A stretch of DNA of 62,772 nt from Nitrospira sp. (GTDB taxonomy: Bacteria; Nitrospirota; Nitrospiria; Nitrospirales; Nitrospiraceae). The DNA lies in the NCBI GenBank assembly GCA_005116885.1, contig SWDP01000004.1:1-62772 (forward strand). Direction: 5' to 3'. Every line of letters starts with the position of its first letter. Position 1 is the stretch's first letter. The translations under genes and the position numbers were made by a program. Below are positions 1-62,772 of the stretch, piece after piece. Under the pieces are notes generated by a model. That model did no database searches and was not told the DNA's origin. It worked only from the letters and a program-made list of their open reading frames with translations.

Positions 1-3
1 AAA

Positions 4-3000
4 CTATTTCGCGGTAAACAGTTCTGGATCCTCTCCGTCAGCGGGTGCGGTGAGGATACTGGCACCAGGATTACAGGCTGATTCCGGGTAGCAGGGCGGG
101 ATCTCCCGAGCGACACTCTGATCGCTCAATTTCACATCGGTCTGCGCTTCCACGACGACGGTTCCGGGGAGATACGTGGAGACGATGCTGATTAACGGAG
201 GATCGGAGGGCCCGCGAAGATACCAGGGGATAGCCGACTCGCGGTTGAACGAGGGAATCAATCCGAACAAACTACCGACTGGATTGTTGCTCGGAGAGAC
301 GAGACAGGCGTTGAAACAAACGAGTCCAGGTGGCACGTTCAGCAGCGTGAGGGCATTGCTCGGAAGCACCGTTCCCGTTAAGAAGGCGGAGATGCCGGCA
401 ACAGCGATCGTGGCGCGAATGCTCAGCGTGCCCGGATTAACGATGACTGTTATTGGCGCCGCTTGTGTGCCGACAACCCCGTTGAAAGCCTGTAATGTCG
501 AGGCCGCGCCAGCCGTTACGTTCGTATTCGATCCTGCCGCACTGAAGATAGAACCTCCGTTGGCGATGACATTCACCGCACCTCCTGTGCCGAGCGACCC
601 CAAGGTGACATTCGTCCCGGCCGTATAGCTAATGGCGCCGGTCCCGCTGGTGGTCGTGGCGGTTCCTGCCATGGCAATGGGACCACCGGTAGCGATGATG
701 GACACGGCATTCGTGCCGCCGACCGTGAGATTGGAATTCTGATTGATGGTATTCGCGGCGGTCAGCGAAATCGGGCCGCCGGTGACTGAGATGGGTGTGG
801 TCGCCAAGGTGATGGAATCCGTCGTCAGCGTCAAACCACCACCCACCATCGCGCCGTTCAACGTGGTGGTGCCGGTTCCCGCTGATTGAAGGAGATCTCC
901 GGTCGTCATTACATTGTTCCCGAACGTCACATTTCCGGCGTTGACGACTGTGAGACTGGTGAGTGGCGTGAACCCGCCGACAATCCCATTCATCACGATG
1001 TTGCCTGTGCCAGCATTGAGTGTGAGACTCTGCGCCCCGTTGGTGGCGCCATTCAGGGCGATGTTACCTCCAGCGTTGCTGGTCAGTGCGGTCGCTGCCC
1101 CCAGCGTCACCGCATCATTGTATGTTTGTGTGCCTGTGGTCATCACGCTGCCGCCGTTGATTACGGTGGTGCCTCCGGTATCGGTGGTCAGGCTTGTGAG
1201 CGCGGTGGTGCCACCGACTGCTCCACCGAAGGTCGTCGTGCCGGTCGTGTTGACGGCCAAGGTTTGTGCGCCGTTGACGATGTTGTTGAAGGCGATGATT
1301 TGATTCCCGGAGCTGTCTACCGTTGTGGCGCCGCTGAGCGAGACCGCGTCCGTATAGGTTTGGCTGCCGCTTGTCGTGAAGGCGCCGGTCAATTGCGTCG
1401 TGCCGCCATTGCTGCTCGCGAAATTATTGATGCCGATGAGGTTCGCGCCGTTAATCGTGGTCGCGCCGCTGAAATTCAACGCGAGGTCGAAACCTCCGCC
1501 CATGACGGTCGAGCCGAACGTCGGCGTGGTGCCGGTCAAAGTCGTATTGGCGCCAAGGGTCACCACGTCGTTATATGTTTGCGCGCCGCTCGTGGTGACA
1601 ACCCCGCCGTTGATCGCCGTAGTGCCGCCGGCGTTCGTCGTCATGCTGGTGAGTGCTGTTGTGCCACCCACGGCTCCCGAAAAAGTCGTAATCCCGGTGC
1701 TGTTGGCCGCGAGGCTGAACGCACCGTTTAGCGTATTGCCAAACGTGATGGATCCGGCACCGGCGTTGAGTGTGATATTGGCACCAAGGGTGACGGCGTC
1801 GTTGTAGGTCTGGGTGCCGGTCATCGTCACGCCGCCGCCATTCAGCGCGGTCGCGCCACCGGAATTGGTAGTCAGACTTGTGAGCGCGGTGGTATTGCCG
1901 ACCAATCCGCCGAACGTCGTCGTACCGGTTGTGTTCACCGCCAGGGCTTGTGCCCCATTCACACTGTTGTTGAACGTGACAGCCTGGTTACCGGAACTAG
2001 TGACTGTCGTCGCGCCCGTCAGGGCCACGGCATCGTGATACGTTTGTGCTCCGGTCGTGCTGAATGCACCGGTCAGGTTTGTTGTTCCTCCGTTGCCGGT
2101 GGCAAAGTTATTGATACCGGTAAAATTGACGCCGTTGATGGTGGTTGCCCCGTTAAAGTTCAGCGTCAGATTGAACCCTCCGCCTGCCACGGTCGATCCA
2201 AAAGTGGGTGTGGTGCCGGTCATGATCGAGTTGCCGATCAACGTGACGGGGTCGCCATACGTCTGGACTCCGGTCGTCGTGACGTTTCCACCGATTTGTA
2301 CGGTGCCCGTGGCGTTTGTGGTGAGCGATCCGAGCGCTTGCGTCCCTCCGACTTCGCCAGTAAAGGTAGTCGTGCCATTTGAATTGACGGCCAACGTACG
2401 ACCCGCGGCGTTGCCGTTCACTGTGCTGCCGAAAGTCACACTCCCGCCCGTTCCCAATCCTGCGCTTCCGCCGGTTGCCGTCAGAATCGTATTGGCGGAG
2501 AGCAGGGCGGCGTCGGCAATCGAGATGGCGCCACCGGTGCCTGCCGTACCACTGCCGAATCGATTTCCACCCGTCGTTGTAATGTTCCGATGCGTGATCA
2601 TCGGGGTGGCGCCACCAGCATCGAGTGTGACGGCGCCGCCGTTGCCCCCGTTCGCATTCCCGGCAAGCCCGCTCCCGCCGATTGTGGAGATGGCACCGAC
2701 CGTCACGTTCCCTCCTGTCGAACTCACGATCACGTTGGCTCCGCCACCTCCCGCTTGGCCTGCGCCGTTGCCGTTGCTGCCGGATGCGGTGATGGTTGTG
2801 GTCGTGGCGTTACCGGCGCTGGTCACTGAAACAGCACCAGCCTGACGGCCTGATGTTCCTGCATTGGCTGTTCCGCCAGAGGTGGTCATCGCGCCGGTGA
2901 GTGTCGTAGCCCCGGTCGTGGAGGTCACAGTCACGTTTCCGCCGACACCATTCGCCAATCCCGACGTATTAATCGCCCCGGAACTGACCGTGGTGCCGGA

Positions 3001-5481
3001 TAGCGTCACAGACCCTGCGGTCCCGCCTGCGCCCGTACCGGTTGCTGCGCCGGTTCTGGCGTTTACAGCTCCTGTCGTCGAGAAACCAGCACCGGTGCTC
3101 GAGACGACACCCGCATTGCCACCGGCTTGATTGGTCCCGATGGCCGCGCCTCCGCTAGCCGTAATGGCTCCGCCCACCGTGCGGTTCACGCCCGTAATCG
3201 TCACGTTCCCCGCGGCGGCCCCAGCATGGGTTCCACCAGCCACGGCTGACCCGCCGGACGCCGTAATCGTGCTGGCCGCGTTGACATTACTCGCTGAGTT
3301 GAGCTGGACGGCTCCGCCCGCCCCTTTAGTTCCACCACTGGTATTGATTGTGCCGGTCTGCAAGAAGGCACCAGCTGCCGCGTTGCTTTGCGTGACCGTG
3401 ATGCTGCCCGCTGTACCGCCTGCTCCTGTCCCCACGGCATTGCCGGTGCGAGCGGTCAATGTGCCGGTGGTCAGATTGCCCGAGGTTGTATTCGTGATGG
3501 TGATCGTTCCGGCGTTGCCGCCTGCGGTATTCCCCGCTCCTCCGTTGCTGCCACTCGCAGTGACGGTGCCGGTCGTTACGCCCGTCGCACCGGTGATGCT
3601 CACTATGCCGCCGTTGCGTCCTGGATTTCCGGCTGCTGCCGCACCGCCGGTCGCGGTGACGGTACCGGCCAGATTTACGGCACCGGTCGCGATGATCGTC
3701 AGATTACCTCCGTTGCCATTAGCAAGGCCGGTCGTCGTGATCGTCCCTGCCACATTGCTGGTGACTCCGACGCCGGACAGTTGAATGCCACCCAGGCGTG
3801 ACGAGATCGCAGCATTGACCGCCACATTTCCGCCGCCGATGCCATCCTGGTTCCCAATGAGGCGGAGGATGCCCAGTCCGGTCGAGGAGATGCCCGCATT
3901 CACGGTAATGTTGTTGTGCGCGCGCAAATCAAGGGAATTTGCACTCGCCCAGGTGACGGCATTCGAGACGGTGATGTTGCCAGCGCTCAAGAAAGGGCTT
4001 GTCGTATCGACGATAACATTGTTGGTTCCGAGTGCCGTCTGCAGCGTGGTGACGTTCAAATTCGAGGTTAGAGCGGTACCGGTGAAGGTCGGCCCGGCGC
4101 TGATGTTGCCGTTCGCCAAGTTGGAAATCGTAATGTCGCTCGGGTCGAGCAGCAGCGTGCCCGTCCGTCCAACTGGTGCGGAAGTATCTACCCGTCCTGA
4201 GAAGCCGAGCGTATTTTTGCCTGAGACTTCGACAAAACCGCCGTTGCCGCCTGATTGTCCGCCTTTCGCCGAAATGCTCCCGCCGTAGCCGGTATGACCG
4301 TCCGCCCAGACGATGACCGTGCCACCGTCGCCCTGCGAAATGGCATCGGCGTTGATCGAGGCACCGGCTGCGACAAGCGTCGATATGGCGTTGGGCTCCG
4401 GTCCTTGGCCCTGGTAGTTTCCTCCGACAAGCACGCGGCCTCCACCGACGTTACCGGAGACGTTGATATTCGTGGTGTCTCTGAGTTCGACGGATCGTCC
4501 GAGTACTGAAACCTGTCCACCTTTCTGCTCGATTGAGAGGCCAGAAGCATCCAGGTCTCCCGCGACTTGCACAAGGCCGCTGTCTCCGCCATCGAGCAGG
4601 ACCACTCCCTCTTGGTTCACGAGACTCCTGGCCCGGATCACGCCACTTTGATTGACCACCGACGAAAAAATGTCCCCTGAAGCTTTGGCCTGCAGAATGA
4701 TGTGGCCACCATCGGCCTGGATCGTGCCTGTATTACTGACCGCTGAGCTAAGGGGCTTACCATCGACGCCCATCACTTGATCCAGCACTTTCCCGCTAAG
4801 GGCATAATTAATGAGACCGTCGCCCATCAAATCAACCGTGACCGTCTTGCCCGAAGCTAAGACGGTGGTGCCGAGATTGGCAACAATCATTCCCTCATTC
4901 GACACTCCGGGAGCTGCAAGTACAACGAATCCGTGGTCGGACACGTGAATCGTGCCTTGGTTCACCACGGACTTGAGACCCTTGAGCTGGTCTTGAGCAA
5001 AAAAATACCGGCCGGCCATGAAGTCCTCGTCACGAATCTGAAGTGTCGTAGCGAGCAATCCTCCGACATCGATCTGGGCGCCAGCACCAAAAAGAATGCC
5101 ATTAGGGTTCAGTAGAAAGATACGGCCATTGGCCTGAAGGCTTCCCAGGATGACCGACGGGTCAACCCCCGTCACGCGGTTCAACGCGATCGAATTGATG
5201 GAAGGCTGAACGAATCGAACAACTTCATCCGCACCAATGGAAAAACTCTGCCAATTGAGAATGGCTTTGTCGGTAGTCTGCTGGATGGTCAGTTGTGTCG
5301 GACTGATCTGTTGAATCTCGGCATTGCCGCCGACCACGTTGCCATCGCTTGGGAGGGCCGCGACCAGGCTCGGAAGGAGAAGCTGCAGTGAGGCCAAGAG
5401 GGCACAGAGGACTCGGTGCGGATATGAAAATCCACGCCACCGGCTTCCGACTGCGATCCCCTGAGGACTCGTGTTGGTCAT
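4..5481 (-). CDS. TpsA-type large exoprotein (filamentous haemagglutinin family)
   Basis: A 1825-residue protein with an N-terminal export region (hydrophobic stretch about residues 24-42 ending in LVAALP) followed by a two-partner secretion domain (about 45-300) containing the family motif NPNGILFG. The rest is a Gly/Thr/Asn-rich beta-helix made of imperfect repeats, with the phrase TYNDAVTL or close variants recurring roughly every 80-90 residues between about residues 1080 and 1480. Secretion by the partner TpsB encoded just upstream (5668-7284) is expected from family knowledge, giving a surface-exposed or released adhesin-like fibre. The C-terminus (Pro/Cys containing, ending ELFTAK) shows no toxin or anchor domain that I recognise. 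The 187-bp gap to tpsB suggests one transcript. Function as adhesin or biofilm factor is inference; the TPS assignment is firm. Confidence 0.9.
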   Translation of the reverse strand: MTNTSPQGIAVGSRWRGFSYPHRVLCALLASLQLLLPSLVAALPSDGNVVGGNAEIQQISPTQLTIQQTTDKAILNWQSFSIGADEVVRFVQPSINSIALNRVTGVDPSVILGSLQANGRIFLLNPNGILFGAGAQIDVGGLLATTLQIRDEDFMAGRYFFAQDQLKGLKSVVNQGTIHVSDHGFVVLAAPGVSNEGMIVANLGTTVLASGKTVTVDLMGDGLINYALSGKVLDQVMGVDGKPLSSAVSNTGTIQADGGHIILQAKASGDIFSSVVNQSGVIRARSLVNQEGVVLLDGGDSGLVQVAGDLDASGLSIEQKGGQVSVLGRSVELRDTTNINVSGNVGGGRVLVGGNYQGQGPEPNAISTLVAAGASINADAISQGDGGTVIVWADGHTGYGGSISAKGGQSGGNGGFVEVSGKNTLGFSGRVDTSAPVGRTGTLLLDPSDITISNLANGNISAGPTFTGTALTSNLNVTTLQTALGTNNVIVDTTSPFLSAGNITVSNAVTWASANSLDLRAHNNITVNAGISSTGLGILRLIGNQDGIGGGNVAVNAAISSRLGGIQLSGVGVTSNVAGTITTTGLANGNGGNLTIIATGAVNLAGTVTATGGAAAAGNPGRNGGIVSITGATGVTTGTVTASGSNGGAGNTAGGNAGTITITNTTSGNLTTGTLTARTGNAVGTGAGGTAGSITVTQSNAAAGAFLQTGTINTSGGTKGAGGAVQLNSASNVNAASTITASGGSAVAGGTHAGAAAGNVTITGVNRTVGGAITASGGAAIGTNQAGGNAGVVSSTGAGFSTTGAVNARTGAATGTGAGGTAGSVTLSGTTVSSGAINTSGLANGVGGNVTVTSTTGATTLTGAMTTSGGTANAGTSGRQAGAVSVTSAGNATTTTITASGSNGNGAGQAGGGGANVIVSSTGGNVTVGAISTIGGSGLAGNANGGNGGAVTLDAGGATPMITHRNITTTGGNRFGSGTAGTGGAISIADAALLSANTILTATGGSAGLGTGGSVTFGSTVNGNAAGRTLAVNSNGTTTFTGEVGGTQALGSLTTNATGTVQIGGNVTTTGVQTYGDPVTLIGNSIMTGTTPTFGSTVAGGGFNLTLNFNGATTINGVNFTGINNFATGNGGTTNLTGAFSTTGAQTYHDAVALTGATTVTSSGNQAVTFNNSVNGAQALAVNTTGTTTFGGLVGNTTALTSLTTNSGGATALNGGGVTMTGTQTYNDAVTLGANITLNAGAGSITFGNTLNGAFSLAANSTGITTFSGAVGGTTALTSMTTNAGGTTAINGGVVTTSGAQTYNDVVTLGANTTLTGTTPTFGSTVMGGGFDLALNFSGATTINGANLIGINNFASSNGGTTQLTGAFTTSGSQTYTDAVSLSGATTVDSSGNQIIAFNNIVNGAQTLAVNTTGTTTFGGAVGGTTALTSLTTDTGGTTVINGGSVMTTGTQTYNDAVTLGAATALTSNAGGNIALNGATNGAQSLTLNAGTGNIVMNGIVGGFTPLTSLTVVNAGNVTFGNNVMTTGDLLQSAGTGTTTLNGAMVGGGLTLTTDSITLATTPISVTGGPISLTAANTINQNSNLTVGGTNAVSIIATGGPIAMAGTATTTSGTGAISYTAGTNVTLGSLGTGGAVNVIANGGSIFSAAGSNTNVTAGAASTLQAFNGVVGTQAAPITVIVNPGTLSIRATIAVAGISAFLTGTVLPSNALTLLNVPPGLVCFNACLVSPSNNPVGSLFGLIPSFNRESAIPWYLRGPSDPPLISIVSTYLPGTVVVEAQTDVKLSDQSVAREIPPCYPESACNPGASILTAPADGEDPELFTAK

Positions 5482-5667
5482 CGTTTCAGTGGGCTCCTTC
5501 TATGTAGAGTGTCGCCACGATACGATGCCGGGTCATTATACAAACGATGTGCCTCGGAGGGGGTATTCCGAAGACGCCCGAGAAAATACTGCTGTTCTAA
5601 CGAGTTATAGTGAGTCACCGTAGAGACCATTGCTTGCCTATAGCCAGTAAAGTCACGCGTACCTTGC

Positions 5668-7284
5668 TCAGAATCTCGCGATGGCCTGCACATAGAAGGT
5701 CGGAGAGTGGTCTCCGGCAATGGTTCCCCCGACCGGCTTGGGACCGATGGGAAACCCGACATCAAATCGGAACCTGGTTGAAAAGTATGGCAACTCTGTC
5801 TGTAAGCCGACACCGGTGCCCGTCAAGCTGCTTGAGGACTGTTCGCCAGGCTGGGGATTGCGCACCCGCCCAGCGCCATGGTCGATGAAGGCTGCTGCCT
5901 GTGTCGAGCTGAACACCGACGGAAAGAACGGGATGCGCGTTTCAGCCGAGACGGTATAGCCCTCATCGACAAACCGCTCGCCGAGCTGATAGCCGCGTAC
6001 CGAATCCGGTCCGCCCAAAAGCATCTGCTCAATAACGACGACCGGCCCTGTCGTGGCTTGTCCGCTAGCTCTTACGACCAGCAACACCTCATGGCCAAGA
6101 CTCTGAATGCGGCCGGCATTCACAGTCGCTTTGGTAAAACGATTGTCGGTTCCCTGCCTGGTGGTCTGCAGCGCGTTGTTATCCATTCCGCCGAACAGCT
6201 CGCCAAGCCCTTGGAACCCATACAGCGACACGTAGGTGCGGCCCGACAGGTCGAGGCGATCGTAATTCACGCCGAGCTTAGCCATGCGAACTCGGTCGTC
6301 ACCGGTCAGACTGCCCAGGGTAAAGAGCCGGTTGTCTTTCGAGGCGAACCCCGCCTCGGCCATCAACGTCTGAAATCGCGTCTTGATGAAGGGGTGGGTC
6401 ACCGAGATGTCGTACGTTTTGATCGTGCCCTGGATTTGTAAGGCAGCCAGTTCAGCTCCGACGTCGAATCGCCCGTTGGAACCCGAGAGGACCAGTTTGG
6501 TTCCATGGACACCGATTGGGACGGCATACGCCAACGTCTGGAATAGCAACTGGTTCGGATGATCCCCCATGATTCCGTTGATGTTCAGCGTGGCGCCGTC
6601 AAATAGCACATTGCCGATTTGGATACCCGCCCCAAAACGGTTTCTCGAGATCTTGTTGGAGCCGTAATTGTTGTAATCCAACGTCGCGTGAATCGGCAGC
6701 TTGTCTTCAGCCTTCACATGCACATTCGTCGATCCTGTCGAGGTGCCCGGTTCCAGCAAAACGGACGTCTTTAAGTCCGGATACTCGTTGAGGAGAAGCA
6801 GCGCGCGCTCGAGTGCCACATTCCGGACGACTTTGTCTTCCATGGCTTGTGCAAAACGGCCGCGAATGAATTCGGTCGAATAGTGCTGATTGCCGGTGAC
6901 GGATATTTCTCCGACTCGGCCTTCCAGGATTGCGATGGTGACCACGCCAAACCGGATCTGTTGCTGCGGAACATAGGTCGTCGCGAGAGTGTAACCTTTC
7001 TTTCTGTAGAGATCCGCCACGCTCGCAGCGACCTCCTCAAGGTCTGGAAGAGTGAGCGAGCGCCCAACGTAGAGTTGGCTGAGCGCCTCCAGCTCGGCCT
7101 GAGATACGACGGTGTTTCCGCTAAAAGAAAATCCCTTCACGAGCAGGCTGTCGACAGAGGCTGTCGGTTCGGCAAGGCTCGGTGAGGAGAGGCCCAACAG
7201 GCACGTGCTGAGGAACAGGACCAACCTCCAGCCGGTAGGTTGATGTTGAGGATAAGACATCTGATCCATCGGATGTCGCTTCAC
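5668..7284 (-). CDS. TpsB outer-membrane transporter (ShlB/FhaC/HecB family)
   Basis: 538 residues: a signal peptide (about 1-38, ends SPSLAEP), a POTRA region (about 45-200, with VKGFSFSGNTVVSQAEL and the second domain VGEISVTGNQHYSTEF), then a C-terminal 16-strand-type barrel ending in a terminal Phe (QAIARF), the usual signature for BAM-assembled outer-membrane proteins. The family recognises the TPS domain of its cognate TpsA in the periplasm and threads it through the barrel. The gene lies directly upstream of the tpsA-type gene in the same direction, so the pair is a complete two-partner secretion system. The start at 7284 is the first Met of a run that includes three Met within nine residues; a later start would still keep the signal peptide. 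Confidence 0.9.
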   Translation of the reverse strand: MKRHPMDQMSYPQHQPTGWRLVLFLSTCLLGLSSPSLAEPTASVDSLLVKGFSFSGNTVVSQAELEALSQLYVGRSLTLPDLEEVAASVADLYRKKGYTLATTYVPQQQIRFGVVTIAILEGRVGEISVTGNQHYSTEFIRGRFAQAMEDKVVRNVALERALLLLNEYPDLKTSVLLEPGTSTGSTNVHVKAEDKLPIHATLDYNNYGSNKISRNRFGAGIQIGNVLFDGATLNINGIMGDHPNQLLFQTLAYAVPIGVHGTKLVLSGSNGRFDVGAELAALQIQGTIKTYDISVTHPFIKTRFQTLMAEAGFASKDNRLFTLGSLTGDDRVRMAKLGVNYDRLDLSGRTYVSLYGFQGLGELFGGMDNNALQTTRQGTDNRFTKATVNAGRIQSLGHEVLLVVRASGQATTGPVVVIEQMLLGGPDSVRGYQLGERFVDEGYTVSAETRIPFFPSVFSSTQAAAFIDHGAGRVRNPQPGEQSSSSLTGTGVGLQTELPYFSTRFRFDVGFPIGPKPVGGTIAGDHSPTFYVQAIARF

Positions 7285-7354
7285 TTTGCCCTCACGCTAT
7301 GCCAAGATACGCAATGTTTGACGCGCATCAATATTTCACAATGAGGTCGCAGGC

Positions 7355-7546
7355 TTGTTGAAGTGGATCTTGATCATGATTCTTGCCTCGGTCTGGTCCG
7401 GCTGTGCGATCCATCCGAATCCTTCGACGGAACCCCGCTCGAAGACGGATTCTGTCGAGGGCCAGCCTGCCCCCGACGTCGAAAAGACAGAATTGCCAAG
7501 ACGACCAGCCACAACCTGTCCGCCCGCTATGCGAGGCTCCTGCTAG
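7355..7546 (+). CDS. Possible small lipoprotein
   Basis: A 63-codon frame starting with TTG: a short basic start, a hydrophobic stretch (WILIMILASVW) and a Cys at residue 17 preceded by Ser-Gly, resembling a lipoprotein signal with a weak lipobox. The remainder is Pro/Glu/Thr-rich and disordered-looking. There is no good ribosome-binding site and no homologue that I recognise. It is divergent from the tpsB gene, and could equally be a chance frame in the leader region of pyrE. Confidence 0.3.
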   Translation: MLKWILIMILASVWSGCAIHPNPSTEPRSKTDSVEGQPAPDVEKTELPRRPATTCPPAMRGSC

Positions 7547-7688
7547 CCCGCTAACGTAATAAAAGCATTGCCTATCAGGGCCATTTGACCCTAGCTTGAA
7601 AGGAAATTAAGGTCAACGAAATGCCCATTTTTACCCGTAAAAGACCATTAGGCATGGATACGAGCCAAAATACTCCTTTAAGGATACG

Positions 7689-8270
7689 ATGATGGCAGCA
7701 AGAGAGGAATTAGCCCGTGCATTTCATGACACGCAGTCATTCAAGTGGGACCCGATTAAAGGATTCACACTGGCGTCAGGTCAAACCAGTCCCTTCTACG
7801 TCGATTGTCGATCATTGATGGCCCACCCGGGGTCACGCCGTCTTGTGGCCCAACTCGCGTACGAATCGTTGCGCCCGATCGAACTCGACTGCCTTGGCGG
7901 ACTGGAAATTGGAGCGATTTCCATTGCCACCAGCATCTCGGACTTTGCGTTTGTGGCCCAGCCGACGCGTACGTGGCGGACCTTTGTGGTGCGGAAACAG
8001 GCAAAGGATCATGGGCTTGGAAAACTCATTGAAGGATCGTTTCAACCAGGGGATCGAGCCGTAATCGTGGACGATGTGCTCACAAGCGGAGGCTCGCTTC
8101 TTAAGGCTGTTGCGGCTGCCAGAATGGCCGGCCTTACTGTGACGCATGCCTTGGTGATCGTCGACCGGAAGGAGCAGGATGGGCGGCGCAAGGTTGAAAC
8201 CGAGGGACTCACACTTGTCAGTCTGCTGACTATCGACGATTTGACTAGCGCACAACCGACCCACTCTTAG
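7689..8270 (+). CDS. pyrE: Orotate phosphoribosyltransferase
   Basis: 193 residues of the type I phosphoribosyltransferase fold. It catalyses orotate + PRPP to OMP in de novo pyrimidine synthesis (cytosol). The PRPP-binding motif is AVIVDDVLTSGGS (about residues 124-136), the orotate side has TLASGQTSPFYVDCR near the N-terminus, and GGLEIGAISIA corresponds to the PyrE GG..GAIPLA segment. Length is slightly below the usual 205-215. An AAGGA ribosome-binding site precedes tandem ATG codons at 7689/7692. The stop codon TAG merges with the first base of a repeat element (R1). No other pyr gene is nearby. Confidence 0.92.
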   Translation: MMAAREELARAFHDTQSFKWDPIKGFTLASGQTSPFYVDCRSLMAHPGSRRLVAQLAYESLRPIELDCLGGLEIGAISIATSISDFAFVAQPTRTWRTFVVRKQAKDHGLGKLIEGSFQPGDRAVIVDDVLTSGGSLLKAVAAARMAGLTVTHALVIVDRKEQDGRRKVETEGLTLVSLLTIDDLTSAQPTHS

Positions 8271-8393
8271 CAAGCTGTTGAAAAAATCCCCCAGCGGCGT
8301 TCTCGCATCGTTTAGACCCTCAACGCACCACGAGGGTACACCTCGGCTCTTCACGCGCTGCGGCCTTGCTGGACGAAATTTTTGAACAGCTTG
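8270..8393. repeat. R1: terminal-inverted-repeat element at pyrE 3' end
   Basis: Outer ends CAAGCTGTTGAAAAA and (reverse complement) CAAGCTGTTCAAAAA enclose about 95 bp containing GCGGCGTTCTCGCATCG and GCTGCGGCCTTGCTGG, phrases shared with elements at 40790, 43236 and 45146. Its first base is the last base of the pyrE stop codon. It probably folds as a hairpin and may act as a bidirectional terminator between pyrE and the convergent lipoprotein gene. Confidence 0.75.
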
Positions 8394-8411
8394 TCGGTTG
8401 TTGGCAGTCTC

Positions 8412-8774
8412 CTATTTGCACTGAAACTGAATGCCCCATCGGCGCTCCCGTACGACTTCCTCCGCGCCTGGGACTGGACTGATGATGCGAGTTCGTCCTT
8501 TTGTTTCTCCTTCGTGCACGATGGTATAGGGTCCGCCGCATTTCTCTTTCATGAGGGCGAGCGCGTCTGTGCGAAATGAAGAAAGTATCGCCCCCTGCTC
8601 TCCTGTAAAGGGATACGCGACGATCCCTCCGTCCTCCCGTTCCTGAAGAAATTTTGCCCCCTCGCCACAGCCGGCTAATGCGATGAAAAAGAAGATGGCG
8701 AGGCTTGACCAGATCTTCTTTTCTTCCCTATCATACGGACTCGCGAGTCTGACCCAAAAGAACCGATTCACCAC
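8412..8774 (-). CDS. Small lipoprotein, function unknown
   Basis: About 120 residues. A hydrophobic stretch (SSLAIFFFIALAGC) ends in a good lipobox LAGC, so the mature protein is probably anchored by its N-terminal Cys to a membrane. The mature part has about 85 residues, including MKEKCGGPYTIVHEGET and an end ERRWGIQFQCK, which looks like a small globular domain; no family recognised. The start is uncertain: GTG at 8774 is the nearest start codon giving a plausible signal peptide, while the longer frame to 8861 runs into the divergent rhodanese gene. A fragment of a paralogue with the same end (RRLGIQFQ) lies at 9320-9416. Confidence 0.65.
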   Translation of the reverse strand: MVNRFFWVRLASPYDREEKKIWSSLAIFFFIALAGCGEGAKFLQEREDGGIVAYPFTGEQGAILSSFRTDALALMKEKCGGPYTIVHEGETKGRTRIISPVPGAEEVVRERRWGIQFQCK

Positions 8775-8799
8775 TCTGCCTGCTGTGAGGAGACCTACG

Positions 8800-9225
8800 A
8801 TGATTCTGCGCATGGTTGTCGCTGCTCTCGGTTTGTGTCTGCTGTCTGCGATCTCGATCACCGGTGTGTCAGCCCATCATTCCTACCTGCTCACGGTCCA
8901 GCAGTTGCGCGCAGGATTGACCAAGACGCCTTCAATGCCGCAGAAGGGTTTCATCTTGATCGATGTTCGATCTGCGGAAGAACATGCGTCAGGATTCATT
9001 CCTGGAACCGATCTGAACATCGACTTCAAGGAAATTCAGGCTCGGCATCGAGACATTGGAGCCACGCTCGATGACCATCTGGTCGTCTATTGCCAGTCCG
9101 GTCATCGGAGCAACATTGCAGCAGAGACGCTGGCTGATTTGGGTTACCGCCATGTCTACAATGTCACCGGGAGCATGAATGCCTGGCTCGCGGCAGGTTT
9201 CCCAATTGAACCAGGACGCCGCTGA
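8800..9225 (+). CDS. Exported rhodanese-domain protein
   Basis: 141 residues from the ATG at 8800, chosen because TGAGGAG lies 9-15 bases upstream and the protein then begins with a clean signal peptide (MILRMVV... ending GVSAHH). A single rhodanese domain follows: LIDVRSAEEHASGFIPG near its start and the active-site loop VYCQSGHRS with the catalytic Cys. Such periplasmic single-domain rhodaneses transfer sulfane sulfur to thiophilic acceptors; the natural substrate is unknown. The gene is divergent from a small lipoprotein gene and the two promoters must overlap. Confidence 0.85.
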   Translation: MILRMVVAALGLCLLSAISITGVSAHHSYLLTVQQLRAGLTKTPSMPQKGFILIDVRSAEEHASGFIPGTDLNIDFKEIQARHRDIGATLDDHLVVYCQSGHRSNIAAETLADLGYRHVYNVTGSMNAWLAAGFPIEPGRR

Positions 9226-9319
9226 ACGAGCCATTCAGTCTCTCTAAAGATTATGGCTCAGGTCAAGCCCGAGGTCGCCGAGTCCGATCTCCGCTCAAAC
9301 TTAGGCTGAGCCTCTTTCT

Positions 9320-9416
9320 GAACAGCCTGTTGGATACTCAGAAGAGACTGCCTCACTGAAACTGAATACCCAAGCGACGCTCCTGCGCCCCTTCCCCTCC
9401 CGGACATTCGACTTGT
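9320..9416 (-). pseudogene. Remnant of a lipoprotein paralogue (3' end only)
   Basis: Read on the minus strand, the frame ends GAQERRLGIQFQ then TGA, matching the end RERRWGIQFQ of the lipoprotein encoded at 8412-8774. The bases after the stop (CAGCCTGTTGGATACTCAG region on the plus strand) also resemble the flank of that gene. The 5' part is missing, so this is probably a decayed duplicate. Confidence 0.5.
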
Positions 9417-9417
9417 G

Positions 9418-9840
9418 CTACATCCCCCGCCCGGCGCCGTCCAACTCCGGCTTGTTGCCTGGCAGAATTGTATTCAGTGTGGACCGGTACTCGCCCATGC
9501 GCCCCTGGTCAATCCGTCCAACTTCTATTTCCTGATCTCGTTGCATCCGTTCAAGATGATCGAGCACTGAGAGAAGTGGATGAACGGAGCCGAGCAATCG
9601 GCCAACCTCGAAGGCTTCCAGCGATTCCACAAATAACTCATTCAGGCCTTTATAGGAGGTTCCTGCACTCTGGCCCCTGAACCGAGAGACGATGTCCTCA
9701 TATTCCTCTATCGCCTCAACCTTGGGCTTCACGCCGGTCGGTACTGCCGACAAGTGAACAATAGGCGGCAATTTGGCCGCGTAGATTTTCAGCTGAGCGA
9801 CTAATCCACCCACCGCGTCCAGCACATCAGCAGTTTGCAT
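9418..9840 (-). CDS. Conserved-looking hypothetical protein
   Basis: 140 residues, no signal peptide or membrane segment. Predicted largely helical: helices around residues 5-22, 40-55, 65-105 (LFVESLEAFEVGRLLGSVHPLLSVLDHLERMQRDQEI). A good ribosome-binding site (AAGGATGAG) precedes the ATG at 9840. It lies 48 bp downstream of rluD in the same direction and may be cotranscribed. I do not recognise a family. Confidence 0.6.
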   Translation of the reverse strand: MQTADVLDAVGGLVAQLKIYAAKLPPIVHLSAVPTGVKPKVEAIEEYEDIVSRFRGQSAGTSYKGLNELFVESLEAFEVGRLLGSVHPLLSVLDHLERMQRDQEIEVGRIDQGRMGEYRSTLNTILPGNKPELDGAGRGM

Positions 9841-9888
9841 GAACTCATCCTTCGAGCGACATTGATGGCGCCATATGAGCGAGACCTG

Positions 9889-10854
9889 TCAAGATTTCCG
9901 GACGTCGCGAGGAGGTGTAAGCCGATCAAGATCCTGAACGACCTGCTCCATATCGGATGGAAACGGCTTTGTATATTCTTGAAACTCACCGGTAGACGGG
10001 TGATGGAATCCTAGCGTCCTCGCATGCAACATCACGCGGGGAACCTCGACCCCCTCTACCGTACAAACTTTCTTCCCGCCATAGGTCTGATCTCCCAGAA
10101 TGGGGTGGCCCAAGAAAGTGAGATGCACGCGGAGTTGGTGAGTCCGGCCTGTACGCGGGTACAACAACACATGGGCCGCGAGTTTGCCAAACCGATGATC
10201 GACCTTATATTCCGTCACGGATTCCTTGGGGCGCGCTGTGTGGGCCGAGAACTTTTTTCGTTCCTTCTTGTCACGGCCAATCGCCAGCTCGATCAACCCA
10301 TGTCCTTTTTTCGGTACGCCGGAAATAAGAGCCTCGTACACTCGCGTGATCGTGTGCTGTTTGAATTGAGCAGAGAGTGCACGATGGGCCTCGTCCGTCT
10401 TCGCGATCACCATCACGCCGGAGGTGTCTTTGTCCAGGCGATGAACCAACCCGGGCCGTTCTTTCCCACCGATCGTCGATGCTGTGCCGCCGGACGTCTG
10501 AAAATGATGGAGGAGGGCATTGACCAGTGTGCCGTCCCAATGACCCGGTGCAGGATGGACCACGAGGCCGGCCGGCTTGTTTAACAGCAACAACACCTCA
10601 TCCTCATGCAGAATCTCGAGTGGAATCGACTCGCCTTTGAGTTCCAGTGGCTCCGCTTTGGGAATGTCAAAGGTGATCCTATCGCCAGGCTTGATCTTGA
10701 GACTGGGCTTGACGGTCTGACCGTTGATCTGCACACGCCCTTGCCCAATCAACCGCTGCAAGGCTGACCGCGATAACTTGGGCTCACGATTGACCAGAAA
10801 GATATCCAACCGCTTTGGCAACTCGCCAGCTGTCACGACAAACTCGGTCACCAT
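9889..10854 (-). CDS. rluD: Ribosomal large subunit pseudouridine synthase, RluD type
   Basis: 321 residues from the ATG at 10854 (MVTEFVV); a GTG 30 bases upstream is less likely. An N-terminal S4 RNA-binding domain (about 8-75: RLDIFLVNREPKLSRSALQRL) is followed by the RluA/RluD catalytic domain with HRLDKDTSG containing the catalytic Asp, LLLNKPAGLVVHPA, and the RTGRTHQLRVH segment. Family members isomerise uridines in helix 69 of 23S rRNA (RluD) or related sites; exact target cannot be read from the sequence. The adjoining palindrome-like GCCACGC...GCGTGGC lies just upstream of the start. Confidence 0.9.
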   Translation of the reverse strand: MVTEFVVTAGELPKRLDIFLVNREPKLSRSALQRLIGQGRVQINGQTVKPSLKIKPGDRITFDIPKAEPLELKGESIPLEILHEDEVLLLLNKPAGLVVHPAPGHWDGTLVNALLHHFQTSGGTASTIGGKERPGLVHRLDKDTSGVMVIAKTDEAHRALSAQFKQHTITRVYEALISGVPKKGHGLIELAIGRDKKERKKFSAHTARPKESVTEYKVDHRFGKLAAHVLLYPRTGRTHQLRVHLTFLGHPILGDQTYGGKKVCTVEGVEVPRVMLHARTLGFHHPSTGEFQEYTKPFPSDMEQVVQDLDRLTPPRDVRKS

Positions 10855-11142
10855 AGGACAAATTGCCCCCACCAACACATGCACGCCACGCTACTGCAGC
10901 GCGTGGCCCAATTGCAATCAGGACGCCAACAGAGCCATACGCTACCGGCCGATTCGATTTCCTCTCCAGTCGGGCGGGACTAGGCTGATGCCAACCAAGC
11001 TTGTCCAACACTGCTCAAGGGGATAAGACCATAGAACTGGTGAATCTCGAATAAACTCTTGGCAGGCGAGGCGACAGAAAAATGATGGGATGATAATGAG
11101 GAAGTGCGCTCTAATGATGGAGAAACTATTCGCAGGACCGCG

Positions 11143-11556
11143 TCACTCAACAGATGGGGGAACAAGGGTGGCCTGACTCACTCCCTCAGCCGAACGCGCG
11201 GCCCCGTTTCTGATAACTCTCGCACGGGGGAATAACTTCATGGTCTGGCCAACCATTCGAGGTCGTCCAGCACGGAGCGGGTTCTTACGTTGGGGGAAAG
11301 GGCCTTGCCGTGAAGATTCCATCTCTGCCAAAGTAGTGCGCAGGGACTGCGCAATCAGCCATGAGAGCTTCAAATTAGGGTTCCAATACACAGCATTGCG
11401 CACACGATCGACCAAATCCCCAGGAAGGTTGACCGTGAGCCGAACCATTCGAGGCTGTGGCGGCCCTGTCTCGTGCAGCCTGGAGGACGGACCCGGCGCC
11501 CTCCGACGCTCAGGCTTGGTGGAATGACTCGGAGCTGGCTGCTCAATAGACGACAT
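11143..11556 (-). CDS. Ribbon-helix-helix DNA-binding protein
   Basis: 137 residues from the ATG at 11556, selected for its AAGGGA ribosome-binding site. A Pro/Arg-rich disordered N-terminus (about 1-35) leads into VRLTVNLPGDLVDRVRN, a beta strand and first helix of a ribbon-helix-helix fold, then LKLSWLIAQSLRTTLAEME as second helix. The following PFPQRKNPLRAGRPR resembles the tail PFPPRKGELRTGRP that I remember from RHH proteins of plasmids and conjugative elements. A DNA-binding regulator or partition-type protein is likely; the target is unknown. The stop is near a 260-bp stretch without genes. Confidence 0.65.
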   Translation of the reverse strand: MSSIEQPAPSHSTKPERRRAPGPSSRLHETGPPQPRMVRLTVNLPGDLVDRVRNAVYWNPNLKLSWLIAQSLRTTLAEMESSRQGPFPQRKNPLRAGRPRMVGQTMKLFPRARVIRNGAARSAEGVSQATLVPPSVE

Positions 11557-12066
11557 GGCGTATCCCTTCAGATGGTTCTGAGATAAATCGCTCGAGCTAT
11601 GGCCTGATTTCATCGCTTCGCCTGATGCGGCCGAATAAGTGGACCGCGCCACTGGCAAGGGCAGGACGCGGCCCCGATGGCGGAAGCGTGTGGCGGCGGG
11701 AGGGCTCCGAACGGGCATAGTCCAGAGGTAGTCCCACCTGCGTGAGAGGTATGCACCTCTTGAGTGGGGACCCACCGGCGGTTTCGCTTCGCCAAAAATC
11801 TCTCAGACGGTATTCATCGCTCACTCACGCTGATGTCAGGCGTGACACGAGAATTACTAAGCAACCCCTGTACCAGATTTTCTCGCTGTCCAAATTTCCC
11901 GTCACTAGACTGTAAGTCGTTGAGTCCATGCGGTGAGTCAGGTGTGCGAGAAAGCGAAGCCTTCGGGCAGTGGGTATCTGATTCCGTACACTGCGTATCC
12001 TAGAAGATACAGGCCCAGGACAAGCCGTTATACGAAAGGGCCGGAAAGTGAGAAATAGAGCGTGAC
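11557..12066. other. Gene-free stretch with one strong hairpin
   Basis: No credible coding frame. The stretch holds a stem-loop at 11731-11772 (arms GTCCCAC and GTGGGGAC outside, AGAGGT/ACCTCT inside, loop ATGC). It may be the promoter region of the ribbon-helix-helix gene; nothing else stands out. Confidence 0.5.
11731..11772. other. Stem-loop upstream of RHH gene
   Basis: Two nested inverted repeats: GTCCCACC with GTGGGGAC, and GAGAGGT with ACCTCT around a four-base ATGC loop. There is no T-run, so an operator or RNA structure is as likely as a terminator. It lies about 175 bp upstream of the gene starting at 11556. Confidence 0.45.
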
Positions 12067-12579
12067 CTATTGGTGGAGATGTTTCATTGCGGCGGCGCAG
12101 AGGAGAATGAAAATGCCGATCCAGAGGGCAGCTTGCTGGAAAGGGATCGCTTCGTAGGATTCTTCTTTGCCTTCTTCTGCATCGTCGGACTTGAAGAGCA
12201 CCGAGTACAGAAAGAGCGTAAGAAGACAGAGAACGAGAAACAGCTTCACAAAAAAGACGGTCAGATACTTCGGATGATGCTGAATCCCGCTGCCGGTTTG
12301 CGCGGTGATAAGCTGATTCACATAGTGGAAATTGATGCCACCGGTAAACAGGAGGACGATGAGCAGGATACCTGCGACTTTCTTGTAATGTTGATAGAAC
12401 GCATCGGTGATCGGCTTGATCTGCTCCTTCGCCACGGCGTGCTTCAGCCCAGGCGTCACAGCCATGATGAGAAACGCGATTCCACCGACCCAAATAACCG
12501 CTGCCGTCAAATGCACCCAGTGGTTGAGGATTGGGATCAGCGTGTTGAAGTCTGTGACGAGACTGAGAAACGCGTCCAT
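12067..12579 (-). CDS. CopD-like integral membrane protein
   Basis: 170 residues with about four hydrophobic membrane segments: near 20-40 (LTAAVIWVGGIAFLIMAV), 65-85 (VAGILLIVLLFTGGI), 105-128 and 148-165, the last close to the C-terminus (MKHLHQ). The HxxAAVIWVGG segment with an early His is shared with the CopD copper-export family and the related HemJ-type protoporphyrinogen oxidases. Cofactor or metal binding is therefore possible but not shown. It is 74 bp downstream of the radical SAM gene and in the same direction, so it may belong to that cluster. Confidence 0.7.
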   Translation of the reverse strand: MDAFLSLVTDFNTLIPILNHWVHLTAAVIWVGGIAFLIMAVTPGLKHAVAKEQIKPITDAFYQHYKKVAGILLIVLLFTGGINFHYVNQLITAQTGSGIQHHPKYLTVFFVKLFLVLCLLTLFLYSVLFKSDDAEEGKEESYEAIPFQQAALWIGIFILLCAAAMKHLHQ

Positions 12580-12653
12580 AGGTCGATGTGGGAGGAGCGA
12601 GAGGGCGGGCGTTCACGATCCCTGGTGAGTACCGGTCTCCGACTCCTCAGTCC

Positions 12654-14048
12654 TTATTTTACATCGAAATTGAAGACCGGGGCATCGTTACCGAATCGTT
12701 TCTTCCGGAGTTCTTCCATCAGCTCAATTGTAATAAGAGGGATGTCATTCTCACGGGCATGCTTTTCAACGCCTTTTTTTACCATGGCGCGCAAGAAGTA
12801 GGGAATCCGGTTGAGTCGAGTTTCTGAATCTTCATCCCACGCCACAGAACTTTCTTCCGGCGTATTAAATGCCACTTTGATTTTCTCTCCACCCTTCGGC
12901 GTGTAGAGACACCATTGATCTTCGTCCAGCCAGTCTCCGTGATCGACGTAGGGGCGCGCGCGGCAGCCGCCACAGATGTCGGTGTATTCACAATCGCCAC
13001 ATTTACCCTTCAGGTGCGGGTAGCGAAAAGAATTAAACACATCGGACTGTTCCCACAGATCGACGAAGCTGGTCTCGCGAATATTCCCTGCGGAAAGCGG
13101 CATATAGGGGCAAGGGGTCAGTTCACCGTTAGGGGTCACGCGCGCGTAGTTCGTACCGGCAAGACAGCCACCCCCCATATAGCCCGTCGCTTTGGTGATC
13201 GGAGAATTCGGGTCTTGCTCATATGCAAGCCGTTTGAAATGCGGCGCACAACGGGCCCTGACGAGCATGCCCTTGTAATTATCCTGACAGTTGACCAGGT
13301 AGCCAAGCACCTCTTCGTATTGGGTCGGGGTGATGTCGGTGAGTTCTTCGCCGCGACCGGTGCAGACCATGAAGAAGACATTAAGCACTTTAGCGCCAAG
13401 TTGGTGTGCCCAATCGATCACCGAGGGCAGCTCCTGATAATTCATGGGCTGTGCGCTGAAGTGCACTTGGAAAGCCAACCCGTTCCGCTTACAAGCCTCG
13501 ATGCCGGCGAGCGCGGCCTCCCATGCGCCAGGTACGCCTCGGAAACGATTATGTTTCTGAGGGTCGAGTGAATCGATACTGATACCCATGCCCATCACGC
13601 CGATCTCGACCAAAGTCTTCGCCATCCGATCATCGATCAACATGCCGTTGGTTCCGAACACCACCATGAAGCCGAGCTTGACGGCATGCCGCGCGATATC
13701 GAGGATGTCGGGGCGGACAAGCGGTTCGCCGCCCGTGATCACGAGGAGGCAGCCCTTATTGACCTCGGCAATCTGATCGATGAGCGTATAGCACTCTTCT
13801 GTCGAGAGTTCATCATCCCCGCCCGCGGATTTCGTCGTCGCGTCGAGATAGCAATGATCGCATTTGAGATTGCAACGCTTCGTGAGGTTCAGCGCGATGA
13901 GATAGGGCTTGAAGTCATCGACCGTCCGGCCATCGTGCGGCGCAGCAGCCGGGGATGGCGGGCTAAAGAACTGTGAGACCTGTTGCTGAATATTGCCAAA
14001 TGCGCCCGCTGGAGACGGTGCATTAAAAATTGGAAGCGATTTACCCAT
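12654..14048 (-). CDS. Radical SAM/SPASM protein with C-terminal PCP_red domain
   Basis: 464 residues. After about 45 disordered residues comes the radical SAM core with the [4Fe-4S] motif CNLKCDHC (Cys 59, 63, 66) and GGEP. The C-terminal half of the core has a SPASM-like set of Cys (CAPHFKR, GCLAGTNY, CPYMP, CGDCEYTDICGGCRARPY) for extra clusters. The pattern is close to AhbC/AhbD/NirJ enzymes of alternative haem and haem d1 synthesis. The last 60 residues (LNRIPYFLRAMVKKGVEKHA, then ITIELMEELRKKRFG) match the PCP_red domain, originally named from the protochlorophyllide reductase B subunit. The protein encoded upstream carries three more such domains. A tetrapyrrole-modifying role is inference; the reaction is unknown. 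Confidence 0.85.
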   Translation of the reverse strand: MGKSLPIFNAPSPAGAFGNIQQQVSQFFSPPSPAAAPHDGRTVDDFKPYLIALNLTKRCNLKCDHCYLDATTKSAGGDDELSTEECYTLIDQIAEVNKGCLLVITGGEPLVRPDILDIARHAVKLGFMVVFGTNGMLIDDRMAKTLVEIGVMGMGISIDSLDPQKHNRFRGVPGAWEAALAGIEACKRNGLAFQVHFSAQPMNYQELPSVIDWAHQLGAKVLNVFFMVCTGRGEELTDITPTQYEEVLGYLVNCQDNYKGMLVRARCAPHFKRLAYEQDPNSPITKATGYMGGGCLAGTNYARVTPNGELTPCPYMPLSAGNIRETSFVDLWEQSDVFNSFRYPHLKGKCGDCEYTDICGGCRARPYVDHGDWLDEDQWCLYTPKGGEKIKVAFNTPEESSVAWDEDSETRLNRIPYFLRAMVKKGVEKHARENDIPLITIELMEELRKKRFGNDAPVFNFDVK

Positions 14049-14135
14049 AAATTAATCTGGCACTGAGTGCGACGTGCTGAGTTGGGAATAGTAGAAGTGA
14101 ATTGGTCCCTTTACTCAGGATTCAGGACACAACAC

Positions 14136-16241
14136 TTATGACTTGCCCTTGCCGGTCAGGTTGGCAATCATGTCCTTCAGGTTGCCGGTCTTCATGGCGT
14201 CTGCCATGTAGTCCTTAGCCTGCTCGATGCCCTCATGAGCCACTTCAGCCGTGATGACCGTGACCCCGAGCTTATCGGCATGTTTTTCAATGAGGGCACG
14301 CGTACAGTCGCGCATAAACCCTTCAGGAGCCCGCTCAAGCCGTGACTGCGCTTCGGGTAGCCAGCTGTAGGGAGCGGCAGGGGAAGGTTCCGCCGCGTGG
14401 CCATTCCCTTGACTGTTCTCATCCATGGAGGTCGCGCCATTGGTGCCGCTCGTTGCAGCAGCCACGGTAGCCTGGGCTGCGGTGGAGGCGCCGGTTCCCT
14501 TGTTCGCGAAGATGGGGGTATAGTCTTCTGACGCCGCTTCCTGGATCATGGGTGCGGCATACTCCAGCGTGATTGTGGTCATGCCGAGTTTGCGAGCAGT
14601 CTTCTCGATTTTGGCCTTAGCGCGCCGACGTTGGAAGCCGGCCGGGACCGCACGGATTCCCTCTTTGGCATCTTTCGTCCATTGCATGGGAACGTCATCG
14701 TAGGCCAGGTCGGTTTCGAGAACCCCTTCCACGTGCGCCGCTGCTTCAAAAAGCTGCTTGTCGACCAGTTTGAAGCGATCGCCTCCTGCGGCGCAGACAG
14801 GGCACTTCACGGGTGTCGCGCCCTTTCCGATGTAGCCGCAGCCGTCGCAGACGAAGTAATCCTGGTTCATCCGGTCCAAATAGGCTTGGGTGCCGGCACT
14901 CACTTTCGGCTTTTCTTCCACAACCTCGGTCATCATGCCGCTCAGCGTCGAGCCCATGAGATCCTTCATCACGGATTCGTCAGCCTGCATTTTTTCTCGG
15001 TCGATGCCTGCGGCATCCAGACTTCCACCCAGCGCGTGCATGGCATCCATCGCTCCCTTTGGCAAGAGGTCTCCCACCGCTGAATCGACGACCGTATTGC
15101 TGATAATGGTATGGCCCTTTTCGATGGCGTAGCGGTGAATCGCGGTCTTGGCGACGCCTCTGGCAAATACGGGAATCTTTTCCATCCGACGGAGGGCTTC
15201 TTCAGTCCAGGCGATCGTGTACTCCGCCAACGTATCGATCGGCGGTACGTGCTTCCTATTCGACACCAAGATATTACAGGGCGCGGACCGCAAGAGATTT
15301 TCCGTGTTGCTGCCGATGTCCATATCCTCGTCGCTGTGTACGCCGATCCGTCCGACGATCAGTAATGCCGGGATATCCTTGCGCACGTATTGAATGATCT
15401 TCTCGAAGGCCTTGCCATCCAGCAGGGTGGTCTTGACGTCGGTTTGCTCGGCCTGAGCGAGCTCGCGGCAGATGTCGAGGTGCGACTGATAGATCTTCGC
15501 AAGGCCGCTATCGATGATTTCTTCGTGGAGTTTTTCCTGTTCCTTGAAGCGGAACACTTTGCCTGCTTCCTCATTGAGCACACCCGAGATGCTGTGAAAG
15601 GCGGCATAGTGGAAATAGGGATCAAAGGCTGAGATAGCCTCGACCGGCATGTTGAAAGCCTTGCCCAGCGCGAGGCCGGTCATGAGCCCGCCGAAGGAAT
15701 AGGGGCTGCCGTCCACCGCCACCACGATTCTCCCTCCGGTCATGGGCTGGATTTGCTTGATAATCAGCATGTCCGAATTCCGCACACGACGCAGCACGCG
15801 CTCGGTATTGCTGCCGATGACGCTATCCTTCACGGCTCCGACACCCAAGGCCCCCATGATCACCAGATCATAGGCATTGGTATTGATGTCTTCGGCCAGC
15901 ACTTTCCAATTCCGGCCTTCGAGCGAGCGGCGCTCGATCGGAAGATTGTTTTCCGCGCATTTCTTATCGACATAGTCGAGGTAGGAATCGGTGATAATCT
16001 GGAGGCCGCGGGTAATCAGCGAATCGTGGATTTGGCGCTGGCGGTCGAGCTCTTTTTCATCGTGGTACTCTTCGGGCAAGCCCGCTTCCATCTGCTTGAA
16101 GCGCTTATCATGCATTTTGGCTGCATACACGTGGCTCCCCACGATCTTCGAGCCGAAGGTTTTGGCGAAATGAACTCCGATGTCGACGGCCGTATTGGAA
16201 TGGTCAGAGTTATCGACCGGTACGTAGATCGTCTTATACAT
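14136..16241 (-). CDS. Tandem UspA protein fused to zinc ribbon and three PCP_red domains
   Basis: 701 residues from the ATG at 16241 (GAGGAG ribosome-binding site). Domains: UspA 1 (about 1-165) and UspA 2 (168-335), each with the ATP-binding pattern G-x2-G-x9-GSN (GALGVG...GSNTERVL; GRIGVH...GSNTENLL); PCP_red 1 (about 350-405, WTEEALRRMEKIPVFARG); a helical linker; a rubredoxin-like zinc ribbon with CDGCG and CPVC (about 470-505); PCP_red 2 (about 545-595, AVPAGFQRRRAKAKIEK); an Ala/Thr/Ser-rich linker; PCP_red 3 (about 640-690, RAPEGFMRDCTRALIEK). No reaction is known for this architecture. Its neighbour ending in a PCP_red domain suggests that the two proteins interact or share a ligand, perhaps a tetrapyrrole or Fe-S cluster. 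The UspA domains could make the complex respond to ATP. Soluble, cytosolic. Confidence 0.85.
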   Translation of the reverse strand: MYKTIYVPVDNSDHSNTAVDIGVHFAKTFGSKIVGSHVYAAKMHDKRFKQMEAGLPEEYHDEKELDRQRQIHDSLITRGLQIITDSYLDYVDKKCAENNLPIERRSLEGRNWKVLAEDINTNAYDLVIMGALGVGAVKDSVIGSNTERVLRRVRNSDMLIIKQIQPMTGGRIVVAVDGSPYSFGGLMTGLALGKAFNMPVEAISAFDPYFHYAAFHSISGVLNEEAGKVFRFKEQEKLHEEIIDSGLAKIYQSHLDICRELAQAEQTDVKTTLLDGKAFEKIIQYVRKDIPALLIVGRIGVHSDEDMDIGSNTENLLRSAPCNILVSNRKHVPPIDTLAEYTIAWTEEALRRMEKIPVFARGVAKTAIHRYAIEKGHTIISNTVVDSAVGDLLPKGAMDAMHALGGSLDAAGIDREKMQADESVMKDLMGSTLSGMMTEVVEEKPKVSAGTQAYLDRMNQDYFVCDGCGYIGKGATPVKCPVCAAGGDRFKLVDKQLFEAAAHVEGVLETDLAYDDVPMQWTKDAKEGIRAVPAGFQRRRAKAKIEKTARKLGMTTITLEYAAPMIQEAASEDYTPIFANKGTGASTAAQATVAAATSGTNGATSMDENSQGNGHAAEPSPAAPYSWLPEAQSRLERAPEGFMRDCTRALIEKHADKLGVTVITAEVAHEGIEQAKDYMADAMKTGNLKDMIANLTGKGKS

Positions 16242-16629
16242 CAAGGTGTCTCCTCAGGATGCCCTCCAGGCCAGGGCGAACGAGAGTAATTATCAAAAAT
16301 TCCAAACGGTTGACGTGCTTTCCACGCCTCAAAGAATGTGCATGCTAGCACCGGTCTGAATTCGAATGCAAGGTATCGATGCAGGGAAGCAGAACGACGT
16401 TATGATGCTGGGGTAACCACGGATGTTTCGCCCGAATCCTTTGCGGAGCGAATCGATTGTCGGGAACGGAGGATCTCTTCTAGAGATAAGAGCGCATCGC
16501 GCCCGGAGTTCCCCTCGATCCCACGGATCAAATTCTTGTCGGCGTAGGAGCCTGATTCTTTCGGGGCTTGAGAGAGGGATCCCGTCCACTTCCGTGGGTC
16601 TCGGCTTCCGTCTTTCCGTTCCCAGGCCA
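16242..16629. other. Gene-free stretch
   Basis: About 390 bp with no convincing frame, repeat or RNA gene. The overlapping frames here have no ribosome-binding sites and protein-like composition is lacking. It probably contains the promoter of the UspA/PCP_red gene. Confidence 0.5.
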
Positions 16630-16725
16630 TCAGGCAAGCCTTGGCGACTGTCTCTTACTCAGGGCGACTTCGGCTTCACGCAATTTGGCAAAGATCTGTT
16701 CGACAGTGTGACGCAGACGTGGCAT
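16630..16725 (-). pseudogene. Remnant of IS3-family transposase OrfA
   Basis: A 31-codon frame with a strong AAAGGAGGG site before ATG at 16725. The translation begins MPRLRHTVEQIFAKLREAEV, closely matching the N-terminal helix typical of IS3-family OrfA proteins (MPRKRxTxEQIxAKLREAEV pattern), then breaks off at a TGA. No OrfB, inverted repeats or further transposase sequence follow. It marks an old insertion next to the apparently imported methyltransferase gene. Confidence 0.6.
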
Positions 16726-16770
16726 GCAGCCCTCCTTTCGGCCCGACCCTAACATACGGGGTGGACCGGT

Positions 16771-17799
16771 TTAAGGGGGGCAGGTCAGCCTATCACCCGT
16801 CTGCGTAGACAACATCTCACTCGTAGGGACATTGGCATGCACTGCCCGAAACATGCCAAAGCGACACAGCCCTGCCCCAAATGCCAGACGCATTAACAGG
16901 AACGTAGGCACTTCTCGCAATGATTTAATCAACCCGATCATGCCAAACCGAACAATCCCTGCTGGACGGACAATTCCCTGCCAGATCGAATCGAGCCATG
17001 AGGGTAAGGTTTCGGCAGTCCAATCTGCTGTGGTAACTTCACCCGCCACCAGTCCAGTTGCCTCCAGTAATTCTGAAAACCCTTCAATGCTGGAAAATGC
17101 TGGATGAGACCACTGATCCAGCAGTTGCCGCATCACTGGCTTTTCCCAAAAATTGAGTGGAACCTGGCGATCGTCCCGCTGATTCCAATCGGCAACAATC
17201 AGAATTCCACCCGGTTTCAGAACGCGCAATAGCTCTCTAGCAAATTGTGCCTTATCTGGCATGTGCGGTCCTGCCTCGATCGACCAGACCACATCAAAAC
17301 TGGCATCGGGGAACGAAAGTGCCAGCGCATCATCGACCTGAAAGTGGGCATTCACCTCTGGGGAGGTCAGTTCTTGGGCACGTCTGACTTGCTGAGGGCT
17401 GAGGGTGATACCTGTGACAGCAAAGCCATAATCCCGCGCCAGAATGCGACTGCTGCCGCCAATGCCACAGCCCACATCCAAAACCGTAGTACTTGAAGGA
17501 AGCTTGTCTAACCCACCCCAACGCACCATTTCATGCACAAAGTCTGACTTGGCTTTGAGAAAATCCTTTTTGCGGGGTGGAGAGCCGTAGTGTCCCAGAT
17601 GAATATGTTCGCCCCAGTAGAACTCTAGAATCCCGTCATTCGTCCAGTCATCATAGTTGAGGTCGTAGACGCCGGCAATTGCGGTGAACATCCGTTGGAC
17701 GGCATCCTCGCGAGCTTGGCCCGACCAGGTCGAGACGGCGAGCGGAGCCGCAGGGGCGTCGGTCCCCTTCTGGACTGGTGGTGTGTGAGCCTGAACCAT
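16771..17799 (-). CDS. SAM-dependent quinone/tocopherol-type methyltransferase, cyanobacterial type
   Basis: 342 residues from ATG 17799 (a TTG at 17835 is an alternative). The SAM motif is VLDVGCGIGGSS, followed by FDVVWSIEAGPHMPDK and LLRVLKPGGILIVADWNQRD. These, and the stretch WGEHIHLGHYG, are those I remember from cyanobacterial MPBQ/MSBQ methyltransferase (Synechocystis Sll0418), which methylates plastoquinone and tocopherol precursors. The C-terminus has a hydrophobic, probably membrane-bound segment as in that family. The first 60 residues are different: REDAVQRMFTAIAGVYDLN looks like the start of a MenG/UbiE protein. Low GC-skewed codon choice relative to neighbours and an IS3 remnant next door support transfer. 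Substrate is probably an isoprenoid quinone or tocopherol precursor; not proven. Confidence 0.8.
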   Translation of the reverse strand: MVQAHTPPVQKGTDAPAAPLAVSTWSGQAREDAVQRMFTAIAGVYDLNYDDWTNDGILEFYWGEHIHLGHYGSPPRKKDFLKAKSDFVHEMVRWGGLDKLPSSTTVLDVGCGIGGSSRILARDYGFAVTGITLSPQQVRRAQELTSPEVNAHFQVDDALALSFPDASFDVVWSIEAGPHMPDKAQFARELLRVLKPGGILIVADWNQRDDRQVPLNFWEKPVMRQLLDQWSHPAFSSIEGFSELLEATGLVAGEVTTADWTAETLPSWLDSIWQGIVRPAGIVRFGMIGLIKSLREVPTFLLMRLAFGAGLCRFGMFRAVHANVPTSEMLSTQTGDRLTCPP

Positions 17800-17851
17800 G
17801 AGAGGTTGGTAGCACCGGCCTTCCGAGTTTGTCAAGGCGAGCCAGTCTCCA

Positions 17852-17860
17852 TGTTATAAT
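17852..17860 (+). promoter_or_regulatory. Extended -10 promoter for uvrA
   Basis: TGTTATAAT is a perfect extended -10 element (TGn-TATAAT). The uvrA ATG is at 17871, so transcription would start about 4 bases before it, giving a nearly leaderless mRNA. A TTGTCA at 17829 is too far (20-bp spacer) to be an ideal -35. Confidence 0.5.
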
Positions 17861-17870
17861 CCCGTCCCTT

Positions 17871-20381
17871 ATGCATAACTCAATCATCATCAAGGGCGCC
17901 CGGGAACACAACCTCAAGAACATCGACGTCACGATTCCGCGCGATCAGCTCGTCGTGATCACGGGCCTGAGCGGGTCGGGCAAGTCGTCACTGGCTTTCG
18001 ACACCATCTATGCCGAGGGGCAACGACGGTATGTCGAGTCGCTCTCGGCCTATGCCCGTCAGTTCCTTGAGCAGATGGGCAAGCCCGACGTCGATTCCAT
18101 CGAAGGGCTTTCGCCTGCCATTTCCATCGAACAGAAAAGCACCAGCCACAATCCCCGGTCCACGGTCGGGACCGTCACTGAGATTTACGACTATCTTCGT
18201 CTTCTCTATGCCAGGGTCGGGCGGCCCTCCTGTTTTCAGTGCGGCGAGGAGATCACTGCGCAGACGGTGCAGCAGATGGTCGATGCGATCGGTCTGTTGC
18301 CGGAGGGGAGCAAGTTTCAGCTTTTGGCTCCCATCGTGCGCGGCAGGAAGGGCGAGTACCGCAAAGAACTGCTCGATATGCGTCGAGCCGGCTATGTCAG
18401 GGCCAGGATCGATGGTCATCTGGTCGATTTGGATGAGGAGATCACGCTCGATAAGCAGAAGAAACATACGATCGAGATCGTCGTCGACCGGCTGGTGATG
18501 AAACCAGGCGAGGCCCTGACGAGACGGTTGGCCGATTCGGTGGAGACTTCGTTGAAGCTCGCCGGTGGATTGGTCGGGGTGCTGACGGAGAACGGGAAGG
18601 TGTCACTTTATAGTGAGAAGCTCGCCTGCATCCGCTGCGGCGTCAGTTATCCGGAAATTACCCCCCGCGTTTTTTCGTTTAATAGTCCGCACGGCGCCTG
18701 TCCTGCTTGTGACGGCATCGGTTACGCCATGGCACCCGGCTCTTCTGACGATGAAGATTTCACGTTACTGGAACCCTGCGAGGTCTGCGGGGGCGCGCGG
18801 TTGCGGCCTGAAAGCCTGTCCGTCAAGTTGGCCAAACAGTCGATCGCGGAGGTGACGCATCTCTCCGTGCGAGCCGCCGCCGACTTCTTCGCATCGTTGA
18901 AATTCACCGAGCGCGAATTGACGATTGCCCATCGCATTTTGAAAGAAATTCGCGAACGGCTGGGGTTCCTCGTCAACGTCGGGCTGGACTACCTGACCTT
19001 GGATCGCGCAGCCGCCACCTTGTCCGGTGGAGAAGGCCAACGCATCAGGCTCGCCACGCAAATAGGCTCCGGCCTTGTCGGCGTCCTCTACATCCTCGAT
19101 GAACCGTCGATCGGCCTCCATCAACGGGATAATCGCCGCTTGCTCCAAACCCTGCTACGCCTGCGCGACCTGGGCAACACGGTAGTGGTGGTGGAGCACG
19201 ATGCCGAAACCATGATGGCAGCGGATCATCTGTTGGATATGGGGCCTGGGGCCGGGACGCACGGCGGCCAGGTTATCGCCCAAGGCACACCGACCGACGT
19301 CATGGGAAATCTCGACTCGCTGACGGGCCAGTATCTCCGTGGCACGCAGATGGTCAGCCTGCCTCGCCGCGAGCGCAAAGCGAAGGGATTGTTGTCCATC
19401 GTGGGGGCCAAGAAACACAACCTCAAGGGAATAACCGCCAAGATTCCACTCGGCCTGCTCACCTGTGTGACGGGCGTGTCCGGGTCAGGCAAGAGTACGC
19501 TGGTGCTCGAGGTGCTGTTCCATTCCCTCTCCCAGCTGCTCTATCAGAAAAAACCGAAGATTGATGGCTGCAAAGAACTGCTGGGTGTCGAAGCGCTGGA
19601 TAAAGTGATCGACATTGACCAGGCCCCGATCGGTAGGACGCCGCGCTCAAATCCGGCAACTTATACGGGTCTGTTCGGCTTCATCCGGGATCTCTACTCC
19701 AATCTGCCGGAGTCCCGCGTCAGAGGTTATAAGCCTGGCCGCTATAGTTTCAATGTGAAGGGCGGTCGCTGTGAGGCCTGTCAGGGCGATGGGTTGATCA
19801 AGATCGAGATGCATTTCCTCCCGGATGTCTATGTGACCTGTGAGGTCTGCAAGGGCCTGCGGTACAACCGTGAGACGATGGAGATACACCATAAGGGGAA
19901 GAGCATCGCCGATGTATTAAATATGACGGTGGACGATGCCGTGGAGTTCTTCGAGCATATCCCGTTTATCAAACGGAAGCTCGACACCCTGCACGATGTC
20001 GGGTTGCATTACGTGAAACTTGGCCAGTCGGCCACCACGCTGTCAGGGGGCGAGGCGCAACGAGTCAAACTCTCACGCGAACTGTCGAAACGTCCGACCG
20101 GGCGCACGATGTACATTTTGGATGAACCGACGACCGGGCTTCATTTCGCCGACGTGCAGCGGTTGCTGGATGTGTTGGATCGGCTCGTCGAAGCCGGCAA
20201 CACCGTGGTGGTCATCGAACATAACCTCGATGTGATCAAGAACGCAGATTGGATCATCGATCTCGGTCCGGAAGGCGGCGATCGCGGCGGTGAAATCGTG
20301 GCCGAAGGGCCACCGAAAGACATCGCCAAGTCGAAACGGTCGTATACAGGGCAAGTGCTCAAAGAAGCGGGGGTGGGATAA
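17871..20381 (+). CDS. uvrA: Excinuclease ABC subunit A lacking the insertion domain
   Basis: 836 residues from the ATG at 17871 (usual UvrA is about 940). It is the damage-sensing ATPase of nucleotide excision repair, acting as a dimer with UvrB. Walker A motifs GLSGSGKSS (N-terminal half) and GVSGSGKST (C-terminal half), two ABC signatures ([24 protein letters not shown]) and Walker B ([22 protein letters not shown]) are present. The UvrB-binding region (about 118-235) and zinc sites (CIRCG, CPACDG; CEACQG, CEVCKG) are kept. Between CPACDG and CEVCGGARL only about 28 residues remain where other UvrA proteins have over 100, so the insertion domain is absent. Upstream sequence shows an extended -10 only a few bases from the start. 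Confidence 0.93.
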
Positions 20382-20462
20382 GTACATGCCCTTGAAGGGA
20401 TCGCTCGGCCGCAACGGAGTCTCTCAGGTTCTGCGCCGGAATATCGATGACCTGCCCTTCTA

Positions 20463-20640
20463 GCCCGCATGATTCATGAAGGTTCGTTGCGAAAGCGTGC
20501 AGACGCGAAGCGAGACGGGCACTCGGAGGCGTGAAGCCCTGAGGCATACTCGTGCAGTATGTCGAAGGGCTGAACGGCGAGACTGCCCGTCGCAGCCGCG
20601 TATCCGCGCTTGCAGCAGAAGCTTCATGAATCATGCGGGC
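20463..20640. repeat. 178-bp terminal-inverted-repeat element, copy A
   Basis: Ends are GCCCGCATGATTCATGAAG and its near-perfect inverted copy. The interior contains a hairpin (AGCCCT...AGGGCT enclosing CATACT...AGTATG). Copy B lies in the same orientation at 22867-23044, so the two flank the DUF485-actP cassette. No coding sequence; a MITE-like non-autonomous element is the likely nature. Confidence 0.85.
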
Positions 20641-20816
20641 GAGATCAACGGCACGCCACAGGCATTGGAACTAACCGTTGATCTTTAGGTATTCCTCATC
20701 CAGATGCCAGCTATCTCCAACTGGCCCTCGGCACCGACGCGGTCGCTTGGAATAGTTGCATCCTAACTTGTCACACCACCGACTTGGCATCGAACCAATG
20801 ACTTCGAGGAAGCACC

Positions 20817-21125
20817 GTGGATCCTGAGTTGGTCGCGCGAATTGCGAACAATCCGAACTATCAGGCGCTGAAAGCCAAGCGAACCCGCTTCGGCTGGTGG
20901 CTGACCCTGGTGATGATGATCGCCTACTACGGCTTCATTCTGCTAGTGGCGTTTAACAAGAGCTTTCTGTCACAGAAACTTGGCGCCGGCGTGATGACCC
21001 TGGGCATTCCGATCGGCTTTGGCATCATCCTGTTCACGATCGTGATCACTGCGTACTACGTGAATCGCGCCAACCGCGAGTTCGATGCATTGTCCGACGC
21101 CATTGCCAAGGAGTTGTTGAAATGA
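20817..21125 (+). CDS. yjcH: DUF485 small membrane protein (YjcH family)
   Basis: 102 residues with two membrane segments (about 27-48 and 62-83). The GTG start at 20817 has GAGGAAG upstream. DUF485 proteins are regularly encoded directly before the acetate permease gene, as here, where the stop overlaps the next ATG (ATGA); an accessory role in acetate uptake is inferred from that association. The codon style, rich in GGC/GCC/CTG, differs from the surrounding genes and matches actP. Confidence 0.85.
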
Positions 21126-22861
21126 TCGACCTGCCTCGCACGTATCTCAATGCAGTGCGGTCCGGGCTGACTGTGGCCGCGTTCTTTGCTGTTGCTGCAT
21201 CGGTGTATGCCGCAAGCCCGGATGTCGGCCAAACACAGAAGCAGCCGATCAATTGGACGGCAATCGGCATGTTCGGTGTGTTTGTATTGCTCACGCTGTT
21301 CATCACGAAATGGGCAGCGGCCCGAACCAAGTCGGCGGCTGCTTTTTATACAGCGGGTGGGAGCATTACGGGCTTCCAGAACGGTCTGGCGATTGCCGGT
21401 GACTTCATGTCTGCGGCATCGTTCCTGGGCATTTCGGCAGCGGTGATGGCCAGCGGCTACGACGGCCTCATCTACTCGATCGGTTTTTTAGTCGGCTGGC
21501 CGATACTCACCTTCCTGATGGCCGAGCGTCTGCGCAACCTCGGTAAGTTCACCTTCGCTGATGTCGCTGCCTTCCGGTTCAAACAGGCGCCGATCCGCAT
21601 CTTCGCGGCCTCTGGCACGTTGGTGGTGGTGGCATTCTACCTGATCGCGCAGATGGTCGGCGCCGGCCAGTTGATCACCCTCCTGTTCGGTCTCGAATAC
21701 TGGATGGCCGTTGTCATCGTCGGCGCGTTGATGATGGTCTACGTGTTGTTCGGTGGCATGACAGCGACCACCTGGGTGCAGATCGTCAAGGCCTGCATGC
21801 TGCTGGGCGGCGCAACCTTCATGGCGTTCATGGTGCTGCTGAATTTCGGCTTCAGCCTGGAAGCGCTGTTTGCCAACGCGGTCGAGATCAAAGCCGGCCT
21901 GGCCACAACCGCGGGCAAGACGTCGACGGAAGCGGCGGCCGCCGGCCAGTCGATCATGGGACCGGGCAACTTCGTCAAGGACCCGATCTCGGCGATCTCA
22001 TTCGGCATGGCGCTGATGTTCGGCACGGCCGGCCTGCCGCACATCCTGATGCGCTTTTTCACGGTACCGAGCGCCAAGGAAGCGCGCAAGTCGGTGATGT
22101 GGGCGACCGGATGGATCGGCTATTTCTACCTGCTGACCTTCATCATCGGTTTCGGCGCCATCACCTTCGTGCTGACCAACCCGGAGTTCCTCGATGCCAA
22201 CGGTGCGCTCAAGGGCGGCAGCAATATGGCAGCGGTACACCTGGCCAACGCGGTGGGTGGCAATGTATTTCTCGGCTTCATCTCGGCCGTGGCATTCGCC
22301 ACCATCCTGGCGGTTGTTGCCGGTCTCACGCTGTCTGGTGCGTCAGCCGTGTCACACGACTTGTACGCGACGGCTCTCAAAGGCGGAAAGGCCGACGGCG
22401 CTTCCGAGTTGCGAGTATCGCGCATAACCACGGTGGCGCTAGGAATCCTGGCCGTATTGCTGGGCATCGTGTTCGAGAAACAGAACGTGGCGTTCATGGT
22501 GTCCTTGGCATTCGCGATCGCGGCATCGGCCAACTTCCCGGTGTTGTTCATGTCAGTGTTGTGGAAAAACTGCACGACCCGCGGCGCGGTCATTGGCGGT
22601 TTTCTCGGACTGATTTCATCGGTACTGCTCACGATCGTATCGCCTTCGGTGTGGGAAGCGACCTTGGGCTATCCGAAAGGCAGCGCCTTGTTCCCGTACA
22701 CCTCGCCGGCGCTGTTCTCCATGACGATCGGAGTCGTGGGCATCTGGTTGTTCTCGATCCTTGACCGAAGCAGCCAGGCGGCAAAGGACCGTGGCGGCTT
22801 TCTGGCCCAACAAGTACGCTCGGAGACCGGCATCGGCGCGACGACCGCATCCAGGCACTGA
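21122..22861 (+). CDS. actP: Cation/acetate symporter
   Basis: 579 residues of the sodium:solute symporter (SSS) family with about 13 membrane segments. The N-terminus is signal-peptide-like (ending ASVYAASP) and is followed by the ActP phrase [32 protein letters not shown] and later [12 protein letters not shown]. It takes up acetate and perhaps other short monocarboxylates with a cation across the inner membrane. Overlap with the DUF485 gene implies translational coupling. Both genes sit between direct copies of a 178-bp repeat, and their composition resembles Betaproteobacteria; together this points to acquisition as a cassette. Confidence 0.93.
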
Positions 22862-22866
22862 GCCTA

Positions 22867-23044
22867 GCCCGTAATATTCATGAAGGTTCGTTGCGAAAGC
22901 GTGCAGCCGCGACGCGAGACGGGCACTCGGAGCCGTAAAGCCCTGAGCCATACTCATGCGGTATGTCGAAGGGCTGAGCGGCGAGACTGCCTGTCGTAGC
23001 CGCGTATCCGCACTTGTAGCAGAAGCTTCATGAATCATGCAGGC
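22867..23044. repeat. 178-bp terminal-inverted-repeat element, copy B
   Basis: Same length, orientation and internal hairpins as copy A at 20463, beginning five bases after the actP stop codon and ending at the stop codon of the convergent gene. TA occurs at both outer edges, compatible with a TA target, while copy A has it only on the left. Confidence 0.85.
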
Positions 23045-23343
23045 TACGGACGCCAGAATGCCTCCCAATCTTCTTGCCGGATTTGCAGTGCTCGAAGGAC
23101 ATCGACCGGAAGACCAGTCGTGACCTGAGCCTGGGCTTCGTACCCCACGATTTGTTTGTGCAAAATAAACGCCATGGCTTTTAAATGCTGGAGACTCAGC
23201 CGGACTGTGGCCACTCGTTCAATGGGCGGGGGAACACCTGGCGCGACCGGATTGGCTCCCGAAACCTGAAAATTCAGCGTGCACCCGAGCGGCCCAAGGT
23301 TGAGTTGAAATTGGTCGGCATAGACATCAGGGGTTTCGGCCAT
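23044..23343 (-). CDS. Small conserved protein, DUF3467-like
   Basis: 99 residues from the ATG at 23343, which has an AGGAGG site seven bases upstream. The sequence (DQFQLNLGPLGCTLNF, then VATVRLSLQHLKAMAFILHKQIVGYE) resembles DUF3467 proteins: two strands, an S/T-rich turn and a long helix with a conserved YE. No catalytic motif. Its last base pairs touch the end of repeat copy B, so the repeat inserted right at its 3' end. Confidence 0.6.
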   Translation of the reverse strand: MAETPDVYADQFQLNLGPLGCTLNFQVSGANPVAPGVPPPIERVATVRLSLQHLKAMAFILHKQIVGYEAQAQVTTGLPVDVLRALQIRQEDWEAFWRP

Positions 23344-23647
23344 ACGTCCTCCTAGAAATTTGGGTTGTGCGAGCGACGCGATATTAGCGTTCACCCTAGG
23401 AATTGGTCAATGGAGTCTCCCCGATACCAGTATCGGCTGCTCACATTGATCGACTGACAGATTCCCACCCTTTTCTGCTTGAAGCGACAAGAGCTAATTC
23501 GTAAAATGCCGCCTGCTTCTTGTCGATCTTGCAGAGGGACCGACCAGGCGGAGCTGTGAACAATCCAGCGTCTCGTATGTCAGCATGCCAAACTGGTGAA
23601 CGGTAACACGGGGCGCTTACCCCATCACACTAAGGACATCGTGGTCT

Positions 23648-26182
23648 ATGCCATCTAAAGAGAAAAAACGCGGGCAGGCAAAGGACGGATCCAAGCCGGC
23701 AGAATCCGCTCAAACGGCCGGCATGGCTGAGGATTTTGAGAAGCTCGGGGTGTTCTATCTCGGCCGCCCATACGATCTGGTCGCGAAGCAGGCAAAGCCC
23801 GGCTGGTCACTCTACGACTCCAAAGACTTGGTCACTCACGCTGTCTGCGTCGGAATGACCGGCAGCGGAAAGACCGGTCTCTGCATCGGGCTGCTCGAAG
23901 AAGCAGCCATCGATGGGATTCCCGCCTTGATCATCGACCCGAAAGGCGATCTCGCCAATCTGATGCTAAATTTTCCACAACTTCGCGGGGAAGATTTCGC
24001 GCCATGGGTCAATGAGGACGATGCCCGCAAGAAGGGTCTCTCGACGGCGGACTACGCGACACAACAAGCCGACATGTGGAAGAACGGTCTGGGGGACTGG
24101 GGCCAGAGTGGCGAACGAATTCAGAAGCTCCGCGATGCTGCTGATGTCGTCGTCTATACGCCAGGCAGTAACGCGGGCATTCCCGTGTCTATCCTTAAGT
24201 CCTTTGCGGCGCCGCCGCAGGAGATTCTGGACGATCCCGAAATGCTGCGCGAGCGAATCAGCACGACGGTGACGAGTCTATTGGGTTTCATCGGCGTCGA
24301 AGCCGACCCCATCAAGAGTCGTGAACACATTCTGCTCTCGACGATTCTCGGCCACACGTGGAAAGCAGGACAGGATTTGGATCTGGCGACATTGATCCAG
24401 CAGATCCAGACGCCACCAGTTACCAAAATCGGCGTACTTGATCTAGACTCGTTCTATCCATCGAAGGAACGCTTTGCCCTTGCCATGCAGCTCAATAACT
24501 TATTAGCCTCGCCGGGTTTTTCTGCCTGGTTGGAAGGTGAGGCGCTCGACATTGGGCAGATGCTCCATTCGCCCGGTGGCAAGCCGAGGCTTGCCATTTT
24601 CTCGATCGCGCATCTGAACGATGCAGAGCGCATGTTCTTTGTCACCTTGCTGCTCAGTCAAACGCTTGGCTGGGTGCGGGCGCAGTCCGGCACAACCAGT
24701 CTCCGCGCCATCCTCTACATGGACGAAATCTTTGGTTATTTCCCGCCGGTTGCTAATCCGCCGTCGAAACAGCCCTTGCTCACGTTGCTGAAGCAAGCCC
24801 GCGCGTTCGGCCTGGGCGTGGTGTTGGCCACACAGAACCCCGTCGATCTGGACTACAAAGGCTTAGCGAATACCGGCACCTGGTTCATTGGACGGCTGCA
24901 AACCGAACGAGACAAGGCGCGTGTGTTGGAGGGGCTGGAAGGCGCCGCTGCAAGCAGCGGAAAGAAGTTCGATAAACAGAGGATGGAGCAGACTTTGGCC
25001 GGCCTGGGCAATCGAGTCTTTCTCTTGAACAATGTGCATGAAGATGCGCCGGAAGTCTTTCAGACCAGATGGACCCTGTCATATCTTCGGGGGCCACTCA
25101 CGCGGACGCAGATCAAGACCCTGATGGACCCCGTGAAACGTAAAATGTTAAACGTGAAAGGTTTGGTGGAGAGCGAGCAACCGGGATCTTCAGTCGCCAT
25201 GGCTCACGTTTCACCTTTCACCTCTCACCTTTCACGCCCGATGCTCCCCCCCGATGTGCCTCAGCATTTTATCCCCGTCCGAGGGAGCCAACCAAGCGGC
25301 AGCGCGTTGATCTACCAGCCGATGTTACTCGGAACAGCACAGGTGCGGGTATCAGATAACAAGGCCGGTGTCGATGTGACGCAGGATGTGACTGTACTTA
25401 CGCCGATCTCAGACGGTGCCGTGGCGGTGGATTGGGGGCAGGCCGTGGAAGCGAGCGTCGCTGTGGCTGATCTTGAATCAGCGCCATCGGACAATGCGCA
25501 GTTCGGTGCAGTTCCCAGCTCGGCAAGCAAAGCGAAGAGCTATGAGACGTGGAATAAGGAGTTTTCCGGTTGGTTATTCCGAACTCAGCGAATCGGTCTC
25601 TTCAAGAGCCCCAGCACGAAAGAAGTCTCCAAGCCAGGCGAATCCGAGCGAGACTTCCGTGTGCGACTGCAGCAATCAGGCCGTGAAGCGCGGGACAAAC
25701 AATCGGACAGCCTGCGTCAAAAGTACGCGCCGAAGATTGCCGCGCTGCAAGATCGGATCAGACGCGCAGGACAAATGGTCGAACGGCAGCAAGCGGAATC
25801 TCGTTCGAGTCAAATGCAGGCAGCAATTTCTGTGGGCGCCTCGATTCTTGGAGCGTTTCTCGGAAGAAAAACCATCAGCGCGTCGAACATCGGCCGGGCG
25901 ACCACGGCAATTCGTGGAGCGGGACGTGCGATCAAAGAATCGAAGGATGTGGGGCAAGCCGAAGAGAACGTCTCGGCGCTCCAGCAGCAACTGGCAGACC
26001 TTGAATCCCAGTTCAAAGTGGAGACCGATGCCCTTGCTGCCGCGACCGACCCCCTCAGCGAGCAGCTCGAAACCGTCTCTCTTAAACCGACTAAAGCCAA
26101 TATCGCCGTGAAACTCGTCGCCCTTGCCTGGACACCGAACTGGCAGGACGGGAAGGGTGTGCTGACGCCCGCCTGGCAATAG
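23648..26182 (+). CDS. HerA/FtsK-type P-loop ATPase with C-terminal coiled coil
   Basis: 844 residues, cytosolic. Walker A is GMTGSGKTG (69-77), followed by LIIDPKGDLANLM (95-108), the HerA/VirD4-like second segment; Walker B is AILYMDEIFG (354-363), and TQNP (395-398) fits sensor I. Between them lies an inserted helical region (residues 125-320). The last 230 residues contain a coiled coil (about 680-820, RDKQSDSLRQKYAPKIAALQ; ENVSALQQQLADLESQ). Such ATPases translocate DNA or protein; the substrate of this one is unknown and no nuclease gene (NurA) or conjugation gene is next to it. Residues 496-530 are encoded by a heptamer repeat array, so this linker is probably disordered. Ribosome-binding site AAGGACAT before the ATG. 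Confidence 0.8.
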   Translation: MPSKEKKRGQAKDGSKPAESAQTAGMAEDFEKLGVFYLGRPYDLVAKQAKPGWSLYDSKDLVTHAVCVGMTGSGKTGLCIGLLEEAAIDGIPALIIDPKGDLANLMLNFPQLRGEDFAPWVNEDDARKKGLSTADYATQQADMWKNGLGDWGQSGERIQKLRDAADVVVYTPGSNAGIPVSILKSFAAPPQEILDDPEMLRERISTTVTSLLGFIGVEADPIKSREHILLSTILGHTWKAGQDLDLATLIQQIQTPPVTKIGVLDLDSFYPSKERFALAMQLNNLLASPGFSAWLEGEALDIGQMLHSPGGKPRLAIFSIAHLNDAERMFFVTLLLSQTLGWVRAQSGTTSLRAILYMDEIFGYFPPVANPPSKQPLLTLLKQARAFGLGVVLATQNPVDLDYKGLANTGTWFIGRLQTERDKARVLEGLEGAAASSGKKFDKQRMEQTLAGLGNRVFLLNNVHEDAPEVFQTRWTLSYLRGPLTRTQIKTLMDPVKRKMLNVKGLVESEQPGSSVAMAHVSPFTSHLSRPMLPPDVPQHFIPVRGSQPSGSALIYQPMLLGTAQVRVSDNKAGVDVTQDVTVLTPISDGAVAVDWGQAVEASVAVADLESAPSDNAQFGAVPSSASKAKSYETWNKEFSGWLFRTQRIGLFKSPSTKEVSKPGESERDFRVRLQQSGREARDKQSDSLRQKYAPKIAALQDRIRRAGQMVERQQAESRSSQMQAAISVGASILGAFLGRKTISASNIGRATTAIRGAGRAIKESKDVGQAEENVSALQQQLADLESQFKVETDALAAATDPLSEQLETVSLKPTKANIAVKLVALAWTPNWQDGKGVLTPAWQ
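25133..25237 (+). repeat. Heptamer array inside the ATPase gene
   Basis: Left arm words GTGAAAC, GTAAAAT, GTTAAAC, GTGAAAG; right arm words TCACGTT, TCACCTT, TCACCTC, TCACCTT, TCACGCC, i.e. the same word inverted. It keeps the reading frame open and encodes residues 496-530. Same type as the intergenic arrays at 37354, 57209 and others. Confidence 0.8.
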
Positions 26183-26228
26183 ACTCTTCCCCTACGGTCG
26201 AATGACCGCATTGCCGTATGCCCCTGTC

Positions 26229-26792
26229 TCAGTGCTTGCGATCCCTCTGCATGATTTTATCGGTCCACGCAAGGAGGATGGCCGAGCCGAGAAAGGTCAT
26301 GTGGATCAAGATCTTCCACTTGATGTGCTCAATATCTTCATGCTCGATATTGACGAACGATTTGAGCAGATGAATGCTGGAGATGCCGATCAAGGAAGCC
26401 GCGAGTTTAATCTTGATGGTGCCGGGATCGATGTGGGTCAGCCATTCCGGTCGATCGGCATGTCCCTCTAAATCCAATTTGCTCACGAAGGTGGCGTAGC
26501 CGCCAATGATCACCATGGTGAGCAAGTTCGCCACCATTGTCACGTCAATCAGCCCCAGGACACCTAGCATGAAGACCGTTTCTTGTTGCTGATTGATGTG
26601 CCAGATCATCTCCCACAGTTCGATGAGAAATTTGTACGCGTACAACAGTTCGGCCACAATGAGGCCGCCATAGAGAGGCGCTTGAATCCACCGGCTGGCG
26701 AACACGAGGGTTTCGAATAGGTGCTCGACGCGGTTAATGGGAGCATGCGGGTGCTTCACGGCTGGGGGTTCTGAAGAATCGGGATGACTCAC
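26229..26792 (-). CDS. UPF0114/YqhA-type membrane protein
   Basis: 187 residues with about three to four membrane segments (near 35-50, 75-100, 140-155, 162-178). The run ASRWIQAPLYGGLIVAELLY and the later HIDPGTIKIKLAASLIGISS are typical of the YqhA family, known to be an inner-membrane protein of unknown function. It converges on the ATPase gene with 46 bp between the stops. Confidence 0.85.
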   Translation of the reverse strand: MSHPDSSEPPAVKHPHAPINRVEHLFETLVFASRWIQAPLYGGLIVAELLYAYKFLIELWEMIWHINQQQETVFMLGVLGLIDVTMVANLLTMVIIGGYATFVSKLDLEGHADRPEWLTHIDPGTIKIKLAASLIGISSIHLLKSFVNIEHEDIEHIKWKILIHMTFLGSAILLAWTDKIMQRDRKH

Positions 26793-26888
26793 GGGGGACT
26801 ATCCTAGTGGGCGAGGAAGGGAGCTGTCAATTCCAACGACAGTGCTGAGGTCATGAGAGAAGCCACGGCAACCGTGGAGCAACATTGA

Positions 26889-27299
26889 TCAATCAGCCAG
26901 CGTAGCAACGGATGGCGCCGCCGATTCGACCTGGCTGGGCGGGGCGCACAGAAGATGAAGCGCTTGGATGATCTTTTGACCCTCCGAGGCCTTCTCGAGA
27001 TAGAAATTGGCTCCCGCGAGAGAGCAGGCCGCCTGGTCCTCGCGCGAAGGGTCATCCGTGACGATAATGATGATCGGCGGGATCATCAATCGTTTGATGT
27101 GTCGAAGCACCTCGATGCCTCGGCCATCTTGAAGGGACGCGTTCATAATGGCAATGTCCGGTTTGCGATTCAGAATCATGGCGGTGGTTTCCTCTGAACC
27201 GGACGATTCTCCCACGACATGCAAGCCGGTTATTTTTTCAAGTCGCTTCTTCAGTCTTTCTCGAAAGTAGGCATCTGTGTCAGCGAGGACAATAGTCAT
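26889..27299 (-). CDS. Stand-alone pseudo-receiver (phospho-acceptor Asp replaced by Asn)
   Basis: 136 residues, one response-regulator receiver domain with no output domain. The alpha/beta pattern is clear (VLADTDAYFRERL; PDIAIMNASLQDGRG; IIIIVTDD; NFYLEKASE), with Thr81 and Lys103 of the active site kept, but the position of the phosphorylated Asp is Asn53 (codon AAC) and the acidic pocket reads ADTD. Such domains usually cannot be phosphorylated and may act constitutively or as docking partners. It follows the kinase-regulator operon after 210 bp and could be served by it. A CCACGG/CCGTGG hairpin (26863-26877) follows the gene. Confidence 0.8.
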   Translation of the reverse strand: MTIVLADTDAYFRERLKKRLEKITGLHVVGESSGSEETTAMILNRKPDIAIMNASLQDGRGIEVLRHIKRLMIPPIIIIVTDDPSREDQAACSLAGANFYLEKASEGQKIIQALHLLCAPPSQVESAAPSVATLAD

Positions 27300-27510
27300 A
27301 TAGTCGTGTTACCAAGGTTAATAATCGTCCCTCGAATCATGGGTCATCTCTAGACTCAATCGAAGAGAAAGACCAACAGCCGAATGCGCAGGGGCTGTGG
27401 GAATATCATGATACTGCGCTGACCAAACGGCACATGCGAACGGTTCAGACCCCCGCCGCCATTCCCTACATCCCACAGACTCTGTGTGTACCAGTGAGCC
27501 ATTGATATGA

Positions 27511-28158
27511 TTATTCAACCAAGCGATGGTCGAGGGCATAGCGGATCAGCTCGGCGGTGGTCGTAAGTTGGAGTTTGTCCAGGAGCCGGGCCCGATAGGT
27601 ACTCACCGTCTTAATACTCAGCGTCAGCGACTCCGCGATGTGGCGAACAGACTGGCCCTGCGCTAACAAGACAAACACTTCGAATTCTCGCTCAGACAAG
27701 GTGTGATGGCCGGGGCGCGTAGGATGCTTGGTCAGGCTGCTCGCCATGTACTCGCCCAGGGAGGGGGTGACATACATGCGGCCGGCCAGGACCTGCGTCA
27801 CCGCTTTGGCCAGCTCCTCTGGTACAGTCTGCTTGGTGAGATAGGCCATCGCCCCTGCGCGAAAAGCCCGCACGGCGTATTGCTCCTCGGTGTGCAGACT
27901 CAAGACCATCAGCGGGAGGTCGGGAGCCAGGCTGTGTAACTCGCAGAGCAGCTCCAACCCGCTCTGGTCCGGCAGGCTGATATCCACAATGGCCAGATCC
28001 CACGTTTCCCGTTGTACCGCCGCAATCCCCTTCTGCCCGGTATCCGCTTCCCCAAGCTCGACGTGCGGAAGGGCCTTCTCCAGAATCTGTTTCACACCCA
28101 GGCGTACCACCTCATGATCATCGATGATGAGCACTTTCACGAGCTGAGCCCCAATCAT
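27511..28158 (-). CDS. NarL/FixJ-type response regulator
   Basis: 215 residues. Receiver domain 1-120 with the phospho-acceptor Asp59 in AIVDISLPD, Thr/Ser and Lys (YLTKQ) of the active site, then a LuxR-type helix-turn-helix (about 150-210: LSEREFEVFVLLAQGQSVRHIA, TVSTYRARLLDKL). Its ATG overlaps the stop of the kinase gene 28155-29351 (ATGA), so the kinase and regulator are a pair. It should bind DNA when phosphorylated; target genes cannot be read from the window. Confidence 0.92.
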   Translation of the reverse strand: MIGAQLVKVLIIDDHEVVRLGVKQILEKALPHVELGEADTGQKGIAAVQRETWDLAIVDISLPDQSGLELLCELHSLAPDLPLMVLSLHTEEQYAVRAFRAGAMAYLTKQTVPEELAKAVTQVLAGRMYVTPSLGEYMASSLTKHPTRPGHHTLSEREFEVFVLLAQGQSVRHIAESLTLSIKTVSTYRARLLDKLQLTTTAELIRYALDHRLVE

Positions 28159-29351
28159 GACGCAATCCCCTCCAGCACCGGCACCGAGGCGTATGCCGTG
28201 GTGCCCCCTCCCGGCGTGCCCACGATCGAAAAATGGCCCCCGAGGAGTGAGGCGCGTTCCTGCATGCCACGTAGCCCAAAGGAGCGAGCCGTGGTCATCT
28301 TCTCAGTAGGGATCCCCTTCCCGTTGTCAGTCACGGCTAAGGTTACATTCCCGTCATCCTGGTACAGCCGCATCGACACCTGTGAAGCAGCGGCATGACG
28401 CATCACATTGGTCATCACCTCCTGCCCGATTCGAAACAATGCAGTAGACACTTCGGAGGACAGAGTGGTGGATGACAATTCCGGGGCCACGTCGATCGTG
28501 CACCGCGCCCCCGTGCGATGCTGTACCGTCGCGACCAGGCTCTCCAACGCCGGGACCAGTCCGAGATCGTCCAGTATCGCAGGGCGCAAGGCCGCAGCTG
28601 TCGCGCGAACAGACCCCAAAAGTACATCGACCGATTCCGACATGACCTGAACTCTTCTCAGCAGATCTCCGACATCGGTTGGAGCAGGAGATTGTGTGAG
28701 TGTTGTGCCGCACCGCGCCAGATCGAATTTCAATCCGGTCAATGCCTGCCCGAACTCATCGTGTAATTCTCGTGCAATTCTACGCCGTTCCTCTTCTACG
28801 GCTTTCTGTGCCTGGCGAGCCGCGCTACGTGCTCGGGCATTGGCCAACTGGAATGCTTCTTCCCCCTGGGTCTCTGGGCCAACGGCAGTTCCGATAGCCA
28901 TGAGGCCGATCAGATCCCTTTGAGGCCCCAGCACCCGCGATATATTCCAAGAAAGCATCGTCTGTGAGCCTGCGCGTCCCACGAGAGGGATCTCGATTCC
29001 TCTCATATCGTTCCCTTCGGCGACTCGTGCAAGCTCGGCCAGGAACGACTCACGCGCCTTCAGCGGAAGACACAATGCCACATAGCGGCGACCCACAGCT
29101 TGGTCGGCTGTCCAGCCGGAGAGCGTTTCGGCCGCGCGATTCCATTCCAGAATGATGGATTCTGGCGAGAGCAGTAGGACGGCGTTGCTGGAGGCCTCCA
29201 GTAGTGCACGATAGCAATGGTCAATCAGCCCCCCAGGGCGCTGGGTCGGCTTTGGAATATGTGTGGTCTTGAACCTAGCGTTTTTTCTCACGCCTCGACT
29301 CAGAGTGCGAGCCGATAAGGCCGTGACAAGACGAGAGGGTGAGTGTTTCAT
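28155..29351 (-). CDS. PAS-domain histidine kinase, HisKA_3 type
   Basis: 398 residues, no membrane segment. PAS domain about 45-155 (ALLEASSNAVLLLSPESIIL), a short coiled coil, then the NarX/DegS-like HisKA_3 dimerisation helix with phospho-His197 in RRRIARELHDEFG, and a HATPase domain with N box (IGQEVMTNVMRHA), DNGKGI and GLRGM. It should sense an internal cue or redox ligand by PAS (no haem ligand evident) and phosphorylate the adjacent NarL-type regulator. It overlaps the kinase gene upstream by four bases. Confidence 0.9.
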   Translation of the reverse strand: MKHSPSRLVTALSARTLSRGVRKNARFKTTHIPKPTQRPGGLIDHCYRALLEASSNAVLLLSPESIILEWNRAAETLSGWTADQAVGRRYVALCLPLKARESFLAELARVAEGNDMRGIEIPLVGRAGSQTMLSWNISRVLGPQRDLIGLMAIGTAVGPETQGEEAFQLANARARSAARQAQKAVEEERRRIARELHDEFGQALTGLKFDLARCGTTLTQSPAPTDVGDLLRRVQVMSESVDVLLGSVRATAAALRPAILDDLGLVPALESLVATVQHRTGARCTIDVAPELSSTTLSSEVSTALFRIGQEVMTNVMRHAAASQVSMRLYQDDGNVTLAVTDNGKGIPTEKMTTARSFGLRGMQERASLLGGHFSIVGTPGGGTTAYASVPVLEGIAS

Positions 29352-30187
29352 ACTATTGCAAGTATTGGTTCAAGATACACATCGACCGTGAGGCATGTGC
29401 CTCGCCCCACCGTGGATTGGACATTCAAGCGGCCACCGATTTTTCTGATCCGCTCCTCCATACGCGAGAACCCAGGGCCCTTATCTCGTCCGAGCTCGAC
29501 GTCGAAACCTGATCCGTTGTCTCGAATGCTCAGTTGTACTCGCGTGCCGACGTGCTGCAGGGCGATCACAACTCGTGTCGCGTGGGCGTGACGGACGCAA
29601 TTGCTCAATGTCTCCTTGGCGATGGCGATAAGTTCATGTGCCTCTTCGCTGGTCAGAATCTCCTCTGCTTTCGGGTCGATCTCCACACGAATCCGTACCT
29701 CACTCAATTCCTCAATGGCCTGGGCGAGGTCCTGTAACTCGGAAACCAGTCGAAATGGATCCGCAGGGTCCGATTCCACACTCACGATCATGCGCCGGAC
29801 GTCTTCGATAACCGTGTCGAGTTGGTCTTCCGCCTGATTGTGAGTGTACCGCCCAGCCTGTGACGCTCCCTGGTGCAATCCAGAGGTCTGCTCAAGGGTC
29901 AGCTTGATCGCATAGAGCGCTTGCAATACAGAATCGTGCAACTCCCGTCCGATACGACTGCGGTCGTGAAGCAGGGCGTTCAATCGTTGCTCCGATGCCT
30001 GAAGGCCGGAAACGAGGCTGCTTCCAATCTCTTCTCTCAATAGACAAGTAACAGACGCTGCTCCGTCGGTCGGCATTCCGTGTGCGCTCACTCCACGCTG
30101 GCGCTGCAGTTGGCCGGAAGAGGACCTGAACCCTTCGAGAATCTGTAATCCCCGCCGATCTTTCATCACTTGAAGTGGCCTTTCCAT
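29348..30187 (-). CDS. Second histidine kinase, HisKA_3 type, no recognised sensor domain
   Basis: 279 residues. The first 60 are disordered-looking and contain no known input domain. HisKA_3 with His84 in IGRELHDSVLQALY, followed by the HATPase domain (KETLSNCVRHAHA; DNGSGFD; GFSRMEERI; GRGTCLTV). It is translationally coupled (ATGA) to the PAS kinase downstream. Two kinases with one regulator suggest convergence or hetero-dimer formation. The first Met of the frame was used; later starts are possible. Confidence 0.88.
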   Translation of the reverse strand: MERPLQVMKDRRGLQILEGFRSSSGQLQRQRGVSAHGMPTDGAASVTCLLREEIGSSLVSGLQASEQRLNALLHDRSRIGRELHDSVLQALYAIKLTLEQTSGLHQGASQAGRYTHNQAEDQLDTVIEDVRRMIVSVESDPADPFRLVSELQDLAQAIEELSEVRIRVEIDPKAEEILTSEEAHELIAIAKETLSNCVRHAHATRVVIALQHVGTRVQLSIRDNGSGFDVELGRDKGPGFSRMEERIRKIGGRLNVQSTVGRGTCLTVDVYLEPILAIV

Positions 30188-30896
30188 ACTGTGACGTGAA
30201 CCTTATCCAGGGCCTTTCCCCTCACGGGCTTCTCAATGTTGAAGCGTATTGCTTATACGCGAATGCCACATATCGGTCACCTGGCGGATCCGCCAGGTGA
30301 CCGATATTGATCGCATCTGGTGCATGATCTCGCCCAAATGCTGAAACTCTTTTCTGGATGGATAACGAAAGCTTTCAAGTCCACGCAAGATCACCGCCCA
30401 GCCTCCTGGGTATTGACCGGCCAAGCGTGGTGCACGATCTTGTTGAGGAGATATGATTGTTTCTTTAATGGATAGGCAAGGGTCAGATTTCCTAACGGCG
30501 TCATTCTGAGTTCCTATATTCGACTATGAATCCTTGCGGTATGGCGTACGTGAACGAAGTTCCTGATTCGGACTTACTACGGATGAAGTTGTAGGCATAT
30601 TACCGACTCTTTCAAAGGAAGTAATGATGGGATTGTAGTACCAACAGTTGAACATTATATATGGAGCCGAATGGCTCTATCTCAATGGTTGTTTGGCCCT
30701 AGTTCATTCTTCCGTGACCTTGCAACTCCTTGACAATGGAGAGCGAGGCACAACAATCTTGAAATATTCAAGTCTTTACAATCCAGCAGGGCACCCGCTC
30801 GCCCTGACAGATGATCTGCGCCCAATATTGCGCTCGACGAAGATCTACCCGGTATCCTGTTAGATTACGGCGTCTGTATTCGCAGGGAAGCCGCCT
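30188..30896. other. Gene-free stretch with hairpin and perfect palindrome
   Basis: About 700 bp between the kinase operon start and the uvrC end. It holds a GCGTAT/ATACGC hairpin at 30244-30260 and a perfect 38-bp palindrome at 30270-30307. The rest is locally AT-richer with no good frame and no RNA gene that I can see. Confidence 0.6.
30270..30307. promoter_or_regulatory. Perfect 38-bp palindrome upstream of kinase operon
   Basis: Each 19-base arm begins ATATCGGTCACCTGGCGGA and is followed directly by its exact reverse complement, centred on GGATCC. It lies 83-120 bp before the start of the first kinase gene. Possible roles are an operator for a dimeric regulator, a cruciform or a terminator; there is no T-run. 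Confidence 0.5.
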
Positions 30897-32717
30897 TCAA
30901 CTGCGAGACGGCGCGTTCTTCGAGAGAGCTTTCCGCATCTGCGCGATGGTCTTGGTATTGAGGCCGGCTGCTATCAATTCGTCGTCCGTGGCGGCAGCAA
31001 CGTTCGTCAGGCTTCCATATTTTTTGAGCAATCGGGCCCGTGTGATTTCGCCGATGCCTCCCACCTGATCGAGCGGCGAGGCCATCAAGGCCTTGCCACG
31101 TAACTTGCGATGAAAGGTGATCGCAAATCGATGGGCCTCGTCACGAATGCGCTGCACGAGATGGGTGGCTGGGGAGTTCGCCCGGAGCACGATGGGATTT
31201 TTTCGACCGGGAAGGAAAATCCGCTCGTCCTTCTCACCGCGTGCTTTGGCCAGACCAATAATTGCCAGGCCCTGATGGCCAACCTGTCTCAGCCCTTCCA
31301 TGGCCGCGGCGAGCTGACCTAACCCTCCATCGATGAGGATGAGATCCGGACGCGCGAGATTCTCGCTGTCTCTGTACCGTCGCATAACGACTTCCTGCAT
31401 GCTGGCGAAATCGTTGGCGCCGGTCACGGTTTGAATCTTGAAACGGCGGTAGTCGGCTTTCTTCATCTGACCATCTTCCCATACGACCATGGAGGCGACA
31501 GACTGATTGCCCATGGTGTTGGAAATATCGAACCCTTCGATACGGCGAGGCGCGATATCCAGCCGTACGAGCCGCTTGAGTTCTTCAATGGCCTGCCGTC
31601 CAATTTCTTCATCTCGCAAATGATTGGCCACAGCGGCGGCGGCGTTTTCTTCTGCTAAGAGAAGCAATTGATGCTTCACACCTCGCTCAGGGGCCACGAC
31701 ACGGACGGCGTTTCCTCGTTTCCCCGAGAGCCATTCTTCGATGACCGTCGCGTCGTCAAGGTCGCTGGGTATGAGCAGTTCTTTGGGTGGCTGACCATCC
31801 TTGTTGTAGAACTGCTCAATGGCGGATCGAACCAGTTCCTCGTCTCCGGCGTCGGCTGAATGGGGCCAGAAGAAATCTTTGCGTCCGATGAGCAGGCCGC
31901 CCCGCACGAAGAGAATCTGGAGATCGACCGCCGAGCCTTGCCGTGCCAGCCCGATCACGTCTTGGTCTGTCGTCGTCGTTTGGGTAATACGCTGCTTTTC
32001 GAGTGTGCGCTCGATATTGAAAAGCCGATCGCGCAAGCGCGCCGCCTCCTCGAATTCCTCACGCTCCGCTGCCGCTTCCATCTGGACACGCAGGTCGTCC
32101 AGTAATTCACGGTCGCGCCCTTCCAGAAACTGTCGCACCTGCGCAACGATGTGATGGTAGTCCTCTTTCGATTGATTGCCGGTGCAGGGAGCCATGCATC
32201 GTTTGATCTCGAATTCGATACAAGCTCGTTCAGCCTTGCCGTCTATGAGGATCGTACAAGTGGCTAACGGAAAAGCTTTCTTGATGACTTTCAACGTCTC
32301 CCGCAAGGCTCCTGCCGGTGTGTAGGGACCATAGTAGAGTGCGCCATCTTGTTGCACGCGGCGAACGATGGAGAGGCGAGGGAAGTCTTCTTTGATCGGC
32401 AGTCGGAGGTAAGGGTATTGCTTATCGTCCCGTAAGACCACGTTGAAACGAGGCCGATGCTGCTTGATCAGATTGCTTTCAAGTATGAGCGCTTCGAGTT
32501 CCGATCGGGTGACGATCGTTTCGATATCCACAATGTGACTGACCAGGACGGTGGTTTTCTGAGAGTGGTCGGCCCCTTTTTGAAAATAGGACCTTACTCG
32601 GTTGGACAGAACTGCGGCTTTCCCGATGTAGAGTAATTCGCCCTGCCCATCTCTGAACAGATAAACCCCCGGCTGGTCTGGGAGATGGTCGAGTTTGGAT
32701 TGAAGGATGTTGGTCAT
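30897..32717 (-). CDS. uvrC: Excinuclease ABC subunit C
   Basis: 606 residues. N-terminal GIY-YIG nuclease domain (PGVYLFRDGQGELLYIGKA), a Cys-rich cluster region (CMAPCTG), a UVR/UvrB-interacting domain (about 200-240), the C-terminal RNase H-like nuclease (IEGFDISNTMGNQSVASMVV; DLILIDGGLGQL) and terminal helix-hairpin-helix (about 545-600). It makes both incisions in nucleotide excision repair together with UvrA and UvrB; uvrA is 10 kb away. The start codon lies inside a heptamer repeat word (array 32713). Confidence 0.95.
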   Translation of the reverse strand: MTNILQSKLDHLPDQPGVYLFRDGQGELLYIGKAAVLSNRVRSYFQKGADHSQKTTVLVSHIVDIETIVTRSELEALILESNLIKQHRPRFNVVLRDDKQYPYLRLPIKEDFPRLSIVRRVQQDGALYYGPYTPAGALRETLKVIKKAFPLATCTILIDGKAERACIEFEIKRCMAPCTGNQSKEDYHHIVAQVRQFLEGRDRELLDDLRVQMEAAAEREEFEEAARLRDRLFNIERTLEKQRITQTTTTDQDVIGLARQGSAVDLQILFVRGGLLIGRKDFFWPHSADAGDEELVRSAIEQFYNKDGQPPKELLIPSDLDDATVIEEWLSGKRGNAVRVVAPERGVKHQLLLLAEENAAAAVANHLRDEEIGRQAIEELKRLVRLDIAPRRIEGFDISNTMGNQSVASMVVWEDGQMKKADYRRFKIQTVTGANDFASMQEVVMRRYRDSENLARPDLILIDGGLGQLAAAMEGLRQVGHQGLAIIGLAKARGEKDERIFLPGRKNPIVLRANSPATHLVQRIRDEAHRFAITFHRKLRGKALMASPLDQVGGIGEITRARLLKKYGSLTNVAAATDDELIAAGLNTKTIAQMRKALSKNAPSRS

Positions 32718-32818
32718 TGGTCAATGGTCAGCAGTCAATAGTAGTTCGCCCGGCCATGATGTCATTGGCAGCTATCTTACCAATGACTGATGGCCAGTGA
32801 CTATTGACTATCGTCCGT
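32713..32818. repeat. Heptamer-armed hairpin between uvrC and four-helix gene
   Basis: Left arm GGTCATT, GGTCAAT, GGTCAGC, AGTCAAT; core with GGCCATGATGTCATTGG; right arm CCAATGA, CTGATGG, CCAGTGA, CTATTGA, CTATCGT. The left edge supplies the uvrC start codon; the right edge supplies the stop codon and the last residues of the four-helix-bundle gene. Core and arms are shared with the array at 34154. Confidence 0.8.
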
Positions 32819-33205
32819 CCGCTTAGAGGTGCCGATGCTGCGTATATAGCCGTTTAGGAGTCGGATAAATGTCAGTAGTTCTTGCTGAAGCGAGTCAGTA
32901 TGATCTTGGGCGAGGCACTCAAGATCGTGATAGGCAATCAAGTGGTCGATGAGTTCGTACGCAGATCCCCGGGAGATATGACAGAATTGAATGTTTTCTT
33001 TGAAATGGAATCGGCCGTATCCTTCAGCCACGTTTGCAGTGAGTGAGACAGCAGCGCGTCGAATTTGAGAAGCCAAATTATAGCGTTCTTGAGGCGGAAG
33101 CTTGTCGGCTATCTCATAGCAGCGATTTCGAATGGCTCTGCCGACTCGCCAGACTTCCAAGTCTTGGAATGTTCGAATCGTTTTCCCGCTAACCTGCTCC
33201 ACCAT
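32801..33205 (-). CDS. Four-helix-bundle protein (23S rRNA intervening-sequence type)
   Basis: 134 residues. The pattern TFQDLEVWRVGRAIRN, then LASQIRRAAVSLTANVAEGYGR and RGSAYELIDHLIAYHDL, is that of the S23/four-helix-bundle family, first found in intervening sequences of 23S rRNA genes and also common as free chromosomal genes. Function unknown. The gene is enclosed by heptamer arrays: its ATG lies in a word (TCAATGG), and its last residues and stop come from AGTCAATAG. This intimate link suggests the gene and arrays move or evolve together. Confidence 0.85.
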   Translation of the reverse strand: MVEQVSGKTIRTFQDLEVWRVGRAIRNRCYEIADKLPPQERYNLASQIRRAAVSLTANVAEGYGRFHFKENIQFCHISRGSAYELIDHLIAYHDLECLAQDHTDSLQQELLTFIRLLNGYIRSIGTSKRTDDSQ

Positions 33206-33263
33206 TGACTATTGACCCATGACCGTTGACGCTTCCTTACCGTTGACTGATGACCAATGACCT
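33200..33263. repeat. Heptamer array between four-helix gene and dapF-like gene
   Basis: Words CATTGAC, TATTGAC, CCATGAC, CGTTGAC, a short break, CGTTGAC, TGATGAC, CAATGAC. All are in one orientation (no opposed arm is obvious). It covers the whole intergenic space. Confidence 0.75.
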
Positions 33264-33264
33264 C

Positions 33265-34134
33265 TTAGCGCAACGACCGCACGAAGGAGGGACTAAGACT
33301 TCCCCGCGCGACTTCCTCGACCGGCCCCTTCATGGTGAGACTGAAATCATGGGCGACCTGGATGTTGAGCTGCCCTCCCGGCATCTTCACCGTCACAGGG
33401 CTTTTCACTAACCCGAGCCTGACTGCTGCACTCGCCGCAGCACAGGAGGAAGACCCTGAGGCCTGGGTTTCTCCGGCCCCACGCTCCCAAATAAGGATGA
33501 AGAGTTCCTTCGGGCCGGTCGGCACAGCGAGTTGCACGTTCGTTCGCTTCGGGAACAAGACATGGTTTTCTAATATCGGTCCCAAATTGAGGAGATCCTC
33601 GCGCGACCAGGACTGTCCGATTGGTTTGAACACGACACAGTGGGGATTGCCGACGCTGACTCCGGTAAAGGTCAGCGATCGGCCCGCCGCCTCAATGGGC
33701 TGTTCGATCAGTTCGTTGGCAGTGAGAGTGCAGGGAAGTGATGCGGGCTCGAATGTGGCTCGACCCATTTCGACAGTGACGCCACTCGCATCTCCAGCCC
33801 GGTCTACATGCAACGTCACCGTAACCAAACCGCCTTTGGTCTCAACGGTGAACAGCTTCCTTTTCGTCTTGCCGGTCGCGTGAAGGTAGCGGGCAAAGAT
33901 GCGAAGGCCGTTGCCGGATTTTTCTGCTTCGCTGCCGTCAGGGTTGAAGATTCTCAGACCGAAATCGGCTTTCTTTGACTGGACACACGCAAGGATCCCA
34001 TCGCTGCCGAGCCCCCAGTTCCGATCGCAGATCGTCTTGATCCTCGATGGAGTGAGCGAGAACGATAGTTCTTTGGGGTCCATCACAATGTAGTCGTTGC
34101 CCAGCCCATGACCGCGAAAGAATCCGTTCTTCAT
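33265..34134 (-). CDS. dapF: Diaminopimelate epimerase-family protein with Ser in place of both catalytic Cys
   Basis: 289 residues from the ATG at 34134 (GGAGG seven bases upstream). The two-domain DapF fold is clear (FRGHGLGNDYIVMD; NPDGSEAEKSGNGLR; GVSVGNPHCVVF; ERGAGETQASGSSSC). DapF normally interconverts LL- and meso-diaminopimelate in the lysine and peptidoglycan pathway using two Cys, as acid and base. Here both positions are Ser (Ser73 codon TCC, Ser226 codon TCA), although most surrounding substrate-binding residues remain. I recall such Ser-type members annotated as dapF in other phyla, so activity on diaminopimelate is not certain. Gene lies between heptamer arrays. Confidence 0.8.
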   Translation of the reverse strand: MKNGFFRGHGLGNDYIVMDPKELSFSLTPSRIKTICDRNWGLGSDGILACVQSKKADFGLRIFNPDGSEAEKSGNGLRIFARYLHATGKTKRKLFTVETKGGLVTVTLHVDRAGDASGVTVEMGRATFEPASLPCTLTANELIEQPIEAAGRSLTFTGVSVGNPHCVVFKPIGQSWSREDLLNLGPILENHVLFPKRTNVQLAVPTGPKELFILIWERGAGETQASGSSSCAAASAAVRLGLVKSPVTVKMPGGQLNIQVAHDFSLTMKGPVEEVARGSLSPSFVRSLR

Positions 34135-34153
34135 TCTTGCAACCTCCAAGATT

Positions 34154-34287
34154 CGTCAATGGTCAATTGTCATTGGTCAATGGTCAGTAGTCAATAGTCG
34201 TTCGCGCGGCCAAGATGTCTTGGCAGCTATCCGGCCAATGACTGTTGACCTTTGACTATTGACCTCTTGCTTGACCGATGACTTTGG
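34154..34287. repeat. Heptamer-armed hairpin between dapF-like and VOC genes
   Basis: Left arm GTCAATG, GTCAATT, GTCATTG, GTCAATG, GTCAGTA, GTCAATA; core TTCGCGCGGCC followed by AAGATGTCTTGG; right arm CCAATGA, CTGTTGA, CCTTTGA, CTATTGA, then two more after a break. Core is shared with the array at 32713. Confidence 0.85.
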
Positions 34288-34686
34288 CTAGACGATCTTC
34301 ACATTGGGCGGGCGCTCGATCAATTCAACTTCGTACCCGTCCGGGGCATCAATGAAAATGAAGCGGCTTCCGGAAGAGGTTGTGGTCGGCCCGTCCGTCA
34401 CCTTGACACCCTTCGCATTGAGCGACGCAATGGTGTCATCGAGGCTCTCTACCTGAAAGGCGAGGTGGACGAGGTCTTCCTGAACTCTCACTGGCCCGCT
34501 CGGAGGAAAACTGGTCAGCTCGATCAGTTCTTCGCTGTTCGGTACTTTTAAGAAGGCCAGGTGCGAACCACGCGGCGAAACCTTTCGTTCCAGCACCTCA
34601 AGCCCAAGCACATCCGTGTAGAACTGGATCGTCTGTTCCATGTCGCTGACCCGCATGCGGGTGTGGAGGAGTTTCTTGACCTTCAT
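34288..34686 (-). CDS. gloA: Glyoxalase/VOC-family protein
   Basis: 132 residues from the ATG at 34686 (GGGAGCG upstream). Two beta-alpha-beta-beta-beta modules of the vicinal oxygen chelate fold: LLHTRMRVSDMEQTIQFYTDVLGL, ...LIELTSF, ...VHLAFQVESLDDTIAS, ...FIFIDAPDGYEVELIE. Metal ligands expected of glyoxalase I are His (LLHTR), Glu (ELIELT), His (VHLAF) and Glu (YEVELIE), and all are present. Lactoylglutathione lyase activity is likely by family; the thiol cofactor in this organism is unknown. Confidence 0.8.
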   Translation of the reverse strand: MKVKKLLHTRMRVSDMEQTIQFYTDVLGLEVLERKVSPRGSHLAFLKVPNSEELIELTSFPPSGPVRVQEDLVHLAFQVESLDDTIASLNAKGVKVTDGPTTTSSGSRFIFIDAPDGYEVELIERPPNVKIV

Positions 34687-34697
34687 GGTGTCGCTCC

Positions 34698-34817
34698 CGG
34701 TCAACGGTCAATGGTGAAGAAGGTCAACAGTCATTGGTCAAGGGGAGGACTCAACGAAGAAAGGCCCCTACGCCTCAGTCTCTTTACATTTGACCGTTGA
34801 CCAATGACTATTGACTC
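34698..34817. repeat. Heptamer-armed hairpin between VOC and GNAT genes
   Basis: Left arm GGTCAAC, GGTCAAT, GGTGAAG, AAGGTCAAC, AGTCATT, GGTCAA; right arm TTTGACC, GTTGACC, AATGACT, ATTGACT. The right arm reaches into the GNAT gene, giving its stop TAG and the codons of its last residues (Lys-Ser-Gln). Confidence 0.8.
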
Positions 34818-35287
34818 TTCTCCCTTACTGGTCCCGCCGTCTTGCGCAGCAGAATTTCTGCACTGCCAGGGATCAGAAAATCCGGCATGGGGCCAATCTC
34901 CTGGTAACCCTGTTTCTTGTAAAATTTCCGGCCCTGGTCGTTGAAGTCCGATACGCAAGCGAACAAGTTCTTTACCCTCGCAAACACAGCTTCTTCGGCA
35001 TGAGTGAGCAACTGTCCCCCTAGCCCCTTGCCTCTCGCCCAGCCCGCCACTCCTAACAGTTCCAAATAATCGCCGAGTAAGAATTTCTGACGAACGACCG
35101 CAATGCCGGCCACTCTGCCATCCTGTTCCACAACAAAGCTGTCACGCCCCTGGGGAAGCGGTGTGAAATAGCTGTCCCAATCTTTGGCTTGATAGCCCAG
35201 ACGTTTCCAGGGATCGGCATCTGCCAGCAATTCCACGACAGCAGCTCGATCGTTCGCCGTCATGAGCCGCACGATCGAGTGATTCAT
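34808..35287 (-). CDS. GNAT-family N-acetyltransferase
   Basis: 159 residues, one acetyltransferase domain. The acetyl-CoA loop is LGVAGWARGKGLGGQLL (about 78-94; R/Q-x-x-G-x-G/A motif RGKGLG). The N-terminus IVRLMTANDRAAVVEL and the C-terminal FYKKQGYQEIGPMPDF complete the fold. Substrate unknown. Its end KSQ then stop is encoded by a repeat word. The start overlaps the stop of the deacetylase gene (ATGA). Confidence 0.85.
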   Translation of the reverse strand: MNHSIVRLMTANDRAAVVELLADADPWKRLGYQAKDWDSYFTPLPQGRDSFVVEQDGRVAGIAVVRQKFLLGDYLELLGVAGWARGKGLGGQLLTHAEEAVFARVKNLFACVSDFNDQGRKFYKKQGYQEIGPMPDFLIPGSAEILLRKTAGPVREKSQ

Positions 35288-35994
35288 GGGGCTGCCTGGC
35301 CACAGGACAAAAGCTCACTCACGGTCATGGGGGTGAGGTTGCGCTCCGGCAAGAGATGTTGATGGAGATCTTGCACCACCTCATGCGTATGTTGGCCCTT
35401 CCCGTTCGCATGCATGACGACGATACTTCCCTTCCGGACAAATCGCTTCAGCCGACCCTCGATTTGGATCGCCGTGAGCGTGGGGTCGGGATCGCCGGAC
35501 ACGACATTCCATAGAACGAACTGGAGACCGCGTGCGCGGGCCACATTGACCGTATCATCGTTGAACTCTCCGTAGGGAGGACGAAACAGGGTCGCATCAT
35601 GTTCATACTTGGTTTTGAGCAAGCGAACCGGTCCGAGCATTTCTCGCTCCTGCTCCTCCGCCGAATGGAAGGGCATATGCTGGTGGACGTCCCCATGGGT
35701 ACCGATTTCAAAGAATGGGACCTGGAGAAGGGCTTTTACTTGCCGATCATGCTTCGTCATCCATTTCCCGGACATGAAGAAGGTGGCCGGGATTTTCCGC
35801 TCAATCAAATAGTCGATCAGGGCCTGATCATAGCCTGTGCCATTCCTCACCGGGCAAAGATCGAATGTGAGCGCCACACCGGGACAGGAAAGCGGGCCCG
35901 ACGTAATCACTTGGGCCTGCGTAGCAGAAGGCATCGCTGGGATAAGCAGCATTGCGAGGATAAGGCACAGCATGTGTGGGAAGTAACGCGGCAT
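35284..35994 (-). CDS. Secreted polysaccharide deacetylase (NodB homology)
   Basis: 236 residues with a signal peptide (about 1-27, PAMPSATQAQ). NodB motifs: ALTFDLCPV (first Asp kept; second metal-binding Asp is Leu, as in the TFDxC subgroup), HGDVHQHM with His ligands, FRPPYGEFND, and near the C-terminus IVVMHANGKGQHT. It probably removes acetyl groups from peptidoglycan or another envelope polysaccharide in the periplasm. It overlaps the downstream GNAT gene by four bases, so the two are likely cotranscribed. Confidence 0.85.
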   Translation of the reverse strand: MPRYFPHMLCLILAMLLIPAMPSATQAQVITSGPLSCPGVALTFDLCPVRNGTGYDQALIDYLIERKIPATFFMSGKWMTKHDRQVKALLQVPFFEIGTHGDVHQHMPFHSAEEQEREMLGPVRLLKTKYEHDATLFRPPYGEFNDDTVNVARARGLQFVLWNVVSGDPDPTLTAIQIEGRLKRFVRKGSIVVMHANGKGQHTHEVVQDLHQHLLPERNLTPMTVSELLSCGQAAP

Positions 35995-36016
35995 GGTGGC
36001 AAGTATACCTGATCCC

Positions 36017-36167
36017 GCAGGCTGCTCAAAATGGCCGTCCTCTTCGCGCGAAGTTTGTCTGGTTCATCTGGTCTATTTGGTTAATCTGGTTCAACCAAAC
36101 AAACGAGACAGACCAAATAAACCAAATGACGGTCTTCTTACGCTGGCGGACTTTTTCAGCAGCCTGC
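36017..36167. repeat. R5: terminal-inverted-repeat element with nonamer arms
   Basis: Ends GCAGGCTGCTCAAAA and (inverted) GCAGGCTGCTGAAAAA. Inside, 9-bp words TCTGGTTCA, TCTGGTCTA, TTTGGTTAA, TCTGGTTCA face ACCAAACAA, ACGAGACAG, ACCAAATAA, ACCAAATGA. The part CTTACGCTGGCGGACTTTTT is shared with R6 at 41317. It lies in the leader of the protease gene. Confidence 0.85.
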
Positions 36168-36205
36168 CGTTGACGCTCGAATTCCCGCACTGTTACGGTA
36201 AACAC

Positions 36206-37357
36206 ATGGTATTGCCCAATTGGAAAATCGGCCGTGCGCTTGGTATCCCGATTCACCTGCATGCCTCCTGGTTTGCCGTATTTTTCTTTGTGACCTGGTC
36301 ACTCGCGACAGACTATTTACCCGATACGTTGCCTGGGCTATCGGTTCCGCGCTATTGGGGAATGGGTGGTATTGCTGCCCTCCTGTTGTTCCTCTCCGTC
36401 CTTCTACATGAACTGGGACATTCGTATGTGGCGCTGCGCTATCAGATCCCTATCCGACAGATTACCTTGTTCATTTTCGGGGGAATGGCGCACATGGGAA
36501 AAGAGCCGCCCAGTCCGCGTGCCGAGTTCTTGATCGCAATCGCAGGACCGCTCGTTAGTGTGATCCTGGGAGCCGGTTGTCTCGGCGGAGCCATCGCCAT
36601 GGAATCATTATTTTCACAGCCAGGAATGAAAGGGCTTGTCGCCCTTGGGAGCCTGCTGGGCATGGTGAATATGCAGCTTGGACTGTTTAATCTGATCCCG
36701 GGGTTTCCGTTAGACGGAGGGCGTATCTTACGGGCTGGTCTGTGGGCTCGAAACAAAGATTTTCATCGAGCCACCAGTCAGGCCGCATTCGTCGGGATAG
36801 GATTCGGTGTCGCGCTCGGGTTGGGCGGTATGGCCCTGATGGTAGGCGCCTGGTCGGGGTTCCTGAGTCAGTCGATCACGACGAACGGGGTCTGGCTCAT
36901 GTGTATCGGCGCATTCCTCTTTGCAGCAGCCTTGAATCACAAGCGACAGGCGGCCCCACGGATATTGTTAGCATCGGTGACCGTTCGCCAGGTCATGGTC
37001 CACCGCTCCGTGACCTTGTTGCCGGATATGAGCGTGCAGGACGCGGTCGATCAATACTTTGTCGCGCAGGGATATGGCGCATTCCCTGTGTGCGAAGAGG
37101 GACAGGTTCTCGGGGTGGTCACCGTGCGAGACGTACAGGCGCTTCCCACAGCCCTCTGGCCATGGCGCCGCGTTCGCGAGATGATGCGTCCGACGTCGCC
37201 GGCGCTCTGTATCCCACCAGACTGGTCCATCATGCAGGCGATGGACCGCATGGCCCAGGCCGGCCTCGATTGTCTCGTGGTGATGGAGAGCGGAGAGATT
37301 GTCGGGCTGGTCACCCGATCGGCTATCGCACAGTACGTACAGTTGCACAAGGCGTGA
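36206..37357 (+). CDS. Site-2-type membrane metalloprotease with CBS domains
   Basis: 383 residues starting at ATG 36206; the longer frame upstream only reads through the R5 repeat. Membrane core with the zinc motif HELGH (LLHELGHSYVALRY) and the second-half motif FPLDGGRILRAGLW, both typical of the S2P/Rip family, about six membrane segments. The C-terminal 140 residues contain two CBS modules (VTVRQVMVHRSVTLLPDMS; VREMMRPTSPALCIPPDWS) which bind adenine nucleotides in homologues. Function: cleaves membrane-bound substrates such as anti-sigma factors, by family; substrate unknown here. The stop TGA lies in a heptamer word. Confidence 0.88.
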   Translation: MVLPNWKIGRALGIPIHLHASWFAVFFFVTWSLATDYLPDTLPGLSVPRYWGMGGIAALLLFLSVLLHELGHSYVALRYQIPIRQITLFIFGGMAHMGKEPPSPRAEFLIAIAGPLVSVILGAGCLGGAIAMESLFSQPGMKGLVALGSLLGMVNMQLGLFNLIPGFPLDGGRILRAGLWARNKDFHRATSQAAFVGIGFGVALGLGGMALMVGAWSGFLSQSITTNGVWLMCIGAFLFAAALNHKRQAAPRILLASVTVRQVMVHRSVTLLPDMSVQDAVDQYFVAQGYGAFPVCEEGQVLGVVTVRDVQALPTALWPWRRVREMMRPTSPALCIPPDWSIMQAMDRMAQAGLDCLVVMESGEIVGLVTRSAIAQYVQLHKA

Positions 37358-37456
37358 GATGTGAAAGGTTAGAGTTAACGCGTCAAGAGATCGAAAGAGT
37401 TTTCACTGCCACTCCTCGCACCTTACGTTTCACTTTTCACCTTTTACGTTTCACGC
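37354..37456. repeat. Heptamer-armed hairpin between protease and membrane-protein genes
   Basis: Left words GTGAGAT, GTGAAAG, GTTAGAG; right words CACCTTA, CGTTTCA, CTTTTCA, CCTTTTA, CGTTTCA. The left word includes the stop codon of the protease gene and the right arm ends next to the stop of the convergent gene. Confidence 0.8.
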
Positions 37457-38824
37457 TCATTCATTCGCCCTGGAGACAGATATATTCTGCGCGATTGAAA
37501 TACGCACCAGGTGGACCACCAGAAGAAATCCGTAGACGACGCAGAAGAACTTGAAGGTTGCGCGGTAGAAATCCGATAAGAGAATGGGAAGACAGAGGGC
37601 AAAAAGTAGACTGGCGATCAGCGTCATGAAGGTCAGTCGTTTACAGAATTCATGGGAAGCTTCCCGCCCGATCTGTTTCAACGCGCGTGCATACCGATCG
37701 GCTCGTTGAAGCTTGGCTGTCTGCAGGGCGGCCTCACCGGTCCCCCAATAGCGCAAATAGCCATAGCCACCCAGAATCAACAGCCAAGGCGCTGCCCACA
37801 AAGGCCAATAGGTCGGACTTCCGTACGTGTCACTGCTAAGCAGGGCAGCGAAGGAAGGGGCATAGAGCAACCCCAACACCAGCGGCAGAATGCGCTCATC
37901 GCTCGGACGTTCACCCTCCGGTCCTCCATGAATCAATTCACGCTCAAAGAGCGGATACCCATACTTGAGAACCACAAGCGCGATGGCGGCACTCATGGTT
38001 TTATCCGGAACATAGCGAATCCAGTTCTGAAACCAGTTCACGATCCACCAGCTCAGACTATCACCCCATGTGAAACCAAAGAGGGAGTCGAGATAGAGAT
38101 GCGCCGTCTGTTCCCATTTGAGTACACGCTGGCTCACTGACTCGGCCACGTCAGGGTTCAAGGCAAAGATCGTTTGCTCATGCAATGCCGCTTGGATGAA
38201 CGTTCCCGGCAAGCTCATGACGACCGCGCCGCCGCCCCCAAAGATATACAAGAAACAACAATGTGACAGGGCGGAATTACGCCCTGTGCGGAGATAGGTC
38301 TGAAAGCCGAGCTGCCTAGCCATCCAGCCCCAATAGAACGCGCCCGCGATGTTGACCAGCGACCAGGGGAAAATGACCACATCCCCGCCTGTTTCTGGGT
38401 ACAACAACCAGTTCACAACAGAATTCGAGAGGAGGGCCACAATGGCTCCCCACCAGGGACCCAAGAGGAACGCAACCAGTGCCGTTCCTGTCATATCGAG
38501 AAACAGAATACTCTCCAAATGTCGGCTCAACGTCAGCCCAATGTAGTTGAGCAGCAGGCCCGCGGCGACGATCACACCGGTTTCGTATAAAAGGAGATAG
38601 GAGACCCCACGGATGGGTTTCGATGAAAAGAAACTGCCCGTGGAAGGCGAGTCAGAGACGGTGTGCTCGGTTGAAGCCGGCGATGTGTGTGCCTTCTTCG
38701 CTGTCAGTGACGTGAAACGGGCTTTGACTTCGAGTAGCTTCTCCAGAAGAGTCAACACCGTAGCGATAAAGCCAATGGCGGTGCCGCCGAGCATGAGCAT
38801 GTCTTTGCCGAAGTCGTCGAGCAT
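37457..38824 (-). CDS. Large multi-spanning membrane protein, ECF S-component-like N-terminal half
   Basis: 455 residues. A hydrophobic segment near the N-terminus, a polar Ser/Thr linker (about 40-70), then about five membrane segments whose pattern (LDMTGTALVAFLLGPWWGAIV, LLSNSVVNWLLYP, FPWSLVNIAGAFYWGWMAR) resembles S components of ECF vitamin transporters. The C-terminal half adds a soluble loop and three to four more segments. No ATPase or T-component gene is close, so transport is unproven. Converges with the protease gene. Confidence 0.6.
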   Translation of the reverse strand: MLDDFGKDMLMLGGTAIGFIATVLTLLEKLLEVKARFTSLTAKKAHTSPASTEHTVSDSPSTGSFFSSKPIRGVSYLLLYETGVIVAAGLLLNYIGLTLSRHLESILFLDMTGTALVAFLLGPWWGAIVALLSNSVVNWLLYPETGGDVVIFPWSLVNIAGAFYWGWMARQLGFQTYLRTGRNSALSHCCFLYIFGGGGAVVMSLPGTFIQAALHEQTIFALNPDVAESVSQRVLKWEQTAHLYLDSLFGFTWGDSLSWWIVNWFQNWIRYVPDKTMSAAIALVVLKYGYPLFERELIHGGPEGERPSDERILPLVLGLLYAPSFAALLSSDTYGSPTYWPLWAAPWLLILGGYGYLRYWGTGEAALQTAKLQRADRYARALKQIGREASHEFCKRLTFMTLIASLLFALCLPILLSDFYRATFKFFCVVYGFLLVVHLVRISIAQNISVSRANE

Positions 38825-38837
38825 GAGGGGCTCCCTT

Positions 38838-39035
38838 CTAGGAGCCTGTCCGACATTGCCTTCGTGACGAGGTAGTTTTCCTGTAGGTGTCCAGCCACAA
38901 GTCGGTTATAGCGCGTAGCCCGGCATCGGTGGGTGTCATCCGTCCACGCTTGACTTGTTCAAGCAATTTGATAAGCGGGTCGGACTGGGAGATAGTCGCG
39001 ATCGCGCGCTGCAGTGCCTGATCGCCTGACTCCAT
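38838..39035 (-). CDS. Small hypothetical protein, coupled to the FmdB-type gene
   Basis: 65 residues from the ATG at 39035. Two helices are predicted (DQALQRAIATISQS; LIKLLEQVKRGRMTP). Its ATG lies two bases after the TGA that ends the extended FmdB frame, suggesting translational coupling. The last residues (QCRTGS) come from a sequence also found at 39335 (see the direct repeat). No family recognised. Confidence 0.5.
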   Translation of the reverse strand: MESGDQALQRAIATISQSDPLIKLLEQVKRGRMTPTDAGLRAITDLWLDTYRKTTSSRRQCRTGS

Positions 39036-39115
39036 GATCAATTTGTAGAGCAGGAACCGGGGCCGCGCGGGTCACCGCAACTTCCACAAGCGCCTCCACC
39101 ATTACCCGGCAGCAC

Positions 39116-39265
39116 TCAGCCATCCGTGCCACCGACCCCGAACGAAGAAATTTGCTTTTCCAATTTCGTGGTCTTGCACTGTGGACAAGCCGCCTGTGTT
39201 GAGCCATACACCAACAGCTCGAATCGATGATTGCATTCCCCGCAGACATATTCGAAGATAGGCAT
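39116..39265 (-). CDS. FmdB-type zinc-ribbon protein, interrupted by in-frame TGA
   Basis: 49 residues to the first stop: MPIFEYVCGECNHRFELLV, then CPQCK; the two CxxC pairs (CGEC and CPQC) form a zinc ribbon of the FmdB family. AGGAG lies about nine bases before the ATG. After the TGA at 39116-39118 the same frame continues for 25 codons to TGA at 39038-39040, encoding GGGACGSCGDPRGPGSCSTN, a Cys/Gly-rich tail like that of full-length family members. The TGA is at a place compatible with a Cys codon. Recoding as selenocysteine, a recent nonsense mutation or simple termination all remain possible. Known family role: zinc ribbon regulatory-type protein, function poorly defined. Confidence 0.7.
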   Translation of the reverse strand: MPIFEYVCGECNHRFELLVYGSTQAACPQCKTTKLEKQISSFGVGGTDG

Positions 39266-39384
39266 AGCGTATACTCCTTGTTCTAGGAGACATTATAAGA
39301 TCGGGGCGGCCACTTCGCAATCAGGTCGGAGATTGACCGACATTGCCTCCGTCACGAGGTCGAACTGGCTCTAAGAGGAACCAT

Positions 39385-39657
39385 ATGTACCAAGAAGAGA
39401 AAACATTTACCCTTCGATTCAGTTTGGAAGCTTCGTTTCCCGACGACTATGAGGGTGAGGAAGACACCCAGGCCTGGGTGCGCGAGTGGGAAACGCGAAT
39501 CAAGCCGGATCTCCTCAAAGTGCTGTTTGAATCATTACGTCAGCACCGGGCCTGGCAGGCGCACATACGCAATCGCGGGAAGTCCCCCGAGGATGAAGTT
39601 GAAATCGTTCTTGCGCGGGACTTTTCCAAACCGCACGGATTCAGTCTATTGCCATGA
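39385..39657 (+). CDS. Small conserved hypothetical protein before hemW
   Basis: 90 residues from the ATG at 39385 (AAGAGGA upstream). The protein is acidic, with a beta strand (TFTLRFSLEASFP) and a helix (DLLKVLFESLRQHRAWQ); no family recognised. Its stop overlaps the hemW start (ATGA), indicating cotranscription. Confidence 0.7.
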   Translation: MYQEEKTFTLRFSLEASFPDDYEGEEDTQAWVREWETRIKPDLLKVLFESLRQHRAWQAHIRNRGKSPEDEVEIVLARDFSKPHGFSLLP

Positions 39658-40790
39658 CATCTCCTCCCCTCGGCCTCTACCTTCACATCCCCTTCTGTCG
39701 GCAGCGATGCGACTTTTGTGCCTTCTATCTTGAGATCCATCGCGAAAACCGTGCGGAAGCCTTTGTGCGTTCCCTCAAGCATGAGATCACACTCTCAGCA
39801 CAGCAACACGTCGCCGCAAACCGGCCCGTCCAATCCGTCTATTTCGGAGGTGGCACACCGACAGCGCTTGCCGCCACTCAGCTCACCACAATCCTGTCGG
39901 AGATTCGCACACATCTCTCGCTCACCTCAGACTGCGAAATCACCGTCGAAGCGCACCCTTCCACGATCTCAGAAGAGGGTCTTGCACAGCTGTATCAGGC
40001 CGGCGTCACCCGCATGAGTTTTGGCGCAGAATCGATGGAGGATGGCGACCTCGCCAGAATCGGACGGCCCGGCTCCGTCAGTGAAACCGTCACAGCTGTG
40101 GCTCGTGCCAGAGCCGCCGGATTTACCAACATCAATCTCGATGTGATGTATGGACTCCCGGGCCAACGTCTGGAGAGCTGGCAACGGACATTGGGCCACT
40201 GCCTCGCATTGACCCCCACCCACCTGTCTTGCTATGCCCTCACAGTTGAAGAAGATACAAGACTTGCCGCCAACATCCAGCGCCGACGAAGTCCAGAGCC
40301 GGACGAAGGTCTTCAGATTGACATGGACGAAGCGGCCCAACGGATACTCGGCGATGCCGGTTATGAGCAGTATGAAGTGTGGAACTATGCCAAGCCGGGA
40401 TATGCCTGTCGGCATAATCTGCTCTATTGGACTAATGGCGAATACCTTGGATGCGGCCCGAGCGCCCAGTCCTATCTAGACGGAACCAGATTCGGCAACG
40501 TCGCCGATCTCACGGTCTACGAGACAGCACTCACGGCAAGCCGCCTTCCTATTGAAGATCGCACCAAGCTCTCGAAGGATGAACAACTCCGCGATGCCGT
40601 GATTTTCGGATTACGCCTGATCCGAGGCATTCCCTCACAGCATCTTCATCGGCATGCTCAAAACTATGGGCATGCGACCGTCACCGCGCAGTTACTCGCG
40701 CAACAGTTGATCGAAGAAGACGGTGCATACAGCAGACTCTCGGCACGAGGCCGTCTGCAAGCTGACACCATCGCCGGCTTGTTGTACTAG
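39654..40790 (+). CDS. hemW: Haem chaperone HemW (radical SAM, HemN-like)
   Basis: 378 residues. Radical SAM motif CRQRCDFC (residues 15-22), YFGGGTPTAL, and VMYGLPGQ, followed by a HemN_C domain at the end. It lacks the extra N-terminal Cys/Tyr features of true oxygen-independent coproporphyrinogen oxidase, so it is probably the HemW type that binds haem and transfers it. The last base of its stop codon is the first base of repeat R2. It is coupled to the small gene upstream. Confidence 0.88.
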   Translation: MTSPPLGLYLHIPFCRQRCDFCAFYLEIHRENRAEAFVRSLKHEITLSAQQHVAANRPVQSVYFGGGTPTALAATQLTTILSEIRTHLSLTSDCEITVEAHPSTISEEGLAQLYQAGVTRMSFGAESMEDGDLARIGRPGSVSETVTAVARARAAGFTNINLDVMYGLPGQRLESWQRTLGHCLALTPTHLSCYALTVEEDTRLAANIQRRRSPEPDEGLQIDMDEAAQRILGDAGYEQYEVWNYAKPGYACRHNLLYWTNGEYLGCGPSAQSYLDGTRFGNVADLTVYETALTASRLPIEDRTKLSKDEQLRDAVIFGLRLIRGIPSQHLHRHAQNYGHATVTAQLLAQQLIEEDGAYSRLSARGRLQADTIAGLLY

Positions 40791-41001
40791 CAGGCTACTG
40801 AAAAAGACCGCCAGCGGCGTTCTCGCATCGTTCAGACCCTCAGCGTATCGACTGAGATTTTCAGATGGCGGAAGCACTGGAGGGGTTTTTCCGTTCGCCA
40901 AGGTCCATTAAATAGGCGAACAGCCCCACGAAGTGCGGTGGGTACCTCCTCCGGTCTTCACTCGCTGCGGCCTTGCTGGGTGGCCTTTTTGAGCAGCCTG
41001 C
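40790..41001. repeat. R2: terminal-inverted-repeat element at hemW 3' end
   Basis: Starts GCAGGCTACTGAAAAAG and ends with the inverted TTTTTGAGCAGCCTGC. Left and right segments match R1 (GCGGCGTTCTCGCATCGTTC; CGCTGCGGCCTTGCTGG) but about 90 bp of extra sequence separate them. It begins at the last base of the hemW stop. Confidence 0.8.
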
Positions 41002-41100
41002 GAGAAGAGACAAGCCTATTTCCGCTAGTGATCACAGCACTCCGATTGACTTTGTACTTGGGTGGGGTGGAAACTGAACATAGCTCACAGCGGAGGTGCC

Positions 41101-41313
41101 ATGCCCGTTAATATGGATCCTGCCAAGAGGCGAAGACGACAGCAGTCGCCGCAAGAGACAGATCCGTCTCCATCCGAGAAAGAGAACACTCTGCCAACGC
41201 GCGTGGCTCAGTTTGGAGAAGAGACGGAGGAAGATCGGGTGAAGGCACTAGCGGATGCGGAGCAGAAAAATCTGTGGGAGGCCACGGAGGTGATCGACAT
41301 GGATAAAGTCTGA
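41101..41313 (+). CDS. Small acidic-basic hypothetical protein
   Basis: 70 residues from ATG 41101 with GCGGAGG upstream. Lys/Arg-rich N-terminus (AKRRRRQQS), Glu-rich C-terminus (EETEEDRVKALADAEQKNLW), likely disordered. No family recognised. Followed within four bases by repeat R6. Confidence 0.5.
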   Translation: MPVNMDPAKRRRRQQSPQETDPSPSEKENTLPTRVAQFGEETEEDRVKALADAEQKNLWEATEVIDMDKV

Positions 41314-41316
41314 ACT

Positions 41317-41448
41317 GCAGGACGCTCAAACTGGTTTGTTTTGTTTATCTGGTTTATCTGGTTTGTCTGGTTTAACCAAACAAACGAGACAAACCAAACA
41401 AACCAAATAACGGTCTTCTTACGCTGGCGGGCTTTTTCAGCATTCAGC
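41317..41448. repeat. R6: terminal-inverted-repeat element with nonamer arms
   Basis: Ends GCAGGACGCTCAAA and (inverted) GCTGAATGCTGAAAAA. Internal words TCTGGTTTA (twice), TCTGGTTTG, TCTGGTTTA face ACCAAACAA, ACGAGACAA, ACCAAACAA, ACCAAATAA. Same layout as R5. Its right end runs into the stop codon of cax. Confidence 0.85.
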
Positions 41449-42527
41449 TAAGCGGGTAGGAAGAAAAAGGCGATCGCAAGCATAAGATAGACCCCTACTA
41501 ACATCACACCTTCCATCCAGTTGGATTCTCCGTCCATCGCCACAAAGCCCACGATCAGGACCGAGATCGTCACCGCGGCCACTTCGAACGGTGTGAAGAT
41601 CAGATCCAACGGGGCTCCGAAGAAATAACTGGCAAAGACAAGCAACGGAGCCACAAGTAACGCAATCTGCAGACTAGACCCAACCGCAATACCGTAGGCG
41701 AGATCCATCTTGTTTTTCATGGCTACCATCACGGCCGTGGAGTGTTCCGCTGCATTACCCACGAGGGCGACTAGAATGACGCCGACGAAGACTTGTGTGA
41801 GCCCCAATTGGTGCGAAGCCGACTCCAACGCTCCGACTAACATCTCGCTCATCACGGCCACGAGAATGGTCACCACGGTGAGCACTGCGATCGACGCACC
41901 GCGGGTCCAGGGCTGCTCTCCGAGATCAGAGGCATCATGGTTTTCTCCGGCGAACAGATGACGATGCGTCTTCAAGCTAAACAATAAGCTTGCGATGTAA
42001 ATAGCGAATAGTACAAGTGATATTTCGAGACTGAGCGTGTGCTCGATCGCGACACCACGGTCAGCGGCGGTGAAATGAAACAGTGCGGGGATAATGAGTC
42101 CAGCCGCAGCCAGGAGCAGAAGACTAGCCCCCATTCCGGCAGCGGTCTGATTAAACTTTTGCCGCTCGTATTTTATCCCGCCGGCAAACATGGACACGCC
42201 AAGTACGAGTAAGATGTTGCCCAAGATCGAACCGGTGAGAGACGCTTTGACGACATCATGCAGGCCTGCGCGCAGCGCGACCAATGCGATAATTAATTCT
42301 GCGGCATTGCCAAGCGATGCATTGAGCAGCGCACCGATACCGGCGCCGACATGGGTCGTTAAATGCTCGGTGGCACGGCCCAAGATACCCGCCAACGGAA
42401 TAATGGCAAGTCCAGCCGAGATAAAGACCAACAGCGGGTCGGCTCGAAGGACTTCGAGCGCGACCGTCGCCGGAACAAAAATGAGCAGGTAATCAAGCCA
42501 AGACGTGAAGAGATATCGCACAGGCAA
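41448..42527 (-). CDS. cax: Calcium/proton antiporter (CaCA superfamily, CAX type)
   Basis: 359 residues with about eleven membrane segments in two homologous halves. Each half has the CAX selectivity motif ([32 protein letters not shown]). It exports Ca2+ (or other divalent ions) from the cytosol using proton influx. Length is typical (about 360). Stop codon sits at the end of repeat R6. Confidence 0.92.
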
Positions 42528-42555
42528 ACCCTAACATGATGGTGAAACTTTGTCG

Positions 42556-43236
42556 ATGAATCGACCCCGAGCACCCCACGCCCTGTTCTACCCCTTTCAT
42601 CTCTGTCACTCAGAAACGTTAACTCGTATCCTGATGCGCTTTGCCACAATCCATTTTCGTGATTTCATGGCGCTGCAATTAACCCCCATGTCCGGGATGA
42701 CAGCGTTCCAAGACAGGATGGGCATGAATTTTCCCGATCTCATCGAGTCCAATCGCCTTGTCCAAGGCTATGACGTCAGTGGACCGCCTCCACCTCCTGT
42801 GGCGGCCGCCATCGATCGCGACCTGCGAGACCCGCTATGGCGCGCGCGTTTTCATACGGCGCTTTGCCAAAACCGGCGCCTCCAACGTGGACTATTCGAA
42901 CCATCCCACAGTCTTCGCATTGGAAACAGTCTCGTCCCAGGCCCCGCCGCACTCTTACGCCTCATGGACGTTTCGTTTAGACGGCGCAGCTACGATCTCG
43001 ATCAAGTACGGACGCTCTCGATGAAAAGCCTGAGCCCAGAAGAAGGCTACCACTGTGAGTATGGGGTTGCCCTTGTCAAGACATCCGCCGCACTCGTCTA
43101 CACGCAGACCCTCGCACAGGCGTACCAACTTCACCCGGTCACAGACTCTCCCGCTCACTTCTCTCTCTATACGCAATCCTGTATCCGGGAGGATTGGCCA
43201 CGAAGCAACCACCTGCTCATTCGGGTAGGCTATTAG
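42556..43236 (+). CDS. Hypothetical protein
   Basis: About 226 residues from the ATG at 42556; ATG codons at 42634 and 42688 are alternatives, and none has a strong ribosome-binding site. No signal peptide or membrane helix. Segment MRFATIHFRDFMALQLTPMSG may be a conserved core and the Pro run (GPPPPPVAAA) is low-complexity. No family recognised. The stop TAG merges with repeat R3. Confidence 0.5.
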   Translation: MNRPRAPHALFYPFHLCHSETLTRILMRFATIHFRDFMALQLTPMSGMTAFQDRMGMNFPDLIESNRLVQGYDVSGPPPPPVAAAIDRDLRDPLWRARFHTALCQNRRLQRGLFEPSHSLRIGNSLVPGPAALLRLMDVSFRRRSYDLDQVRTLSMKSLSPEEGYHCEYGVALVKTSAALVYTQTLAQAYQLHPVTDSPAHFSLYTQSCIREDWPRSNHLLIRVGY

Positions 43237-43361
43237 CAGGATACTGAAAAAGTCCGCCAGCTTCGTTCTCACCTCGAAAGCATCCTCAACGTAGCCGAGA
43301 GGCTACGCCTCCGGTGCTTTCTCGGCTGCGGCCTTGCTGAACGGCCTTTTTGAGCATCCTT
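43236..43361. repeat. R3: terminal-inverted-repeat element
   Basis: Starts GCAGGATACTGAAAAAG at the last base of the preceding stop codon and ends TTTTTGAGCATCC. Its reverse complement matches R4 at 45146 over almost its whole length (GCATCCTCAACGTAGCC and CACCTCGAAAGCATCC parts), so R3 and R4 are inverted copies. Confidence 0.85.
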
Positions 43362-43457
43362 CGTGGCATTCTCCTGTTGCTACAAATGTTCGAATCAGTG
43401 TCGTTTTGCATGCACCCATAGTTTTTCTCGGGGCCTGTTAAAAGTTCCAGTCAAGTC

Positions 43458-43466
43458 TGCTAGAAT
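43458..43466 (+). promoter_or_regulatory. Extended -10-like promoter for clpS-like gene
   Basis: TGCTAGAAT fits the extended -10 pattern TGn-TAnnAT. The ATG at 43475 is only about eight bases downstream, with no ribosome-binding site, which suggests a leaderless or near-leaderless message like that of uvrA. Confidence 0.35.
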
Positions 43467-43474
43467 TCATCCCC

Positions 43475-43771
43475 ATGGCCGGCACAAACCTTCCATTCGC
43501 CCCTCCCGCCCCGGCAGAAACCACCAGCATCGACACAAGTGCTGGGATCGATGCGCGGGTGATCGTGTTCAACTGCGACTGTCATACCTATGAGCAAGTC
43601 ATTGCACTCTTCTGCCACTATATTCCTGGTATGAACTCCACAAAGGCCTTTGAGCTTGCATGGAAGGTCGACCATGATGGGGAAGCCATCGTGTTCACAG
43701 GCACGCTGGCAGAGGCCGAAGAGATTGCGGCAAATCTGGGAGGCGGAGGGCTACGGGTAGCGGTGCAATAA
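43475..43771 (+). CDS. clpS: ClpS-like protease adaptor
   Basis: 98 residues. The core VIVFNCDCHTYEQVIALF aligns with the ClpS start (VILLNDDYTPMEFVVEVL pattern), and WKVDHDGEAIV with the ClpS VHxxG region; TLAEAEEIAANLG is the final helix. ClpS brings N-end-rule substrates to ClpAP. The first Asp of NDD is Cys here and the N-terminal arm is Pro/Ala-rich, so binding preferences may differ. No clpA gene is adjacent. Confidence 0.75.
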   Translation: MAGTNLPFAPPAPAETTSIDTSAGIDARVIVFNCDCHTYEQVIALFCHYIPGMNSTKAFELAWKVDHDGEAIVFTGTLAEAEEIAANLGGGGLRVAVQ

Positions 43772-43781
43772 TCGCGGGCGT

Positions 43782-43964
43782 GGAGTCTGTCCGAGTAATC
43801 CTTCGTTGCGAGGCAAGGGAGCTGCGGGCAGATGCTAGGCCGCAGGCACGAAAAAACCGGAGGCGAATTCGCTGGAATACGTTGAGGATTTTTTCGGGCC
43901 GAGTACGACGCAGATGGTCGCAGATCTTTCGTCGCAGTAGAATGGTCAATGTCGGACAGGCTCC
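43782..43964. repeat. 183-bp terminal-inverted-repeat element
   Basis: Ends GGAGTCTGTCCGAGT and (inverted) GGAGCCTGTCCGAC. A part of the same end (GGAGCCTGTCCGACATTG) occurs at 38842 and CCGACATTGCCTCCGTCACG at 39337. The interior is GC-rich with no coding frame. MITE-like. Confidence 0.7.
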
Positions 43965-44005
43965 TTGTATCGAGTGCTATTGTAGCCACGAAGGGATCTC
44001 CCCAC

Positions 44006-44130
44006 CAGAAAAAGTCCAGAAGCCAACAGGCTAATTTGGTCTATCTGGTTGATCTGGTTTGTTTGGTTTATCTCAGTGCTCTTCTTCAACCAAATAGACG
44101 AGACAGACTAGATCAACCAGAAAAACCGGT
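44006..44130. repeat. R7: decayed nonamer-armed element
   Basis: Words TTTGGTCTA, TCTGGTTGA, TCTGGTTTG, TTTGGTTTA on the left and ACCAAATAG, ACGAGACAG, ACTAGATCA, ACCAGAAAA on the right. The outer ends are degenerate compared with R5 and R6 (GAAAAAGTCCAGAAGC on the left). Just before the end of yihY. Confidence 0.65.
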
Positions 44131-44133
44131 TTT

Positions 44134-45093
44134 TTATGTTGATGGACTCTTCGGTAAGGCATGGTCCGACTGAACGGCTTTTGTCACTGCGGAGGACAGG
44201 ACCTGCGCCTGTTGCTGGAGGCGGTGGGCGACCTCGGCCCCGATCAGCAAGAGAGCCGCGGAGTAGTAGCACCATAAAAGCGTCAGAATAATTTCCAAAA
44301 GGGAACCATAGAGGTCGCCGTATACAGTCGCGTAGGTGCCATAGATCACGAACAAGAGTTTGGCCGCGACCCAGAGAAGACTAAACGTCAGCGCTCCGAT
44401 CATCGCCTCACGCCATTGCGGCCTCCGCCGTGGGACGAGCCGATATAAGCCCGTGACCGTCAAAAAGGCCAGCGAAAATGGAAGCGTATAGGTGAGAAAC
44501 AGATCGTGGGCTGCAAGGGCTAGGAGATCGAGCCCCCAGAGTCTGGGCGCGTATGCCGTTAAGAAATCGACAGCTTGGGTCGCGACGTAGGAAAGGATCA
44601 GGATAAGTCCGGTCACGCCGAGCGAGGCTACAGCGATGGCGGTTGAGATGAGGGGATGGCGGCGCCAGGTGCTCTCAAAAACGACGTTTAACGCATAATC
44701 GAGTTCGTAGAACACCAACGCGCCGAACCAGACGAACGTCAGAAATACGGCCCATCGAACGGTTTCTAAGGCGCTCACTCGATGCAATTCCGTCACAACA
44801 TGTTCTCCCATCGATGGGAGAAAGCCCTTGAGAACACTGAGGAGGACCTGTTCCCCGATCACGTCGTGACTCACCACAAAACTCAGCCCGTAGAGCAAAA
44901 GGAAGACGAGCGGGAAGAGAGAGAGCAAGGAAAAAAATGCCAGAGAAGCTGCCAGACTGGCGCACCCATGGCGCAGAAACGATCGCGAGAGAGCTATGAG
45001 AAAACGAAAGGGCTGCATAGGGGGCGCTAGATAAAGGGCCTGCACCAACGTAACACGAGTTGCTCTGCCGTGCACCTGTTCAACCCAGGTCAT
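44134..45093 (-). CDS. YihY/BrkB-family membrane protein
   Basis: 319 residues (a later start at 45018, MQPFRFLIALSRSF, gives 294). About six membrane segments. The family phrases CASLAASLAFFSLLSLFPLV, WREAMIGALTFSLLWVAAK and YGDLYGSLLEIILTLLWCYYSAALLLIGAEV are present. YihY proteins were once called RNase BN; their real role is unsettled (transport or envelope). Cotranscription with nuoN is unlikely because repeat R4 lies between them. Confidence 0.8.
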   Translation of the reverse strand: MTWVEQVHGRATRVTLVQALYLAPPMQPFRFLIALSRSFLRHGCASLAASLAFFSLLSLFPLVFLLLYGLSFVVSHDVIGEQVLLSVLKGFLPSMGEHVVTELHRVSALETVRWAVFLTFVWFGALVFYELDYALNVVFESTWRRHPLISTAIAVASLGVTGLILILSYVATQAVDFLTAYAPRLWGLDLLALAAHDLFLTYTLPFSLAFLTVTGLYRLVPRRRPQWREAMIGALTFSLLWVAAKLLFVIYGTYATVYGDLYGSLLEIILTLLWCYYSAALLLIGAEVAHRLQQQAQVLSSAVTKAVQSDHALPKSPST

Positions 45094-45145
45094 TCACACA
45101 GGCTTCTACTCAATGGACAATGTTCAGGCGAAGGACACTGGGTTC

Positions 45146-45273
45146 GCAGGATGCTCAAAAAGCCTGCTCAGCAAGGCCGCAGCCGACGGAAGCACCGGAG
45201 GCGTAGCCCCGGGCTACGTTTGAGGATGCTTTCGAGGCGAGAACGATGCTGGCGGGCTTTTTCAGCATCCTGC
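45146..45273. repeat. R4: terminal-inverted-repeat element after nuoN
   Basis: Starts GCAGGATGCTCAAAAAGC and ends TTTTTCAGCATCCTGC. Inverted copy of R3. It closes the nuo operon and may act as its terminator. Confidence 0.85.
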
Positions 45274-45280
45274 CAGAGGA

Positions 45281-46768
45281 TTATTTCAGTGTCAGGACAG
45301 ACTGCAGCGCAAAGCTGACAAGAGGGTTAGGAAAAAGGCCAAACAGGATCACGCCTGCGACTGCGCAGGCCAACACGAAGGAGAGGGTCGGTGAGGTCAC
45401 GAGGCGCGGCGGCGCAACGGAGGAAGGACTTGGGTCCCGCATATACATCACCATGACCACCCTCATATAATAGTAGGCCGATACGACAGCAAAGACCAGG
45501 GCAATGGCGGCCAGCCAGGCCAAGTCTGCTTCGACGGCTGCCATAAACACGTAAAATTTTCCGATGAAACCGGCAGTCGGCGGAATACCCGCCAGTGAAG
45601 CCATGAAAATCAGCATGAGAAAGGCCGCGAGTGGCTGGCGCTTTGCGAGCCCTGTGAAGTCCTCGATCTCTTCCCCTTCGATTCCACCTTTCCTCAACAT
45701 GCCGATGACGGCGAAGGCGCCAAGCGTCATGAACGAATAGATGGCGAGATAGATCATGATACTCGCAAGACCAGGCGTTCCCCCGGACAGGCCAACGCCT
45801 CGGCCTGCTGCCACAAAACCGATCAAAGCGTACCCGGCATGCGCGATACTAGAATATGCCAGCATCCGTTTGATGTTTGTCTGCACAATAGCGACCACAT
45901 TGCCGAGTACCAAGGTGACGACGGATATGAGGAGAAACAGAAGCGACCAATCGGCCTTAAGTCCGCCAAGTCCTTCGACGAAGACCCGCATAAACGCCGC
46001 GAAGCTGGCGGCTTTTGCCGCGACCGCCATGAAGGCTGTGACAGAAGTCGGGGCGCCCTGATAGACATCGGGCGTCCACATGTGGAACGGCACCGCCGCG
46101 ATCTTAAAGCCGAAGCCGACTGCCACCAGGATCGTGGCAATCAACACCAGGGGATCATCCGATCCGCGACTCCCGATGGCACTTGCAATCGATGCCAGCT
46201 TGGTGCTGCCGGCCAGACCGTAGAGCAATGAGATACCATACAGCAGGATGCCTGAAGAGAAGGCGCCCAGCACGAAGTATTTGGCTGCGGCCTCCAGAGA
46301 ACGAGGCTTCGACCTGTTAAGACCGGTCATGACATAGAGCGAGAGGGACATAAGCTCGGTGCCGAGATAAATCGTCAGTAAATCGACGCCGGAAACCATG
46401 ACCATCATGCCGGAGAGGGCGAGGAGGATGAACCCGTAGTATTCACCGAGATGTATGCGTTCCGCCTTCAAATAAGGCAGCGACGTCAAAATGGTCAGGC
46501 CGGCCACGCTACAGAGGAGGATTTTCCAGAATCTGGCATAGGCATCGACCACGACCAATTCGCTAAACGCGGACACTCGGGTATTCACTGAATTGATCTG
46601 GCCGATGGTGATCCCAAGACAGATCACGAGAGCGCCGACACTCAGCCAGGCCAGGAGATCTCGCCGCGAAGCGGGCGTGATGGGGTCTAATGCAATAACA
46701 AGACAGGCCGTGACGGCGATGATGAGTTCGGGAAGCAGAGCCAAAAGGTCAGCGCCGTACGCACTCAT
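45281..46768 (-). CDS. nuoN: NADH:quinone oxidoreductase subunit N
   Basis: 495 residues from the ATG at 46768, which overlaps the nuoM stop by four bases (ATGA); an upstream extension only reads the nuoM end in another frame. Antiporter-like membrane subunit with about 14 segments; the core has Lys and Glu residues in membrane segments (LGTELMSLSLYVMTG, AVPFHMWTPDVYQGAPTSVTAFM, NIKRMLAYSSIAHAGYAL), used for proton translocation. Last gene of the operon, followed by repeat R4. Confidence 0.95.
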   Translation of the reverse strand: MSAYGADLLALLPELIIAVTACLVIALDPITPASRRDLLAWLSVGALVICLGITIGQINSVNTRVSAFSELVVVDAYARFWKILLCSVAGLTILTSLPYLKAERIHLGEYYGFILLALSGMMVMVSGVDLLTIYLGTELMSLSLYVMTGLNRSKPRSLEAAAKYFVLGAFSSGILLYGISLLYGLAGSTKLASIASAIGSRGSDDPLVLIATILVAVGFGFKIAAVPFHMWTPDVYQGAPTSVTAFMAVAAKAASFAAFMRVFVEGLGGLKADWSLLFLLISVVTLVLGNVVAIVQTNIKRMLAYSSIAHAGYALIGFVAAGRGVGLSGGTPGLASIMIYLAIYSFMTLGAFAVIGMLRKGGIEGEEIEDFTGLAKRQPLAAFLMLIFMASLAGIPPTAGFIGKFYVFMAAVEADLAWLAAIALVFAVVSAYYYMRVVMVMYMRDPSPSSVAPPRLVTSPTLSFVLACAVAGVILFGLFPNPLVSFALQSVLTLK

Positions 46769-48327
46769 CGCGACGGGCCTTGAGCCGTCAGCGGCTCTCT
46801 GCTCCCCACCAGCAGTGACTCTGTGGTCCCTCCGGCAGAGGGATGGGCAGTGGGCGCAACTTTCGCGCGGGACATGGAGGCAATGGTGTTGGTCACACTC
46901 TGATGCATTCGACTGACGAGCGGATTGGGGTAGAGCCCGATCCAAAATACCAGCACAACCAGTGGGATCAGGGTGGCGAGTTCCCGTTGATTCAGGTCGC
47001 TGAGTTTCGGGAGATGGTGCGGGGACGGGACCCCGAAAACCACGCGCTGGATCATCCAGAGAAGATAGGTGGCAGCGAGAATAATGCCCAACGAGGCCAG
47101 GGCAGTCGCGACCTTGCTCCAGAGGAACGTACCGACAAGCACGAGAAATTCTCCGACAAAACTATTGGTGCCGGGGAGACCGAGCGAGGACAAGGCGAAA
47201 ATCACCAACAGCGTGGCGTACTGCGGCATCGGCGCGGCCAATCCGACATTGTCGGCGATCAACCGGCTATGGGTACGCTCATAGATGATCCCGACACAGA
47301 GGAAGAGCCCGCCGGTCGTAATCCCATGGTTGACCATTTGAAGAACGGCTCCTTCGATGCCCTGCTGGTTCAACACAAACAGGCCAAGAGTAATGAACCC
47401 CATGTGGCTCACGCTCGAATAGGCGATCAATTTCTTGAGATCGACTTGGGCCAGCGCCATATAGGCGCCGTAAATAATTGCGATGATAGAGAGGGCGACC
47501 ATCAGGGGCGTGAAGGCGAGGCTGGCATCCGGCAACATCGGCAAACTGAATCGAAGGAATCCATAGGTGCCCATTTTCAGAAGGATGCTGGCGAGAATGA
47601 CGCTGCCCGCGGTCGGGGCCTCGACGTGGGCATCCGGGAGCCAGGTGTGAAAGGGAAACATGGGGACCTTGACCGCAAAGGCGGCGAAGAATGCTAAGAA
47701 GAGCCACATTTGCAGCGACGCCGGGTAGGTGCCTTGGCTCAAGGCAAGGATATCGAACGTGTGTCCTCCATAAAAATACAACACAAGGATGGCCACTAAG
47801 AAGAGCACGCTCCCTGCGAGGGTATACAGAAAAAACTTGATGGCCGCATAGAGCCGGTTGGGCCCTCCCCAGACACCGATCAGGAGGTACATCGGAATCA
47901 ACATGGCCTCCCAAAATACATAGAACAGTATGAAATCCAACGCGACAAAGACCCCCACCATAGCCGTTTCCATCACCAGCAATGTGGCCATGAAGCCGCG
48001 GACACTTGTTGTGATCGCATTCCAGGAGGCCAAGACACAGAGAGGCATAATCCCGGCGGTCATCAAAACCAGCGGAAGACTGATTCCGTCGAGACCCAGG
48101 CTGTAGTAGATCGGAGGGGCTGTAATCCAGGCGACATGTTCCGTGAACTGCATCTGAACGGCCTGTGGATCGAAGAGCCACCAGAGCGGAAGCGCCACCA
48201 ACAGGTCGGCCAAAGTTGCAACCAGTGCAATCCAGCGAGCGGCCGATTCTGTCGCGAGATACACGGCGACAGCTCCCGCAAGGGGCAGCACGAGGAGGAG
48301 TGAAAGCCAGGGAAAGGAACTGGTCAT
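46765..48327 (-). CDS. nuoM: NADH:quinone oxidoreductase subunit M
   Basis: 520 residues from the ATG at 48327; the start codon lies inside the heptamer array at 48322. Antiporter-like membrane subunit with about 14 segments, containing FYVFWEAMLIPMYLLIG (Glu for proton channel), FPFHTWLPDAHVEAPTAGSV, DLKKLIAYSSVSHMGF. A polar tail of about 40 residues after the last membrane segment is longer than usual. The stop overlaps nuoN. Confidence 0.95.
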   Translation of the reverse strand: MTSSFPWLSLLLVLPLAGAVAVYLATESAARWIALVATLADLLVALPLWWLFDPQAVQMQFTEHVAWITAPPIYYSLGLDGISLPLVLMTAGIMPLCVLASWNAITTSVRGFMATLLVMETAMVGVFVALDFILFYVFWEAMLIPMYLLIGVWGGPNRLYAAIKFFLYTLAGSVLFLVAILVLYFYGGHTFDILALSQGTYPASLQMWLFLAFFAAFAVKVPMFPFHTWLPDAHVEAPTAGSVILASILLKMGTYGFLRFSLPMLPDASLAFTPLMVALSIIAIIYGAYMALAQVDLKKLIAYSSVSHMGFITLGLFVLNQQGIEGAVLQMVNHGITTGGLFLCVGIIYERTHSRLIADNVGLAAPMPQYATLLVIFALSSLGLPGTNSFVGEFLVLVGTFLWSKVATALASLGIILAATYLLWMIQRVVFGVPSPHHLPKLSDLNQRELATLIPLVVLVFWIGLYPNPLVSRMHQSVTNTIASMSRAKVAPTAHPSAGGTTESLLVGSREPLTAQGPSR

Positions 48328-48412
48328 CGGTCGATAGTCAATTGGCAATGGGCATTGGCAAGAGAACTGCTGTTCATGATTCCCCTGGACCAGTAACCAT
48401 CGACCATTGACG
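48322..48412. repeat. Heptamer-armed hairpin between nuoL and nuoM
   Basis: Left words GGTCATC, GGTCGAT, AGTCAAT, TGGCAAT, GGGCATT; right words CCAGTAA, CCATCGA, CCATTGA. The left edge contains the nuoM start codon; the right arm ends just before the nuoL stop. Confidence 0.75.
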
Positions 48413-48416
48413 CTCC

Positions 48417-50315
48417 TTACAAGAATAAGAACATCGTCACAAGAACCACAGCCCCCAACGCCATGCCAAGGGCATAATGTTGCGCCTGTCCGCTTTGCAT
48501 GAGCCTCAAGAACCAACCTCCCCAGGCGATTGCACGGGCCACGCCGTTCACCGCACCGTCGACCACATTCACATCCACGCGCTTCCAGAGCTCGGTTGCG
48601 GCATAAAACGTGGGGCGAACAATCGCGCGATCGTATGCCTCGTCGACATACCACTTATTCAGGGAGGCCCGATACAACGACTGCCACTGTCGAGCAAATC
48701 GATCCGGCAGCGTGGGGTTGAGCACATAGACATAATAGGCACTTGCGATCCCGATCAATCCCATGGCCGTGGCCGCCACCATGATGCCGACGGCGGCTCC
48801 TCCCTCGTGAGCTGCACCGCCTGGGTGTGTGTCGAACATCGGACTAAGAAATTCCGGAATGCCCAGGTAGCCCGTGACGATGCTGAGGACGGCTAAGATG
48901 ATCAGCGGAAGGGTCATGGTCTTCGGAGATTCATGTATGTGGCCTGCATGATGAGGATCGACACGCGAGGGACCCCAAAACGTGACAAAGACCAACCGGA
49001 AGCTGTAGAACGCCGTCATCAATGCCGTCACGAGGCCGAGTATGGTGAGGAATTGACCGAGCGACCCAGCCGACCAAGCCGAGATCAGCAAATCGTCTTT
49101 GCTGAAGAACCCTGACGTCAGAGGAAATCCTGCAAGCGCGAGCGAGCCTATGACGAACGTCCAATAGGTGACCGGTAATTTGTTTTTCAATCCTCCCATG
49201 CGTTGCATATCCTGTTCGTGATGGAGAGCGATGATGACAGACCCGCAACCGAGGAACAGGAGGGCTTTGAATGCGCCGTGGGTCAAGAGATGGTACATGC
49301 CGGACGCATAGGCGCCGAGACCACACGCCATGATCATGTACCCAAGCTGGCTGACAGTCGAGTAGGCCACGACTCGCTTGATATCGGTCTGGGTCAAGGC
49401 AATGGTCGCTCCGACGACCATGGTCACACCCCCGGTAATCGCCACCACCGTCATGGCCGTGGGAGACAGATTATAGAGTGGGGCCAACCGCGCGACCATG
49501 AACACGCCCGCCGTGACCATCGTCGCCGCATGAATAAGTGCCGAGATGGGGGTGGGCCCTTCCATGGCATCCGGCAGCCAGACGTGGAGCGGCACTTGGG
49601 CCGATTTGCCGATCGCACCCGTGAACAAGAGTAGACAGATGAGTGTAAGGACGGAGACGTCCCAGGTCCCCCCGAATGGTCCGAGGACATTCATGACGTC
49701 ACCGGCAGACTCGTGCGCGCGAGGGAAAATTTCCTGATAGTCGAGCGAGCCGAAGCTGTACCAGACTAACAGGAGGCCTAGCATGAAGCCGAAGTCGCCG
49801 ACGCGGTTGACGATGAACGCCTTTGTGGCCGCAGCGCAGGCAGCGGGACGATCGTACCAGTGACCGATGAGTAGATAGGAACAGAGTCCAACGGCTTCCC
49901 AGAAGACAAAGAGTTGCAGCAGGTTGTCTGCCATCACTAACATCAGCATCGAGAAGGTAAAGAGAGCGATGTAGCTGAAGAAGCGGGCATAGCCGGGATC
50001 TCCGCGCATGTATCCGATGGTGTAGATATGGACGAGAGAGCTGACGGTCGTGACGAGGAGCAGCATGACAGCGGTGAGCCGATCGATGGAGAAGCCGATG
50101 TGAATATCGAGCATGCCCGACGTTAGCCAGGTGTAGAGTGGGAAGCTCGTCTGGTGGCCGTTGGCCACATCGAAAAAGACCAAGAGCGAGAGGAGCCACG
50201 ATACGAGGACAGCCGGAACCGCGACAAGATGGGCGTTGTCCTTAATCCAGTGGCCGAAGAGCCCGAGTATCAGGAACGAAACTAACGGAAGCAATGGAAT
50301 GAATTCGTAGGTCAT
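48417..50315 (-). CDS. nuoL: NADH:quinone oxidoreductase subunit L
   Basis: 632 residues from ATG 50315 (MTYEFIPLLPL). Largest antiporter-like membrane subunit with about 16 segments; motifs FVFWEAVGLCSYLLIG, VPLHVWLPDAMEGPTPISALIHAATMV, DIKRVVAYSTVSQLGYM, and the lateral C-terminal amphipathic helix region. Proton-pumping subunit at the far end of the membrane arm. Confidence 0.95.
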   Translation of the reverse strand: MTYEFIPLLPLVSFLILGLFGHWIKDNAHLVAVPAVLVSWLLSLLVFFDVANGHQTSFPLYTWLTSGMLDIHIGFSIDRLTAVMLLLVTTVSSLVHIYTIGYMRGDPGYARFFSYIALFTFSMLMLVMADNLLQLFVFWEAVGLCSYLLIGHWYDRPAACAAATKAFIVNRVGDFGFMLGLLLVWYSFGSLDYQEIFPRAHESAGDVMNVLGPFGGTWDVSVLTLICLLLFTGAIGKSAQVPLHVWLPDAMEGPTPISALIHAATMVTAGVFMVARLAPLYNLSPTAMTVVAITGGVTMVVGATIALTQTDIKRVVAYSTVSQLGYMIMACGLGAYASGMYHLLTHGAFKALLFLGCGSVIIALHHEQDMQRMGGLKNKLPVTYWTFVIGSLALAGFPLTSGFFSKDDLLISAWSAGSLGQFLTILGLVTALMTAFYSFRLVFVTFWGPSRVDPHHAGHIHESPKTMTLPLIILAVLSIVTGYLGIPEFLSPMFDTHPGGAAHEGGAAVGIMVAATAMGLIGIASAYYVYVLNPTLPDRFARQWQSLYRASLNKWYVDEAYDRAIVRPTFYAATELWKRVDVNVVDGAVNGVARAIAWGGWFLRLMQSGQAQHYALGMALGAVVLVTMFLFL

Positions 50316-50322
50316 CAGGAAT

Positions 50323-50424
50323 CGTCTCTCGTCGTTCGTCGTTCGTGAAGCGCCCCGGACGAACAATATCCCAACGCACGTAATCCGTCTGTTACGAACG
50401 ACGCTTCACGCTTCACGAAAGACG
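50323..50424. repeat. Heptamer-armed hairpin between nuoK and nuoL
   Basis: Left words CGTCTCT, CGTCGTT, CGTCGTT, CGTGAAG; right words ACGAACG, ACGCTTC, ACGCTTC, ACGAAAG. A different word from that of the other nuo junctions. Ends a few bases before the nuoK stop. Confidence 0.85.
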
Positions 50425-50430
50425 GGTTCT

Positions 50431-50736
50431 TCACCATTTCAGCAACTGAAATTCGTCAATATTGATCGCGGACTTTGCCCGGTATAAGGCAATGATGATG
50501 GCCAATCCGACCGCGACCTCTGCAGCGGCAACCGTGAGGGCAAAGAAGACAAAGACTTGCCCTGCAACGTCGTGGAAATATTGTGAAAATGCGACGAAAT
50601 TAATATTCGTCGCATTCAACATGAGTTCGACAGACAGCAAGATAATGATGATGTTGCGACGAAGCAGGACTCCGACGAATCCGGTCAGGAACACGATGCC
50701 GCTCAGCACGAGATAGTAGGACAACGGGACCGTCAT
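50431..50736 (-). CDS. nuoK: NADH:quinone oxidoreductase subunit K
   Basis: 101 residues, three membrane segments; the conserved Glu in [18 protein letters not shown] and the second Glu in [18 protein letters not shown] lie in the membrane and take part in proton transfer. Ends [11 protein letters not shown] as typical. Confidence 0.95.
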
Positions 50737-50745
50737 GAAATCCTC

Positions 50746-50832
50746 GTGATGAGTGATGGGTGACGGGTGACGGGTATGCTCTTCGATATGTCACATCGTC
50801 TTCGCATCACTGATCACCCCTCACTGTTCACT
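50746..50832. repeat. Heptamer-armed hairpin between nuoJ and nuoK
   Basis: Left words GTGATGA, GTGATGG, GTGACGG, GTGACGG; right (reversed) ATCACTG, ATCACCC, CTCACTG. The right arm lies inside the nuoJ end and encodes its last residues (Asn-Ser-Glu-Gly) and stop. Confidence 0.8.
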
Positions 50833-51335
50833 TCCACGATGTCTTTTTTGGCAAGCATGATCGCCCCGATCATCGCCACGAGCAAGATCAGGGACGCCAC
50901 CTCGAACGGAAACAAATAGGTGGAATAGAGCACGTCTCCTATCGCTCCAGCATTGGTTGTCGCCCCGACTGTCGTCTCTGTACCCGCCGCCACGACAGGG
51001 GCGGTCCAACCCTTCATGACTGTGAGAATGATCGCCTCAATGACCAGGGTCGCCCCCACAATACCCGCCATGGGCCATTGCCGATGGTAGCGATCGTCCT
51101 GCCGCAGATTCAGCAACATCACGACAAAGAGATAGAGGACCAAGATGGCGCCGGCATAGACGATGATTTGAACGGCGGCGAGGAACTCCGCGTGAAGCGT
51201 GACGTAGAGCCCTGCCACGTGAAAAAACATGATCAGCAAGGCCAGCGCACTGTATATAGGATTGCGCAGCGCGACGACCAGTACCGATGCCGCGGCAATC
51301 ACGAGTGCAAAATAGAAAAAGAAAACCTGCTCCAT
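50814..51335 (-). CDS. nuoJ: NADH:quinone oxidoreductase subunit J
   Basis: 173 residues from ATG 51335 (GAGGTGAA ribosome-binding site); the longer frame upstream is overlap with nuoI in another frame. Five membrane segments, with FVVMLLNL after the third (VQIIVYAGAILVLYLFVVMLL) and SYLFPFEVASLILLVAMIGAI near the end. Its last codons come from a heptamer array. Confidence 0.93.
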   Translation of the reverse strand: MEQVFFFYFALVIAAASVLVVALRNPIYSALALLIMFFHVAGLYVTLHAEFLAAVQIIVYAGAILVLYLFVVMLLNLRQDDRYHRQWPMAGIVGATLVIEAIILTVMKGWTAPVVAAGTETTVGATTNAGAIGDVLYSTYLFPFEVASLILLVAMIGAIMLAKKDIVEVNSEG

Positions 51336-51442
51336 TTCACCTCTTTCTCTATGCCTTAGGAGCCTGCCCGCTCCACAGTCCGTGGCGCGTCCCACGACGT
51401 GGCTCGAAACGGCGAGCCCTTCGAACCGTACACATGGGCAAT

Positions 51443-51991
51443 TCAGCCGGGTTTTTGCGGCAGGTGCTTGAACGCAACGTTGAAGAACGCCACATTCGGA
51501 TGTTGGAGCTCCAACTGCTTTTCTCGAACCGGGAACGATCGATCGCCGATGGCGAGCAATTGTTCCTTGTTGAGATGCAGTTGCCGCTTGTCGTACACAG
51601 ACCACTCGAATTCCCGCGTCATGCCGAGAGCATCTACCGGACAGGCATCGACACACAACCCACAAAACAGACAGCGGGTCATGTCCATATAATATTCTTT
51701 CGAGAAGCGCTTCGTCGGCTCGCCCGGCACCTCAGCGCTAACCACGCGAATGACCCGCGAGGGACAGGCGGCTTCGCACAAATCGCAGCCGACACATTTT
51801 TCCGTCCCGTCGTCGTACCGCAACAAGGCCAGCATCCCGCGATAGTTATCCGGCAACGTCCGCTTTTCGTGCGGGTACTGCTCGGTGACCGGTCGGTAGT
51901 GCAACATATGCGACATCGTCGCTTTCATCCCGATGAGGATTTCGTAGAACGTGATGGTCTTGATCCACGCCTTGAACGTCATTGTTACCAT
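51443..51991 (-). CDS. nuoI: NADH:quinone oxidoreductase subunit I
   Basis: 182 residues. Two ferredoxin-type [4Fe-4S] motifs, CVGCDLCEAACP and CLFCGLCVDACP, for clusters N6a and N6b in the peripheral arm. The ATG at 51991 has TGAGGGC before it; nuoJ starts about 108 bases downstream. Confidence 0.95.
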   Translation of the reverse strand: MVTMTFKAWIKTITFYEILIGMKATMSHMLHYRPVTEQYPHEKRTLPDNYRGMLALLRYDDGTEKCVGCDLCEAACPSRVIRVVSAEVPGEPTKRFSKEYYMDMTRCLFCGLCVDACPVDALGMTREFEWSVYDKRQLHLNKEQLLAIGDRSFPVREKQLELQHPNVAFFNVAFKHLPQKPG

Positions 51992-51996
51992 GCCCT

Positions 51997-52067
51997 CAGC
52001 GATCAGCTTTCAGCGGTCAGTTTCATCGAGATTCGAATCCAAGCTGACAGCTGATAGCTGACAGCTA
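51997..52067. repeat. Heptamer-armed hairpin between nuoH and nuoI
   Basis: Left words CAGCGAT, CAGCTTT, CAGCGGT, CAG; right words CTGACAG, CTGATAG, CTGACAG. The centre is a perfect 10-bp palindrome GATTCGAATC (52030-52039). Confidence 0.8.
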
Positions 52068-52074
52068 CGTTGCT

Positions 52075-53196
52075 TCACCGCGGGAAAAAATACAGAGTAA
52101 TCGACGTGATGATGATGTTCGCCAGTGCGATCGGCAGCATGACCTTCCAGCCAAACCGCATCAATTGATCGTAGCGCAGTCGGGGCAACGTCGCGCGTAT
52201 CCAGATGAACAGGAAGAGGAAAAAATAAACTTTTGCCGCAAACCAGACGATGTGTTCCACCCATGCCAACTGTTCGAGACCGATGTACTCTAAGATCGTG
52301 CCAGGATAGGGAGCGTTCCACCCCCCCAAGAACAGCGCAGAAGCGACGCAGGACACCAGTGTCATATTGGCGTATTCCGCGCTGACGAAGAAGGCGAACC
52401 GCATACCGCTATATTCCGTAAAGAATCCAGCCACAAGTTCGCTTTCCGCTTCCGGCAGATCGAATGGGATACGGTTCGTTTCGGCCACAGCAGAAATGAT
52501 AAAGACAACAAAGGCAAAAATTTGGGTGTGGATCGGGAAGAATCCGTCCGGGCGTCCTCCCCAAATGAACCAATGCCAGAATCCGCCCGACTGCGCTTCT
52601 GTAATTTGTACTAGACTGAGAGTGCCCGCCAACATCAGCACGCCGACAAGTGCCAGCCCGACGTTTAATTCGTAGCTGATGACCTGGGCTGCAGCGCGCA
52701 AACCTCCCAGTAATGAGTATTTGCTGTTGGAAGCCCAACCTCCCAGAATAATGCCGTACGCGCCGATCGAAGCAATTGCCAGGATGTACAGCACCCCGAT
52801 ATTAATATCGGCGACGACGAAGGGTTTAATCGTGATTCCATAAATGTCCAAGGTGATGTTCGGGCCGAAGGGGATGACGGCGAATCCGATCATGGCTACG
52901 ACCATGGTCAGCATTGGCGCCAGAGCAAACATCGCCTTATTCGCACCGGCCGGCACAATGTCTTCCTTAAAGAACAATTTGATGCCATCGGCGACCGGTT
53001 GGAGAAGGCCGTAGGGGCCGACTTCCATCGGGCCCATACGATCCTGCATCCAGCCAAGCACCTTCCGCTCGAAATAGGTCAAGGTCGCGACCGTGATCAT
53101 CACAATACTCATCTCTGCCAGGATCTGGGCGAACGTCACCGCAAGCCGCAAGCTTAACTCCGTCACGACAACACTCCCGGATAACAAGTGGAACAC
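52075..53196 (-). CDS. nuoH: NADH:quinone oxidoreductase subunit H
   Basis: 373 residues, about eight membrane segments. Motifs FERKVLGWMQDRMGPMEVGP and FKEDIVPAGAN in the quinone-chamber region, ETNRIPFDLPEAESELVAGF with the charged cytosolic loop, GLRAAAQVISYE. It lines the quinone entry and couples it to proton pumping. Confidence 0.96.
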   Translation of the reverse strand: MFHLLSGSVVVTELSLRLAVTFAQILAEMSIVMITVATLTYFERKVLGWMQDRMGPMEVGPYGLLQPVADGIKLFFKEDIVPAGANKAMFALAPMLTMVVAMIGFAVIPFGPNITLDIYGITIKPFVVADINIGVLYILAIASIGAYGIILGGWASNSKYSLLGGLRAAAQVISYELNVGLALVGVLMLAGTLSLVQITEAQSGGFWHWFIWGGRPDGFFPIHTQIFAFVVFIISAVAETNRIPFDLPEAESELVAGFFTEYSGMRFAFFVSAEYANMTLVSCVASALFLGGWNAPYPGTILEYIGLEQLAWVEHIVWFAAKVYFFLFLFIWIRATLPRLRYDQLMRFGWKVMLPIALANIIITSITLYFFPR

Positions 53197-53215
53197 ACCA
53201 TAGATTCTCGCCCGC

Positions 53216-55882
53216 TCACGTTGTTTTCATCACCGACACGGACACCGTCCGAAAGGATGGAACTTTTGTGTCGGGATCGACGACACAGTCAAAGAGCCGT
53301 AAGGCGTCCTGCGCGAAATGATCGGGGAACCATGCCAAGCCCTCGGGCACACGATCAAAGACTTTCGCCGTGGTTGTGAATTCACCCCGCCTATTCGAAA
53401 GACGGACTCGATCCCCCGTCGTGAGACCAAACCGTGCCGCATCCACGGGATTCATTTGCAAGTATCCGCTCGGTTCAACCTCCAGCAATCCCTTCGAGTA
53501 GGTCGAAAGCTTCCCTGAATGGAACAGGCTCTGGACCAGCCCAAGTTCGACGGTTCCCTCCTGACGCACGGTTCGTGACGGCAGAGTATACCGACCCGCA
53601 AGGTCCCGGCGATACCCATCGGTCATGTACTGCTCGACAACCCTAGGATTCACTGCGGGAGGGATCGGCGAGGGACCGAGCGAGCCGTAACCGGGAATCA
53701 CGGCCCGGATCTCTTTGAGAATCTCTTTGCTCTCGCCGTATTCCAACGGTACACCGGTGAACACTGAGATGGCTGACAGAATTTCCCAGTCTGGCCGGCT
53801 GTCTCCCAGCGGATCGATTGCAGGCCGAACAGCTTGGACGTGGCCCTCCGTATTGGTAAAGGTTCCGGCCTTCTCCATGGAAGGGGCAGCCGGGAGTACC
53901 ACATGGGCAAGCGCCGCCGTCTCCGTGAGAAACAGTTCCTGGCACACAAGAAGATCGAGCTTGCTCAGCGCCTCTTTGACTCCAGTCTGCGGCGGAAGGC
54001 TCCCGACAGGATTTTCTCCGATGACGAAGAGTCCTTTGATGATCCCGGCATTGGCGCGATCGATCATTTCGATCAGAGTGGCCCCTGCCGTCGACGGAAG
54101 ATCCTCTTTCCAGGCACGAGTGATCTGCGCACGCGCAGCCGCATCGGTAAGGTCATGTGCGCCCGGCAGCAGTGCCGCAACCGCGCCCATTTCAATCGCT
54201 CCTTGATCGTTATTCTCTTCCGCCAAGGGAGCAAACCCGCAACCCTGTGTGGTCAGCTTCCCAGTCAAGAGAAGTAGATCCAGGAGATTGACACAGATGC
54301 CGTAACCGCCTTGGCTGCGGAGCAACATCTGACCGGCAAGCACGACGACGCGGCGCCCTCCGGCCAATGAGGCGGCCATCTGCACAAACGATTCACGCGG
54401 CACCCCGGTGCTCACAGCCAGATCGTCCCAGGCTAGCTGCTGGACAGCGTGCGAAACGGCTGAGACATAGTCCGACGCCCCCTGCCGGACTGTACTGTCG
54501 ACGTGGTTGCCCTCAACCACTGCCTTCAGCAAACCCAGGACGGCTGCGCCGAACTGCGACGGTGCGATACAGAGATGCTGTTGGGACAAGTTAGAAATGT
54601 TGCTAATCGTGCCGATCGCGGGCTGGATCGCCTCAATCGTCAACAGTGTCGCGCCGTGTTTCTTGACGGCTTCTTTGACTTTAAGCCCAGTGATCGGATT
54701 CGCTTCAGTGATATTGGTGCCGACCAAGAGCAGGACGTCTGCGTGCACGATGTCCTCGAACGTCACGGTCCAGCGGTGTGTGCCCTGCACCAATCGCATC
54801 GCCTGCACTCCGTTGATATGGCCGTATCGTGCACTGCTATCGAGGTTATTCGTCCCGATTGTGAGGCGCATAAATTTCTGGAACAGATACAGTTCTTCAT
54901 TGGTACAGCGGCCTGAAATCAGCCCGCCGAAGGCCTGCGGGCCATGCGCGAGTTTGAGCCGATTGATCTGTTCAGCCACAAACTCCAACACGTCTTCCCA
55001 CGTGGTTTCGACCAGCGCGCCGTTCCGTCTGATCAGCGGATGGGTCACTCGGCTAGGATGGCTCGTCGCGCGAAATCCAAAAAACCCGCGCGCGCACAGA
55101 TCTCCGCTGTTCCGACCGGCGCCCTGGGCACTGTTTACCTCGATCAACTGCTGGTCCTTGGTTTGAACCGTGATCTGGCATCCGTCCCCACAAAAATTGC
55201 AGACCGTGTCGGCGCGTTTGAGCATCCAGGGACGGTATTCGTACATCGAGAGCCGGCTGACGATGGCGCCGACAGGGCAAATCTGCACGCAGCCGCCGCA
55301 GAATTCGCAGTCCAAGGGATGGTCGCCGAATGACTTGATCTCGGTCATTGTGCCTCGTCCTACCGGGGCGAGAGCCTTGACGTCCATCACCTCGTCGCAG
55401 TAGCGGACACAGCGCAAACATTGCACGCACCGGTTCATCTGCGTTTCGATCAAGGGGCTGAAATATTCCTTCTGGAAAATACGCTTGGTTTCCTCAAACC
55501 GGCTGGTCGCAGTGTATTGATGGGAAAAGTCCTGAAGGTCGCACTTCCCCCCCTGATCGCAGACCGGGCAATCTAATGGATGATTGGCCAGGATGAATTC
55601 AAGCACCGACTTGTGAGCATTGTGCACAACCGTCGTGGCGGTTCGAACGGCCATGCCTTCGGTCGCCACAGTACTGCAAGAGGTCTGGAGCTTCGGCATC
55701 CGTTCGACTTCGACCAGGCACATACGACAATTTGCATCCGGCTTGAGTTTCGGATGGTAGCAGAAGTGCGGGACCATCACGCCGACACGACGAGCCGCTT
55801 CGATCACCAAGGTACCTTTCGGCACCGAGACGGACATACCGTCGATCGTTAAGCGGACGGTCTCTGTGATAGCGTTAACCAT
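53216..55882 (-). CDS. nuoG: NADH:quinone oxidoreductase subunit G
   Basis: 888 residues. N-terminal [2Fe-2S] domain (CYHPKLKPDANCRMC), His-Cys3 [4Fe-4S] motif (HPLDCPVCDQGGKC), two further [4Fe-4S] motifs (CVQCLRCVRYC; CEFCGGCVQICP), then a molybdopterin-oxidoreductase-like part starting with CNFCGDGC and a fourth Cys 27 residues later (C-x2-C-x3-C-x27-C), the site of cluster N7, present also in some bacteria but absent from mitochondria. No catalytic molybdenum centre is expected. Peripheral arm subunit that wires electrons from NuoF. Confidence 0.95.
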   Translation of the reverse strand: MVNAITETVRLTIDGMSVSVPKGTLVIEAARRVGVMVPHFCYHPKLKPDANCRMCLVEVERMPKLQTSCSTVATEGMAVRTATTVVHNAHKSVLEFILANHPLDCPVCDQGGKCDLQDFSHQYTATSRFEETKRIFQKEYFSPLIETQMNRCVQCLRCVRYCDEVMDVKALAPVGRGTMTEIKSFGDHPLDCEFCGGCVQICPVGAIVSRLSMYEYRPWMLKRADTVCNFCGDGCQITVQTKDQQLIEVNSAQGAGRNSGDLCARGFFGFRATSHPSRVTHPLIRRNGALVETTWEDVLEFVAEQINRLKLAHGPQAFGGLISGRCTNEELYLFQKFMRLTIGTNNLDSSARYGHINGVQAMRLVQGTHRWTVTFEDIVHADVLLLVGTNITEANPITGLKVKEAVKKHGATLLTIEAIQPAIGTISNISNLSQQHLCIAPSQFGAAVLGLLKAVVEGNHVDSTVRQGASDYVSAVSHAVQQLAWDDLAVSTGVPRESFVQMAASLAGGRRVVVLAGQMLLRSQGGYGICVNLLDLLLLTGKLTTQGCGFAPLAEENNDQGAIEMGAVAALLPGAHDLTDAAARAQITRAWKEDLPSTAGATLIEMIDRANAGIIKGLFVIGENPVGSLPPQTGVKEALSKLDLLVCQELFLTETAALAHVVLPAAPSMEKAGTFTNTEGHVQAVRPAIDPLGDSRPDWEILSAISVFTGVPLEYGESKEILKEIRAVIPGYGSLGPSPIPPAVNPRVVEQYMTDGYRRDLAGRYTLPSRTVRQEGTVELGLVQSLFHSGKLSTYSKGLLEVEPSGYLQMNPVDAARFGLTTGDRVRLSNRRGEFTTTAKVFDRVPEGLAWFPDHFAQDALRLFDCVVDPDTKVPSFRTVSVSVMKTT

Positions 55883-55894
55883 GGTCCTGTTGAC

Positions 55895-57208
55895 TCAATG
55901 CCTTCCTGCCGGCTCCAACTTGATCAGGTTCGCGGCCTCTGCTTCCTGAATCAGTGCGACGTATTCAGACCGCCAATGTTTGAGCGTGCCCATGATCGGC
56001 GCCACTGATGCATCGCCGAACGCGCAGACCGTTCGGCCTTCGATGTTCTTGCATAGATCGACCAAGGTTTCAAGGTCCTCCATCCGCCCCCGCTTCGCGA
56101 CGATTCGGCGCATGGTCTGTACCAGCCAGGAGCTTCCCTCGCGACAAGGGCTGCACTTGCCGCACGACTCATGATAGAAAAACTCCATGAGCCGGAGCGC
56201 AGCCCACACCATGTCTGTCCCCTCTTCCATCACGGTCACCCCACCGGAGCCGAGCATAGAGCCGGCTGCGGCAACGGACTCAAAGTCGAGCTTGACGTCG
56301 AGGTGGTTCGGCGTGAGGAACGGCGCTGATGCCCCCCCGGGAATGAATGCCTTGAGAGGTATGTCGGAGCGCATGCCCCCGGCGTGCTCATAGATCAATT
56401 CGCGGAAAGTGATCCCCATCGGCACTTCGTAATTCCCCGGCCCTTTCACATGGCCGCTGACGCAAAACACTCTGGTGCCGGTGCTCTTCGGTGGAGAACC
56501 GATCGAGGCGAACCATTCAGGGCCTCGGCCGACAATGTGCGGGAGGTTCGCCAGAGTCTCGATGTTGTTCACCACGGTCGGCTTGTTGTAGAGACCGTGT
56601 GTCGCCGGGAAAGGGGGCTTGACGCGCGGCAGACCCCGCTTGCCTTCGAGCGACTCCAGTAAGGCTGTTTCTTCCCCGCAGATATAGGCGCCAGCGCCTC
56701 GATGCACCCATACATTGGCGGTGATTCCTGCGCCCAGGATATTCGTGCCGATATAGCCGGCGGTCCGTGCTTCGGCAATCGCCCGCTCCAAAATCCTGGC
56801 CCCAAGGACGAATTCGCCCCGTATATAGATGTAGGCGGTTTCTGCCCCGATCGCGTAGCACGCGAGTACGATACCTTCCAAGATCTGATGGGGATCCCGC
56901 TCAATGAGCTGGCGGTCCTTGAACGTCCCTGGCTCACTCTCATCCGCGTTGCAACAGAGATAGCGCGCCCCCTGATAGCCCTTGGGCAGGAAACCCCATT
57001 TCACGCCGGTCGGGAAACCTGCGCCACCACGCCCGCGGAGCCCTGATTTCATGACCATGGCAGTCACTTCAGCCGGCGGCACCTTCCCTACAACCTTGCG
57101 GAGTGCCTGATAGCCGCCTGCGCGCTCGTAATCTTGGAGCGAGCCGGTATAACCCGGCTGCATCATATTCTTGAGCAATATCAGTTCGTGCTTGGGCATG
57201 GTTACCAC
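55895..57208 (-). CDS. nuoF: NADH:quinone oxidoreductase subunit F
   Basis: 437 residues from GTG 57208, or 434 from ATG 57199 (MPKHE). Binds NADH and FMN: GLRGRGGAGFPTGVKW (glycine-rich loop), CNADESEPGTFKDR, and the [4Fe-4S] site ESCGKCSPCREG (Cys) with a later Cys. Heptamer array begins right at the start. It receives electrons from NADH and passes them to NuoE/NuoG clusters. Confidence 0.95.
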   Translation of the reverse strand: MVTMPKHELILLKNMMQPGYTGSLQDYERAGGYQALRKVVGKVPPAEVTAMVMKSGLRGRGGAGFPTGVKWGFLPKGYQGARYLCCNADESEPGTFKDRQLIERDPHQILEGIVLACYAIGAETAYIYIRGEFVLGARILERAIAEARTAGYIGTNILGAGITANVWVHRGAGAYICGEETALLESLEGKRGLPRVKPPFPATHGLYNKPTVVNNIETLANLPHIVGRGPEWFASIGSPPKSTGTRVFCVSGHVKGPGNYEVPMGITFRELIYEHAGGMRSDIPLKAFIPGGASAPFLTPNHLDVKLDFESVAAAGSMLGSGGVTVMEEGTDMVWAALRLMEFFYHESCGKCSPCREGSSWLVQTMRRIVAKRGRMEDLETLVDLCKNIEGRTVCAFGDASVAPIMGTLKHWRSEYVALIQEAEAANLIKLEPAGRH

Positions 57209-57292
57209 AAGTGAAAAGGTAAAAGTGAAAAGGTAAAAGTGAGATGCTTGCCAGCCAACATTTTACTTTTAACCTTTTACTTGCGCCTTCGG
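57207..57292. repeat. Heptamer-armed hairpin between nuoE and nuoF
   Basis: Left words AAGTGAA, AAGGTAA, AAGTGAA, AAGGTAA, AAGTGAG; right words CATTTTA, CTTTTAA, CCTTTTA, CTTGCGC. The right arm encodes the last residues (Gln-Val-Lys-Gly) and stop of nuoE. Confidence 0.85.
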
Positions 57293-57805
57293 CGCCTCCG
57301 GCCACATAAACGGGCCGGTCTTGAGCGAACAGGTCCCGTACTGCTTGAGGTCGGCCAGAATTTTGTCGAATCGTTCCTCTGTAAGTCGTTCGTAATAGTC
57401 CTCGTTGACCTGCATCATCGGCGCAGTGCCGCAAGCGGCCAGGCATTCGACCGCACTGAGGGTAAAGAGGCCGTCGGACGTGGTTTCGCCTGGTCCGATT
57501 CCGAGTTTCGTTTTAACCCATCCGATGACCGTATCCGACCCAGCCAATGCGCACATCAGGGACTTGCAGACTTGGAGATGAAATTTCCCCACGCGCTTGA
57601 GATTGAGCATCGTATAAAACGTAGCCGTCTCATAGACTTGGGGCGGAGTCAGCCGCAACAATCCCGCAATTTCCTTCATCGCCGACTCAGAAATGAAACC
57701 CTCATCTCGCTGCGCCAAGTACAGCAAGGGGATCAACGCCGAGCGCTTCACGGGATAGCGTGAGATGATCTCGTCAATTTCTTCTTGATACTTTTCTTTC
57801 AGCAT
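57269..57805 (-). CDS. nuoE: NADH:quinone oxidoreductase subunit E
   Basis: 178 residues from ATG 57805 (MLKEKYQEEIDEI); frame further upstream is not coding. Thioredoxin-like domain with the [2Fe-2S] ligands Cys in VCKSLMC and ECLAACGTAP. NADH-dehydrogenase module partner of NuoF. Last residues and stop come from a heptamer array. Confidence 0.93.
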   Translation of the reverse strand: MLKEKYQEEIDEIISRYPVKRSALIPLLYLAQRDEGFISESAMKEIAGLLRLTPPQVYETATFYTMLNLKRVGKFHLQVCKSLMCALAGSDTVIGWVKTKLGIGPGETTSDGLFTLSAVECLAACGTAPMMQVNEDYYERLTEERFDKILADLKQYGTCSLKTGPFMWPEAPKAQVKG

Positions 57806-57830
57806 CTGGTTTCCCTGTCTACCCACCCAC

Positions 57831-57927
57831 GGTGAGGGAATGGAGGGTGCCCTTACTGCGCGCGTCCAACGAGGGCCTTCCGAGGCCGCGCGTTGCGCGA
57901 GCACGAGGGCATCCTCCTTCCCTCACC
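57831..57927. repeat. 97-bp hairpin element between nuoCD and nuoE
   Basis: Arms GGTGAGGGAATGGAGGGTGC and (reverse complement) GGTGAGGGAAGGAGGATGCC. The core TGCGCGCGTCCAACGAGG and GCGAGCAC resembles that of the element at 60296. The right arm overlaps the nuoCD stop codon. Confidence 0.75.
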
Positions 57928-59674
57928 TATCGCACTCACCCATCACCACGTCGTAGGTCCCGAAGATCGTGACGACGTCGGAAATCAGGTAGCCCCGCGC
58001 CATGTGATCAAAAGCGCCCATATGGACGAACGACGGCGCGCGAATCTTCAGCCGATAGGGACGCGGGCTGCCATCGCTGACGATAAAGAATCCCAACTCG
58101 CCCTTCGGGGCCTCGGTCGCACAATAGGTTTCGGCCTTCGGTGGCTTGATGCCTTGGGTGTAAATGATGAAATGGTGGATCAAGCTTTCCATGTCCCGCA
58201 TGACCAATTCCTTGGGCGGCGGGATATATTGCGGCGCCTCGGCCATGATCGGCCCAGCAGGAAGCTGATCGAGACATTGTGCGATAATCCTGGCGCTCTG
58301 ACGCATTTCTTCCATGCGGATCCAATAGCGATCATACGTGTCCCCATTCCTGCCGATCGGCACGTCCCAATCGACTTTGTCGTATACGCCGTAGGGCTCT
58401 GCCTTGCGGACATCGTAGGCCACGCCCGACCCTCGCAAGACCGGCCCGGTGCAGCCGAAGCTGATCGCGTCCTCGGCTGAGAGGAGCGCGATGTTCTTCG
58501 TACGGCCGAGCCAGATGCGGTTCGACGCGATGAGCGAATCGTATTCCATAACCTTCTCGGGAAAGGTCTCGAGGAACGCCTTCATCCGTTGGACCAGATC
58601 TGGGGTAAAATCGCTATCGACACCGCCGATGCGATAGTAGTTCAGGGTCAGCCGGGCCCCGCAGGGCTTTTCGAACATGTCCAACAATGTTTCACGCTCA
58701 CGGAATGTCCAAAAGAACACGGTCATCGCCCCGATATCGAGCGCCTGTGTACCGAGCCAAAAGAGGTGCCCGATGATGCGTTGCATCTCAGCCACGACGG
58801 TCCGGATATATTCAGCCCGGATCGGCACCTCGATCTCAAGGAGCTTTTCCACAGCACGCACGTAGGCGTAGTTGTTAGACATGGCACAGACATAGTCGAG
58901 CCGGTCTGTGTGCGGGATGATCTGCATGTAGGTCAATCCCTCGGACAATTTTTCGACACCCCGATGCAGGTAGCCGAGATCTGGCGTGGCCTTCACAACC
59001 CGTTCGCCGTCGAGTAAGAGCACAACACGCAACACACCATGCGTACTCGGATGCTGTGGCCCCATGTTCAGCAGCAACTCCTCTTTCCGTTGGGAACTGG
59101 GCACATCTGGTTCAGCACGAAAGACGCTTTTCTGCGCGTCGGAGATTTCGCTCTCGATGAGATCCACCGGAGCCTCATCGAATCTCGGAATGAAGTCGAA
59201 CTGGCTGCGCCAGCCACGCCCTTCGGTCGGAAAGTCCTTTCTCAATGGGTAGCCCTCTGTATAATCCTCCGGCATCAGAATGCGCCGGAGATCGGGATGA
59301 CCGGAAAAATGAATACCCATCATGTCGTACACTTCTCGTTCCAGAAAGTCGGCGCCCTTCCAGACTCCAGTGACCGATGCAATCGTCGGATCATCCTCGG
59401 TAATACGCGCCTTGAGACGAAGACGCTGCTGAAGGGGAAGCGAGTGCAAGTGGTAGACAACTTCGAATCGCAGCTGATCTTCCGGATAGTCGACCGAGCA
59501 AATATCAGTGAGATGATCGAAGGCTGCCTCCGGCGCATCGTGCAAGTAGCGAGCAATCTCCAGCAGACCCGTAGCGGCAACAGAGACAGAGGTCTCGGCA
59601 CGTGCAGCATCCACGCGGATCGCGAGGATCGCGCCCGGGAATTTCGTCTTCAGGCTGTCGAGCAGAGCTTGCAT
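57923..59674 (-). CDS. nuoCD: NADH:quinone oxidoreductase subunits C and D fused
   Basis: 583 residues from the ATG at 59674. N-terminal NuoC domain (about 1-175, with ICSVDYPEDQLRFEVVYHL and DFPTEGRGW) is joined to NuoD (about 190-583, LLNMGPQHPSTHGVLRVV, HTDRLDYVCAM). NuoD makes the quinone site; His (GPQHPSTHG) and Tyr/Asp residues are present. Arg216 in HGVLR corresponds to the Arg next to cluster N2 that is dimethylated by NDUFAF7 in mitochondria. A fused nuoCD is known from gammaproteobacteria and others. Confidence 0.94.
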   Translation of the reverse strand: MQALLDSLKTKFPGAILAIRVDAARAETSVSVAATGLLEIARYLHDAPEAAFDHLTDICSVDYPEDQLRFEVVYHLHSLPLQQRLRLKARITEDDPTIASVTGVWKGADFLEREVYDMMGIHFSGHPDLRRILMPEDYTEGYPLRKDFPTEGRGWRSQFDFIPRFDEAPVDLIESEISDAQKSVFRAEPDVPSSQRKEELLLNMGPQHPSTHGVLRVVLLLDGERVVKATPDLGYLHRGVEKLSEGLTYMQIIPHTDRLDYVCAMSNNYAYVRAVEKLLEIEVPIRAEYIRTVVAEMQRIIGHLFWLGTQALDIGAMTVFFWTFRERETLLDMFEKPCGARLTLNYYRIGGVDSDFTPDLVQRMKAFLETFPEKVMEYDSLIASNRIWLGRTKNIALLSAEDAISFGCTGPVLRGSGVAYDVRKAEPYGVYDKVDWDVPIGRNGDTYDRYWIRMEEMRQSARIIAQCLDQLPAGPIMAEAPQYIPPPKELVMRDMESLIHHFIIYTQGIKPPKAETYCATEAPKGELGFFIVSDGSPRPYRLKIRAPSFVHMGAFDHMARGYLISDVVTIFGTYDVVMGECDR

Positions 59675-59683
59675 GATCGCCGT

Positions 59684-59725
59684 TACACGTAAGACGTAAA
59701 AAGTGAAACGTGAGAGTTGTGAGAA
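59684..59725. repeat. Heptamer-like array between nuoB and nuoCD
   Basis: Words ACACGTA, AGACGTA, AAAAGTGA, AACGTGA, GAGTTGTG in one orientation only. A partner arm is not clear, so this is weaker than the others. Confidence 0.4.
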
Positions 59726-59777
59726 CCGTGCGATTGTGCCATCCCGCACACCTCGCTTCTGTTGCGAATCTCGTGGC

Positions 59778-60257
59778 TCATCGCACGAATACTTTCTCCC
59801 GCTGGATCTTTTCTTGTAGTTTAAGTAATCCATCGAGCAACGCTTCCGGGCGGGGCGGACAGCCCGGCACGTAGACATCGACCGGAATAATCTGGTCCAC
59901 GCCCTGGACCACGGCGTAACTATTGTAATGGTTGCCTGAGGTGGCGCAGGACCCCATAGAGATGACATACCGCGGTTCCGGCATCTGGTCGTAGATGCGG
60001 CGAATCACCGGCGCCATCTTACGCGTCACCGTGCCGGCGATGATCATGAGATCGGCCTGCCGAGGGGACGCTCGAAAGACACCGGCGCCAAAACGATCCA
60101 GGTCGTACCGAGACGAGACCGTGGCAATCATCTCGATCGCACAGCAAGCGAGGCCGAATGTCATCGGCCATAAGGCCGACTTCCGAGACCAATTCACGAC
60201 GGCGTCCAGATTGGTCGTCAGGATATTCGCCTCAAACTGTCGTTCCAGAAAACTCAC
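59778..60257 (-). CDS. nuoB: NADH:quinone oxidoreductase subunit B
   Basis: 159 residues. The GTG at 60257 is the start (an AGGAAA site is about 12 bases upstream). Cluster N2 ligands are the adjacent Cys in LACCAIEM, a Cys in GSCATSG and one in VPGCPPRP. It sits between NuoD and NuoI and hands electrons to quinone. Confidence 0.95.
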
Positions 60258-60295
60258 CTGTTCTTATTTTCCTCTCTCCCACCACGCATCGATTG

Positions 60296-60393
60296 GGACG
60301 GGTGGCCTGGTCGGCTCCCATTGCGCGCATCGAGCGAGCACATTCTGATCGTGCGCGCTCTGCGAGCACAGGAGTCGACCAGGCTTCCCGTCC
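60296..60393. repeat. 98-bp hairpin element between nuoA and nuoB
   Basis: Arms GGACGGGTGGCCTGGTCGGC and (reverse complement) GGACGGGAAGCCTGGTCGAC. Core TGCGCGCATCGAGCGAGCAC is similar to that of the element at 57831, as is TGCGAGCAC on the other side. Confidence 0.75.
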
Positions 60394-60396
60394 ATC

Positions 60397-60768
60397 CTAG
60401 TCCCATTCGAGCGCCCCCTTCTTCCAGGCATACCAGAGCCCGGCCAACAGGATGGCGATAAACACAAGCATTTCGATGAGTCCTAGCATCCCGAGCGACT
60501 GAAACCGGATGGCCCACGGGATCATAAAAATGATCTCGATATCGAACACCACGAACAGCATCGCGATGATGTAGTAGCGCATGGGGAACTGGATGCGCGC
60601 ATCTGAAAACAGCGGGCTTCCGCTTTCATAGGGAGTCAATTTGGCTCGGTAGGGACGATTCGGGCGAACGAGCGAGCCACCCAGCAGCGCAAAGGCGCCG
60701 AATGTCAGGCCTACGACGATAAACAACAGGATCGGTATGTAATTCTCAGGAATGCTCACGCTACCCAT
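60397..60768 (-). CDS. nuoA: NADH:quinone oxidoreductase subunit A
   Basis: 123 residues from ATG 60768 (CGGAGCC upstream). Three membrane segments; the conserved YESGSPLF loop contacts the peripheral arm, and the DIEIIF motif lies in the second segment. 59 bp follow the stop of midA. Confidence 0.94.
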   Translation of the reverse strand: MGSVSIPENYIPILLFIVVGLTFGAFALLGGSLVRPNRPYRAKLTPYESGSPLFSDARIQFPMRYYIIAMLFVVFDIEIIFMIPWAIRFQSLGMLGLIEMLVFIAILLAGLWYAWKKGALEWD

Positions 60769-60827
60769 GCAGGCTCCGTAAGAGGCGATCTGACCCATAC
60801 ACAGTCATCGTGTTGTCCTTATAGATG

Positions 60828-62006
60828 TCAGGCTGCTGAACAGCCTGCCAGCGCCGAACCGAAGAAGGGCTTGAATTTCAAGCCGTCCAATTGCGGGCGA
60901 CCGATTCCCTTGTGTTGAACGAGCACTTTGAAAGTGCTGCCCATGCCATTCGGCTTGAGGAGATGAATCGCGGCGCGAAACGCAGGGCTCTCTGGCTCCA
61001 ATCTCCCGATCATCTCTTCAGCGCCAAGCCCCATCAGAAAACTCATTTGGTTCGTGAACCCTGTCACGTGAAGTCCTTGCGTCTCCCCAACAGAAGCCAG
61101 ACTCGAAAAATCTACGTGGGCGGTCATATCCTGTTCGCCGACGCGAATAAATGGATCGTCGTTCGCCTGCTGCCTGAAATAGCAGAGGAACGTGCCGTCC
61201 TTACGGTCAGACCCATAGAGATCCTGGGCTGTATGGCCATAGTCGACGGTCAAGACAAATCCACGATCCATCCGCCGCCCCACCTGCTCCATCCAGTCCA
61301 CCGCAAGGAGATTGACTTCGGTTCTGTAGCCTTCCGGCCACACAGTATTCAGACGCTGGAGATAGTGAGCTAGCGCGGCCTTGGACAACGGCTTGAGGCA
61401 TTCCACAAAGCGGCCATCTCGATAGTCAACATAGAGCTCTTCAGTCCGTCCGTCCTTGACTTGAACCCGATGCACCGGGAAGGCATCGATCAACTCATTG
61501 CTGAGGAATAAACCGGTCACGCCCTGTGGGCCCAACCCATCGAGACTGTCTATCCACGTGACAAGGCCAGGCGTACGAAGCCAGGGAGCCAAGTTCTGGC
61601 GCTGGAGGTTCCGCATCACCGGGCTCCGCTCGATCAGGACATAGCGGACGCGCGAGGCGAAGTCATCTTGATCCTCATGGATCGAGGCAAGGCAATCTCG
61701 GGCTAATAAGCCTTTACCAGCACCCATTTCAACGATCGTGAAAGGGGCGGGACAACCCAATACTTCGTCCATTTGTCTGACTTGCCCGGCAATCGCGCGG
61801 CCAAGAATGGGATGGACGTCGGAGCTGGTGTAAAAATCGCCGGACCAGCCGATACGCTCATGCTCGACGCCGTCAGATTGGCGCATGTAATAGCCGTACA
61901 TAGGATGATAGAGCGCCAGCTCCATGAAGCGGACAAAGGGAATGGGTCCGTTTCTGGTTATTTCTGACGAAATGGCAGCAACGAGTTCAGGATACCCGTT
62001 TGTCAC
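60828..62006 (-). CDS. midA: MidA/NDUFAF7-type SAM-dependent methyltransferase
   Basis: 392 residues. COG1565 family; SAM-binding motif FTIVEMGAGKGLLARD, and family motifs IPFVRFMELALYHPMYGYY at the N-terminus and FLSNELIDAFPVHRV. The mitochondrial homologue NDUFAF7 dimethylates an Arg of NDUFS2 (NuoD homologue) and is needed for complex I assembly. Position as first gene of the nuo operon supports the same job here; the target Arg216 of NuoCD is conserved. The first TTG/ATG of the frame was taken as start. Confidence 0.88.
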   Translation of the reverse strand: MTNGYPELVAAISSEITRNGPIPFVRFMELALYHPMYGYYMRQSDGVEHERIGWSGDFYTSSDVHPILGRAIAGQVRQMDEVLGCPAPFTIVEMGAGKGLLARDCLASIHEDQDDFASRVRYVLIERSPVMRNLQRQNLAPWLRTPGLVTWIDSLDGLGPQGVTGLFLSNELIDAFPVHRVQVKDGRTEELYVDYRDGRFVECLKPLSKAALAHYLQRLNTVWPEGYRTEVNLLAVDWMEQVGRRMDRGFVLTVDYGHTAQDLYGSDRKDGTFLCYFRQQANDDPFIRVGEQDMTAHVDFSSLASVGETQGLHVTGFTNQMSFLMGLGAEEMIGRLEPESPAFRAAIHLLKPNGMGSTFKVLVQHKGIGRPQLDGLKFKPFFGSALAGCSAA

Positions 62007-62499
62007 AACCCACTCCTCTTAATTTCCTTCTCTGAATACCCCCACAGCTTCCGGTAAAGCACTCCATCCCATCGACAACATATCGAGAAGTGACACCAAT
62101 AGCTGAGGAGACACCCCACCCCTCCCTCTCGAAGGGTCAACACAGGACTAAAAGTTGCGTAGATTAGCCTTGAGTTTGCTGGTAAGTCAAGGCGGAGAGT
62201 ATTGGAAACTCAGGCAAATATCCCAATTCAACGGCCTTCAAGGGACCTATTGTACTGTGCATTGACAAGACTTCATTTTGCGACCGAATAGCCGGTACAT
62301 TTCCGGTCGTGCGGCTGTATGAATTTATAGCGCCCCCGTAATTCTCTGGGGGTGATATATAGAGGGCTAGGCCATAGGGACAAGGCGGTGCACATGCTAA
62401 GCGAGGACAGGCCAAATGCATACCAGAATCTGGCACCATTACTGGCCCAGAACTCACATCATTCTGAGTCCCACACATAATCACCGGAGGATAGGCGCA
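62007..62499. other. Gene-free stretch, probable divergent promoter region
   Basis: About 490 bp between midA and a plus-strand gene. A 106-codon minus-strand frame (62164-62484) exists but has unusual composition and no ribosome-binding site, so I do not call it. The nuo promoter should lie near 62010-62160. Confidence 0.5.
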
Positions 62500-62772
62500 C
62501 TGCTTCGCGCTCTTGGGTTATTGGCGGTGCGCCTGGCAGTCTCGGTCGTATTGGTCGTTTCGCTCTGCCGGGCGGAGGCTGATCCTACGTCACCGAGCGC
62601 GCGAGACATTCTCAAGCGCGGAACCATTGAGGTGGGTGGGGTCGTAGGGTTCTGGCAAGCGCTGGATGGCCCATTTCAGGGGCCCTCGGCGAATCGTAGC
62701 GCCGTATTCATAAAGCCGAGGATCGGGATGGTGGTGACAGATGAAATACCGGCAGGCCTACTGACCGGAAAT
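62500..62772 (+). CDS. N-terminal part of an exported protein, cut by the window edge
   Basis: 91 codons, open to the end of the window. A GGAGG site at 62486 is spaced nine bases from an in-frame CTG at 62500, which would be an unusual start; TTG/GTG codons further in are alternatives. The start gives LLRALGLLAVRLAVSVVLVV, a signal peptide, then a mature part (VVGFWQALDGPFQGPSANRS, FIKPRIGMVVTDEI) that recalls lipid A deacylase (PagL)-like outer-membrane proteins, but the match is from memory and weak. Confidence 0.5.
   Translation, partial: MLRALGLLAVRLAVSVVLVVSLCRAEADPTSPSARDILKRGTIEVGGVVGFWQALDGPFQGPSANRSAVFIKPRIGMVVTDEIPAGLLTGN

Follow-up and report, generated by a model that had tools for sequence, protein, structure and literature searches.

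Word-specific hairpins dispersed through a Nitrospira genome suggest a family of mobile elements associated with S23 genes

We analysed a 62,772-nucleotide stretch of DNA from Nitrospira sp. (contig SWDP01000004.1; hereafter the window), in which the initial annotation had reported tandem heptamers facing an inverted partner run at ten places. Reading the sequence by eye, we found such pairs at 10/10. One of these hairpins bears a gene, on the minus strand at 32801..33205, for an S23 protein of 134 aa (PF05635/TIGR02436, the 23S-rRNA-intervening-sequence protein or 23S_rRNA_IVP), a four-helix protein like 2gsc, 2rld and the retroelement protein Avd, whose fold it has. The array at 33196..33265 (GTCATTG/GTCATCA/GTCAATA words) is the 5' arm of this element on the S23 strand, with an arm score of 30 against the 32704-32742 side, and the S23 start codon falls within its last unit. 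The 3' side is also a heptamer hairpin in its own right, hairpin A (GTCAATR; 32704..32815; RNA fold z -4.3 (+) and -4.6 (-)).

The other heptamer hairpins, with fold z for the two strands, are hairpin C upstream of dapF (GTCAATR; 34150..34272; -6.6/-5.3), D (GTCAATR/GTCAACG; 34697..34820; -4.1/-5.1), E (GTGAAAR; 37354..37456; -5.1/-1.2), the worn, GTCAATR-like G (48318..48415; -1.3/-2.7) and K (GTGAAAA/GGTAAAA, with a period of 14, or 2 x 7; 57205..57285; -4.5/-1.8 for 57200-57290). Junctions of the nuo genes carry H (nuoK-nuoL, mixed CGTCGTT and GTGAAGC; 50316..50430; -1.5/-1.4), I (nuoJ-nuoK, GTGATGR/GTGACGG; 50737..50813; -1.4/-1.9) and J (nuoH-nuoI, AGCTGAT; 51992..52074; -5.1/-3.9), and a GTGAAAC/G hairpin lies in frame inside the HerA-like ORF 23648-26182 (25126..25245; -1.1/-2.9). 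We also found a family of 9-base units, TGGTTTRTY, that had been missed earlier, with hairpins at 36054..36130 (-3.9/-7.2), at 41328..41412 (-6.5/-7.6) and, from the lag-9 census and the sequence, at approximately 44030..44110.

The periodicity exceeds that of shuffled sequence. At a cut-off of at least 17/21 matches, the window holds five lag-7 tracts, and 20 dinucleotide shuffles of it hold none. A wider count covered 463 kb of the same genome, the window together with 400 kb from contigs C18 and C46. With a threshold of at least 16/21 matches we counted 31 tracts at lag 7, 18 at lag 9 and none at lags 8 and 10; across lags 4 to 24, only multiples of 7 or 9 exceeded four tracts. A reversed 9-mer pattern also fits the 9-mer family, so that the reversed-pattern control is invalid. 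This one genome holds several words and two unit lengths. The proposal that each site has its own word holds in part, but GTCAATR-like words occur at no fewer than four sites (32713, 34154, 34698 and, in worn form, 48322) and GTGAAAR-type words at three (25133, 37354 and 57207). By eye, sites 32713 and 34154 have a common core, and the arms at 50323 are a mixture of two words. Words are not private to a site: they recur across the genome and the genus, and they match arms flanking S23 genes elsewhere, as for hairpin D (locus L295) and the 9-base hairpins at 36054 (L294) and 41328 (L279); in this comparison words were permuted in blocks of 7, which makes it no more than approximate for the two 9-mer arms.

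Most arms are predicted to pair. Of 12 tested hairpins, 10 had an RNA fold z of at most -2.5 for one strand or both, the other two (50316-50430 and 50737-50813) folding no better than shuffles. Many relatives have hairpins at the same junctions, and called ORFs adjoining the intergenic array clusters are co-directional at 25/36. These are properties expected of RNA elements useful to the host, such as terminators, RNase III processing sites or stability stems, which selection would retain at fixed junctions while their words drift. We consider this explanation quite improbable, as the nuoJ-nuoK junction is empty in 7/18 genomes, the nuoK-nuoL spacer is just 10 bases in 2/18, one hairpin sits within coding sequence, and selection for pairing alone leaves the tandem words, the periods of 7 and 9 and the link to S23 unexplained.

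This link extends far beyond the window. Inverted tandem-word arms bracket 122/156 testable S23 genes, a sample that spans the genus and five or more other phyla, compared with 8/264 control genes. All controls come from the window's own genome; as this has little of three word patterns, array-rich genomes may have a higher base rate. Arms fell below the cut-off at the remaining 34, including L244 of the same genome (score 25), and four further loci were dropped for short flanks (L228, L351, L366 and L376). S23 loci were taken best-scoring first, followed by most of what remained in the genus, giving 131 loci from 143 matches, as in some cases two matches are pieces of a single gene; 28 genomes were picked by hand out of 80 loci.

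Words are concordant with S23 lineage, with 15 changes observed and at least 45 in shuffles, a link carried largely by orthologous loci (77 loci form 26 junction clusters) and, beyond these, resting mostly on one family. Cognate words were assigned by eye, and both word families and junction clusters were built by single linkage, which merges some related words (w00, w01). The number of arrays tracks the number of S23 genes across genomes (rho 0.68, uncorrected for phylogeny); an 8-mer co-occurrence test was not significant (p=0.10). S23 is present in each of the 19 Bacteroidota genomes that have hairpins, S23-less genomes being deduced from absence among the matches listed. In genome G015 solo hairpins persist and no S23 gene was found.

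Orthologous sites turn over. Junctions in relatives do not lack related words altogether; hairpins there are absent, present or swapped for a hairpin of another word. Such whole-hairpin exchange includes changes of unit length and occurs at nuo junctions as well as in frame at the intragenic site (25133), where five genomes carry three different word hairpins and three relatives bear other words at the same codons. This site has no empty version among the relatives that span it (4/4 carry a hairpin); a fifth, G006 (L417), aligns in two parts only, leaving the site uncovered. The initial annotation had invoked local copying or concerted evolution, and purely local copying is unsupported, since whole hairpins are exchanged and words are common to the genome and genus.

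These observations bear on an alternative in which arrays grow by local polymerase slippage, inverted partners arise by template switching (quasi-palindrome correction), and S23 genes are passengers in permissive spacers. Many bacteria have an excess of seven-base units, for which the available text of one study proposes a polymerase-footprint explanation (PMC4692102); the dapF hairpins of G000 and G004 differ in length by one unit, by eye; and in-register pairing of units beats unit shuffling in 62/78 loci, a biased figure, as pairing was the criterion by which the arms had been selected. Slippage does not explain why whole hairpins are swapped for another word and unit length, why units in this genome are 7 and 9 but not 8 or 10, or why word follows S23 lineage and array number follows S23 number. 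Local slippage alone is thus weakened by block exchange, and we retain it as a rather unlikely rival.

The initial annotation had also recommended looking for a shared gene, RAYT-like or reverse transcriptase. The search was worthwhile, and S23 fits; neither of the enzymes suggested does. The hairpins could in principle be REP/REPIN-like elements that a RAYT (Y1) transposase mobilises, or retroelement copies synthesised by a reverse transcriptase. Their dispersal as inverted pairs at the ends of genes fits this view; Y1_Tnp genes occur in 19/32 genomes of the genus and RVT_1 in 8/32, and S23 is structurally like Avd, the accessory protein of diversity-generating retroelements (DGRs). RVT_1 is however missing from 24/32 genomes, including the window's own (84% complete), which speaks against reverse transcriptase or telomerase-like synthesis as well as against DGRs, for which the enzyme is required. 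Y1_Tnp is missing from 13/32, among them the array-rich G016, G042 and G017, and at 20 Y1-transposase loci, including L394 of the same genome (a second match there, on C5, is outside the 20), the 400 bases to either side of the Y1 domain contain no lag-7 array. At Y1 locus L402, 9-mer arrays lie 330-425 bases upstream. With 500/900-base windows, 7/17 Y1 loci have complementary flanks scoring at least 26, a count with no null for comparison; with 160/240-base flanks this score is reached by 0/17 Y1 and 0/12 reverse transcriptase genes, but these domains do not fill their ORFs, making narrow flanks weak and unfair controls. A RAYT or reverse transcriptase partner is not supported, and we regard this explanation as extremely improbable.

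REP/REPIN systems consist of dispersed inverted pairs, a RAYT gene-bearing copy between the same sequence, and gene-less derivatives, with one conserved palindromic consensus per genome. The window hairpins would work in a similar way, but with a different protein and tandem, variable words in place of a conserved palindrome, and at the 20 Y1 loci heptamer arrays do not adjoin the domain. In line with the initial annotation, no REP or CRISPR family fits, nor clearly any MITE family. CRISPRs have repeats of 20-40 nt with unique spacers, whereas units here are 7-9 nt without spacers. A MITE has terminal inverted repeats in common with a full transposon, and a target duplication; here the arms are common to S23 copies, S23 is not known to be a transposase, and the empty nuoJ-nuoK site showed no clear duplication of the target. 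No transposition intermediate was seen. Cyanobacterial STRR, named as the nearest analogue, is a good one, having degenerate tandem heptamers in spacers; it is a descriptive class rather than a defined element, and the window hairpins fall within its description. The S23 element has complementary termini with a PF05635/TIGR02436 ORF in the loop between them, as does the window copy. This copy lies between dapF and uvrC, not in helix 9, 25 or 45 of 23S rRNA, and we therefore call it IVS-like rather than an rRNA IVS (intervening sequence).

In the Coxiella 23S rRNA IVS an S23 ORF is looped between complementary termini, tandem heptamers on the 5' side vary in number by strain, and a role of the ORF in mobility was proposed earlier (available text of PMC4990558). 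The elements described here share the S23 ORF and complementary termini with IVSs such as those of Coxiella and Leptospira, and tandem heptamers with that of Coxiella, and differ in lying outside rRNA, at many junctions and even within a gene, and in their many words, S23-less hairpins and exchange at orthologous sites. Seven-base tandem units in spacers are also known as GGGAATC in Xanthomonas, with 70 and 75 inverted heptamer pairs in two genomes, and as GGGGAYT in Nostoc, with few such pairs; in contrast to ours, these were explained by G-quadruplexes and had one word family per genome studied (PMC4692102, in part). The S23 fold is found in 2gsc, a protein of Xanthomonas campestris; the available text of PMC4692102 does not name XCC0516 and draws no link to S23. 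The marine Beggiatoaceae have abundant intergenic tandem TAACTGA heptamers, nearly all of them direct, with only one inverted repeat, and "intervening", "helix bundle" and "Avd" do not occur in the available text (PMC4679880). In that of PMC10910872 the S23 domain is named only in a figure legend. Among the papers listed by our searches of the open PMC literature, none linked S23 genes to such hairpins outside rRNA.

As S23 genes are bracketed by arms, words follow S23 lineage, array and S23 numbers correlate and sites turn over, we think it probable that the hairpins form a dispersed, selfish family of IVS-like elements, whose members have a cognate word each and may contain or lack S23. A full element would consist of tandem words of 6-9 nt, an S23 gene and the same words inverted, with one word per S23 lineage; the S23-less hairpins would be derivatives keeping the arms around a short core.

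We infer that S23 reads the word and promotes its spread. To our knowledge S23 has no catalytic domain, and the two solved S23 relatives each have five chains per entry. Tandem binding has a precedent in TRAP, whose rings bind tandem triplets. The Avd-like four-helix protein may act in trans, binding the tandem word, as RNA or as single-stranded DNA, at about one word per subunit, and so might protect the hairpin or copy it into other exposed hairpins or gene-end sites, using the host's enzymes of replication or repair. Hairpins within transcripts would be tolerated, RNase III being able to cut them in the same manner as 23S rRNA IVSs. More tentatively, and somewhat against our own expectation, S23 proteins may be ring-shaped readers of tandem words, each subunit taking one lineage-specific word of 6-9 nt and driving hairpin spread. 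They would then define a mobile class with a protein-word code, unrelated to transposases and present in many phyla, that includes the rRNA IVSs and probably the heptamers of Xanthomonas and others.

Our results suggest that bacteria harbour a large family of mobile, word-specific hairpins that has received little recognition. If right, a common kind of selfish DNA is largely unannotated because its copies use different words, which similarity searches miss. It would join the seven-base excess in bacterial spacers, the unexplained S23 proteins and the hairpins that shape operon spacers, and would bring a question open since IVSs were described down to a simple test, the binding of S23 to its own word.

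Tandem heptamers with an inverted partner were seen by eye at all ten places where the initial annotation had reported them, and the period-7 excess that it asked to be looked for is present: the window holds five lag-7 tracts and one lag-9 tract (at least 17/21 matches), versus none of either in 20 dinucleotide shuffles. A 463-kb census of the same genome (the window plus two 200-kb stretches of contigs C18 and C46; at least 16/21 matches, N excluded) gave 31 tracts at lag 7, 18 at lag 9 and none at lags 8 and 10, with 14 at lag 14, 15 at lag 18, 9 at lag 21 and at most 4 at every other lag. Because the excess is confined to lags 7, 9 and their multiples, two unit lengths exist, 9 being the only one besides 7 to stand out in this genome. 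Heptamer array density was uneven, at 3 per 200 kb in C18 versus 17 in C46. Three hairpins of the 9-base unit TGGTTTRTY (36054-36130, 41328-41412 and about 44030-44110) had escaped the initial annotation; the first two match 9-mer arms flanking genes for the 23S-rRNA-intervening-sequence protein (S23) in relatives. The idea that every site has a private word was too strong, since words recur between sites (GTCAATR-like words at at least four, GTGAAAR-type at three). Of 12 window hairpins folded on both strands, 10 have z <= -2.5 on one strand or both, the exceptions being 50316-50430 and 50737-50813. The GTCAATR hairpins at 32704-32815 and 34150-34272 have a common core (GTTCGCSCGGCCAWGATG...GGCAGCTATC), also present upstream of dapF in a relative (L045). 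Within ORF 57923-59968, a heptamer run at 59681-59715 (GTAAGAC/GTAAAAA/GTGAAAC/GTGAGAG) has no obvious inverted partner.

S23 genes lie between such arms. Matches to the S23 family TIGR02436 occur in 28 of the 32 genus genomes; the 14 named genomes used as controls have none. For each gene, 160 bases upstream were aligned with the reverse-complemented 240 bases downstream, a score of at least 26 being our cut-off for arms. It was reached by 74 of a first set of 90 S23 loci, versus 8 among 264 controls, called genes 300-900 nt long that all come from the window's own genome; since this genome is not rich in arrays, the base rate elsewhere may be higher. One of these eight is the window S23 gene itself, and five more have a lag-7 or lag-9 array next to them. 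After letter shuffling, flanks scored at most 28, with the 99th percentile at 23. A called gene at C18:47185-47982, perhaps an insertion sequence, has strongly complementary flanks (score 176). Overall, 122 of 156 S23 loci have arms at this cut-off and 34 do not. The arms are tandem words, with a clear period in 105 (7 in 77, 8 in 13, 9 in 12, 6 in 2 and 4 in 1) and a median of 4.6 units at period 7; the 5' arm has G > C in 102/122 and G < C in 17/122, compared with 69 and 44 for windows 60 bases upstream. Among the loci listed, arms often adjoin both neighbouring genes by eye, the upstream stop codon or the following start codon then falling within the array or next to it.

On a tree of 77 S23 proteins from the genus, the 13 word families with at least two members (69 loci) need 15 word changes, where 12 is the fewest possible and the lowest count in 300 shuffles was 45, a signal that comes mostly from orthologous loci (26 junction clusters). 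Among S23 pairs with no detected flank similarity, the word is the same in 14/20 that are at least 70% identical (chiefly from one family), 3/40 at 60-70% and 0.4-4% below 60%. The three S23 genes of the window's genome have arm words GTCAATR (window copy, score 30), AGCTGAT (L218, 29) and GTGATGR (L244, 25, just under the cut-off), all of which also occur in window hairpins; all 14 window arms tested match an S23 arm of the genus better than 20 word-permuted copies do on average, and 13/14 better than the best copy. Array number also tracks S23. With cognate words assigned by eye, GCNTATGGC has 0-12 copies outside S23 loci (median 7) in 8 genomes with the cognate S23 versus 0-6 (median <1) in 24 others (p=0.0003); the same comparison across the genus gave p=0.007 for the 9-mer pattern and was not significant for the 8-mer (p=0.10). 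The three patterns summed correlate with S23 number (rho 0.68, or 0.58 once genome size is taken out, p=0.0005), and the four S23-less genomes have sums of only 0-2, all these statistics ignoring phylogeny and including many incomplete genomes.

Orthologous sites differ in their hairpins, with word groups at the nuo junctions assigned by eye. Between nuoJ and nuoK, 7 of 18 genomes have no hairpin and the genes overlap by ATGA, and 11 have spacers of 70-94 bases in three word groups. The nuoK-nuoL spacer is 10 bases in 2/18, with five word groups among the other 16; two of these 16 (loci L075 and L078) have GTCAATG on the left and AGTGCTG on the right, as though a single arm had been swapped. 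Of 17 readable nuoH-nuoI junctions, 7 are of AGCTGAT type (several worn) and 10 of 9-mer type. By eye, dapF-uvrC holds an S23 copy in four genomes, the window's own included, while most of the remaining relatives have hairpins there that lack S23 and use different words. At least two word families are present in 7 of the 16 S23 junction clusters that have more than one member. The most telling case is a site within ORF 23648-26182 that conserved codons flank (MDPVK/MEPVK/MDPIK left, RPLLPPDVP/RPMLPPDVP right): by eye, two genomes, one of them the window's own, have GTGAAAC hairpins, two an 8-base GGGGTAAA-type and one GGACTGA/AGTGCTG, in frame in 5/5. Three word types at one in-frame site are what block exchange produces and stepwise mutation hardly could.

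The association extends beyond the genus. An exact pattern of three GTGAnnn units and three inverted matches at least 119 stretches (about 0.03 expected by chance, by our own arithmetic); 80 loci listed among the matches come from genomes titled Acidobacteria, Chloroflexi, Bacteroidetes, Gemmatimonadetes, Verrucomicrobia, Armatimonadetes, Proteobacteria classes, Phycisphaerae and others. S23 occurs in 25 of 28 hand-picked pattern-bearing genomes, and 21 of 29 S23 loci fetched from them have arms (at least 26) with many and varied words; a Mesorhizobium, for instance, has a long run of GGCAGTA. In Bacteroidota, 185/247 genomes have S23, and all 19 with a GTGA hairpin pattern are S23-positive (Fisher p=0.003; p=0.004 without G058, a genome picked for its hairpins). 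An Anaerolineales S23 gene (L320, flank score 56) seems to be flanked by nested word arrays in both orientations.

Word hairpins are associated and co-inherited with S23 and turn over at orthologous sites, and we infer that S23 recognises its own word and thereby allows hairpins built of it to spread or persist. A five-membered S23 ring in which each subunit takes about one word would account for both the constant unit length and the median of 4.6 units; the crystal entries, with five chains each, agree with such a ring but do not prove one in solution. S23 is not known to have a catalytic site, and the copying would therefore fall to host enzymes. An exposed hairpin (cruciform, lagging strand) may be the preferred target for an incoming one, which would explain exchange at fixed positions, and cutting by RNase III, which cuts rRNA intervening sequences (IVSs; PMC4990558), would let operons tolerate such insertions.

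The Coxiella rRNA IVS likewise has an S23 ORF, complementary termini and 2-3 tandem heptamers (PMC4990558), whereas the family here lies outside rRNA. PMC4692102 treats Xanthomonas and Nostoc heptamers as quadruplexes and counts 70 and 75 inverted heptamer pairs in two Xanthomonas genomes, a 2015 paper describes Beggiatoaceae TAACTGA heptamers (PMC4679880), a 2019 survey covers heptamer satellites including (GATAGRA)n of Chloroflexus, and PMC10053308 states the resemblance of PF05635 to Avd. Searches of the open PMC literature listed no paper joining S23/IVS, bacterial heptamer repeats and Avd likeness. We conclude that the word hairpins are real and occur widely, and that they are best classed as a family of IVS-like elements, located outside rRNA and having a word code.
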